Positions 1 to 38,279 of a DNA stretch of 38,279 nucleotides are shown here, one piece after another. The stretch is from Oscillibacter sp. Its GTDB lineage: Bacteria > Bacillota > Clostridia > Oscillospirales > Oscillospiraceae. The notes below the pieces were generated by a model. That model did no database searches and was not told where the DNA came from. It saw only the letters and a list, made by a program, of their open reading frames with translations. A program made the translations under genes and the position numbers. Every line of letters starts with the position of its first letter. Within the stretch, counting starts at the first letter, position 1. The stretch covers positions 1-38,279 of the forward strand of contig JAAWGR010000022.1 of NCBI GenBank assembly GCA_022795445.1. The letters run 5' to 3'.

Positions 1-1
1 T

Positions 2-106
2 TTTAACATGAACAAAGAGTTTAACACCACTATCATTACTGTAACTCATGATTTGGAAATAGCCAATCGTCATGATAGAGTAATCCATCTTGAAAGGAGC
101 AAATAA
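2..106 (+). CDS. ABC transporter ATP-binding protein, C-terminal fragment
   Basis: Only the last 34 residues are inside the window; the gene begins before base 1. The reading frame contains TVTHDLEIANRHDRVIHLE, which is the H-loop ('switch' histidine in THD) and the D-RVI-L segment that end the nucleotide-binding domain of LolD/MacB/FtsE-type ABC ATPases. Such ATPases drive export or lipoprotein release at the inner membrane. It stops one base before the start of the next small gene, whose Shine-Dalgarno sequence lies within this gene's last codons, so the two are probably co-translated. The substrate cannot be told from this fragment. Confidence 0.8.
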   Translation, partial: FNMNKEFNTTIITVTHDLEIANRHDRVIHLERSK

Positions 107-107
107 A

Positions 108-263
108 ATGGGATTTTTTGCAATGATTGCGTCAATGCTGCTGGGGATATTGTTTGTTGCAATCGGGATTTCCTGCAGAAAGCAAAAGGGGTGGCCTATA
201 ATCCTTATCGCGCTCGGAACCGTGTTTGTTCTCAGTGCGTTTTATTTGGGGTGGCCTAAATAG
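108..263 (+). CDS. Small membrane protein (51 aa)
   Basis: This 51-codon frame starts at ATG 108, preceded by AAAGGAG inside the end of the ABC ATPase gene. The protein has two hydrophobic segments, roughly residues 3-22 and 30-45, separated by a short basic stretch (CRKQKG), and it ends in LGWPK. This is the layout of a two-span small membrane protein with a positively charged loop. Coupling to an ABC ATPase suggests a role in the same transport unit, but that is inferred only from position. I do not recognise a family. The composition and ribosome binding site favour a real gene. Confidence 0.55.
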   Translation: MGFFAMIASMLLGILFVAIGISCRKQKGWPIILIALGTVFVLSAFYLGWPK

Positions 264-273
264 AAGTCAATAA

Positions 274-594
274 AAACCAAGTCTGCCCAGCGGCGGTTGG
301 ACTACAGCTATTGCAAGTTCTAATAAGCTTTATGCGGTTGTGACGACCACGACAGCACTGAAAGCTGGCGAAACCTTTACGGTTGGCAAAGCAGGAAGTG
401 ACATCGCAGTAACTACCACTTCTGGCACAACCACAAGTAATCAGTTTACTGTCGAAATTACTACAGCTCCGACTGCTGCAAACGGTTCGATTAAGACTGC
501 GGATGGTTATACCAATACAAACAATATTACCATCAGCGTTACCAGCACAACCATTCCTAGCATAACTGGTACAGCCCTGACTTGGACTGACTGA
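274..594 (+). pseudogene. Surface-protein C-terminal fragment without a start
   Basis: The frame is open from just after a TAA at 271-273 to a TGA at 592-594 and has no credible start codon or ribosome binding site. The protein is rich in Thr, Ser, Ala and Val, with beta-strand-like segments such as LKAGETFTVGKAG and NQFTVEITTAPTAANGS, as in Ig-like or S-layer-type bacterial surface proteins. It resembles the neighbouring minus-strand surface fragment in style (compare AAGESFTVERKPG there). It is most likely the tail of a longer secreted protein joined to the ABC region by a deletion or a recombination event. It could also be an assembly join. Confidence 0.5.
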
Positions 595-624
595 TTCGAT
601 CATCCCATTGAAAAGGGTTTGACA

Positions 625-677
625 ACGTGAGAAAAGGCCCCCCTAGGCTTTTTAAGTCTAGGGGGCCTTTCTCACGT
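625..677. terminator. Long hairpin between two converging fragments
   Basis: Arms of about 20 bases, ACGTGAGAAAAGGCCCC... and ...GGGGCCTTTCTCACGT, pair almost perfectly; the left arm carries one extra A and one extra C. The loop holds a run of T. The hairpin sits exactly between the stop codons of the plus-strand fragment (594) and the minus-strand fragment (698), so it most likely terminates transcription from both sides. The arm length is unusual for a simple terminator. Confidence 0.6.
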
Positions 678-697
678 CAAAGAGAATCTACGATAGA

Positions 698-2950
698 TCA
701 CTTTCTAACGCTCTGCTGATGATTGCCAATAGCATTGATACCAGTAATGTTATCGAGGTCGATAACAATAGCAGTCTTGTTGCAATAGCCCTCAGCAGTC
801 TTCACTGCGCCGTAAGGATGTTACCCTCAGTAATCACGCTGGTCTGGCATGTGAGAGTAATCGTGCTGCTGTTAGACGCGCTGTCATAAACAACTTTCGC
901 ATCACCGTTCACTGCGAACACAGTGCTTGTACTAGACGTGCCTTGAGCGGGAGTGAAGTTAGCATTACCGATATCATCAGTATCCAACTCAATGCCGTCG
1001 AAGCGCACAATGATTTTGTCAGTAGCAGCCAGAGAAGCGGCGGCAGTATTCACATGCGCCACAGTAGCAACAGGAGTAACGCCAGTGAGCGGGGTAACTA
1101 CAATTTCCGCTTCACTCAGATCGATGTCTCCAGTCACATTAACAGGCACAGTCTTTGTAGCGGTCAGGGTAGTGCCGTCGTTCACAAAGATGAACTCGTA
1201 CTTGCCGTCAACCGTAACCTTGACAGGATCAGAGGTCACAGGAATCGCGGTATCCAGAGTTGCCGTCAGGTCGATGGTCTCGCGCCCGGCGGTGGTCTTG
1301 GACGGGGTAACAGTCAGCTCTGTGTTAGCGGCAACACCAGTGCCGGTGATAACTTCATCCACGATACCAGTAATGGTGAAGCTCGCAGCTGTGGTAGTCA
1401 ATCCAGAAGCATCAACCTTCACAACCACAGGACGGGTGGCGGGGACTGTATTGCCGCTAGCATTTGTAGTAACAGTAGAATCAGCCGCAACCGTTCCACC
1501 AGGAGCAACACTACCCGCAGTGCCAGTAAGGCCTTCAACGTTACTGAAGGTATAGCTCAGGGCGCCATCAGTGACTTTGCCCTCGTTGGCAGAAACCGCC
1601 TCAGAAACCTTCACATTAAAGGTAATAATCACATTAGCAGCGGCGGCGGTAGCACCAGAAGCCAAGGACTTGGTAGAGGTATCGGTTACAGACACAGTTT
1701 CCGTAATAGAAGCAGGGACATTCGCGAACTCGTAGACAACATTCACCTTATCCCACTCAACGTTAGTAACCTTGATCTTGAAGGTGTTGGTCATACTGAC
1801 CAGCGGATTCGTGATGCCAGTACTGTCAACAGCGAGAGAGGCGCCAGCACTGGTAGAGTTACTGCCGAGCAGTTCTTCCTTGCCATCAATTACGCCGTAG
1901 ACTTCATAGTAAACAGTTGCCTTCGCGTCTGCGGGAACCCAGCCGGTGTACTCTTTGTTGTTGCCAGCATCTTTCCAAACCGTAGCGGCCTGGTCAATGC
2001 TGAAGATCGGCTTAACGGTGTTGGTGGCTTTGTCAACCATGGCAGAGACATCACTGCCAGTGTAAACCTTTGCACCGAACGCTACATTGCCGGAGACTTC
2101 CGCGCCAGAAGCGATGTAATCGGAGACGGTCACAACAGAGTCATCGACCAAAATCTGGATAGAGACAGCGGAAGCGCCGTTATTCACGGTAAAGGTTTTG
2201 CCATCGTCGCCGAGGGTTGCGCCGGAGATGGTACCGAACTTATAGCCAGGCTTCCGTTCAACGGTGAAGGACTCACCAGCAGCGTAGTTCTTGTCGGTAT
2301 CCACGTTGCCGCCGTAAACGTCCTCAGCAGTCGTGTCAGCCGGGATGGTAATGGAGACATTACCTTCGGTGGGGGTATTGGTACCGCCGATATGGCCATT
2401 CTTGAAGCCAATACCCTTATTATCGTCAACGGAATTGACAACGACGAGGTAGACGGAACGGAAGCCGTCGGACTCTTCATTGTCATTGAAGAGGAGGGTG
2501 AGGGAGATGTCGCGGTGGGTGCCCTCTGGGATGGTGGACTTGCTGACGGTGGTTTTGTTGTAAGCGTCCTTGAGGGCGTCGGCGGAGTCAATATCCCACT
2601 GGTTGCCGGAGAGGTCGAGCCACTGTGCGCCATTGATGTCGACGAGGTCCTCGGCGGCCTTCTGATCCACATGGAAGATGTTGTGGTCGTGGTTCTGATA
2701 GACGGAAATCTTATAGGCGCCGCCTTCAGCCCGCGCCGCAGCGGGGGGGAGTGATCACATGGAGGAGCTTGTTGTTGGCGGAGATGAAGGCATTTCCGTC
2801 ATGATAGAGGTTCGTGTTGGACAGGACCGCAACGGACCGGCCGGCCGTGTTGAGTTCGTTGGTGCCATAGGCGTTGAGGTCATAGAAGTCGTCGAAATCG
2901 TCATGAGCGGAGAGGGTATAGCGAGCGAAGGCGCCCCGCTTGAGGTCCCT
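698..2950 (-). pseudogene. Large Ig-like/S-layer-type surface protein, truncated and frameshifted
   Basis: About 750 codons of a Thr/Val/Ala/Asp-rich, beta-strand-rich protein can be followed on the minus strand. The longest uninterrupted piece is 802-2670. Upstream, the segment AFARYTLSAHDDFDDFYDLN (codons below 2950) continues the same protein in another frame. A run of seven G at 2743-2749 (C on the coding strand) breaks the frame, and six would restore it. Near 818-822 a second one-base slip separates the body from a sensible tail (TAIVIDLDNITGINAIGN...) that stops at 698. There is no start codon or signal peptide: the frame is closed by TAG at 2951-2953, just below the terminator of the next gene. 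I see no sortase motif or SLH repeat. It is either a decayed gene or one damaged by sequencing error; the missing 5' end argues for real truncation. Confidence 0.7.
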
Positions 2951-2965
2951 CTAAATAGCTTAATT

Positions 2966-3009
2966 GGAAAAATCGCAAGATTCCTGCAAAAGCTGCAAGA
3001 ATCTTGCGA
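2966..3009 (-). terminator. Rho-independent terminator of the 3021-3293 gene
   Basis: TCGCAAGATTCCTGCA pairs with TGCAAGAATCTTGCGA (one mismatch) around a short AAAGC loop. On the minus strand the hairpin is followed directly by TTTTT. It lies 12 bases downstream of the stop codon at 3021. Confidence 0.8.
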
Positions 3010-3020
3010 CAAGAGGAAAT

Positions 3021-3293
3021 TCAAACCAAGGCGACCGTCAGCCAGGCCAGCCCGACGGTTGCCGCGCCGAGCAGAGTGTATACCGCCGGGCTGCAATCCC
3101 GCCATAGGCGGGCAAAGCGGCCGTGATGCCCGCCAGCGTAGTTCTTGGCGACCCTGCGGGCCTCCTCCACAAGCTCCCGGGAGGTCACACCCTCACCCGC
3201 GGCATCATTGCGCACGATAAAAATTGCCTGTTCAAAAAAACGTTGATCGGGCGAATCCACTACAACCACACGCCTCGAAATTCCTTTCACCAT
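3021..3293 (-). CDS. Conserved 90-aa protein of Clostridia, C-terminal membrane segment
   Basis: The start is ATG 3293 with AGGAGG 10 bases upstream. The N-terminal part (VKGISRRVVVVDSPD, then FEQAIFIVRNDAAGEGVT) matches my memory of a small protein common in Clostridia that is often labelled hypothetical or, misleadingly, a translation initiation factor. The last 30 residues (VYTLLGAATVGLAWLTVALV) are hydrophobic and probably a single membrane anchor. The function is unknown. It has its own terminator downstream and is transcribed in the same direction as hslO. Confidence 0.65.
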   Translation of the reverse strand: MVKGISRRVVVVDSPDQRFFEQAIFIVRNDAAGEGVTSRELVEEARRVAKNYAGGHHGRFARLWRDCSPAVYTLLGAATVGLAWLTVALV

Positions 3294-3377
3294 CCGTTCA
3301 CAGCCTCCTGTCCATTGATACCTCCAGTTTGCCGCAGGAATGGAAAAAATATACCGCTTTTTTTCCAGTGGAACAAA

Positions 3378-4262
3378 TTATTTCCGGCAGGAAGCTGCCA
3401 TAGCCTCCAGTTCCTCCTTGGAAAACTGTTGCACATTGTCACAGAAGCGGCAAGTGAGCTCCGCTCCGCCCTGTTCGGCGATCATGCTCCGCAGTTCCTT
3501 CGGGCCTAAGCTGATCAAAGCGCGTTCCATGCGTTCCCGACTGCACCCACAACGATACTCAACTGGGGATTTTTCCAGAATATCCAGCTCAAAGTCCATC
3601 AAGGCCCGTCGGAGAAGGACCTCCGGGTCTGGGTTGGCCCGCAAAAGTTCAGTCACCGGCCCTGCGGCCCTTAGGGATTGCTCAATACATTGGATAGTTT
3701 CCTCCGCTGCGCCGGGAAGGAGTTGGATGAGGTATCCGCCTGCCGCCAGTACACTTTGGTCACGGTCGACAAGGACACCTAAGCCACAGGCGGTAGGGAT
3801 CTGCTCCGATTCAACGAAGTACAGTGCAATGTCTTCAGCGATTTCGCCCCACAGCAGCCCAATGCTGCCGATATATGGTTCCTTCATGTTCAGGTCACGG
3901 ATGACAGTGAGCGTTCCAGCGCTGCCCACTGCGCTGCCGACATCCAGTTTGCCATCTTCCCGTAGGGGAAGGTCAACGGCAGGGTTGTCCACAGTGCCCC
4001 GGACGTTGCCCAAGTTATCGGAGACGGCCAGGAGCGTCCCCAGAGGGCCTCCGCCTTTGATTTGTAAGGTAAGGCTGGCGCCATCCTCTTTCAATGCATT
4101 GCCCATCATGGATGCTGCCGCCAGCGCCCTCCCCAGCGCTGCTGTGGCAACAGGGAGAGTTTTATGGATGTTGCGCGCACGTTCTGTCAAGGCGCGGGTG
4201 GAGACGGCGGTAGCTTTTAATTGGCCGTCCCGCGAGACGGCCCGGATCAGTTGGTCGTTCAT
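3378..4262 (-). CDS. hslO: Redox-regulated chaperone Hsp33
   Basis: This 294-residue protein has the normal Hsp33 length. It begins MNDQLIRAVSRDGQLKA and contains the core segments TLPVATAALGRALAAASMMG and GGGPLGTLLAVSD. The C-terminal redox switch is present as CGC (YRCGCSRERM) followed about 30 residues later by CRFC, the four zinc-binding cysteines. Under oxidative stress these form disulfides, release zinc and activate the holdase in the cytoplasm. The start at 4262 is chosen over an upstream in-frame ATG at 4325 because TAGGAGG lies at the right distance and MNDQ is the family start. It follows the methyltransferase and yerC genes by 31 bases, so the three are probably one operon. Confidence 0.95.
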   Translation of the reverse strand: MNDQLIRAVSRDGQLKATAVSTRALTERARNIHKTLPVATAALGRALAAASMMGNALKEDGASLTLQIKGGGPLGTLLAVSDNLGNVRGTVDNPAVDLPLREDGKLDVGSAVGSAGTLTVIRDLNMKEPYIGSIGLLWGEIAEDIALYFVESEQIPTACGLGVLVDRDQSVLAAGGYLIQLLPGAAEETIQCIEQSLRAAGPVTELLRANPDPEVLLRRALMDFELDILEKSPVEYRCGCSRERMERALISLGPKELRSMIAEQGGAELTCRFCDNVQQFSKEELEAMAASCRK

Positions 4263-4293
4263 ACTGCCTCCTAAGATTGTAAAGGAAAAAGAT

Positions 4294-5037
4294 TCAAGTG
4301 GCCCGGAACTGCCAGCGGTCTTCATCAGAGGCCGGCGGGCGGCAGGTCAAGTCGCCCGTGAGCGCGATTGTGGCAAATCCGGTTTCTGCCAGATAATCCC
4401 GCAGCTCCGTCTCACTCCAGGCCCGTTCCCGGTGTTCCTCGAAATTACGGTCCCAGGCTCCGTCCGGGCGCAGGCAGAACAGGTCAACCTGATAGGTACA
4501 GACCTGGGTTTTTTCGGAGAAAAACGTCCGCCAGACACAAAAACTGTCCTCAGTATCGTCCATATACATTTTCTGGTGCATCCGGCGCAGCTTGTACGGT
4601 GTGTTGACATCGAAGAGGAACACCCCGCCGGGTGTCAGCCACTTGCGCACATGCTGGAAGGTTTCCCGTAAATCTCGTTCCCTTGTCAGATAATTTAAGG
4701 AATCCAGGGTGGAGACCACAGCGTCCACCGGCTCTGCCAGCCGCAGCCTGGGCATGGCTTGCTGGAGGAAGAGAGGCGGCTGCTTTAAGTTCTGGGCCTT
4801 CTGTGCAGCCTGGGCAAGCATGTCCTCGGAGGCGTCCACAGCAATGACACGAAATCCTCGCTCTGCCAGCAGGCAAGCAATGGTACCTGTACCACAAGCC
4901 AAATCCAGCACGGTCCGCACAGGCACGGCACTTTTTTTCAATTCCTTCACCAGGTAGGCGGCCCGGCGGCGATAGTTCCCGTCCGCCATCAGTCCATCAT
5001 AGCTGGAAGCCAAGGCGATGTAATCCTGCCTGCTCAC
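4294..5037 (-). CDS. Class I SAM-dependent methyltransferase
   Basis: The protein has 247 residues with a Rossmann-fold methyltransferase core. Motif I is LDLACGTGTIACLLAERGF (about residues 43-61), followed by the acidic VIAVDAS that binds the SAM ribose and by LDSLNYLT as motif IV. The later VFLFDVNTPYKLRRMHQ is typical of the Methyltransf_25/YbaJ-like group of small Clostridial enzymes. The substrate is unknown. The start is a GTG at 5037 that overlaps the stop of yerC (GTGA), so it is translationally coupled to that gene; hslO follows. The GTG start and overlap are typical of an operon. Confidence 0.88.
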   Translation of the reverse strand: MSRQDYIALASSYDGLMADGNYRRRAAYLVKELKKSAVPVRTVLDLACGTGTIACLLAERGFRVIAVDASEDMLAQAAQKAQNLKQPPLFLQQAMPRLRLAEPVDAVVSTLDSLNYLTRERDLRETFQHVRKWLTPGGVFLFDVNTPYKLRRMHQKMYMDDTEDSFCVWRTFFSEKTQVCTYQVDLFCLRPDGAWDRNFEEHRERAWSETELRDYLAETGFATIALTGDLTCRPPASDEDRWQFRAT

Positions 5038-5330
5038 GGCATTTTCCCTTTCATTCGGGCAAAGAGCTGGGTATATGCGCCGGTGCCGTAATTCAGTGAC
5101 CGGTTCACCCGGCTGATGGTTGCGCTGGAAGCGCCGGTACGTTCCAGAATATCGTTATAAATCATGCCGTCATCCAGCAGGGACGCCACTTCAAACCGCT
5201 GCTCCATAGAGCGCAGTTCTGAAATGGTGCAGAGATCCTGGAAGAATGCATAGCATTCCTCTTCTGTTCGGAGCTGCAAAATGGCCTTATATAATTGTCC
5301 GTTTTTTTGTTTTTTGCCGATTTTCAACAT
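5034..5330 (-). CDS. YerC/YecD family TrpR-related DNA-binding protein
   Basis: The protein is about 98 residues. The sequence LRTEEECYAFFQDLCTISEL, then EQRFEVASLLDDGMIYNDI, then ERTGASSATISRVNRSLNYG matches the YerC/YecD family, which shares the TrpR helix-turn-helix fold. The recognition helix is ASSATISRVNRSL. Members are presumed transcription regulators; the targets are not known to me. I place the start at ATG 5330 because a G-rich ribosome binding site precedes it; a GTG two codons upstream (5336) is also possible. The gene leads the yerC-methyltransferase-hslO run. Confidence 0.88.
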   Translation of the reverse strand: MLKIGKKQKNGQLYKAILQLRTEEECYAFFQDLCTISELRSMEQRFEVASLLDDGMIYNDILERTGASSATISRVNRSLNYGTGAYTQLFARMKGKMP

Positions 5331-5474
5331 AACCACCCCGCACTGCCATAGAATTCTGTACCGCCTCCCGGCGGTACTGCTTGTATTTTAGCATTTCAGT
5401 GCGCGAAAGTAAAGCCAAATCTTTCACAAAAAGCAAACCTTATATACAGTTTTTGATGGGTAGGGCATCCTATG

Positions 5475-5510
5475 CAAAAAACCAGCCTCCGGCAAAAACC
5501 GAAGGCTGGT
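5475..5510 (-). terminator. Terminator of the groESL operon
   Basis: ACCAGCCTCCGG pairs with CCGAAGGCTGGT (one mismatch) around a short loop. On the minus strand a run of six T follows. It is 28 bases beyond the groEL stop codon. Confidence 0.9.
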
Positions 5511-5538
5511 TTCTACGATCCTCAGGGGCGTTTTCCGA

Positions 5539-7267
<1,729 letters not shown>

Positions 7268-7275
7268 AAAGGCAG

Positions 7276-7560
7276 TCACTCGACGATGGCAAGAATATCG
7301 TTCTGGCGCACAACCACGTACTCGACATCTTCCAGGGTAACTTTACTGCCGGCGTACTGGCTGGTAATCACCTTATCGCCGGGCTTGACAGTCATAACAA
7401 TGTCTTTGCCTTCCACGTTGCCGCCGGGGCCGACAGAGATCACTTCGGCCACAGTGGGCTTTTCCTTAGCGGAGCCGGTGAGGATGATGCCGCCTTTGGT
7501 AGTTTCTTCGGTTTCCACCATCTTCAGGATGACGCGATCAGCAAGCGGGGTGAGTTTCAT
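7276..7560 (-). CDS. groS: Co-chaperonin GroES (10 kDa)
   Basis: The protein has 94 residues, the standard size. MKLTPLADRVILKMVETEE, the mobile loop region TTKGGIILTGSAKEKP, and VSVGPG-like VISVGPGGNVEGKDI with the C-terminal YVVVRQNDILAIVE are all family features. It caps GroEL rings. The start is ATG 7560, with AAGGAGGAA seven bases upstream; a longer in-frame start would run into the CIRCE operator. It is the first gene of the operon. Confidence 0.98.
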   Translation of the reverse strand: MKLTPLADRVILKMVETEETTKGGIILTGSAKEKPTVAEVISVGPGGNVEGKDIVMTVKPGDKVITSQYAGSKVTLEDVEYVVVRQNDILAIVE

Positions 7561-7612
7561 GGGATGTTCCTCCTTAAAATATAAAAATTGAAAAAGAAAA
7601 ACAAATTCACTG

Positions 7613-7639
7613 TTAGCACTCAAAAACCAGGAGTGCTAA
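7613..7639. promoter_or_regulatory. CIRCE operator (HrcA binding site)
   Basis: A perfect CIRCE element is present: TTAGCACTC, nine bases, GAGTGCTAA. It lies between the promoter and the groES start and is the known binding site of the heat-shock repressor HrcA, so groESL should be induced by protein-folding stress. The hrcA gene itself is not in this window. Confidence 0.97.
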
Positions 7640-7647
7640 CAGTGCTT

Positions 7648-7676
7648 ATCATAGTACAGTCCATCGAATTTGTAAA
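7648..7676 (-). promoter_or_regulatory. groESL promoter
   Basis: On the minus strand TTTACA (-35, 7671-7676) and TATGAT (-10, 7648-7653) are 17 bases apart. Transcription would begin just before or within the CIRCE element, the arrangement expected for HrcA repression. Confidence 0.8.
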
Positions 7677-7745
7677 GGGGGATTTGCGGAAAAGTTATGA
7701 AGAATTTGTAAATGTTGCAAAGGCACCCCATCAGAGGACTCCAGT

Positions 7746-8366
7746 TTAACACGTTTTTTCTGCAAAAGGGGGCGGTTTCTGCGTGTCTTCTGCCAATGCA
7801 AGGAAGGTTTCACGGTCATAAAGAAGGTTCAAGGCCTCTAGCAGGCCGTTCGCATTCAGATGCTCCGGCAATTCCAGACGTTTCAGTAGCCTTTTACGTT
7901 TCGCGGCGCTGTCCGGGCCTCCACTGAGGCCCAGAGCAAACAGGTCCGCCTTTGTAACCGGTTCCCGGACTTGGGCGGTGCTTTCTCCTGCAAAAGTTGC
8001 CCCTGCCCGCCGCAGGGCTTCCAGCAGCACGGCGGGAGGCATCCCCTCGACACCTAACTTACCTTCTTTTCCGGGTGTACGTTTCCGCCGTTCTTTGCCG
8101 CGAACGTCGGGGATGTATGCTTGCTTTACCCGATCTTTCGGCAGTGCGCCTTTGAGGTAGTTTCGGAGGACAAACCCCGCGCCGTCGCTGTCTGTCAGGA
8201 TAATCAAGCCCTGTTTCTCTGCCAGCCGCCGCAGGAAGGCCAGTTTTTCCTGGTTATGAAACACTGCGAAACCGTCCAAGGTAATAATGGTTGCATCGAC
8301 GACTTGTGCCAGGGCATTTTTATCATAACGCCCTTCCACAATGATTACTTCTTGTATTTTTTCCAT
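7746..8366 (-). CDS. rnmV: Ribonuclease M5-like Toprim protein (5S rRNA maturation)
   Basis: The protein has 206 residues. The N-terminal Toprim domain shows the catalytic Glu in VIIVEGRYDKNAL and the acidic pair in LIILTDSDGAGFVLRNYL, followed by the GVEG segment near residue 110 that RNase M5 proteins share. RNase M5 trims the 5S rRNA precursor. The protein is longer than the classic 180-residue enzyme, with a C-terminal DUF4093-type extension typical of Clostridia. It follows holA by 14 bases and is the last gene of the xre-comEC-holA-rnmV run. I see no clear terminator behind it. A Toprim protein with another RNA target remains possible. Confidence 0.8.
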   Translation of the reverse strand: MEKIQEVIIVEGRYDKNALAQVVDATIITLDGFAVFHNQEKLAFLRRLAEKQGLIILTDSDGAGFVLRNYLKGALPKDRVKQAYIPDVRGKERRKRTPGKEGKLGVEGMPPAVLLEALRRAGATFAGESTAQVREPVTKADLFALGLSGGPDSAAKRKRLLKRLELPEHLNANGLLEALNLLYDRETFLALAEDTQKPPPFAEKTC

Positions 8367-8380
8367 AATATTCTACCAAT

Positions 8381-9445
8381 TTACCGCCTTCCCGCGCCAA
8401 GCTGGGCCAACAATAGTTTCAGCTCTCCTGCCGGGTCGACGCCCCGCTGGCTCTTGAACCGCCGGTCCAAAACCTGACAGCGCTTCACTGCGTCGGCACA
8501 CCACGCGGCGCTTGTCCGTTGGGCGGCGGAAAAGACCATATTCGAGACATAACCCGTCTTCATTCCCCACAAATCCAACGCCCAAGATTTGCCCTTGCCG
8601 CTGTCCAAAGCCAGGCGCGCCGTCCAGATGCGCCGCAGCTGGGAACCCAGGGCTGCTACGATCATAATGGGCTCCGTCTGCATTTTCAGCAGGTCCGCCA
8701 GAATGGCCGCCGCCTGATCGTACTTGCCCTGGACAACTGCGTCAGAAAGACGGAAGACCTCCGCGGAAAGCACTGGGTCCGCTACAGCATCGATCTCTTT
8801 TTTTGTTACAACATTCCCCTTGGTATAGGAGGCAATTTTATTGATCTCCGGCAGCAGGCCGGTCATTAGTCCGCCGCAGATGAATACCAAGTAATCTGCC
8901 GTTGTCTCATCAATGCTTTTGCCAAGGGCGGCGAAATGCGCGATAATCCAGTCCGTCAGACGGCTCCCCTGCGCCGGCAAAAACTCCACCGCCTCTACAT
9001 ACTCCTCCACCACTTTTGCCAGGGCCTTCTGGCTTTTGGTTGTCTTGACAGGCTTGTACGCAATTGTGTTATAAACGAAAACCACACAGCAATATGGCGG
9101 CACATCCTTCAGGAATGCAGCCAAATCCTCCTGTGCCTGCGCACCTATCTTGAACAGGTCGTAATCCGTCACAACAACCATCGTTCTCTCCGCCATCATC
9201 GGCATGGCTTCCGCGGTTGCCTCCAAAGTGTCTACCGTCAGTCCCTGGCCCTCCAGCTTATGAAAATTGAACGCCTCGCCGCCGGAAGGGATAAGAACCT
9301 TTTGCAGGCTCTCCAGGGCACGCTGACGGAGGTAAGTTTCTTCTCCATAGAAAATGTAGGCGGTGCCAGGCGTTTTGGCCTTGATGTCATTTTGCAGTTT
9401 TTGGTATGCCAGATTCTTCTTCGGTGCTTTTTTTGCGTATGCCAT
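8381..9445 (-). CDS. holA: DNA polymerase III delta subunit
   Basis: The protein has 354 residues, the expected length. The start of the delta domain is recognisable in TAYIFYGEETYLRQRALESL and in the ERTMVVVTDYDLFK segment of the AAA+-like fold. The C-terminal helical part contains IMIVAALGSQLRRIW and CQVLDRRFKSQRGVDPAGEL, which resemble the clamp-loader collar. It opens the beta clamp during replication. The start at 9445 is supported by GGGGGAAGG just upstream. It lies 15 bases after comEC, the common Firmicutes neighbourhood. Confidence 0.93.
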   Translation of the reverse strand: MAYAKKAPKKNLAYQKLQNDIKAKTPGTAYIFYGEETYLRQRALESLQKVLIPSGGEAFNFHKLEGQGLTVDTLEATAEAMPMMAERTMVVVTDYDLFKIGAQAQEDLAAFLKDVPPYCCVVFVYNTIAYKPVKTTKSQKALAKVVEEYVEAVEFLPAQGSRLTDWIIAHFAALGKSIDETTADYLVFICGGLMTGLLPEINKIASYTKGNVVTKKEIDAVADPVLSAEVFRLSDAVVQGKYDQAAAILADLLKMQTEPIMIVAALGSQLRRIWTARLALDSGKGKSWALDLWGMKTGYVSNMVFSAAQRTSAAWCADAVKRCQVLDRRFKSQRGVDPAGELKLLLAQLGAGRR

Positions 9446-9460
9446 ATGCCTTCCCCCATT

Positions 9461-11701
9461 TCAGGTATTCCACCAAAGATGGATACTGCCCTGCAAGTCT
9501 GTCCGGTAAATCGCACAGCCCTGCCGCGCAATCCGCGCAAGCGTCTCCTCTGCCGGATGACCGTAGCTGTTGCTGCCGGAACTAATGCAGACAATTTCTG
9601 GTTTCAGCGTTTGCAGCAGTTCTTTGGATGTTGAATATTTGGAACCGTGGTGCCCTGCCACAAATCCCTCGATATCCGGCAGTTCATAGGTTTCCAGCAA
9701 CTCCTTTTCCACACTGGAGCTCATGTCGCCGGTGATCAGGAGATCATTGTCCCCAACAGATGCTAAGATTGTCAAACCCTTGTCGTTGTCCTCTGAGGCG
9801 TCCAAAGGCGGATAGATGGTAATTTGCGCGCTGCCTAGGGACAGCGTTTCCTGTTCCGTCACGAACACCGCCGGAACGTCGTTTTCCTGTGCCGCAGAGA
9901 GCGTTGTGAGCCGCTGGCCTGTATCGTCTTCGTAGTCCGGAACCAACAGGCATTCCGCATCCAGCCGGGCCAGAAGGTCCGGCACACCACACACATGATC
10001 GCTGTCATAGTGGGTTAGGATGATGTAGTCCAGGCGCTGGCAGCCCATGCTTTTCAATTGCCATGCCGCAGTTTCGCCCGCATCGCGCCAACGGTTGCTG
10101 CTGCCGCAGTCCACTAACGCAAAGTGTCCGCCGGAGGCAAGAATGATGCTTTGCCCTTGCCCAATATCCAACACAACTGCGTCCAGATCGTTCGTGCAGC
10201 GCACGGCGCCCAACTTGACCGTAACCGCCAGTGTAAGCGCCGCTAAAACCGCCGCAAGAGCATACTTGCGCCCACCAGCTTTTTTGGCAAGATAAGTGCA
10301 CAAAAACAACAGGTACGCATATACAACCCAGAATTTCAAATAAGGATTGTTAAAATAAACCGCATGATACGGGATTTTCGACATCAGCTTCGCCGCTGTG
10401 AAGATGTAGTTTGCCAAAAGGCTTGCCGGGAACGCGATACAGGCCCCGATTGGTGGGCAGAGCATCCCAACGGCAGCGGCAGTCAGTCCCAGAAGGAATA
10501 CGCCGCTTGCGGCCCATAAACAAAGCAGGTTCGTCAATGGACTGATGAGTACCAACGAGCCAAAATAATACCCAGACAGTGGAATGGTAAACACCATCGC
10601 GCCCATCGTAGCGGAGAGGCCAGCAGTAACCGTCCGGAAGAATTTGCCGTGTTTTTTATCACCAAGCAAGAATGCCTCCAGCTTTGGCGTCAGCCACAAA
10701 AGCCCCGCCATTGCTGCAAAAGAAAGCTGTAAACTAACTGACGCGGCGGCAAAAGGATTTTGGAGCAGAATCAGAAGCAAGGCGGCCGTCAGAGAGGTAG
10801 GGCCGTCGCTTTCCCGGCGGAATACCGGCCCCGCCGTGAAAAACGACAGCATAATGCAGGCCCGCACAACGGAAGGGCTCCCGCCAGCCAAGGCCGCATA
10901 GAACACCAGCACTGGGATGGCCACTAGTGCCCGCAAGCGGCTCCTGCGGCCTGTCAGCAGGGACACAAATCCCAGCAGGAACATACAGTGCATACCGGAT
11001 ACGGCCATGATGTGATAAATACCCACTTCTGCAAGAACAACCTGTGCTTCACCCAGTAATTCTGAGCGCTCTCCAGTCAAGATGGCAGTTAGAAAACCTG
11101 CGGCGGCACCGTGGAAAATCTTTGCGATTGTCTCCTGCATGTCGTGGCACATTCGTGCCGGAAGCCACCGTAAGGAACCGGCTGTCCCATCCTGGACGAC
11201 CGGTTCACCTCGGGCGTATGCCAGGAGGAAAACGCCTTTGGATGTAAAAGTTGTAATATCCTCGTCTACAATGCGGGAGGCGTCCCGCAGAAGAACGGAA
11301 CCCGTGAGCGTTTGCCCTGGGACGAGATCCAGAAGGCTGTAATCGCCATAGTAAACGGCCTTGCCGGGAAACCCATCCAAGCGCACCGTCGCTCGTGCGC
11401 CAAAGCTGCTGGTTTCCGCATAGCCGCAAAGCGTGGCGGTAACGACCTGTTCCGTCTCGGACAGTACGGCGGCGGGCTTCTGCACCTGCCGGACATACAG
11501 CCAATTGTAGCCGAAAGCCAGTGCCAAAGCCGCAGATATAACGACTGCCCTTCGCCGCCATCTCCAAGGAAGCCTCGTGGCAAGCAAGCCCAGGCCAAGG
11601 CATACAAAGGCGCTGGGAAGCAGCCATAGATCGGGCAAGAGGTATTGTGCCAGAAATATTCCAGAGGCAAAGGCGCCGGAAAAAACTGCCAACCGCCTCA
11701 T
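9461..11701 (-). CDS. comEC: ComEC/Rec2 family DNA uptake channel
   Basis: The protein has 746 residues, normal for the family. An N-terminal membrane pair and DUF4131-like region is followed by the competence domain, with LTGERSELLGEAQVVLAEVGIYHIMAVSGMH broken here for length (signature MAVSGMHCMF) and many membrane spans. The C-terminal metallo-beta-lactamase domain has DIGQGQSIIL and THYDSDHVCG, the metal-binding HxxDxDH. It should form the inner-membrane pore for single-stranded DNA, with a nuclease-like domain outside. It overlaps the Xre gene by four bases (ATGA) and precedes holA by 15. No other competence gene is visible here, so natural competence is not proven. Confidence 0.94.
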   Translation of the reverse strand: MRRLAVFSGAFASGIFLAQYLLPDLWLLPSAFVCLGLGLLATRLPWRWRRRAVVISAALALAFGYNWLYVRQVQKPAAVLSETEQVVTATLCGYAETSSFGARATVRLDGFPGKAVYYGDYSLLDLVPGQTLTGSVLLRDASRIVDEDITTFTSKGVFLLAYARGEPVVQDGTAGSLRWLPARMCHDMQETIAKIFHGAAAGFLTAILTGERSELLGEAQVVLAEVGIYHIMAVSGMHCMFLLGFVSLLTGRRSRLRALVAIPVLVFYAALAGGSPSVVRACIMLSFFTAGPVFRRESDGPTSLTAALLLILLQNPFAAASVSLQLSFAAMAGLLWLTPKLEAFLLGDKKHGKFFRTVTAGLSATMGAMVFTIPLSGYYFGSLVLISPLTNLLCLWAASGVFLLGLTAAAVGMLCPPIGACIAFPASLLANYIFTAAKLMSKIPYHAVYFNNPYLKFWVVYAYLLFLCTYLAKKAGGRKYALAAVLAALTLAVTVKLGAVRCTNDLDAVVLDIGQGQSIILASGGHFALVDCGSSNRWRDAGETAAWQLKSMGCQRLDYIILTHYDSDHVCGVPDLLARLDAECLLVPDYEDDTGQRLTTLSAAQENDVPAVFVTEQETLSLGSAQITIYPPLDASEDNDKGLTILASVGDNDLLITGDMSSSVEKELLETYELPDIEGFVAGHHGSKYSTSKELLQTLKPEIVCISSGSNSYGHPAEETLARIARQGCAIYRTDLQGSIHLWWNT

Positions 11702-11928
11702 CGGCGTTTGGGAGGCGGCGGAGGCGTGGGGTCATCGGTAAGGCCCAGAAGGTAATCGCTGCTGACTTTATAAAACTCTGCCAGCTTTACAACCACCCAT
11801 GCAGGTGTTTCCCGTTCGCCGACTTCGTAGCGGCGGTAGACACTGCGGTACATATTCAACTGCTCTGCGACTCTCTGTTGGGAGAGGTCATGGTCTTCCC
11901 GCAGGTCGCGCAAACGCTTGAGTTCCAT
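11698..11928 (-). CDS. Xre-family helix-turn-helix regulator
   Basis: The protein has 76 residues and is a single HTH_3 domain. LRDLREDHDLSQQRVAEQLN, followed by MYRSVYRRYEVGERETP, shows the two helices and the YxxYExGxxxP signature. The tail DPTPPPPPKRR is proline- and arginine-rich. It heads the comEC operon and its stop overlaps the comEC start, so it probably controls comEC-holA-rnmV or itself through the inverted repeat immediately upstream. The start at 11928 is preceded by GGGTGA. Confidence 0.9.
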   Translation of the reverse strand: MELKRLRDLREDHDLSQQRVAEQLNMYRSVYRRYEVGERETPAWVVVKLAEFYKVSSDYLLGLTDDPTPPPPPKRR

Positions 11929-11938
11929 TCTTGAATCA

Positions 11939-11976
11939 CCCGAAAAAATGTTACCAAATGGCTACACTTTTTCGGG
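11939..11976. promoter_or_regulatory. Inverted repeat upstream of the Xre gene, probable operator
   Basis: CCCGAAAAAATGT (11939-11951) and ACACTTTTTCGGG (11964-11976) are inverted copies with one mismatch in 13, separated by 12 bases. The inner edge is 11 bases from the start codon and touches the ribosome binding site. An autoregulatory operator for the Xre protein is the simplest reading; an RNA hairpin that masks the ribosome binding site is the alternative. Confidence 0.6.
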
Positions 11977-12038
11977 GATATTGTTCCCATGCGGAGCCAC
12001 AGTCTGATCGTATCACCGCAATGGAAAAAACTCCAGCC

Positions 12039-12401
12039 CTATTTTTTCTTCTTGGGCCAAATCAGGCTCACGCCCGATAACAACAGGTAGACGCCAAAGG
12101 GCTTGCGCAGAAGCGCCACATCGACCGCATTGGAAATCCAAGCTCCGGCCAGGGCGGCGATGACTGCGATTGGCACAGCGGTTTTCAGCGTTGGCTTGTC
12201 CAGATAACCGCTCTTAGCGTGGCAGACCAGGGCGCTGGCGGCGGTGGGGAGAAAAAAGAGCAGGTTAATGCCTTGAGCCGTCCTCTGGTCGACGCCAAGG
12301 AACAGCGTCATCACCAAGAGCAGCAGCGTCCCGCCGCCTACGCCCCAAGCAGAGATGATACTTGCGCCCAGTCCGCAGAGGAAGGGCAGAATCCAATCCA
12401 T
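12039..12401 (-). CDS. TSUP (TauE/SafE) permease, half-length, second of a pair
   Basis: The protein has 120 residues with about four hydrophobic segments. GLGASIISAWGVGGGTLLLLVMT is the glycine-rich first helix of the TSUP family (quoted over 20 only as a region; key residues GVGGG), and LVCHAKSGYLD is the inter-helix loop. Full TSUP proteins have about 250 residues and eight spans, so this is one half. The start is ATG 12401, which shares one base with the stop of the preceding half. The substrate is unknown; TSUP proteins move sulfite, sulfonates or other small anions. It probably acts as a heterodimer with its partner. Confidence 0.82.
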   Translation of the reverse strand: MDWILPFLCGLGASIISAWGVGGGTLLLLVMTLFLGVDQRTAQGINLLFFLPTAASALVCHAKSGYLDKPTLKTAVPIAVIAALAGAWISNAVDVALLRKPFGVYLLLSGVSLIWPKKKK

Positions 12402-12754
12402 CACAACAGGTATTTCACCCCCGCGTAAAAGAGAAAAGCAGCAAACAGCCACTTTAAGAACTTGGTTGAGATTTTACCATACAGTTTGCCGCCCAGCCAG
12501 CCGCCGAACAGTCCGCCCGCCAAGTACGGCAGGGCTGCGGCCAGCGATACGCCGCCCTGCCACAGATACACCGCTGCCGATACCAGGCAGACGGGGAAAA
12601 TCACGCCCACACAGGTTGCATAAAGTTTCCGCTGCGGCAGTCCGCCCCACCGGGACATCACTGGGAGGAACACCATGCCGCCGCCGCCGCCAAAGAGTCC
12701 GTTTGCGAGACCTGCCGCACCGCCCGCTGCGCGGGCTGTCCAGGTTTCTTTCAT
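12401..12754 (-). CDS. TSUP (TauE/SafE) permease, half-length, first of a pair
   Basis: The protein has 117 residues. The start motif AAGLANGLFGGGGGMVFLP is the TSUP glycine-rich helix, and four membrane spans can be drawn. It ends VKYLL and its stop overlaps the start of the second half. The two halves are not one frameshifted gene: each carries its own GxGGG-type first helix, as the two halves of a full-length TSUP do. The ribosome binding site before 12754 is GGGGGC-like and moderate. The DUF1540 gene lies upstream. Confidence 0.82.
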   Translation of the reverse strand: MKETWTARAAGGAAGLANGLFGGGGGMVFLPVMSRWGGLPQRKLYATCVGVIFPVCLVSAAVYLWQGGVSLAAALPYLAGGLFGGWLGGKLYGKISTKFLKWLFAAFLFYAGVKYLL

Positions 12755-12777
12755 TCCACCGCCCCCTTTTATGTACC

Positions 12778-12811
12778 CGCTCCGGCCTGCCGGTGGAGCC
12801 GGTCGGAGCGG
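12778..12811. terminator. GC-rich hairpin between DUF1540 and the TSUP pair
   Basis: CCGCTCCG and CGGAGCGG form the base of a hairpin with further pairing inside (CCGG/CCGG). There is no T run on the minus strand, so it is only a weak or partial terminator, or an mRNA-stabilising structure. Confidence 0.35.
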
Positions 12812-12829
12812 GGCGGAATGGGTTTCCGC

Positions 12830-13021
12830 TTATTTCATCTGGAAGCTCTGGCAGTCCGTGCATTCCACCATAGTGGGGTTGCTCTCATGGGTGCCAACCT
12901 GGATGGTGTTCAGGCCGCAGTAATCCGCGTCCTGGCAGTGATGGGCGCAGTTGTTGACGGTGCATTTGATGCTCTGGTTGGGCGTACAAGCACAGCCGCT
13001 GTTAGTGCAATCCTTCGTCAT
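12830..13021 (-). CDS. DUF1540 cysteine-rich small protein
   Basis: The protein has 63 residues with nine cysteines, in the pattern C-x4-C-x-C ... IKCTVNNCAHHCQDADYCGL ... CTDC. This is the DUF1540 pattern common in spore-forming and gut Firmicutes. It probably binds a metal ion or forms disulfides; the function is unknown. The start at 13021 is chosen because CAGGAGGG lies eight bases upstream, rather than an upstream ATG at 13063. Confidence 0.85.
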   Translation of the reverse strand: MTKDCTNSGCACTPNQSIKCTVNNCAHHCQDADYCGLNTIQVGTHESNPTMVECTDCQSFQMK

Positions 13022-13162
13022 GGAAAGGACCCTCCTGCAAGATGAATTTTGGCGTATTGCCAATGCTTATTGTACCGCGCTGCCGGGAAACTATACGCGG
13101 TTGAAATTGGAAATGCAGTTGTGGGAAGAGAAGCTGCCCAAATCTGTGTGAACGTTCCGCGC

Positions 13163-13192
13163 AAAAAGGGCCTGGCAATCAATGCCAGGCCC
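13163..13192 (-). terminator. Terminator of the ferredoxin gene
   Basis: GGGCCTGGCA and TGCCAGGCCC form a perfect 10-base-pair stem, followed by TTTTT on the minus strand. It begins 20 bases beyond the ferredoxin stop. Confidence 0.9.
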
Positions 13193-13211
13193 TTCGCATG
13201 TCCGCTAAGCC

Positions 13212-13412
13212 TTATCCCTCAATGCTGATTGCATTGACCGGGCAGGCATCACGGGCGCTTTGAGCGTCGCTCAACTGGTTCTCCGGTACTTCATCGCCAT
13301 GTGCAACTCCATCGTTGCCCATGCTGAAAACCACCGGGCAGCTCTCCACACATAAACCGCAGGAAATACAATTTTCATTCACTGTCGCTTGCATAGCTTC
13401 CTCCGCATTCAT
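13212..13412 (-). CDS. Ferredoxin (single [4Fe-4S])
   Basis: The protein has 66 residues with CISCGLCVESCP near the N-terminus and CPVNAI near the C-terminus, giving the four cysteine ligands of one cubane cluster. This is the monocluster type similar to Thermotoga and Desulfovibrio ferredoxins rather than the 2[4Fe-4S] clostridial type. It carries electrons in the cytoplasm. ATG 13412 has AAGGAG nine bases upstream; an internal ATG at 13394 with GGAGG five bases upstream could also be used. It is monocistronic, with its own terminator. Confidence 0.92.
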   Translation of the reverse strand: MNAEEAMQATVNENCISCGLCVESCPVVFSMGNDGVAHGDEVPENQLSDAQSARDACPVNAISIEG

Positions 13413-13985
13413 CCAAAATTGCTCCTTCCCAGCCTAGTGTCACCACCTGCCAGGGGGATGCCTATACGGAGGACCATGGCCTTCCGGGCCCTATTGCACC
13501 GGATAATTTCCATGATCCTCTGTACCATGCTAGTGTGTGCTGCTTTTCCGGTTTTCAGCCGTACCATTATTTTATCACCGTTCGCAGTTTTTCCCGCAAA
13601 AAATTATTTTTGCACCAGACAAATGTCTATAAAGTTTCCCCTTTGTCAAAATGACTGAATGGACAGCTGTCTGTGACGGATCACGGCCCAATAAATGAAA
13701 ATTTAAGCTCTCACAGAATTTGTAAGAAAATTCTCTACATCTGCTATATGTTACGAAGAAAACTGCATTATATACATCAATACTGGTATATTGGTCAAAG
13801 GAGTACAATTTACGTGCGATCAGTTCTTTTTTAGACGAATAATTTGCTTGGCCTTTTATCGTCACATCTCCCTTCCAAATCCCGATTTGTCGCTCTGATT
13901 ATATCTCAGCCAATGTTTCATTTCAATCTGCCTTAGGTGAAATCACCAGTGCCCAGCTTCATCAATACGAAAGGTGAAAAGGGGC
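13413..13985. other. AT-rich stretch with one doubtful ORF
   Basis: This interval is visibly richer in A and T than the flanking genes. It holds only one ORF of note on the minus strand (see 13575-13865) and no repeat, RNA gene or mobile element that I can recognise. The promoter of the ferredoxin gene must lie at its left end. Confidence 0.5.
13575..13865 (-). CDS. Doubtful hypothetical protein (96 aa)
   Basis: The frame begins at a GTG (13865), with GGAAGGGAG only two bases before it, which is too close for normal initiation. The N-terminal part (ANYSSKKELIARKLYSFDQY) looks protein-like, but the C-terminal part is full of rare residues. I do not recognise a family. It may be a gene remnant in an AT-rich island. 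Confidence 0.25.
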   Translation of the reverse strand: MTIKGQANYSSKKELIARKLYSFDQYTSIDVYNAVFFVTYSRCREFSYKFCESLNFHLLGRDPSQTAVHSVILTKGKLYRHLSGAKIIFCGKNCER

Positions 13986-15329
13986 TCAAAAACGCTCCTT
14001 TAATACCACAACCGTCTCCGCACCATATTCCCGGAACAGCGCCACGGCTTCCGGTCCAATGCGTTCCCCGGACACGGCAATCGGGATGGCAGGCGGACAG
14101 GCCACCGCCGGCGCGCCGCAGATCCGCCCCAGGCTTTCCGCTGCTGAAACCGTCTCATGTGGGGTAAACAACGCCTCCCGAACGGACAGCACCTGTTCCC
14201 CCTTCGCCAAAGGCAGGGCAGAATGGGAACGAGGTGCTTTCTGTATGGCGCAGGCCAAGGAATCCGCCAGCCGCTGCAGGTCCTCTGGTGTGTTTTCTGG
14301 TGCGACCATCAGTACACAGAAGTCTCCATCTGCGTACTCCGGCTCCACTTCCCTTATCCGAAGATGCTTGGCCAGCTCCAGGCCGTTCCAGCCGGATGCG
14401 GCGGTGTCCAGTGTGAGCTTTAATGGCTCATCCCCTACTGTGGCCCAGCCCCAACTAAGTAAATCCTGCTTCAGTGCCCCCAGTCTCCCGGCGGCGGTCC
14501 GGATGCGTTCCGGCTCATCTCCCGCCAGGGCCGCGTTACACAAATCCAATGAGGTCAATGTCAGATAAGATGGGCTTGTGGAACCGAACAGCGCCAGCGC
14601 CGCTTTGGCTCCCCCGATTTTCGGCGCATCCCGGGAGATATGCAGATAGGCTCCGCCAGTAAGGACGGGCAAAGTCTTATGTGCGGAATCACAGCACAAA
14701 TCTGCACCCAAATCCAACGGGTGCCGGGAGGGCTGCAAAAAACGCAGATAAGCCCCGTGGGCATTGTCTACCGCTAAAACAGTCCCAACCCGATGGCAGA
14801 CTTCCGCTAACGCGGAAATATCCGCCATATTTCCCAGATAATCCGGGCTGGTGATATAGACGGCGGCGGGCGGCGCATCCAGGGCGTTCAATGTCTGTTC
14901 TAAAGTTTCCGGCGAAACGGGACAGGTGCAAAGGGAGTGGTTTTCCGTTTCCGGCCAAAGCCAGACAATTGTAAAGTCCAACAAGGCGGCAGCGTAGAGG
15001 AACGCCTTATGTGCGTTCCTTGCCGCTACCACTACTGGCGGCGTACCAGCGGGACGGTTTACCAACGCCAGGTACAGCATCGCCCGGATGCACTGGCTGG
15101 AGCCTTCCGTAGAAAACAGCGTCTGCCGGGAACCGAACAGCGACGCCGCATTCCGCTCGCTCTCTGCAATGATGCCGGACGCCTCGTAGAGAGAATCTGC
15201 CCCGGCAACTTCCGTGATGTCCCACGCCTCACAGCCCAGCGGCCCCATGCCCTTATGCCCTGGCATATGGAAGCGGGCCGTTCCCTCAGCTTGGTAGTTC
15301 CGTACAAAATCAACGATGGGCGTTTTCAT
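13986..15329 (-). CDS. Orn/Lys/Arg-type PLP decarboxylase
   Basis: The protein has 447 residues and is a fold-type I PLP enzyme of the short Firmicutes group that lacks the wing domain. The N-terminal GTARFHMPGHKG is the family signature, and the PLP lysine lies in CDSAHKTLPVLTGGAYLH. AVDNAHGAYL holds the aspartate that pairs with the PLP nitrogen. It likely decarboxylates arginine, lysine or ornithine to a polyamine or its precursor; I cannot choose among these. The start at 15329 (MKTPIVDF) overlaps the stop of scfB by four bases, so it is co-translated with the SCIFF maturase. Confidence 0.88.
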   Translation of the reverse strand: MKTPIVDFVRNYQAEGTARFHMPGHKGMGPLGCEAWDITEVAGADSLYEASGIIAESERNAASLFGSRQTLFSTEGSSQCIRAMLYLALVNRPAGTPPVVVAARNAHKAFLYAAALLDFTIVWLWPETENHSLCTCPVSPETLEQTLNALDAPPAAVYITSPDYLGNMADISALAEVCHRVGTVLAVDNAHGAYLRFLQPSRHPLDLGADLCCDSAHKTLPVLTGGAYLHISRDAPKIGGAKAALALFGSTSPSYLTLTSLDLCNAALAGDEPERIRTAAGRLGALKQDLLSWGWATVGDEPLKLTLDTAASGWNGLELAKHLRIREVEPEYADGDFCVLMVAPENTPEDLQRLADSLACAIQKAPRSHSALPLAKGEQVLSVREALFTPHETVSAAESLGRICGAPAVACPPAIPIAVSGERIGPEAVALFREYGAETVVVLKERF

Positions 15330-16699
15330 TCCGCCTCCGCCGCCTGGAGCATGATAGCGCACTCCATCCGTTTGCGGAACAGCTCGCAGCCAGGTTCATA
15401 AATGCCCCGTATGGAGCCGGAGGCGTGGTAAGCGTTAGCGGCGCAGCCGCCGGAGCAGTAGAGCTTGGCCCAGCAGTCCGCACAGTCTGGACGGGCATAG
15501 GCGTTGCAGGCACGGAACTCCTCCCGCAGCTCCAGGTTTGTCACGCCGTCCCAGACGTTGCCCAGCTTATAGGCTTCTTCTCCCACAAATTGGTGGCAGG
15601 GGTACAGGTCGCCCCAAGGCGTTACCGCCATGTACTCCGTGCCGGAGCCGCAGCCGGAGATCCGCTTGTATATGCATGGCCCGCCAGTGAGGTCCAGCAT
15701 GTAGTGGTAGAATGTGATCGGCTTCCCAGCCCGTTTGCGCCGCAGCATCTCCTCGGCCAACAGCTCATATTGTTCTTTGACGGTCTCCAGGTCTTCCGGC
15801 GTCAGCGCCGCTGGGTCGCCGGGCGCGCACACCACCGGCTCCATACTCAGCTCTGTAAAACCCAAGCTGGCCATATGAAAAACGTCGTTGGTAAAATCAG
15901 GGTTGGCGTGGGTGAATGTCCCTCGCATATAGTAGTTCTTTCCGCCCCTGGACGCCGCCAGCTTCTGAAATTTCGGAACGATGGTGTCATAGCTGCCCTT
16001 CCCAGCGTAGTCCACCCGGAGGCGGTCATGGATTTCCTTTCGGCCGTCCAGGCTCAGGACAACATTATCCATTTCCCGGTTGGCGAAGTCGATCACATCG
16101 TCGTTGATCAGCATCCCGTTGGTGGTGAGTGTGAAACGGAATTTTTTGTGATGCGGTTCCTCCTGGGTGCGGGCATAAGCCACCAGCTGCTTTACAACTT
16201 CCCAGTTCATCAGCGGTTCGCCGCCGAAGAAATCCACCTCCAGGTTCGTTCGGGAGCCGGAGTGCTCAATGAGAAAATCCAACGCCCGTTTTCCCACCTC
16301 GTAAGACATCAACGCCCGTTCGCCGTGATAATTGCCCTGGCTGGCAAAACAATAGGAACAGTTGAGGTTGCAGGTGTGAGCCACATGAAGGCACAGGGCC
16401 TTTACCACATCGCCGGAACGCTCCTTGAACGTGCCTGCCATGTCCCCAAACGTGTCGGGCGTGTACAGCTGACCCATTTTCACCAGTTCGCCCACATCCG
16501 TGATGCACTCAGACAATTCCTCCGCTGTCACATCAGGGCGGTCCTGGTATTTTTCCAGCAGCTCCGCTATAATTTCTGCCGGCGTATGGTTAGGATACCG
16601 TGCAATCACGTCATACGCCACATCGTCCACCACATGGACCGCGCCAGAGCAGGTATCCAATACGATGCAGTAACCGTTCAGTTTATATTGATGTACCAT
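15326..16699 (-). CDS. scfB: SCIFF peptide radical-SAM maturase (SPASM domain)
   Basis: The protein has 457 residues. An N-terminal peptide-recognition region (VHQYKLNGYCIVLDTCSGAV) precedes the radical-SAM cluster motif CNLNCSYC at about residue 107. FFGGEPLMNWE binds SAM. The C-terminal SPASM domain has CGSGTEYMAVTPWGDLYPCH and CADCWAKLYCSGGCAAN, which hold the auxiliary [4Fe-4S] clusters. It forms thioether cross-links in the SCIFF peptide encoded just upstream. The start is ATG 16699 behind a run of six G; an in-frame start at 16786 would overlap scfA and has no family support. Confidence 0.95.
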   Translation of the reverse strand: MVHQYKLNGYCIVLDTCSGAVHVVDDVAYDVIARYPNHTPAEIIAELLEKYQDRPDVTAEELSECITDVGELVKMGQLYTPDTFGDMAGTFKERSGDVVKALCLHVAHTCNLNCSYCFASQGNYHGERALMSYEVGKRALDFLIEHSGSRTNLEVDFFGGEPLMNWEVVKQLVAYARTQEEPHHKKFRFTLTTNGMLINDDVIDFANREMDNVVLSLDGRKEIHDRLRVDYAGKGSYDTIVPKFQKLAASRGGKNYYMRGTFTHANPDFTNDVFHMASLGFTELSMEPVVCAPGDPAALTPEDLETVKEQYELLAEEMLRRKRAGKPITFYHYMLDLTGGPCIYKRISGCGSGTEYMAVTPWGDLYPCHQFVGEEAYKLGNVWDGVTNLELREEFRACNAYARPDCADCWAKLYCSGGCAANAYHASGSIRGIYEPGCELFRKRMECAIMLQAAEAE

Positions 16700-16716
16700 A
16701 AAACCCCCCAATATCG

Positions 16717-16744
16717 GAAAAGCGCCGCCTTTCCGGGCGGCGCT
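16717..16744 (-). terminator. Hairpin with T run between scfA and scfB, probable attenuator
   Basis: AGCGCCGCC and GGCGGCGCT form a perfect nine-base-pair stem, followed on the minus strand by TTTTCC. It sits between the short precursor gene and the maturase gene, where partial termination would yield more precursor than enzyme. Confidence 0.75.
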
Positions 16745-16757
16745 GTCTGCCTGTTTT

Positions 16758-16898
16758 TTACTTCTTCTCACACTTCTGGTTCGCAACGCCGCAGCTGGTT
16801 TTGCACGCGGACTGGCAGGAGGTCTGGCACTCGCCGCAGCCGCCCTTCTTGGCGCTGTCGCAGAGGTTGCGGGTTTCCAAGGTCTTGATACGTTTCAT
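16758..16898 (-). CDS. scfA: SCIFF ribosomally made peptide precursor
   Basis: The protein has 46 residues. The leader MKRIKTLETRNL and the core CGECQTSCQSACKTSC...NQKC match the 'six cysteines in forty-five residues' family almost universal in Clostridia. There are seven cysteines here: positions 13, 21, 24, 28, 32, 36 and 43; Cys13 is the extra one. Position 37, a threonine acceptor in the characterised homologue as I recall it, is glycine here. The start at 16898 is preceded by GGAGAG. The product is a ranthipeptide of unknown role, cross-linked by scfB. Confidence 0.95.
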   Translation of the reverse strand: MKRIKTLETRNLCDSAKKGGCGECQTSCQSACKTSCGVANQKCEKK

Positions 16899-16971
16899 GA
16901 TCAATCTCTCCGTTCTGATAAATTTGGAAGGAACGCGCCGCCCCACAGGCGGGCATCTTGTCTAAAGAGGA

Positions 16972-17000
16972 AGTGTAGCATAGAATCACGGTAAAGTCAA
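16972..17000 (-). promoter_or_regulatory. scfA promoter
   Basis: On the minus strand TTGACT (-35, 16995-17000) and TACACT (-10, 16972-16977) are 17 bases apart, about 70 bases upstream of the scfA start. It should drive scfA-scfB-decarboxylase. Confidence 0.75.
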
Positions 17001-17053
17001 GGCTTGCGGGACAGGGTACGAAATCCGTTTTTCGGACAGGCGGATCCTTCACT

Positions 17054-17638
17054 TTACAGGGTTTCCAGCTCAGCGGCCACCTGGCTCTCGCAGGCCCGCA
17101 TGGCCAGGATGGTTTTTTCCATCAGCTCCTCCAGCGTCCAGCCCAGATGTTCCGCGCCCTCTTTGATGACGTCTCGGGAGCATCCGGCAGCGAATTTTTT
17201 ATCTTTGAATTTCTTCTTCAAGGACGAAACTTCCATATCGCTGACAGACTTGCTGGGGCGCATCCGCGCCGCCGCTCCAATCAGCCCAGTCAGCTCGTCT
17301 GCAGCGAACAGGACTTTTTCCATCTCATGGGTGGGTTCCACATCGCAGCAAAGGCCGTAGCCATGGCTGCATACGGCGTGGATCAGTTCCTCACCGCATC
17401 CGATTTCCGCCAGCAGCTCCGGCGCTTTCTTACAATGCTCCTCGGGCCACTGTTCAAAGTCGACGTCATGCAGCAGGCCCACTGTGGCCCAGAAATCCGC
17501 GTCCTCGCCGTGGCCCAGTTCCTGGGCATACCAGCGCATGACGGATTCCACCGTCAAGCCGTGTTGGACGTGGAACGGCTCATGGTTATACTTCCGCAGC
17601 AACGCTAAAGCGGCTGCCCGATCAGGATGTGCTTTCAT
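17054..17638 (-). CDS. HD-domain metal-dependent phosphohydrolase-like protein
   Basis: The protein has 194 residues. The metal-binding residues are visible as His in FHVQHGLTVE, the HD pair in GLLHDVDFEQWPEEH, and SHGY further on, with an Asp in FAADELTGLIGAA. Proteins like this in Clostridia are annotated as HD/HDIG hydrolases of unknown substrate. Several Cys residues and a basic KKKFKDKKFAAG stretch are present. It stands alone, with an AT-rich gap of 62 bases to the next gene and the scfA promoter on the other side. Confidence 0.85.
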   Translation of the reverse strand: MKAHPDRAAALALLRKYNHEPFHVQHGLTVESVMRWYAQELGHGEDADFWATVGLLHDVDFEQWPEEHCKKAPELLAEIGCGEELIHAVCSHGYGLCCDVEPTHEMEKVLFAADELTGLIGAAARMRPSKSVSDMEVSSLKKKFKDKKFAAGCSRDVIKEGAEHLGWTLEELMEKTILAMRACESQVAAELETL

Positions 17639-17700
17639 ACAAAAATCTCCTCTTTTTGAAATCTATTTGTATTTTATTAATAAGATAAAACAAAATGTAT

Positions 17701-18381
17701 TTACATTTCCCGAGGATCGGGGTCGCTGTCCAAGGTGATAAAATAGTCATAATACGGCTGTAGGAATTGGTATCCCTCCTTTAACCGGTCGACAATGGCG
17801 CGGGAAAACAGTTCTTCTGTCAGCTTGTCCATGTGGCAGATAGAGAAGGATTTCATCTGATACCACGGCTCCAGCAGCGGGGACGGCGCAGCGGACTTGG
17901 GACGTTTGTAGTTCTCCGCATCCAAAACAAATTCCGTCTGTCCTTGAAGTTTCCGCGTCAGCTTTGCCATCGTCTCCGGGTCGCGGTCAATCCGAGTCCG
18001 GAGTTTTGCCATGGTAAGGGGCTTCGGCAAATAATAGCCCATGCCGTATGTCCAATTTTCCGGCAGCAGTTCAAACCAGAAAACTGGCTTTGCCGTCCAC
18101 TGTTCCGCGGGCCGCTCAATCGTAAACCAGAGGCTCTCTTTATACGGTCCGCGTCCATGGAGACGGCGTGCGTCCCGATAAATACGGGTTACCTTACAGA
18201 TCAGGTTATCGTCCGGGCGCAGCTCCTGAAGGTAATCGAAAAGTTCGCTGCCCAGCTCCTTCATCGGGTTGTAAAAGTGCGTTAAATAGATGTCTTTGTG
18301 AGCTTCGAACCAAGTCCGTTCGTTGTTGAAGCGGATGCCCCACATAAAGTCCACGGTTTCATTTGTGAAACCGGTAAACAT
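17701..18381 (-). CDS. DUF2461 family protein
   Basis: The protein has 226 residues. TVDFMWGIRFNNERTWFEAH near the N-terminus, with VTRIYRDARRLHGRGPYKES and WFELLPENWTYGMGYYLP in the middle, is the DUF2461 pattern. The function is unknown. The start at 18381 (MFTGF) follows AAAGGAGGGAG at the right distance, so the upstream in-frame ATG at 18417 is rejected. Confidence 0.88.
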   Translation of the reverse strand: MFTGFTNETVDFMWGIRFNNERTWFEAHKDIYLTHFYNPMKELGSELFDYLQELRPDDNLICKVTRIYRDARRLHGRGPYKESLWFTIERPAEQWTAKPVFWFELLPENWTYGMGYYLPKPLTMAKLRTRIDRDPETMAKLTRKLQGQTEFVLDAENYKRPKSAAPSPLLEPWYQMKSFSICHMDKLTEELFSRAIVDRLKEGYQFLQPYYDYFITLDSDPDPREM

Positions 18382-18523
18382 GCCGCTCCCTCCTTTCGGT
18401 TTTCGTACGGTTTTCATAAATCAACAAATATGCCATGTTTCAAAATACGAAAGAAACATGTAGGATACAACAGCCATTGCGCGGTTATTGTATCATAAAA
18501 CGATTTACAGGGCAAGGCGCTTT

Positions 18524-18808
18524 TCACAGCGGCCCCTCGTCCGTTCTCTCTAAAATCAGTTCTCCGATGGCCGAGTTTTCGGAAACGAGCGTCTGTTGGT
18601 CTATGTGCCAGTGCTGCCCTTTGTTTTCACCAGACAAAGCCAGGGAGACCAGCAAGTCTGCCAGTTCAATCAGATCATAAGGACTTCCCGCAAGCAGAAA
18701 ATAATCGTTTCCTGCGGTGAGTTTTATCCCGCTGCTGCTCTTGACGGATGCATGAGGATATTGCCCGATTTTTTTCAAATACTTTGAGACAATTTCTGTA
18801 TGATACAT
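18524..18808 (-). CDS. Small conserved protein, possibly Imm32-like
   Basis: The protein has 94 residues. The segment GNDYFLLAGSPYDLIELADL looks like a compact alpha/beta fold similar to the Imm32 immunity-protein type, a weak resemblance that I hold loosely. The start at 18808 has GAGGGGG about seven bases upstream, and a good promoter lies at 18840-18868. No toxin gene is next to it. It has no obvious operon partner. Confidence 0.6.
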   Translation of the reverse strand: MYHTEIVSKYLKKIGQYPHASVKSSSGIKLTAGNDYFLLAGSPYDLIELADLLVSLALSGENKGQHWHIDQQTLVSENSAIGELILERTDEGPL

Positions 18809-18839
18809 TTCCGTACCCCCTCTCCGTTTCTTGTTTCCC

Positions 18840-18868
18840 ATTATACAATATACACGAACTCGCGGCAA
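18840..18868 (-). promoter_or_regulatory. Promoter of the 18524-18808 gene
   Basis: On the minus strand TTGCCG (-35, 18863-18868) and a perfect TATAAT (-10, 18840-18845) are 17 bases apart and 32 bases from the start codon. Confidence 0.75.
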
Positions 18869-19057
18869 GAATAAGAGGACCAGCAGCCCAAATGGTTGCC
18901 GGTCTTCTTATTTTTTGTACAGGTTTTAGGGTATATTTACTGGTGTTTGCGGAGGTTTTTCCACTGCCGGAACAAGGCGAAAGTATCGTGGTTTAAAGAT
19001 GGCTTGGTCATGCTCATTTCTCTATATATTCAACGATTGTTAAATAAAATATTTTTG

Positions 19058-19086
19058 TTGACTTATGGATATAAGTTGATTATAGT
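19058..19086 (+). promoter_or_regulatory. Promoter of the TetR gene
   Basis: TTGACT (19058-19063) and TATAGT (19081-19086) are 17 bases apart. The interval 18809-19163 holds this promoter and the divergent one at 18840-18868, and I see no gene in it. A loose inverted pair TCAAC/GTTGA (19030-19062) overlaps the -35 region and could be a TetR operator. Confidence 0.7.
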
Positions 19087-19163
19087 GAAAGCAGAGGATA
19101 GGGTCCATAGATAGAACCAGGGAAAGGTCGAACATGTCCCAGAGAAGGGGGATTTAATCTAAT

Positions 19164-19751
19164 ATGCCAAAAAATCCGGAGGACCGCCGAGCCAGACGGT
19201 CCCGTAAATTGTTAAAAGAGAGCCTGCTGGAGCTGATGAAACGGAAGACATTCTCCGAAATTTCTGCCCGGGACGTTGCAGACGCCGCCGATATGAACCG
19301 CGGCACCTTTTACCTTCATTATTCCAGTACGGCGGAGCTGCTGCGGAGCCTGGAGGCTGATCTCCTGTCGGAGCTGCAAGCCCTGGTGGATGTGCATATG
19401 CAGGAGACGGTTGCAGTGGGCAGCGTGGCCCCTGTGTTTGACCCAGTGCTGGACTTTGCGGCGGAGCATCGGGAAACTTGCGCTGTTTTGTTTAACAGCA
19501 GCGAAGCCAGTGGATTTATCCAAGCCCTTCAGCAGCTGATCTGCCAAGGCAGCGAGCCGCTGGTGAAAACCTGGTTCCGCCCTCAAGACGAGCGTTTGAC
19601 GGATTACCTGTTGAATTTCCTGGCTTGGGGCCTCATTGGTCTTTTGAAAGAATGGTTTGACCAAGATATGGCCCTCGCCAGAGACGAGCTGATGGCCTCC
19701 GCCCAATGTATGGTGGAAGGTGCTGCGGTCAGCTTATTCCCACGGAATTGA
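19164..19751 (+). CDS. TetR/AcrR family regulator
   Basis: The protein has 195 residues. The N-terminal helix-turn-helix is clear: ARRSRKLLKESLLELMKRK, then FSEISARDVADAADMNRGTFYLHY broken here to its key part (DVADAADMNRGTFYLHY). The C-terminal domain (about 70-190) is all helical and resembles the TetR_C_7/33 group of Firmicutes. Its ligand is unknown. It is probably autoregulated from the promoter at 19058-19086. Two tiny ORFs follow before the terminator. It is not next to an efflux gene, so its target is not obvious. Confidence 0.9.
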   Translation: MPKNPEDRRARRSRKLLKESLLELMKRKTFSEISARDVADAADMNRGTFYLHYSSTAELLRSLEADLLSELQALVDVHMQETVAVGSVAPVFDPVLDFAAEHRETCAVLFNSSEASGFIQALQQLICQGSEPLVKTWFRPQDERLTDYLLNFLAWGLIGLLKEWFDQDMALARDELMASAQCMVEGAAVSLFPRN

Positions 19752-19752
19752 T

Positions 19753-19931
19753 ATGAATAAAAATTACCATTTTGCGGATTTTGCAGACTGCCTGGAAACA
19801 GCTGTCCGGTTTGTTCAGAAGAACTGCCAGGACGGGAATTCACTATGATTTGGCAAAGCAGTGCTGAAAACTCTGCCAGCTGGGAGGGTATGACGGAGAT
19901 GTTCCTCCGGTGGGCAGGAAAAGACGCCTGA
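19753..19931 (+). other. Two tiny overlapping ORFs behind TetR
   Basis: A 31-codon ORF (19753-19848, beginning MNKNYHFADFADCLET) starts two bases after the TetR stop. A 28-codon ORF (19845-19931, beginning MIWQSSAENSASWEG) overlaps it by ATGA. Neither has a clear ribosome binding site, so they would depend on coupling. They may be a broken single gene or chance frames. The second stop codon lies inside the terminator stem. Confidence 0.25.
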
Positions 19932-19954
19932 CTTATTTAGTCAGGCGTCTTTTT
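19923..19954. terminator. Bidirectional terminator between TetR and asparaginase
   Basis: GACGCCTGACT and AGTCAGGCGTC form a perfect 11-base-pair stem followed by TTTTT on the plus strand; on the minus strand TTTTCC follows. It ends both converging units. Confidence 0.93.
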
Positions 19955-20960
19955 AGTTGGCTTTTCCGTTTTCCACTGGCCATAGGATGTCCCGGGCAAC
20001 CGGTGTGTAAAAGAGCCGCTTCGCTTGGGACAGGTTCCGGGTTTGGCCTAAGATCCACATCAGCTTTGCCGCTACGGCCTCGGTGGTCATATCGTAGGCC
20101 TCCAATACCCGAAGGTCACTTTTCAGCCGGTGGCCCACATGGTACACGCCTAAATCGCTGCCCTCATTGGCAACTTGCGTCGTCAATACAAGCAGTTTTC
20201 CGGCATCCCGCCAGTGGCGGATGCAGTCGAAGAACCCGCCGCTCTCCGGAAGACCGCCCACGCCGAAGCTCTCGATAATCAGCGCGTCATTCCGTTCCAA
20301 CAGGAAATCCGCCTGCGCCCGGTCTACACCGGGGATCAGCTTCAGCAGTGCGACACGGTGGTTGAGCTGACTGTAAAACACCGGGGCCTCACGGCAGTCC
20401 TGCCGGATATACCGCATCAGAACGCCGTCCCGCAGGACGCCCAGGTTGGGATAGTTGATACTGGCAAAAGCCTGAAAGCTTTTGGTGTGCGTTTTGCGGG
20501 CGCGGGTACCCAGGATGACCTGATGGTTGAAGACGATGGACACGCCGGGCAGGTCCGATGCGGCGCAGCGGAAAGCATCGGTCAAATTGTCCTTGGAATC
20601 GGTGGTATCGAACCCGATCGGTTTTTGCGCGCCAGTCAGGACGATAGGCTTGGGGCTGCCTTGGATCAAGTAGCTCAGGGCCGCGGCGGTATAGGCCATG
20701 GTATCGGTACCATGGGTAAGGACGAAGCCGTCATAGCCATCGTAATGCTCCTGGATGCACTGTGCCATTTGCAGCCAATGATCGGGTCCGATGTTGGTGC
20801 TGTCCAAGTTTAGGAGCTCCACGCAGTCTATCGCACAAATTTCCGCAAGGGCTGGGACCAATTCCACCAACTGCCGGGTGGACAGCTCCGGCGCGAGGCC
20901 GTTGGCGGTCATCTCGGAGGCAATGGTGCCGCCGGTGCCGATCAAAAGTATCTGTTTCAT
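19953..20960 (-). CDS. ansA: L-asparaginase, type I (cytoplasmic)
   Basis: The protein has 335 residues with no signal peptide. TGGTIAS at residues 9-15 and THGTDTMAYTAAALSYL about residue 85 carry the two catalytic threonines and the conserved Asp; VLTGAQKPIG follows. It hydrolyses asparagine to aspartate and ammonia. The start at 20960 has GGAG upstream. It lies 23 bases after the ROK regulator gene and is probably co-transcribed with it, with no evident biochemical link to the sulfosugar genes. Confidence 0.93.
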   Translation of the reverse strand: MKQILLIGTGGTIASEMTANGLAPELSTRQLVELVPALAEICAIDCVELLNLDSTNIGPDHWLQMAQCIQEHYDGYDGFVLTHGTDTMAYTAAALSYLIQGSPKPIVLTGAQKPIGFDTTDSKDNLTDAFRCAASDLPGVSIVFNHQVILGTRARKTHTKSFQAFASINYPNLGVLRDGVLMRYIRQDCREAPVFYSQLNHRVALLKLIPGVDRAQADFLLERNDALIIESFGVGGLPESGGFFDCIRHWRDAGKLLVLTTQVANEGSDLGVYHVGHRLKSDLRVLEAYDMTTEAVAAKLMWILGQTRNLSQAKRLFYTPVARDILWPVENGKAN

Positions 20961-20983
20961 AACACTCCATAAATCGTTAAAAA

Positions 20984-22237
20984 TCAGGAATTCCGGTGCC
21001 CTTCCCGGCCATTTGTCCCCAAATCCTTCCGGAGCAGCAGAATTTGCTCGATCACAATCGCTGCCGCACCCACATACTTCTTCCCCGCGGAGGCCTGGGC
21101 GGTTGCGCAGAGGTTGGGCTGGAGGCGGGGATTGATAGCGTACAGCTGCTGTTCAAACAGCGCAGCCACAGGTCCCAGGTCAAACAGGTCTCCGATCAGA
21201 AGCAGCTTGTCCGGGGACAGAAGGTGGACAGCGTTGCTGGTGACAGAGGCCAGGGCATGGGCCCGCTCCCGCACAAACGTCCAGAGTGTTTCCGAGGCAG
21301 ATTCCAGGTAATGGGGAAGGTTTTTCCGGCTGGGTATCCCGATGCGCCTAGAAATTTTTGCCAGTTCTCCGGCGGGGTCCCGGGAAATCTCCCGGCGAAT
21401 GAAAGCGGTGATTGCGTCTGTAGACACGGTGGGTTCCAGGCATCCGGTGGCCCCGCAGTTACAGCGCTGGCCGTCCTGTTCGGAAATGCGGTTATGGCCG
21501 ATTTCCGGTGATTCATAGTTGTAGCCTTTGTAGATATTGTCATGGATGGCCATGGCGGAGCCAACACCGGGGCCCCATTTCAGCATCAGGATATTGTGGG
21601 CATCTTCGGTGATGTCGGTATAAATGAGCTCACTGAGCAAAATGGCGCACACATTGTTTTCCACCGCTACGGGGAAGGGAAATTCCGCCTCGAAGTAACT
21701 GCGGATGGGGAAGGGATCGTCGAAGAGGCGAAAGACGTGGAGGGCAATGCCGTCCACCTGGTTGATGGGACCGATGACGGTGACGCCGGCCCCCAGCACT
21801 TGCTCGGTAGAGATACCGGCCTTCCAAAGCAGATGGATGCACTCCTTGGCGATGCCGGAGCAAAGGGCCTGGGGGGTGTCTCCGTCGGGGGCTAGGGCAC
21901 GCTCGGTGATAACATTCCCCTTCATATTGGTTATCGCGATGTTCACATAATAAGAATGGATGTCAATTGCCAAAATATATTTCCAATCGTAGTTCACCGC
22001 AATGGGCAGGCGCCGGCGGCCCACTGGGTTCTGGCTCTCCAAAACAGCGTCTCCCTGCACAACCAGACCCTCATCCAGAAAATCGTTGACGATTGAGGTA
22101 ACGGCGGCGGTGGTGATGCCCAGATAATCTGCAATGTCCGTCCGGGACATCCTCCCATGGGAGAACAGCAGTTGCAAGGTGAGGGCGCGGTTGTTCATCA
22201 AAATGGCAGTACCTCGGGGCAGTCTGGAATTTTTCAT
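20984..22237 (-). CDS. ROK-family transcription regulator
   Basis: The protein has 417 residues. An N-terminal winged helix (LLFSHGRMSRTDIADYLGIT, then TAAVTSIVNDFLDEGL) is followed by a ROK sugar-binding domain with ILAIDIHSYYVNIAI, the zinc site CNCGATGCLEP and GPGVGSAMAIHD. Such NagC/XylR-type proteins repress sugar genes and are released by sugars. The ATP-binding motif is weak (AIDIHS instead of DxGGT), so it is a sensor rather than a kinase. It is divergent from the sulfosugar operon, 306 bases away, and is the prime candidate for its repressor. The start at 22237 follows AAAGGAGG. Confidence 0.9.
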   Translation of the reverse strand: MKNSRLPRGTAILMNNRALTLQLLFSHGRMSRTDIADYLGITTAAVTSIVNDFLDEGLVVQGDAVLESQNPVGRRRLPIAVNYDWKYILAIDIHSYYVNIAITNMKGNVITERALAPDGDTPQALCSGIAKECIHLLWKAGISTEQVLGAGVTVIGPINQVDGIALHVFRLFDDPFPIRSYFEAEFPFPVAVENNVCAILLSELIYTDITEDAHNILMLKWGPGVGSAMAIHDNIYKGYNYESPEIGHNRISEQDGQRCNCGATGCLEPTVSTDAITAFIRREISRDPAGELAKISRRIGIPSRKNLPHYLESASETLWTFVRERAHALASVTSNAVHLLSPDKLLLIGDLFDLGPVAALFEQQLYAINPRLQPNLCATAQASAGKKYVGAAAIVIEQILLLRKDLGTNGREGHRNS

Positions 22238-22299
22238 AAAAGCGCCTCCTTTGCGGTCTCCAGGGGATAGAAGGGCGAAAGGGCCCGAAATAATTATTT

Positions 22300-22333
22300 A
22301 AGTTAATTATATAATCGTTTAAATACGATTATA
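22300..22333. promoter_or_regulatory. Candidate ROK operator 1, with inverted repeat
   Basis: TATAATCG (22310-22317) and CGATTATA (22326-22333) are perfect inverted copies eight bases apart. Overlapping the left arm, AAGTTAATTATATAA (22300-22314) matches the reverse complement of the second site at 22471-22486 in 12 of 16 positions when extended by one base. The site is close to the start of the ROK gene and could serve its autoregulation. Confidence 0.5.
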
Positions 22334-22437
22334 AACGAGAAATCCAAAAGTTACAATATAGATTCTGATAAAGAATTAACGGAGGCTTTTGTGCAGAATA
22401 GCTAAAAGATGGATTGAAATATCAGGAAAAAAGCGAG

Positions 22438-22466
22438 TTGACTTTTGGGAGGGAGAGCATTATTAT
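22438..22466 (+). promoter_or_regulatory. Promoter of the sulfosugar operon
   Basis: TTGACT (22438-22443) and TATTAT (22461-22466) are exactly 17 bases apart. Transcription would start near 22473, within operator 2, leaving a leader of about 70 bases before the first gene. Confidence 0.75.
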
Positions 22467-22470
22467 TTAA

Positions 22471-22486
22471 TTAATTTAGTTAACTT
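22471..22486. promoter_or_regulatory. Candidate ROK operator 2, at the transcription start
   Basis: TTAATTTAGTTAACTT lies immediately behind the -10 box. Its reverse complement resembles site 1 (shared AAGTTAA, then TA, AT). A repressor bound here would block the operon promoter directly. Confidence 0.5.
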
Positions 22487-22543
22487 TTTACAGCGGTTTC
22501 CAATTGCACCCTGTGGAGGTTGACAAAAATGAGGTGTGAAAGT

Positions 22544-23017
22544 ATGAAAGTAGTCATCGGTTCCGACAAATCTGGCTTCCCGCTGAAGGAAGCGATCAAA
22601 GCCCATCTGATCGAAAAAGGCCATGAGGTCGAAGATTGCGGTACGTTGGACCTGGAAAACGTAAAGCCCTTTTTCGTCACGGCCGCAGCCCTGGCTCCCA
22701 AGGTTCAGAGCGGCGAGTTCGAGAAGGGAATCCTCATCTGCGGCACTGGCGCGGGCATGGAAATCGTAGCCAACAAGTACAAGGGCGTTTACGCCGTCCT
22801 CTGCAATGACATTTATGACGCCCGGATGTGCCGCGCCATCAACGACGCCAATGTTATGACCATGGGCGGCTGGAAGATCGCCCCCGAGGTCGGCTGCGAG
22901 ATGGCCGATACTTTCCTCGCAACCGATTTTACCCAGGGCTTGGAAGAGTGGCGGCAGGAGTTCCTGAAGGGCGCCAAGGAAAAGGTCAAGGCCCTGGAAG
23001 AAGAAATCTACGGTTGA
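22544..23017 (+). CDS. RpiB-family sugar isomerase, probable 4-deoxy-4-sulfoerythrose isomerase (SqwI type)
   Basis: The protein has 157 residues and the RpiB/LacAB fold: MKVVIGSDKSGFPLKEAIKA, then ILICGTGAGMEIVANKYKG with the catalytic Cys retained, then INDANVMTMGGW. Normal ribose 5-phosphate isomerase B has His in GxDH and His before the ND pair (H10 and H99 in E. coli, as I recall); here these are Lys9 and Ile. One of the two C-terminal arginines that bind phosphate also appears lost. The pocket is therefore probably made for a non-phosphorylated substrate. In the transketolase sulfoglycolysis pathway an RpiB relative isomerises sulfoerythrose to sulfoerythrulose, which fits the transketolase genes next to it. 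I chose ATG 22544 as the family start (GAGGTG seven bases upstream); ATG 22529 with GGAGG nine bases upstream is possible. Confidence 0.8.
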   Translation: MKVVIGSDKSGFPLKEAIKAHLIEKGHEVEDCGTLDLENVKPFFVTAAALAPKVQSGEFEKGILICGTGAGMEIVANKYKGVYAVLCNDIYDARMCRAINDANVMTMGGWKIAPEVGCEMADTFLATDFTQGLEEWRQEFLKGAKEKVKALEEEIYG

Positions 23018-23039
23018 TCACCGAAAGGAAGTGCAGAAC

Positions 23040-23870
23040 GTGAACGAAGTCAAGAAGTTTGCCGTGGACATCCGTAAGGAAACCATCAAGTGCATCGGCA
23101 ACCTGGGCGTTGGCCATATCGGCGGCGCACTCTCCATCGTGGACGTACTGGCGGTTTTGTACGGCGGCGAGATGAACATCGACCCCAAGAATCCTAAGAA
23201 GGATGACCGGGACATGCTGATTGTTTCCAAGGGCCATGCCGGCCCCGCCGTGTATGCCACCTTGGCCCTCAAGGGCTATTTCCCCATGGAAATGCTGGAT
23301 ACCCTGAACAAGCCCGGCACCAAGCTCCCCAGCCACTGCGATATGAACCGCACCCCCGGCATTGACATGACCACCGGGTCTCTGGGCCAGGGCGCAAGCT
23401 CCGCTATGGGTATCGCCTGCGCGAACCGGCTGAAGGGCTATCAAAACTATACATACCTTATCCTGGGCGACGGCGAGATTGAAGAAGGCCAGGTTTGGGA
23501 AGCGGCCATGTTTGCGGGCGCGAAAAAGCTGTCCAACGTGATCGCTTTCGTGGACTACAACAAGTGCCAGATCGACAACTATGTACAGGAGCTGTGCAGC
23601 CTGGGCGATGTAGCCGCGAAGTTCGAGAGCTTCGGCTGGTTCGCCCAGAACGTGGAAGACGGCAACGACGTCGAGCAGATCTCCGCCGCCATCGCTAAGG
23701 CCAAGGCCGAAGCGGGCGACCGTCCCTCCGTCATCGTGCTTAACACCGTGAAGGGCAAGGGATACAGCAAGATCGAAGGCTCTCTGGGCTCCCACAATAT
23801 GCCGGTAACGGCCGAGATGGTGGAAGAAGCTCTGGCCGAGCTGGATAAGGCCGCCGCGGCCCTCGCCTGA
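23040..23870 (+). CDS. Transketolase N-terminal subunit, probable sulfofructose transketolase (SqwG type)
   Basis: The protein has 276 residues and holds the ThDP pyrophosphate-binding half. GVGHIGGALSIVDVLAVLYG and VSKGHAGPAVYATLALKGYF contain substrate- and cofactor-binding His residues. The ThDP motif is GDGEIEEGQVWEAA (GDG at 143-145), ending in DYNKCQ about 30 residues later. The start is a GTG at 23040 with AAGGAAG eight bases upstream; the GTG three codons earlier overlaps that site. With the next gene it forms a split transketolase. In context it should transfer C2 units from sulfofructose and sulfoerythrulose to glyceraldehyde 3-phosphate, giving xylulose 5-phosphate. Confidence 0.88.
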   Translation: MNEVKKFAVDIRKETIKCIGNLGVGHIGGALSIVDVLAVLYGGEMNIDPKNPKKDDRDMLIVSKGHAGPAVYATLALKGYFPMEMLDTLNKPGTKLPSHCDMNRTPGIDMTTGSLGQGASSAMGIACANRLKGYQNYTYLILGDGEIEEGQVWEAAMFAGAKKLSNVIAFVDYNKCQIDNYVQELCSLGDVAAKFESFGWFAQNVEDGNDVEQISAAIAKAKAEAGDRPSVIVLNTVKGKGYSKIEGSLGSHNMPVTAEMVEEALAELDKAAAALA

Positions 23871-23909
23871 GCGCCTGCGGACCGAATTTTGACGAGGAGG
23901 ATAAATAGC

Positions 23910-24878
23910 ATGAGCGTAAAAGTGGCTGAGCATCATGCGGTGAGCGATAAAGAGCTGCGGAAGGAATTCTGCGACACCCTGCTGGCGATGGCGGCAGAGG
24001 ACGAGAAGGTCGTCGTCCTGGACGCAGACCTGATGAACGCGGCGGGCACGAAGCCTTTCCAGGCGGCATATCCGGAGCGCACGTTTGACTGCGGCGTCCA
24101 GGAAGCCAACATGATCGGCGTGGCGGCGGGCCTTTCTTCCCGCGGTTTCATTCCCTTCACACACACCTTTGGCCCCTTTGCGGCCCGGCGCGCCTGCGAC
24201 CAGATTTTTATGTCCTGCGCCTACGCGAAGCAGAACGTGAAGGTGGTTGGCTCGGACCCCGGCGTCACCGCCGCCCTGAACGGCGGCACCCACATGCCCT
24301 TTGAGGACATGGGCATCATGAGCACCATCCCCGAGATGACGGTTGTGGAGCCCTGCGATTTGGTTTCTGTGGGCAAGGTGACCCGCCTGGCGAAGGAAAC
24401 CTACGGCTGCTGGTACATCCGCCTGCACCGCAAGGGTGCGCCGAACATCTATGAGGAAGGCACCGACTTCACGGTCGGCAAGGCCAACCTGCTGAAGGAC
24501 GGCAAGGATGTTACCATCATCGCCATGGGCTACCTGGTGGCCGAGGCGCTGAAAGCTGCGGAGGCATTGGAAAAAGAGGGAATTTCTGCCCGCGTGCTGG
24601 ACATGTGGTGCCTGAAGCCCTTGGACGAGGAAGCAGTAATTGCCGCCGCGAAGGAAACCGGTGCGATTGTCACCGCGGAGAACCACAATATCAAGAATGG
24701 CCTGGGTTCTGCCGTTGCCTCCGCGCTGGCTCTGAACTGCCCCACCGTCTTAGAGATGGTCGGCGTGCAGGACGAGTTCGGTGAAGTCGGCCCTGTGCCG
24801 TATCTGGCGGAACGCTTCAAGCTGACGGCGGACGAAATCGTCGCCAAGGCGAAGAAAGCAGTCGCCCGCAAGGCGTAA
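23910..24878 (+). CDS. Transketolase C-terminal subunit, probable sulfofructose transketolase (SqwH type)
   Basis: The protein has 322 residues with the pyrimidine-binding domain (FDCGVQEANMIGVAAGL, catalytic Glu in VQEAN) and the C-terminal transketolase domain (VTIIAMGYLVAEALKAAEAL). The typical family reading at the first motif is GIAEQN; here the Gln is Ala. The segment AALNGGTHMPFEDMGIM replaces the GEDGPTHQ usual in transketolases. The start at 23910 has GAGGAGG nine bases upstream. It is 39 bases after the N-terminal subunit and must act as a complex with it. Confidence 0.88.
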   Translation: MSVKVAEHHAVSDKELRKEFCDTLLAMAAEDEKVVVLDADLMNAAGTKPFQAAYPERTFDCGVQEANMIGVAAGLSSRGFIPFTHTFGPFAARRACDQIFMSCAYAKQNVKVVGSDPGVTAALNGGTHMPFEDMGIMSTIPEMTVVEPCDLVSVGKVTRLAKETYGCWYIRLHRKGAPNIYEEGTDFTVGKANLLKDGKDVTIIAMGYLVAEALKAAEALEKEGISARVLDMWCLKPLDEEAVIAAAKETGAIVTAENHNIKNGLGSAVASALALNCPTVLEMVGVQDEFGEVGPVPYLAERFKLTADEIVAKAKKAVARKA

Positions 24879-24897
24879 CAGAAGGAGGAAAGCAGCT

Positions 24898-26019
24898 ATG
24901 TGGGAGTATTTGCAACCGGTAACCATCCGGTTTGGCGAGGGCGTTGTCGGCGAGCTGCAAAAGGCCGCGGAAAGCCTGGGCTGCAAGCGCGGCCTGCTGG
25001 TAAGCGACCCGTTCTTCATGAAAAGCGGGCTTGCAGACCGCATCCTGGAATCCAGCGGCGGCGTGCTGGTTGGCGCCTACAGCGAGATTTCCCCCAATCC
25101 GGAGACCGTTGAGGTAGACGCATGTGCGGTAAAGATTCGGGCGGAGAAGATCGATTTTCTGGTGGCCCTGGGCGGCGGCAGCGCATTGGACTGCGCTAAA
25201 GCAGCGGGTTCCATCTGCTTCACTGAGGATTCTATCCGGAAGTACCATGGTACCGGCGTGGCGATGCCCCAGGAGCATCTGCCCCTGATCGCCATTCCCA
25301 CGACGGCGGGTACCGGCAGCGAAGTGACCTGCGTCTCTGTTCTCAGCGACCACGAGCTGGGCAAGAAGGGTCCCATCGTGTCCAACGCTTTTTATCCGGC
25401 GCTGGCTTTGGTGGACCCGGAACTGACCTATACCCTGCCCCCCTATATGACCGCCAGCACCGGCATTGATGTTTTGTGCCATGCAGTGGAGGGCTTCTGG
25501 AGCAAGGGCCACCAGCCCATCTGCGACGCGTTGGCGCTCCACGCCAGCAAGATCGTCTTCCAGTATCTGCGCACCGCCTGTAAGGAGCCGGATAATAAAG
25601 AGGCCCGCGCCAAGATGGCAGAGGCTTCCGTGATTGCAGGTCTGGCGTTTACCCTGCCCAAGACCACCAGCTCCCACGCGTGCTCCTTCCCTCTGACGAA
25701 CCTGTTCCACATCCCCCACGGCGAGGCCTGCGGTCTGACCCTGGACTTCTTTGCCCGCGTCAACGCGGATGCAGAGCCGAAGGATGGACGCATCCACAAT
25801 TTCGCCCGAGAGCTTGGCTTCCAAGATATGTACGATATGGCGGACGCCATCCTCCAGCTCAAGAAGGACCTCGGTCTGCGGACGGATTTGAAAGACTTCC
25901 ACCTGACCGATGAACAGGTGGCGGAACTGGTAAAGACGAGCCATCACCCCAATATGCTGAACAACCCCGTGGACATCACCGACGAGATTCTCGACAAGAT
26001 GTACCAGTCTATGCGCTGA
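24898..26019 (+). CDS. Iron-containing alcohol dehydrogenase, probable sulfoacetaldehyde reductase (SqwF type)
   Basis: The protein has 373 residues, usual for group III alcohol dehydrogenases. GGGSALDCAKAAG binds NAD(H). The metal ligands are D191, H195, H260 and H274 (in GIDVLCHAVEG, SSHACSF, HIPHGEA). Position 264, usually a His near the nicotinamide (H267 in E. coli FucO, by matching spacing), is Phe here. In context it should reduce the sulfoacetaldehyde released by the second transketolase step to isethionate, re-oxidising NADH. The strong AGGAGGA ribosome binding site supports ATG 24898. Other small-aldehyde reductases of this family cannot be excluded. Confidence 0.82.
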   Translation: MWEYLQPVTIRFGEGVVGELQKAAESLGCKRGLLVSDPFFMKSGLADRILESSGGVLVGAYSEISPNPETVEVDACAVKIRAEKIDFLVALGGGSALDCAKAAGSICFTEDSIRKYHGTGVAMPQEHLPLIAIPTTAGTGSEVTCVSVLSDHELGKKGPIVSNAFYPALALVDPELTYTLPPYMTASTGIDVLCHAVEGFWSKGHQPICDALALHASKIVFQYLRTACKEPDNKEARAKMAEASVIAGLAFTLPKTTSSHACSFPLTNLFHIPHGEACGLTLDFFARVNADAEPKDGRIHNFARELGFQDMYDMADAILQLKKDLGLRTDLKDFHLTDEQVAELVKTSHHPNMLNNPVDITDEILDKMYQSMR

Positions 26020-26033
26020 AACGGGTGGATACG

Positions 26034-26699
26034 ATGATTGAACGGCTGAATCAACGCAACGATGTGCGTATCCTGCCAGTCACAGACGCAGCGTTTGCCC
26101 CCTATGGGCGGATCGTCAGCGGCTATGACTTCAGTGGATTGGTTTCCTATATGGAGCAGCATACGGAAATCCCCGAGACGGGCAACGTTTACGTTGCCTC
26201 CGTCCCGGAGATGGAAGCCGACCCTGTGGCTGCCGGGCTGAAAACCGTCTTTTACGGCGGCATGGACATCGAAATCGGCTACTGCAACGGCAGGAACACC
26301 ACCTATAACGGGTTTGAATACCACAAAGGCAGCGAGATCAACATCGCTGTGACCGACTTCATGCTGGTCCTGGGCCACACCTGGCAGATCAAAGACCTCA
26401 CCTTTAAAGTGGAGGATGCACAGGTGTTCTTCGTGGAGAAGGGTACCGCCATTGAGATGTACCAGACGACGCTGCACCTGTCCCCCTGCCGGGTGACGGA
26501 TGAAGGCTTTAAGGGCGTCGTCATCCTGCCCCGGGGTACCAACACCCCCCTGCCGGAAAAGCACCTTACCGGCGACCCGGAGAGCCGTTTGCTTTTGCAG
26601 CGGAACAAATGGGTTTTGGCCCATCCGGAACGGGAGCCGCTGATCAAGCAGGGCGCACATCCCGGCGTGCTGGGGGAGAATAAGGAATTGTACTATTGA
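26034..26699 (+). CDS. DUF4867 family protein, function unknown
   Basis: The protein has 221 residues and matches my memory of DUF4867, a cupin-like family of Firmicutes sugar clusters. TYNGFEYHKGSEINIAVTDF and VLGHTWQIKDLTF look like a double-stranded beta-helix with His and Glu (YHKGSE) as possible metal ligands, and VFFVEKGTAIEMYQTTLHLSP follows. It might be an epimerase, mutarotase or isomerase of the sulfosugar, or an ancillary binding protein; no known step of the pathway needs it. The start is ATG 26034 with GGGTGG five bases upstream. It lies between the dehydrogenase and the GH31 gene, inside the operon. Confidence 0.75.
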   Translation: MIERLNQRNDVRILPVTDAAFAPYGRIVSGYDFSGLVSYMEQHTEIPETGNVYVASVPEMEADPVAAGLKTVFYGGMDIEIGYCNGRNTTYNGFEYHKGSEINIAVTDFMLVLGHTWQIKDLTFKVEDAQVFFVEKGTAIEMYQTTLHLSPCRVTDEGFKGVVILPRGTNTPLPEKHLTGDPESRLLLQRNKWVLAHPEREPLIKQGAHPGVLGENKELYY

Positions 26700-26736
26700 G
26701 TAACCAAAAATTACAACAGAAAGGAGGCGAGGCGCC

Positions 26737-28743
26737 ATGAAATTTCAAAGGAACGGTTCCGCTTGGACTTTGGAGCATGACGGGAAGATTCTCCTGGAAT
26801 GCGGGGAATCCGCCCCGCTCCTGTATGTAGGCTGCGGCAAGGAAACGGTGGACATGTACCGCGGCAATTACAAGATTGAGGATTACGTTGTGGAACGCCG
26901 TCCGCTGGCAGTGAAGGACATCCAGGAGACGGAAACGGGCGCAGAGCTGGATTTCGGAGAGCTGGCAATCAGCCTCTCCATTGAGGGTGACTGCGCTGTC
27001 TTGGCTTTCCAGCAGAAGAACCCGGCCATAAACCGGTTCTGGTTCCGCGTGAAAGCCGAGACAGACGAGTTCTGCTACGGCTGCGGCGAGCAGATGTCGT
27101 ATTTCAACCTGCGGGGCCGCCGCTTCCCTCTTTGGACGTCCGAGCCGGGCGTGGGCCGGGACAAGACCACCTATGTGACCTGGCGTGCAGATGTGGAAGA
27201 CCGGGCAGGGGGCGATTACTTCAACACCTATTTCCCCCAGCCTACTTACCTCTCCAGCCGCCATTATTACCTGCATGTGGATTCCACCGCCTATGCCGAT
27301 TTTGACTTTCGGAATCCGGATTTCCATGAGCTGCAAATCTGGGAGGTGCCCGCTTCCATCCGCATCGAAGCGGCCCCCACATTTGTTGAGCTCTTGAGGA
27401 AGGAAAGCGCATTTTTCGGCCGTCAGCCGGAACTGCCGGATTGGATTTACAACGGTCTGATCATCGGCGTCCAGGGCGGCAACGAGCGTTCCTTCGGCCT
27501 GATGGAAAAAACGCTGGAGCATGGGATCAAGGTCTCCGGCGTCTGGTGCCAGGACTGGTGCGGCAAACGCATCACCTCCTTTGGCAAACGCTTGCAGTGG
27601 GACTGGCGAGCCAATGAGGAAATGTACCCCGGTCTTGCAAATGAGATCGAAAAGCTGCATCAGCGGGGGATCAAATTCCTGGGTTACATCAATCCTTACC
27701 TCGTCAACGACGGCGAACTGTACCGGCAGGGCAAGGAGGCGGATGTGTTCGCCAAGAAGGCCGACGGCAGCGAATATCTGGTAGACTTCGGCGAGTTCGA
27801 CTGTGCCATCCCCGACCTGACGGACACTAAGGCATACGAGTGGTTCAAAAACGAGGTCATCAAGAAGCACAGCCTGGACATCGGCATTGACGGCTGGATG
27901 GCCGATTTCGGCGAATACCTGCCTACGGATGACCTGGTACTGTCCAGCGGAAAGTCTCCCATGGTGGAACATAACCACTGGCCCGCCCTCTGGGCAAAGT
28001 GCAACTATGACGCCCTGGCGGAAACCGGAAAACTGGGTGAAGTGGTCTACTTCATGCGGGCCGGCGGGACCGGGAACCAGAAGTACTGCACGCTGATGTG
28101 GGAGGGCGACCAGTCGGTAGATTTTTCCATCCATGACGGTTTGGCGTCGGTCGTCTGCGGCGCGCTGAGCCTGGGCATGACCGGCTGCGGTCTGACCCAT
28201 AGTGATATTGGCGGTTACACCTCCCAGTATGGCAATAAGCGTACAAAAGAAGTGTTCCTCCGCTGGGCGGAAATGGCAGCCTTTACGGCAGTCATGCGCA
28301 CCCATGAGTGCAACCGTCCGGAAGAAAACTTCCAGTATTATGACGACGAGGATTGTATGGTCCGTTTGGCCCGGCTGGTGGATGTATACACCATGCTGAA
28401 GCCCTACATCAAGGCACTGGTGCATGAAAACTGTACAGAGGGCATTCCCGTTCAGCGCCCGCTGTTCCTCCACAACGAGGACGACCCGCGCTGCTACGAA
28501 ATCCAATACCAGTACCTGCTGGGACCGGATCTGCTGGCAGCCCCGGTGTATCTGGCAGAGCAGACGGAATGGCCGGTTTACCTGCCGGAGGGCGAATGGG
28601 TCCACCTATGGACCGGCAAGACCTACGGCAAAGGCGACCACACCGTTCCGGCGGCCCTGGGTGACACGCCGGTATTCTATAAGAAGGATTCCAAGTATGC
28701 GGAGCTGTTTGCGGAAATTGGCAAGAAGCATGGCCGGGCATAA
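26737..28743 (+). CDS. GH31 glycoside hydrolase, probable sulfoquinovosidase (YihQ type)
   Basis: The protein has 668 residues and no signal peptide, so it acts in the cytoplasm. The nucleophile is D390 (GWMADFGEYLP) and the acid/base D458 (WEGDQSVDF). The sulfonate-recognising residues of YihQ are R301, W304 and Y508 with D405 and D472, as I recall. Here R285 and W288 (FGKRLQW) and Y494 (HSDIGGYTS) have nearly the same spacing: 105 versus 104 from Arg to nucleophile, 68 versus 67 between the two Asp, and 36 versus 36 to Tyr. It should release sulfoquinovose from sulfoquinovosyl glycerol. The start at 26737 follows AGGAGGCGAGG. It is the best evidence for the operon's substrate. Confidence 0.9.
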   Translation: MKFQRNGSAWTLEHDGKILLECGESAPLLYVGCGKETVDMYRGNYKIEDYVVERRPLAVKDIQETETGAELDFGELAISLSIEGDCAVLAFQQKNPAINRFWFRVKAETDEFCYGCGEQMSYFNLRGRRFPLWTSEPGVGRDKTTYVTWRADVEDRAGGDYFNTYFPQPTYLSSRHYYLHVDSTAYADFDFRNPDFHELQIWEVPASIRIEAAPTFVELLRKESAFFGRQPELPDWIYNGLIIGVQGGNERSFGLMEKTLEHGIKVSGVWCQDWCGKRITSFGKRLQWDWRANEEMYPGLANEIEKLHQRGIKFLGYINPYLVNDGELYRQGKEADVFAKKADGSEYLVDFGEFDCAIPDLTDTKAYEWFKNEVIKKHSLDIGIDGWMADFGEYLPTDDLVLSSGKSPMVEHNHWPALWAKCNYDALAETGKLGEVVYFMRAGGTGNQKYCTLMWEGDQSVDFSIHDGLASVVCGALSLGMTGCGLTHSDIGGYTSQYGNKRTKEVFLRWAEMAAFTAVMRTHECNRPEENFQYYDDEDCMVRLARLVDVYTMLKPYIKALVHENCTEGIPVQRPLFLHNEDDPRCYEIQYQYLLGPDLLAAPVYLAEQTEWPVYLPEGEWVHLWTGKTYGKGDHTVPAALGDTPVFYKKDSKYAELFAEIGKKHGRA

Positions 28744-28781
28744 ACCAGGCAGAATGCCTGCGGCGGCGTAGGGGGAGAAGC

Positions 28782-29534
28782 ATGATGGTGAACGACGTCC
28801 TGTTTCTGCTGGTCATTTTGGGGGCCAACATCATCCAAGGGATTACCGGTTTTGCCGGAACGATCCTGGCGATGTCCCCCAGCCTGCTGCTGGTGGGGTA
28901 TCCGGTGGCAAAGCCGGTGCTGAACGTGTTGGCTCTGTTGTCCGGTTTTTATGTGTTCATCGGGAACACGAAAAATGTGAACTGGAAAGAGCTGTGGAAA
29001 ATCGTGGCCTGGATGGCGGCGGGGATTGCGGCCGGTATCTTCATCAAGAGTCTGTTCTCTGGACAAGAAGGCATCCTGCAAAAGCTTTTGGGCGTGTTTG
29101 TGGTGCTCCTGGCGGTCCAAGGTATCTATAAGATGTTCCGGCCGAAAAAGAACGGCGAACCGGAGGAGGAGCAGAAACCGGTATCTCCGGCAACGGTCCT
29201 GTTCCTGCCCCTGGCGGGCATCGTCCACGGTATTTTTGTTTCCGGCGGGCCGCTGTTGGTGAGCTACCTGACGAAAAAGAATCTCGATAAGGTAACGTTC
29301 CGGGCGACCATCTCTACGGTTTGGGTGTTTTTGAACACCTTAGTATTATTTGATGACATCCGTGCGGGGCTGTGGAACCCCTCCCTGCTGAAGATCCAAT
29401 TGATCGCGATCCCCTTTCTTCTGGCAGGAATGTTCATCGGAAGCAAACTGTATGCGAGAATGAGCCAGCAGCTGTTTATGAAGATCACCTATGTGCTGTT
29501 GTTCATTTCTGGTATATCCCTGTTGGTCAAGTGA
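28782..29534 (+). CDS. TSUP (TauE/SafE) permease, probable sulfonate exporter
   Basis: The protein has 250 residues and about eight membrane spans, the full TSUP length. ANIIQGITGFAGTILAMS at the N-terminus and LPLAGIVHGIFVSGGPLLVSYL in the second half are the two repeats (the second quoted by its key residues GGPLLV). In sulfoglycolytic operons such permeases usually export the C2 or C3 sulfonate product; here isethionate is expected. The start at 28782 follows GGGGGAG; ATG 28785 is equally possible. It lies between the hydrolase and the uptake system. Confidence 0.85.
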   Translation: MMVNDVLFLLVILGANIIQGITGFAGTILAMSPSLLLVGYPVAKPVLNVLALLSGFYVFIGNTKNVNWKELWKIVAWMAAGIAAGIFIKSLFSGQEGILQKLLGVFVVLLAVQGIYKMFRPKKNGEPEEEQKPVSPATVLFLPLAGIVHGIFVSGGPLLVSYLTKKNLDKVTFRATISTVWVFLNTLVLFDDIRAGLWNPSLLKIQLIAIPFLLAGMFIGSKLYARMSQQLFMKITYVLLFISGISLLVK

Positions 29535-29564
29535 CCGGCAACAAATTTAAAGGAGGATCCTGAG

Positions 29565-30662
29565 ATGAAGAAGAAAACACTAGCGCTTGTTCTGACCCTG
29601 GCCATGACGTTGGCCCTGCTCCTGTCCGCCTGCGGCGGCGACTCTGGCTCTGGCAGCTCCGCTGGCGGCGACACTACCGGCGGCGACACCCAGACCGAAG
29701 GCGAAGACACCGGCGGCAATCCCAACGCCAGCGGCGGCACCGTGAAGATCGTCTGCGGTTACGGCGTCGGCGGCACGGCGGACGCCATCGCCCGCAAGTA
29801 TGCCCTGGTTGCTAACCGCCTGCACTCTGACTACAATTTCATCGTTGAGAACATGACCGGCGGCGACGGCTTCGCGGCGGCGGACTACTACACCGACCTC
29901 GACCCCTCCACCCACGAGCTGCTGATCTACGGCTACGGCCTGATCTACCGCCATGACGAGGGCAAGACCTATGGTACAGAAGTCGTTGACTTCGATCGGA
30001 ATGATATCCTGCCCATCGGCTGCATTGATGACCGTACCAACATTGTGTATGCCAAGCCTGGTGTTACCCTGGCCGATGTGATTGCCAAGGCGAAGGAAGG
30101 CACGCTGAAAATGTCCGGCGGCAACCCCCTCTCCGAGCTGCATCTGGCCCTTGGCTCCCTGGCTGCCCTGGAAGGCGGCAAGGTCATGGTCGTCCCCTAT
30201 GACGGCGGCGCTGCCCAGAAGAAGGGCTTGATGGACGATGAGGTCGATGTCTTCGTCGGCACCACCCAGGCTGCCCAGGACGAGGTCGAAGCAGGCACTC
30301 TGATCCCCATCCTTGCTTTCTCTGACCAGCCCTTCGAAGGCTTTGTCGGTCCCGACGGCCCCATCTCTGTTCCCACCGTTGCAGGCGACTCCAAGGCTCC
30401 CGAACTGGACCCCAATATTGATTTCTCCGGCTGCGTCCTGCGTTCCGGCGGCTTCATCGCTACCCGCACTGGCGCGGACCAGGCATGGGTTGACGAGCTG
30501 ACCCAGATCACCAAGGACGTTTGGAATGATCCTGAATTCTCTGACTGGATTGCTGAAGTTCTGCTGAACCGGCATGAGGTCTATGGCGCGGACGCCCAGG
30601 CTGAAGTGGAAGAAGCCGCCGCGAAGTGCCTGACCGCTTATGAGAACCTCAGCGCTGGCTGA
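29565..30662 (+). CDS. Tripartite tricarboxylate-type transporter, substrate-binding lipoprotein
   Basis: The protein has 365 residues. The signal peptide ends in the lipobox LLSAC, so the mature protein is a lipoprotein with Cys23 at its N-terminus, followed by a Gly/Ser/Asp/Thr linker. The mature part (VKIVCGYGVGGTADAIARKY, then NYNFIVEN-like YNFIVENMTGGDGFAAADYY) is a TctC/Bug-type binding protein. TctC proteins bind organic anions; here a sulfonated sugar such as SQ or sulfoquinovosyl glycerol is inferred from context. The start at 29565 has AAGGAGGA. Genes for the two membrane subunits follow. Confidence 0.88.
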   Translation: MKKKTLALVLTLAMTLALLLSACGGDSGSGSSAGGDTTGGDTQTEGEDTGGNPNASGGTVKIVCGYGVGGTADAIARKYALVANRLHSDYNFIVENMTGGDGFAAADYYTDLDPSTHELLIYGYGLIYRHDEGKTYGTEVVDFDRNDILPIGCIDDRTNIVYAKPGVTLADVIAKAKEGTLKMSGGNPLSELHLALGSLAALEGGKVMVVPYDGGAAQKKGLMDDEVDVFVGTTQAAQDEVEAGTLIPILAFSDQPFEGFVGPDGPISVPTVAGDSKAPELDPNIDFSGCVLRSGGFIATRTGADQAWVDELTQITKDVWNDPEFSDWIAEVLLNRHEVYGADAQAEVEEAAAKCLTAYENLSAG

Positions 30663-30678
30663 TTTGAACCCCCGCACC

Positions 30679-30701
30679 GGAGGTGCGCATTGCGCACCTC
30701 C
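30679..30701 (+). other. Stable hairpin between the binding protein and the membrane subunits
   Basis: GGAGGTGCGC and GCGCACCTCC form a perfect 10-base-pair stem with an ATT loop, 16 bases behind the binding-protein stop and with no T run. Such hairpins often protect the upstream mRNA so that the binding protein is made in excess. Confidence 0.6.
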
Positions 30702-30733
30702 AGGAAATTGAACGGCAGAGGGAGATTTTTTCT

Positions 30734-31204
30734 ATGAAGAAAATCAAAATCAAAACCAACCTCTGGTCAGGTATTGTTATGGGCGTGCTCAGCATTATCC
30801 TGCTGATGCTCCTGCCCAGTCAGGTGCGGGTCCCCGCATACGACTCCGGTGCGCCCAGCCCCCGGATTATCCCTGGAATCTGCCTGGTCGGTATGCTGAT
30901 CTGCGCCGCGGCCCTGATCATCCAGAGCCTGGTGTTCAAGAAAGAAAAGATATTTGAGTTCGACTGGGCTGTGGAAAAGCCCTGCATCCTCCTGATCCTG
31001 ATGCTGTGCGTGTACACGGCCATGATTATCTATCTTGGTTTTGTCATTGCCTCCGTCATCATTTTCCCCCTGATGCTCGTCTATTCCGGCGAACGCAAGC
31101 CCCCGATTTACATTTTCACCATTGCGGCAGGCATCGGCATTTTCTTCCTGTTTAAGTTTGTATTCCATGTGTCGCTGCCGACACTTCCGTTTTTAGGAGG
31201 TTAA
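30734..31204 (+). CDS. Tripartite tricarboxylate-type transporter, small membrane subunit
   Basis: The protein has 156 residues with four hydrophobic segments, the TctB pattern: TNLWSGIVMGVLSIILLML first, then PRIIPGICLVGMLICAAALI, then two more spans to the C-terminus. It forms the membrane part with the large subunit. The start at 30734 (MKKIKIKTN) has GAGGGAG upstream; a longer start at 30683 would overlap the hairpin. Confidence 0.88.
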   Translation: MKKIKIKTNLWSGIVMGVLSIILLMLLPSQVRVPAYDSGAPSPRIIPGICLVGMLICAAALIIQSLVFKKEKIFEFDWAVEKPCILLILMLCVYTAMIIYLGFVIASVIIFPLMLVYSGERKPPIYIFTIAAGIGIFFLFKFVFHVSLPTLPFLGG

Positions 31205-31208
31205 CGCT

Positions 31209-32861
31209 ATGGGAGACATTCAAATGATTATCCAGGCGGTTGGCCAAGTATTTACCCCCCTGAACCTGATCATGATTTTCGGCGGTCTGGTTCTGGGCAT
31301 GATCGTGGGATGCATCCCCGGTCTGAGCGTTACGCTGGGTATTATCCTGCTGCTGCCTCTGACTTATTCTTTCCCCTCGGCGGATACGGCCATCATCGCC
31401 CTGCTGGCGGTGTACGTGGGCGGCATGTACGGCGGCTCCATCAGCGCCATCACGCTGAACACCCCCGGTACTAACTCCGCCATCGCAACCACCTTCGACG
31501 GCTATCCCCTGGCGAAACAGGGTAAGGTGAAAAAGGCGCTGGATACTTCCCTGTTTGCCTCCACCTTCGGCGGCCTGATGTCTGCCCTGCTCCTGCTGAT
31601 CTGCGCTTCCTTCATCACGAAGCTGGTAGCAAATTTCGCCTCGGTTGAGTATTTCTCCATGGCAATTCTGGGCATTTCCCTGATCGCCGGCGTCAGCGGC
31701 GACAGCCTGCCCAAAGGCGTCCTCTCTGGACTGTTGGGCATCTTCATTGCCTCCATCGGCATGGACGCCGTTACCGGCGTAACCAGGTTCTCCTTTGGCA
31801 TGAGCACGCTGAAGTTCGGCATCGACATGCTGCCTGCCATGATCGCCCTCATCGCCCTGACCCAGGTGGTACAGAAGCTGCGGGATTTCGTCATCAGCCA
31901 CGGCAAGCTGGACGACGCCAACCAGATCGACCGGGAGGGCCTCACTGGCAAGGAAATGAAATCCATTCTCCCCGCCTGCACCCGTTCCTCTGTCATCGCC
32001 TCTATCCTGGGCGCTATGCCCGGCGTCGGCGGCGGCGTGGCACAGTTTATGTGCTATAACGAGTGCCGCCGAGCCTCCAAGCACCCTGAAAAGTTTGGCA
32101 AAGGCAGCCTGGAAGGCATCGCCGCGGCAGAAGCCAGCAACAACGCCGTCGTTGGCTCCGCCATGATTCCCCTGCTGACCCTGGGCATCCCTGGCGACGG
32201 CGTAACCGCGCTGCTCCTGGGCGCGTTCATTCTCCACGGCATCCAGCCTGGACCCACCATGTTCACCAAGCAGGGTGTCATTGCTTACTCCATCATCCTA
32301 GGCTGCCTGGTGGCCAATGTCTTCCTGTATCCCATCGGCCTGCTGCTGACCCGCGCAGTGGCCAAGATCATCCAGGTTCGCTACACCTACCTGGCACCCG
32401 TAATCATCATGTTCTGCTTTGCCGGTGCGTTCGCCGCTACTGGCAATACCAAGGAACTGATCCTCGTTGCAGCGATTCTGGTGTTCAGCTATGTGCTGGT
32501 TGTGCTGGATATCTCCTCCACACCCTTGATGCTGGGTATGATCCTGGCGGACATCATGGAAATGAACTTTGTTACCAGCATGATGAGCTATGACCGGGAC
32601 TACCTCATTTTCTTCAAGCGTCCCATCTCCTGCGTGATCCTGATCTTGACCGTTATCCTGGTGATTTCCATGCTGCGGATCAACAAGAAGGTGGAGGCTT
32701 TGAACAAAGCCCAGCTGGAAGAGATGCAGAGAGAGCATAGCGAAGCCGGCAAGCCTGCGGAGGAACCCCGGGAAAAAGGTACCGACTGGGCCGGCTTGGA
32801 AAAGCTGGAAGAGGCGGAAGAAAAGCCTATCGAAAAGCTATCCGACAAACCAAAACCTTAA
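31209..32861 (+). CDS. Tripartite tricarboxylate-type transporter, large membrane subunit
   Basis: The protein has 550 residues with about 11-12 membrane spans. The TctA signature is clear: GMIVGCIPGLSVTLGIILLL, then YVGGMYGGSISAITLNTPGT, and a second copy around AAEASNNAVVGSAMIPLLTLGIPGDG (key residues EASNNA and GIPG). The C-terminal 50 residues are charged and cytoplasmic, with many Glu and Lys. It follows the small subunit by four bases. With the binding lipoprotein it forms a cation-driven uptake system for an anion; the operon suggests a sulfosugar. Confidence 0.92.
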   Translation: MGDIQMIIQAVGQVFTPLNLIMIFGGLVLGMIVGCIPGLSVTLGIILLLPLTYSFPSADTAIIALLAVYVGGMYGGSISAITLNTPGTNSAIATTFDGYPLAKQGKVKKALDTSLFASTFGGLMSALLLLICASFITKLVANFASVEYFSMAILGISLIAGVSGDSLPKGVLSGLLGIFIASIGMDAVTGVTRFSFGMSTLKFGIDMLPAMIALIALTQVVQKLRDFVISHGKLDDANQIDREGLTGKEMKSILPACTRSSVIASILGAMPGVGGGVAQFMCYNECRRASKHPEKFGKGSLEGIAAAEASNNAVVGSAMIPLLTLGIPGDGVTALLLGAFILHGIQPGPTMFTKQGVIAYSIILGCLVANVFLYPIGLLLTRAVAKIIQVRYTYLAPVIIMFCFAGAFAATGNTKELILVAAILVFSYVLVVLDISSTPLMLGMILADIMEMNFVTSMMSYDRDYLIFFKRPISCVILILTVILVISMLRINKKVEALNKAQLEEMQREHSEAGKPAEEPREKGTDWAGLEKLEEAEEKPIEKLSDKPKP

Positions 32862-32924
32862 ACCAAGATTTGCGGCCGCTCCGGAAAAGCCCCGGGCGGC
32901 CGCTCGAAAAAGGAGATAAGAGCC

Positions 32925-34262
32925 ATGAGTTTTCAGGTTGCCTATGTACCCATTGGCGTGGGTACCTTCCACCTGGAGAGCGCCCAGGCAGAGTTTGATA
33001 AGTCTGTCCAGCTCCTTCAGTCTCTGACGGAGGACGGGATCTACCCCGATAAAATGTTGTTGACGCTGGATGATCTGACAGCTTTCCTGGACAGCATTCA
33101 CCCCAACTTGATCGTCTTGCAGAATATCACTTTTGCAAACGCCGCCTATGCCACGGAAGTCCTCAAACGGTTTGATTGTCCCATCTTGCTCTGGACCTTG
33201 CGGGAGCCGGTAATCGACGGCGGCCGCCTGCGGCTGAACTCCCTGACAGGAGCCTATTCCGCCGCCAACGCCATCCGGGCCTTCCGGGAGGGCGAGTTTG
33301 AGTATCTGTTCGGTGCCCCCGGCGACGAGGAGACCCGGCAGGAAATCGGCGCGGCCATCCGGGCAGCGAAGATCAAATACGACCTGCGGCACTTGAAACT
33401 GGCCTCCATCGGCCATACGCCCCAGGGCTTCGGCTTTGGCCGGGCGCTGGATTCGGAAATCGCCAGCAAGTTCGGCGTAACGCTGGAATCCATTGAGGTC
33501 CGGGAGCTGATCGACCGGGCGAAGGGTTACAGCGACGAGGAGTGCGCCGGAGACCTGGAGGAAGCTAAGAAGATTCTCGTTGGACTGGATCAGACGCCGG
33601 AGAAGAACGTCAAGGATTTTGCGCGGCTCTATAAGGCATATAAAGCCTATATCCAGGAGAACAACATCGGGGCCATTTCCTCCCGCTGCTGGCCGGATCT
33701 GTTTACCTCTTACGGCACCCCGGTCTGTGCGGTCCTGTCCCTGCTGAACAATGGCAAGACCGTCGCTAGCTGTGAATCCGATACCTACGGCGCACTGTCT
33801 ATGTATATCGGTTCCCAGCTCTCCGGGAAGGCCGCTTTCTTCGGCGATCCCGTCTCCATGGACGAGAAGGAAAACACCGTCACTTTCTGGCACTGCGGTA
33901 TGGCCGCCTGCTCCCTGGCCCGGGAGGATACCGGCGCACAGGTGGGTGTGCATCCCAATCGGAAGCTTGGCCCCGCTATGGACTTCGGCTGCAAGGCCAA
34001 CGGTGAGGCAACCATCTTCCGCGTAGGCCGCCGGCCGGACGGCAAGTTCCGCTTCTTCATCGCGGGCGGCGAGGCGCTGGATAAACCCAAACAGTTCTGC
34101 GGCACATCCGTCGTCGTGAAGCCGGAGGGCAGCGCGAAGGAATTGGTGTACAACAGCGTAAAAGACGGCTGGGAACCCCACTTTGTGGTGGTTTATGCCG
34201 ACGTCAAGAACGAACTTACCAAACTGGCCCACATGCTGGGCATGGAAGTCTGCTACTATTGA
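32925..34262 (+). CDS. L-fucose/arabinose isomerase-like protein, probable sulfoquinovose isomerase (SqvD type)
   Basis: The protein has 445 residues. The two N-terminal Rossmann-like domains end at about residue 270. The C-terminal isomerase domain carries the metal site: ISSRCWPDL, CESDTYGALSMYI and TVTFWHCGMAA, with Glu, Asp and His in the arrangement of FucI/AraA-like enzymes. Canonical FucI has about 590 residues, so this is the shorter group. As I recall, the Firmicutes SQ isomerases that convert sulfoquinovose to sulfofructose belong to this kind of protein. The start at 32925 follows AAAGGAG. It completes the first step of the pathway. Confidence 0.82.
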   Translation: MSFQVAYVPIGVGTFHLESAQAEFDKSVQLLQSLTEDGIYPDKMLLTLDDLTAFLDSIHPNLIVLQNITFANAAYATEVLKRFDCPILLWTLREPVIDGGRLRLNSLTGAYSAANAIRAFREGEFEYLFGAPGDEETRQEIGAAIRAAKIKYDLRHLKLASIGHTPQGFGFGRALDSEIASKFGVTLESIEVRELIDRAKGYSDEECAGDLEEAKKILVGLDQTPEKNVKDFARLYKAYKAYIQENNIGAISSRCWPDLFTSYGTPVCAVLSLLNNGKTVASCESDTYGALSMYIGSQLSGKAAFFGDPVSMDEKENTVTFWHCGMAACSLAREDTGAQVGVHPNRKLGPAMDFGCKANGEATIFRVGRRPDGKFRFFIAGGEALDKPKQFCGTSVVVKPEGSAKELVYNSVKDGWEPHFVVVYADVKNELTKLAHMLGMEVCYY

Positions 34263-34321
34263 GCAAGTCCTGACGCAGGCGCGGACCCGCGTCCTGCAAA
34301 ATTATAAGGGAGGTCCTTGTT

Positions 34322-35458
34322 ATGAGAAAAGCCTTTATCTGCCCGACCAAGTACGTCCAGGGTGAGGACGAACTGCTGAACCTGGGCTACTTCGTCAAGA
34401 CCTTTGGCGATTCCGCCCTGCTGATCGCGCTGGACAGCGACGTGGAGCGCGTCAAGGAAAAGCTGGACAAAACTTCCGAAAAATTCGGTGTGACCTTCGT
34501 CCCCAGCAACTTCCATGGCCAGTGCTCCCGCCAGGAAGTGGAGCGCCTGCGGAAGGTCGCTGAGGAAAACAAGTGCGCCTGTATCGTAGGTATGGGCGGC
34601 GGCAAGGCCATCGACACCTCCAAATGCGTGGGTCAAGGTGACGGCGTTATCATCGTTCCCACCATTGCAGCTACGGACGCTCCTACCAGCCACTCCGCCG
34701 TGCTCTACACCGAAGACGGTGAGTTTGATGACTATGCCTACTTCAAGCAGAGTCCCAGCGTTGTCCTGGTCGATACCACGGTTGTTGCCAGTGCACCCAC
34801 CCGTTTCCTGGTCTCCGGCATGGGCGACGCCCTGTCTACCTACTTTGAGGCCCGGGCCAACGTCCGCTCCTTCTCCCGCGTCAACGCCAGTCTGCCCTGC
34901 GGTGCCCGCGAGGGTGTCTGCGCTCCCGGCATGGGCACCAATGCCGCTTTCGCTCTGGCAACCCAGTGCTACCGCACCTTGCTGGAAGACGGCGTAAAGG
35001 CCAAGCAGGCTTGCGATATGAACATCGTCACCCCGGCGCTGGAGAATATCATCGAAGCCAACATCCTCCTCTCCGGCCTGGGCTTTGAGAGCGGTGGCCT
35101 GGCCGCGGCCCACGGCATCGTGGACGGCCTGACCCTCCTGCCCGGCACCCACAAGTACATGCATGGTGAAGAAGTTGCTTTCGGTACCCTTTGCCATATG
35201 ATGCTGGAGAACGCCCCCACCGAGGAGCTGGAGGAAGTTTTGGACTTCTGTCTGTCCGTCGGCCTGCCGGTGTGCCTGAAGGACCTTGGCGTCGACAGTG
35301 TGTCTGATGAAGAGCTCAAGGCTGTAGCCGAGAAGGCCAGCATCCCCGAAGAATCCACTCACGCCATGCCCTTCCCTGTCAATGCGCAGACCGTGGCCGC
35401 TGCCATTGTCGCCGCTGATAAGATTGGCAGCGCCTACAAACAGGAGCATATGGCATGA
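34322..35458 (+). CDS. Glycerol dehydrogenase (GldA) family protein
   Basis: The protein has 378 residues. NAD-binding GMGGGKAIDTSK and PTIAATDAPTSHSAVLYT are GldA hallmarks. The zinc ligands lie in GMGDALSTYFEA (Asp), GGLAAAHGI (His) and MHGEEVAFGTL (His). It oxidises glycerol to dihydroxyacetone, or a related diol. The stop overlaps the start of the dihydroxyacetone kinase gene, so the two are coupled and likely successive enzymes. A role as a second aldehyde reductase cannot be excluded. The start at 34322 has GGGAGG. Confidence 0.88.
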   Translation: MRKAFICPTKYVQGEDELLNLGYFVKTFGDSALLIALDSDVERVKEKLDKTSEKFGVTFVPSNFHGQCSRQEVERLRKVAEENKCACIVGMGGGKAIDTSKCVGQGDGVIIVPTIAATDAPTSHSAVLYTEDGEFDDYAYFKQSPSVVLVDTTVVASAPTRFLVSGMGDALSTYFEARANVRSFSRVNASLPCGAREGVCAPGMGTNAAFALATQCYRTLLEDGVKAKQACDMNIVTPALENIIEANILLSGLGFESGGLAAAHGIVDGLTLLPGTHKYMHGEEVAFGTLCHMMLENAPTEELEEVLDFCLSVGLPVCLKDLGVDSVSDEELKAVAEKASIPEESTHAMPFPVNAQTVAAAIVAADKIGSAYKQEHMA

Positions 35459-37206
35459 AAAAAATTATAAACGATCCCTTGACCGTCGTCCGGGAAATGT
35501 GTGCGGGCATCGTGGAAGCCCATCCGGAACTGACTATGGATACCAAGTACAAGGTCATTCACAAGAAACAGCTGAACAAAAGCAAAGTAACCCTCATCAG
35601 CGGCGGCGGCAGCGGCCACGAGCCTGCCCATGCCGGATTTGTGGGCAAAGGAATGCTGGATGCGGCCGTGTGCGGCGACGTATTTGCCTCTCCGTCGCAG
35701 ATCCAGGTATATAAGGCGATCCAGCAGACTGCCAGCGATGCTGGAACCCTGCTGATTATCAAGAACTACAGCGGCGATATCATGAACTTCCGTAACGCGG
35801 CCTTCCTGGCCCAGGAAGATGGCATCAATGTGGACTATGTGAAGGTTGATGACGACATTGCCGTTAAGGACAGCCTTTACACCGTGGGCCGCCGGGGCGT
35901 AGCGGGTACTGTATTTGTTCACAAGATTGCCGGCGCTGCCGCCGAGGCGGGCAAGAGCCTTCCGGAAGTCAAAGCCATTGCTGAAAAAGCTGCCGCTAAT
36001 GTTAAGAGCATTGGTTTTGCGTTCACTTCCTGCACCGTTCCTGCTAAGGGTACTCCGACCTTCGACATCGGCGAGGGTGAAATGGAATATGGCGTAGGCA
36101 TTCACGGTGAACCGGGCATCCGCCGTGAAGCGGTGGCAACGGCCAATGAACTGGCGTCCCGTATGGTGGAGTCTCTCAGCCAGGAGTTGGAACTCAAAGG
36201 CCAGGAGCGGATTGCCGTCCTGGTGAACGGGTTCGGCGCGACGCCTTTAATGGAACTGTACCTGTTCAACCATGCAGTGACGAAAGAATTAGCGAAAAAG
36301 GGCGTAACCATTGCGCGGGTCTTTGTGGGAAATTATATGACCAGCATTGACATGGCGGGTGCATCTTTGTCTATCCTGAAGCTGGACGAGGAGTTGGAAG
36401 GTTACCTCAACGCCTCCAGCGATGCTCCTGCATTCAAGGTCAGCGGTCCAGTAGCCGCAGCGGAGACGGTAAATGTTGATCAGACTATCCAGGAAGTGGA
36501 AGCCAACTACGGTATTGAGACTCCAGCAGACTATGCCGTGGTGGGGGACGCTCTGACGCTGGAAAATGTCATGTACATGGTAGATGCGATGTGTGAATCC
36601 TCCATCCGGAACGAGGTTCCGTTCTGTGAGCTGGACTCCCACGCTGGCGACGGTGATTTTGGCATGAGTATAGCTAAAGGCTTCCGTCAGCTCAAAGCAG
36701 AGTGGAAGGATATCATTGCGGCGGAGAACCTGGACATTGCCAGCTTCCTCAATGCTTGCTCCCTGGTGATCATGGAGTATTGCGGCGGCGCATCCGGCCC
36801 GATTTGGGGCTCTGCATTCCGTGCGGCTGCCCGGAGCGCCCGTGGCAAGGCGGCATTGTCTGTCAGCGATTTTGCAGAGCTGATGCAGGCTGCGGTAAGT
36901 GGTATTCAGGCGACTGGCGAGCGCTCCTTCGGACGCGGCGCGGTAGTGGGTGATAAGACCCTCATCGATGCCCTTGTTCCCTGTGCAGATTCCTGGACGG
37001 AGAGCGCTAAGAATGGTAAATCCCTCAAGGATGCCTTTGCGGCTGGTGCGGAAGCTGCCATGGCAGGCGCGAAGAGTACGGAGAAGATTGCTGCCCGGAT
37101 GGGCCGTGCAGGCACGGTAGGCGAGCGCAGCATTGGCTGGGCTGACGCAGGTGCATATGGTCTGGCAGTAATCTTTGGCGATGTATCCAATGGTCTGAAA
37201 TACTAA
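35455..37206 (+). CDS. Dihydroxyacetone kinase, DhaK-DhaL fusion (ATP-dependent)
   Basis: The protein has 583 residues. The N-terminal DhaK domain (about 1-330) has LISGGGSGHEPAHAGFVGKG and the substrate-binding His in GVGIHGEPGIRRE. The C-terminal DhaL domain (about 365-583) has the nucleotide- and Mg-binding HAGDGDFGMSIAKG and YCGGASGPIWGSAF. The single-chain fusion is the ATP-dependent kind, as in Citrobacter and yeast, in contrast to the PEP-dependent three-part system. It makes DHAP from dihydroxyacetone. Together with the glycerol dehydrogenase it would turn the glycerol released by the sulfoquinovosidase into triose phosphate. It is the last gene of the operon. Confidence 0.93.
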   Translation: MKKIINDPLTVVREMCAGIVEAHPELTMDTKYKVIHKKQLNKSKVTLISGGGSGHEPAHAGFVGKGMLDAAVCGDVFASPSQIQVYKAIQQTASDAGTLLIIKNYSGDIMNFRNAAFLAQEDGINVDYVKVDDDIAVKDSLYTVGRRGVAGTVFVHKIAGAAAEAGKSLPEVKAIAEKAAANVKSIGFAFTSCTVPAKGTPTFDIGEGEMEYGVGIHGEPGIRREAVATANELASRMVESLSQELELKGQERIAVLVNGFGATPLMELYLFNHAVTKELAKKGVTIARVFVGNYMTSIDMAGASLSILKLDEELEGYLNASSDAPAFKVSGPVAAAETVNVDQTIQEVEANYGIETPADYAVVGDALTLENVMYMVDAMCESSIRNEVPFCELDSHAGDGDFGMSIAKGFRQLKAEWKDIIAAENLDIASFLNACSLVIMEYCGGASGPIWGSAFRAAARSARGKAALSVSDFAELMQAAVSGIQATGERSFGRGAVVGDKTLIDALVPCADSWTESAKNGKSLKDAFAAGAEAAMAGAKSTEKIAARMGRAGTVGERSIGWADAGAYGLAVIFGDVSNGLKY

Positions 37207-37217
37207 ATAAGCAAAAT

Positions 37218-37254
37218 AAAAGCGTCAGGGAAATCTTTCCCTGACGCTTTTTTG
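37218..37254. terminator. Terminator of the sulfosugar operon
   Basis: AAAGCGTCAGGGAAA and TTTCCCTGACGCTTT form a perfect 15-base-pair stem with a two-base TC centre, followed by further T on the plus strand. The A run on the left also allows termination from the minus strand. Confidence 0.93.
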
Positions 37255-37320
37255 CAAAATCCCTCTTCACTTTTGGGTTCCTGTTGCATAATCTTTCTGA
37301 CATTATAGATATTTGTAAAT

Positions 37321-37836
37321 TTACATACGATCATTCAAAGACATCAGATAAAAATAATCCGATGCTTTCACAAAGTACCAAAGGGTGTCATCACCACCGT
37401 ATTGATTCATTCGGACGACCTCGTAAGCTTTTATATCTTGTGCAAGAGAATCCAAAATAGACCTGAATTTGGGATAATTCTTCTCCATTTCCCTATGATA
37501 TGCAGGATTTGTTCCCGGAAACTTTTGATATTTTTCCCACGACTGTTCCTCAAGACCGTCCAACTCTTCCAACCATTGATTCCGCATCAAACTTACATAG
37601 TTTCCATTCACATAATAATCATTTGCTGCAGCTGAAAAATTGTGATATTTTCGCCCGCTATCGGCCAAACAGGTTCGTTCGCCAATACGCATGCCACTAA
37701 CAACTGCCAACAGTGTCATGTGATACAGATATATAACCCAATCATCTGTTTCTGGAAGATGCAGCTTATATGCACTCATGTTCAGGTTCCATCCATCTAT
37801 GCCATTTATATATGTACGATCCTCCCATAACACCAT
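37321..37836 (-). CDS. Hypothetical protein, C-terminal part of a probably broken gene
   Basis: The protein is 171 residues, rich in aromatic residues (DWVIYLYHMTLLAVV, NDYYVNGNYVSLMRNQW). I recognise no family. Its first codons overlap the end of the ORF at 37806-37988 in another frame, and no ribosome binding site precedes ATG 37836, so the two may be one gene split by a frameshift. The base composition is clearly AT-richer than the operon next to it. Confidence 0.5.
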   Translation of the reverse strand: MVLWEDRTYINGIDGWNLNMSAYKLHLPETDDWVIYLYHMTLLAVVSGMRIGERTCLADSGRKYHNFSAAANDYYVNGNYVSLMRNQWLEELDGLEEQSWEKYQKFPGTNPAYHREMEKNYPKFRSILDSLAQDIKAYEVVRMNQYGGDDTLWYFVKASDYFYLMSLNDRM

Positions 37837-37988
37837 TGCTCACATGCTTCAAACAGGCCCAGCCATCGCAAGGAATCGTCATCGAACTCAGCAAGTTCTT
37901 CTTCCCGCAGGAAACGCAGGATACGTTCCTCAGCGTCCATTCCAAAAGCATCTTCAACACGTTCTTTGAAAGTCAATGATTTTACCAC
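37806..37988 (-). CDS. Hypothetical protein, N-terminal part of a probably broken gene
   Basis: About 56-60 residues: LTFKERVEDAFGMDAEERIL, then REEELAEFDDDSLRWLGLFE, a coherent acidic helical N-terminus. A GTG at 37988 or, better placed behind AAGGTGG, a TTG at 37976 could start it. It stops at 37806 inside the beginning of the 171-residue frame. No function can be assigned. Confidence 0.45.
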   Translation of the reverse strand: MVKSLTFKERVEDAFGMDAEERILRFLREEELAEFDDDSLRWLGLFEACEQWCYGRIVHI

Positions 37989-38279
37989 CTTGCATATTTA
38001 TCCCCTGATTTTGACGAGAACATGAAGTTGAAATGGGATTTTGCAAAAGAATCAGCACTTATCACCGATCAAACAGCGTTAGAAGCACCCAACCTCAACG
38101 GCCCCCGCAGCAGCGACAGCGGAAGGAGAGGCACGCCAAATCTGTGTGGTCTTCTCGTTTGCAGAAGTAGGCACAGAAGAATTCCACCGGGCCAAAAAAT
38201 CCCCCGCGGGGCGTCTTTTTCTCTTTTGGACCGTGAACGGCCCGTTTTCTCTTTTTCTTCGCGAAGAAAAAGAGAAAAT
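37989..38279. other. Window end without a convincing gene
   Basis: A plus-strand frame is open from 38093 to the end (containing ICVVFSFAEVGTEEFHRAKK), with no start codon or ribosome binding site. I have the impression of having seen such frames repeatedly as spurious proteins in Ruminococcaceae genomes, so it may be part of an interspersed element. The segment CCCCCGCGGGG at about 38202 is a short palindrome. Nothing else is visible. Confidence 0.3.
38245..38278. repeat. Perfect 34-base palindrome at the window end
   Basis: TTTTCTCTTTTTCTTCG is followed directly by its exact reverse complement. A perfect pyrimidine/purine palindrome like this is a frequent place for an assembly to stop, so the window end may be a contig end. 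It could equally be a terminator or part of a repeated element. Confidence 0.8.

Follow-up and report, generated by a model that had tools for sequence, protein, structure and literature searches.

Organization of the locus

The window, meaning the whole stretch of 38,279 nucleotides from Oscillibacter sp. that was analysed, carries 13 open reading frames between positions 22544 and 37206. All lie on the plus strand with intergenic gaps of -4 to 71 bases (Table 1), and dhaK-dhaL overlaps gldA by 4 bases. A preliminary description made from the letters alone had read them as one operon between a promoter and a terminator; the single plus-strand run, the short gaps, the promoter-like site before it and the hairpin after it bear out this layout, and the 13 gene families named there were all recovered by profile matches. 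Most starts are preceded by a purine-rich stretch resembling a ribosome site, and better starts than those of the longest frames were found for sqwH (about 23910), sqvB (26025 or 26034) and tctB (about 30734).

Table 1. Genes and candidate signals of the operon region, in positions of the window.
Feature	Position	Strand	Support
ROK-family regulator, divergent	20984..22237	-	Pfam ROK 101 bits
Perfect 9-bp inverted repeat, 6-base spacer	22310..22333	.	divergent intergenic region
Promoter-like site TTGACT-17-TATTAT	22438..22466	+	consensus only
sqwI-like 4-deoxy-4-sulfoerythrose isomerase candidate (RpiB/LacAB family)	22544..23017	+	Pfam 146 bits
sqwG-like transketolase N-terminal subunit	23031..23870	+	Pfam Transketolase_N
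sqwH-like transketolase C-terminal subunit	23910..24878	+	Pfam Transket_pyr and Transketolase_C; start adjusted
sqwF-like sulfoacetaldehyde reductase, TauF type (Fe-alcohol dehydrogenase)	24898..26019	+	6jko match
sqvB/sftX (DUF4867) metal-cupin	26025..26699	+	Pfam 251.7 bits
yihQ/sftG GH31 predicted sulfoquinovosidase	26737..28743	+	NF007746 951.9 bits; best PDB 6pnr
TSUP (TauE/SafE) sulfonate exporter candidate	28782..29534	+	Pfam TauE 99 bits
tctC solute-binding lipoprotein (TTT), SQ-operon subfamily	29565..30662	+	Pfam 28 bits, cut-off 27
tctB small membrane subunit	30734..31204	+	Pfam TctB 58 bits, cut-off 29.1
tctA large membrane subunit	31209..32861	+	Pfam TctA 444 bits, cut-off 28.9
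sqvD-like SQ isomerase (FucI/AraA-related)	32925..34262	+	NCBIfam SftI model 429.8 bits
gldA glycerol dehydrogenase	34322..35458	+	NF006941 503 bits, cut-off 336
dhaK-dhaL fusion, dihydroxyacetone kinase	35455..37206	+	Pfam Dak1 426, Dak2 144 bits
Intrinsic-terminator-like hairpin	37218..37251	+	15 pairs, 7 G-C

Promoter-like consensus sites number 15 between 20000 and 38279, against 9.3 expected from shuffles, so that the promoter is argued from its position and not from the consensus match alone. The hairpin has the longest stem among the 16 terminator-like sites listed, where 17.6 would be expected by chance; the terminator scan listed it on the minus strand only, and read on the plus strand it ends in six T, four of which are possibly paired inside the stem. 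An Rfam search of the window gave no matches. Upstream, an asparaginase gene and the ROK gene are divergent from the operon. The latter, present in 66 of the 80 named SqvD loci, would be a candidate repressor, and the inverted repeat between regulator and operon a candidate operator. The order sqvB-yihQ-TSUP-tctC-tctB-tctA-sqvD recurs in 11 of the 80 named loci, which places the gene set of the operon far from chance.

Mis-binning of the contig was considered. Its ComEC was matched in all 20 other same-genus genomes compared (19 at 52-63% along the full length or the greater part of it, and one by a short piece at 51%), and its asparaginase in 13 of these 20 (nine at 72-80%, one of them partial, and four at 29-35%), matches with which the contig fits the genus. 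Among the same 20 genomes no close SqvD was found, two giving weak partial matches, and five same-genus genomes (two of them also among the 20) gave no match at 1e-20. The operon, predicted to serve the use of sulfoquinovose (SQ), is accessory.

Candidate enzymes of the sulfo-transketolase route

The preliminary description had found a candidate for every step of the sulfo-transketolase (sulfo-TK) pathway. This holds, and a specific sequence test was passed by every candidate other than the isomerase. The GH31 protein exceeds the cut-off (553 bits) of NF007746 (PRK10426, described as alpha-glucosidase), which we take to be the YihQ model, and its best solved relative in a PDB search is the sulfoquinovosidase SftG of E. 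rectale. It keeps all seven YihQ active-site residues checked: Q262, Q288, R301, W304, Y508, D472 and D405, the role of the last being given in PMC11968277. By homology the GH31 protein is a sulfoquinovosidase, with the activity predicted. SqvB shares 52% identity with 9gyy over 209 aligned columns, including the four metal ligands, and SqvB/SftX is proposed to act as a ring-opening enzyme or mutarotase for SQ/SF.

The isomerase scores below the cut-off of the SftI equivalog NF048012 (700 bits), and a PDB search returned six weak matches, all arabinose isomerases. It nevertheless shares 60-77% identity with the SqvD proteins from 14 genomes of the same family and is clearly related to the isomerases of other SQ operons. 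A clostridial SQ isomerase and the Bacillus type share 32% identity (PMC11659671), which may explain the low score; the protein is probably of the clostridial SqvD type.

SqwI is set apart from RpiB by altered motifs. Counting the window, LExWR occurs in all 19 SqwI proteins from loci that also have sqwG, and SDKSGF in 18 of them; the window's SqwI has both, in place of the DHxxF and GGRHxxR of the solved RpiB proteins compared. A split SF transketolase is indicated by the Pfam matches of SqwG and SqwH and by a tree that joins them to SqwGHI from other SQ clusters. Profile matches revealed no SftT/SqvA-type transaldolase among the 13 operon proteins.

SqwF matched the PDB chain 6jko with 540 bits, the next chain reaching 180, and fell in one clade with BkTauF (100/100). 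The two proteins are 63% identical and share the metal and substrate residues, with the exception of the metal ligand Q196, which is H in the operon's enzyme as in a number of homologs. BkTauF, from Bifidobacterium kashiwanohense, is reported to be a sulfoacetaldehyde reductase that T257A and F265A leave almost inactive (PMC6616044). The SarD model NF050025 was matched with 214.4 bits, below its cut-off of 700, and the TauF group fits instead. Given the identity to TauF and the residues kept, isethionate is the likely end product of the operon.

Transport and lineage of the operon

TctA, TctB and TctC all pass their Pfam cut-offs and make up a complete TTT set, although TctC does so barely; TctC/Bug structures were the first structural matches of its AlphaFold model. 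In a count that covers the related loci and chosen probes only, the importer slot held exactly one of four transporter classes in 62 of 80 related loci, two in one and none in 17, and TctCBA was the class found in 21 of the 80. Close TctC relatives beyond the own genome numbered one in a set of 394 genomes and two in a set of 391. All three lie within SQ operons, and two of the three genomes are apparently the same contigs as the named loci L058 and L087. This genomic association suggests that TctCBA probably imports SQ or sulfoquinovosyl glycerol (SQGro), and the presence of a solute-binding protein suggests the uptake direction. For a different sulfonate, sulfolactate, TTT transporters have already been proposed (SlcGFH; PMC10507020). 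The TSUP gene is present in 41 of 80 related loci.

A link between TctCBA and SQ uptake was not found described in the SQ literature searched, which is no proof of absence; the TTT/Tct terms looked for are absent from the searched texts of PMC13219744, PMC9594981, PMC11968277, PMC11659671, PMC12890257 and PMC12330013. The preliminary description had considered the full gene set possibly new. DUF4867 and glycerol dehydrogenase/DHA kinase already occur in described SQ clusters (PMC9594981, PMC11968277, PMC11659671), so novelty for SqvB or GldA-DhaKL was rejected.

In the tree, the cassettes of the window, L024 and L050 form one lineage (100/100), while twelve TK clusters (L025-L028, L030-L036 and L090) form a separate one. 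These twelve same-family or named clusters are called Limivicinus-like here, a label of this analysis and not a genus assignment, and TctCBA was seen in none of them. SqwG is 76-85% identical to its counterparts in L024 and L050. For SqwF, in an alignment of 13 SqwF-like rows that is a part of those available, identity was 77-86% to L050 and L024, 49-59% to L146, L147 and L149, and 36-41% to eight rows of Limivicinus-like and bifurcated clusters. The TauF relatives at L147-L149 adjoin transketolase pairs, and no other SQ genes were found near them.

The operon's SqvB and SqvD group in trees with transaldolase-type (sulfo-TAL) SQ operons, and a single clade of the pure-TK rows is rejected (p-AU 0.006 for SqvB and 0.017 for SqvD). 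In synteny, sqwI-G-H-F stands at the position of the transaldolase and its reductase in relatives. Trees and gene order point to a sulfo-TK cassette of a third lineage that includes a TauF-type reductase and sits on a sulfo-TAL-type backbone. As a combination, the third TK lineage, the TauF-type reductase and the sulfo-TAL-grouping SqvB and SqvD were not found described.

Proposed pathway, alternatives and known systems

The operon very probably uses SQGro and SQ by the sulfo-TK route through the following steps. TctCBA would import SQGro or SQ independently of ATP, and YihQ would cleave SQGro into SQ and glycerol. SqvB would assist ring opening, and SqvD would isomerise SQ to 6-deoxy-6-sulfofructose. 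SqwGH would transfer two C2 units, one after the other, to glyceraldehyde 3-phosphate; between these transfers SqwI would isomerise the C4 sulfosugar, and the outcome would be two xylulose 5-phosphate and sulfoacetaldehyde. The TauF-type SqwF would reduce sulfoacetaldehyde with NADH to isethionate, for export by TSUP. GldA and DhaKL would convert glycerol to DHAP, triose phosphate could prime the transketolase, and one NADH from GldA would balance the one spent by SqwF. This reading is based directly on the identity of the genes, on active-site residues that are conserved, and on trees and synteny; from these we infer all enzyme activities, the transport direction, the product, the regulation and the NADH match.

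Split transketolases, RpiB and Fe-alcohol dehydrogenases serve pentose pathways too, and family membership by itself does not settle the case against an ordinary sugar operon, in which a GH31 alpha-glucosidase or xylosidase would accompany a pentose or apiose/apulose transketolase route. Such an operon is nonetheless scarcely credible here and was rejected, since the best solved GH31 relatives are sulfoquinovosidases and the active-site residues checked are kept, the SqwI motifs are changed and the dehydrogenase is TauF-like. Furthermore, profile matches found no sugar kinase among the 13 proteins besides DhaKL, and apiose and pentose enzymes, which the preliminary description had named as the matches that would speak against it, did not appear as best matches in the searches made. 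An ending in sulfoacetate instead of isethionate, through the known SqwD/SqwKL variant of sulfo-TK (PMC11659671), is likewise most improbable, since profile matches turned up neither a CoA ligase nor a CoA-acylating aldehyde dehydrogenase among the 13 proteins, but did turn up a TauF-type reductase.

Within the sulfo-TK route, TctCBA might carry another acid, a sulfonate or a product, the SQ importer lying elsewhere in the genome. Carboxylates are the best-known TctC ligands and are bound in several of the nearest solved folds, the TTT system SlcGFH consists of putative sulfolactate importers in Taurinivorans (PMC10507020, in the available part of which SQ occurs only in a reference), and TctCBA stands together with a DASS/CitMHS-type transporter at two loci, L087 and L098. 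Against this, TctCBA occupies the slot that other SQ operons fill with GPH, SSF or ABC transporters, two classes occurring together in one of 63 loci, its close TctC relatives lie only in SQ operons in the genomes searched, and the sole relative that a GPH probe retrieved from the own genome is 25% identical; we regard another cargo as unlikely. Less probable still is that GldA-DhaKL handles dihydroxyacetone or glycerol from routes other than SQGro and merely shares the promoter. Dihydroxyacetone from F6P-aldol cleavage has also been proposed for Faecalicatena (PMC11659671), yet an SftT-type transaldolase gave no match in the own genome (one probe, in a search without positive control). Four sulfo-TAL operons have a gldA with 73-76% identity to that of the window; in them the GldA-DhaKL pair sits between TSUP and sqvD, and yihQ is present as well. 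Nine other named loci have an FGGY kinase, five of them also with a GlpA-like oxidase.

The preferred sulfo-TK reading can be extended. A TK cassette whose TauF-type reductase is of a kind known from taurine metabolism would have replaced the transaldolase cassette on a sulfo-TAL backbone, TctCBA would be a widespread and hitherto unassigned type of SQ/SQGro importer, and an NADH balance between GldA and SqwF would let SQGro yield one isethionate and leave seven carbons to the cell. This whole is offered tentatively, at somewhat less than an even chance. With such a swap, DHPS producers and isethionate producers could not be told apart by the YihQ gene or by the operon backbone. SQ, the sugar of a plant sulfolipid, ranks with the most abundant organosulfur compounds, and sulfite-releasing, H2S-forming bacteria can feed on isethionate derived from it (PMC12890257, PMC13219744). 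If TctCBA is the importer, the missing uptake step would be named for 21 of the 80 SqvD loci sampled, roughly one in four; among these is a strain of Enterocloster clostridioformis.

Compared by description, as given in parts of the papers cited, the sulfo-TK system of Clostridium sp. MSTE9 has the same enzyme set, predicted intermediates and product (SqvD, SqwGH, SqwI, SqwF, SqwE, YihQ and SqvB; PMC9594981, PMC12890257), and DUF4867/SqvB occurs in most sulfo-TK clusters (PMC9594981). For the MSTE9 type an ABC importer is given as most likely (PMC11659671), whereas the window has TctCBA. The bifurcated TK/TAL system of Faecalicatena sp. DSM22707 resembles the operon in its TK set, in an SQ-induced glycerol dehydrogenase and DHA kinase and in the same proposed use of SQG glycerol, but carries a pair of transaldolase candidates and combines an NAD-dependent SQase with an ABC importer (PMC11659671); in the operon no transaldolase was found, the predicted SQase is a GH31 protein and the transporter is TctCBA. 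Ca. Limivicinus, Caproiciproducens and Sphaerochaetaceae likewise transcribe an isethionate-forming sulfo-TK, with isethionate measured for a Caproiciproducens strain (PMC13219744). In mice, six Oscillibacter MAGs are reported to have sulfo-TK (PMC12330013). BkTauF, so similar to SqwF, differs in its possible role in taurine nitrogen assimilation (PMC6616044).

The backbone sqvB-yihQ-TSUP-tctCBA-sqvD is the same in the sulfo-TAL loci L064, L052 and L058, which are the operons of Enterocloster clostridioformis, Clostridium symbiosum and F. prausnitzii (PMC12330013). In the published scheme for E. clostridioformis the importer is SftA, without a locus tag; strain YL32 is reported to grow on SQ, and DHPS was measured for it (PMC12330013). 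These sulfo-TAL operons are led by a transaldolase and an SLA reductase, with DHPS as product, whereas the window has sqwI-G-H-F in that place.

Operon layout and compared loci

Family profile searches recovered all 13 plus-strand frames of the operon with the families named in the preliminary description, separated by intergenic gaps of −4 to 71 bases: the cassette sqwI-G-H-F, the backbone sqvB-yihQ-TSUP-tctCBA-sqvD, and a glycerol branch. A promoter and a terminator had been proposed at its two ends; a promoter-like site and a hairpin do lie there, but both scans have a high background of chance matches and the hairpin came up for the minus strand alone, so they carry weight mainly through position. 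A ROK regulator gene lies upstream in divergent orientation.

Features of the window and of additional loci
Feature	Positions	Strand	Remarks
Operon	22544-37206	+	13 frames
Promoter-like site	22438-22466		upstream of operon; consensus scan
Perfect 9-bp inverted repeat	22310-22333		between ROK gene and operon
15-pair hairpin	37218-37251	-	strand as given by the scan; plus-strand reading ends in six T
Partial-looking gene, 137-residue frame	12039-12452	-	TauE/SafE profile positions 2-112 of 237 only; away from operon
PLP decarboxylase-like frame	13986-16786	-	few-base overlap with radical-SAM/SPASM frame
TauF-type dehydrogenase and split transketolase pair, L147	8645-11588
The same, L148	6658-9703
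The same, L149	7920-11354
Further sulfo-transketolase cluster, L146	1672-15312

An SqvD alignment scan matched at least 592 stretches, 506 of them confirmed; the best 80 of the 506 became named loci, and 20 regions from same-family genomes were added, with the window genes and 15 further families as probes. Among the best 80 of 506, the only set counted, the pathway core was transaldolase (TAL) in 53, transketolase (TK) in 3, both (bifurcated) in 3 and neither seen in 21; the exporter was TSUP in 40, EamA in 14, DASS in 8, EamA with TSUP in 1 and none in 17; and the importer was GPH in 29, TctCBA in 21 (tallied on tctA; tctC seen in 18 of 21, since some contigs end there), SSF in 6, ABC in 6, ABC with GPH in 1 and none in 17, counts that are non-independent because the loci are related and whose absences are uncertain, as many contigs stop inside the cluster. 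In this best 80 of 506 SqvD loci, the DASS/CitMHS-type transporter (8 loci) and TSUP (41 loci) never occur together, and the former may be an alternative sulfonate exporter. Four pairs of an unnamed region and a named locus apparently share a contig (L023/L048, L024/L055, L136/L058 and L137/L087), and the trees use one of each.

The contig fits its genus by gene content: all 20 other same-genus genomes examined have a ComEC match, in one case no more than a short fragment, and for asparaginase 9 of the 20 show a match at 72–80% and 4 more a weak one. No close SqvD was found among these 20 genomes, nor any ROK or operon genes within the flanks, 1.5 kb at most on each side, of seven same-genus asparaginase loci. 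Sulfo-TK is mentioned, with no details of the genes, for six mouse Oscillibacter MAGs in the accessible part of PMC12330013.

Enzyme assignments

The window GH31 protein scores 951.9 bits (curated cut-off 553) against NF007746 (PRK10426, described as an alpha-glucosidase), which we take to be the YihQ model. Its alignment retains YihQ D405 as well as Q262, Q288, R301, W304, Y508 and D472, the latter six presumably with active-site roles. D405 is catalytic, and the closest solved relative in the PDB search, 6pnr, is SftG of E. rectale, reportedly a functional sulfoquinovosidase (PMC11968277). The DUF4867 protein, which shares 52% identity with 9gyy across 209 aligned columns and retains the ligands E97, H99, E103 and H150, is assigned by sequence to SqvB/SftX, a proposed ring-opening enzyme or mutarotase; when SftX was assayed for mutarotation by NMR, the result was negative (PMC11968277). 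Window SqvD shares 60–77% identity with SqvD of 14 same-family genomes out of 20 other matched genomes (one partial match at 64% and five distant ones at 27–30% excluded). It lies below the SftI equivalog cut-off (429.8 bits vs 700); since a clostridial and the Bacillus sulfoquinovose (SQ) isomerase share 32% identity (PMC11659671), this cut-off was possibly not intended for the clostridial type.

Two kinds of RpiB structure aligned with window SqwI show DHxxF at the start as well as a stretch reading GGRHxxR. In loci that also hold sqwG, window counted, SqwI carries SDKSGF in 18 of 19 cases (SDGSGF in L073) and LExWR in all 19; one RpiB-like match, in L098, a locus without sqwG, retains DHAG. 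These altered motifs argue against an ordinary pentose-phosphate isomerase.

For the window dehydrogenase SqwF, the PDB search gave 6jko at 540 bits, against 180 for the second-best chain. 6JKO/6JKP is BkTauF, the sulfoacetaldehyde reductase of Bifidobacterium kashiwanohense (PMC6616044), with which 233 of 370 positions are identical (63%); D192, F252, T257, H261, F265 and H275 are retained, and Q196 is replaced by H, as reported for several homologs (PMC6616044). Window, L024, L050 and BkTauF form one group (100/100) in a 27-row tree whose flagged long branches lie outside it. SqwF from eight Limivicinus-like and bifurcated clusters is 36–41% identical to that of the window, and for one of these, L036, the best chain is likewise 6jko (262 bits).

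TauF-type dehydrogenases 49–55% identical to window SqwF adjoin a split transketolase pair in L147, L148 and L149; no SqvD, YihQ or SqwI was found in the stretches examined, and these groups may belong to a different sulfonate route or be stray cassettes. The L146 cluster has an SqvD of the distant (28%) type, SqwF at 59%, TSUP and an ABC importer.

Transport and the glycerol branch

A search for relatives of the window TctC covered 394 genomes from the order (E ≤ 1e-20) and 391 from the class (E ≤ 1e-15), with at most five candidates scored per genome; matches, own genome counted, numbered 2 and 3. The three relatives outside the own genome (L136–L138) all lie within SQ operons, two of their contigs apparently being named loci L058 and L087. 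Two other TctC proteins of the own genome, on other contigs, match the general family profile much more strongly, at 139 and 123 bits (cut-off 27). TctC was modelled with AlphaFold (16 sequences; mean pLDDT 82.6, low for residues 1–56), and the structures matching the model at ranks 1–17 were taken as TctC/Bug solute-binding proteins, a membership that we assume for some entries. Such a solute-binding subunit argues for uptake as the direction of TctCBA. Because a tripartite tricarboxylate transporter has been proposed for sulfolactate, another sulfonate (PMC10507020), SQ import by TctCBA is, by analogy, more plausible, with other sulfonates as possible cargo. The published scheme for E. clostridioformis YL32 gives locus tags for the enzymes but none for the importer, named SftA (PMC12330013); in strain AGR2157 (L064), tctCBA is present in the SQ operon. 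L138 combines TctCBA with two transaldolase types, yihQ, sqvD and an sqwF-like gene, and TctCBA may serve bifurcated clusters too.

Directly after sqvD stand gldA (503 bits, cut-off 336) and a DhaK-DhaL fusion. TSUP and sqvD flank the gldA-dhaKL pair in the named loci L059, L060, L066 and L069, where the importer is of the SSF or GPH type; among 105 maps made, only that of the window combines TctCBA with gldA. Judging from the reactions, NADH output by GldA would match its use by SqwF. A Faecalicatena TK/TAL cluster is reported to hold a glycerol dehydrogenase and a DHA kinase that are both induced by SQ, with the glycerol of sulfoquinovosyl glycerol as proposed substrate, the reading adopted for the window pair too (PMC11659671), and a glycerol kinase is reported for E. 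rectale (PMC11968277).

Histories of backbone and cassette, and known systems

Trees were built on hand-picked rows (45 of 70 for SqvB, 54 of 100 for SqvD), chosen to include the TK loci along with a range of the rest. In the quick SqvB tree, the window falls inside a starred 33-row group of 30 TAL, 2 TK (window and L050) and 1 unknown row, separate from six Limivicinus-like TK rows and three bifurcated rows; four gldA-dhaKL operons adjoin it, unstarred, at 89. In the SqvD tree, its starred 22-row group holds 17 TAL, 3 TK and 2 unknown rows. A single clade of all pure-TK rows was rejected for SqvB (p-AU 0.0063, 8 rows) and SqvD (0.017, 14 rows, long rows L038 and L138 excluded), and one of pure-TK plus bifurcated rows gave 8e-5 and 2e-5; group labels follow gene content, but the trees were already known at the time of testing. 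In the careful 19-row tree of joined SqwG, SqwH and SqwI, which excludes L037 (without sqwI) and L146–L149, window, L024 and L050 unite at 100/100 and adjoin four bifurcated clusters, apart from the twelve Limivicinus-like ones. This difference in grouping indicates that backbone and cassette have different histories. Isozyme interchange between SQ pathways is frequent (PMC9594981).

The sulfo-TK pathway itself is already known, and both DUF4867 and the glycerol pair have been described in SQ clusters. The full set with TctCBA, GldA, DhaKL and DUF4867 had been put forward as perhaps undescribed; a link of TctCBA to SQ uptake and the gene combination were not found in the literature searched. 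As far as those searches reach, the TctCBA assignment, the TauF-type reductase in a sulfo-TK cassette and the present gene combination are new.
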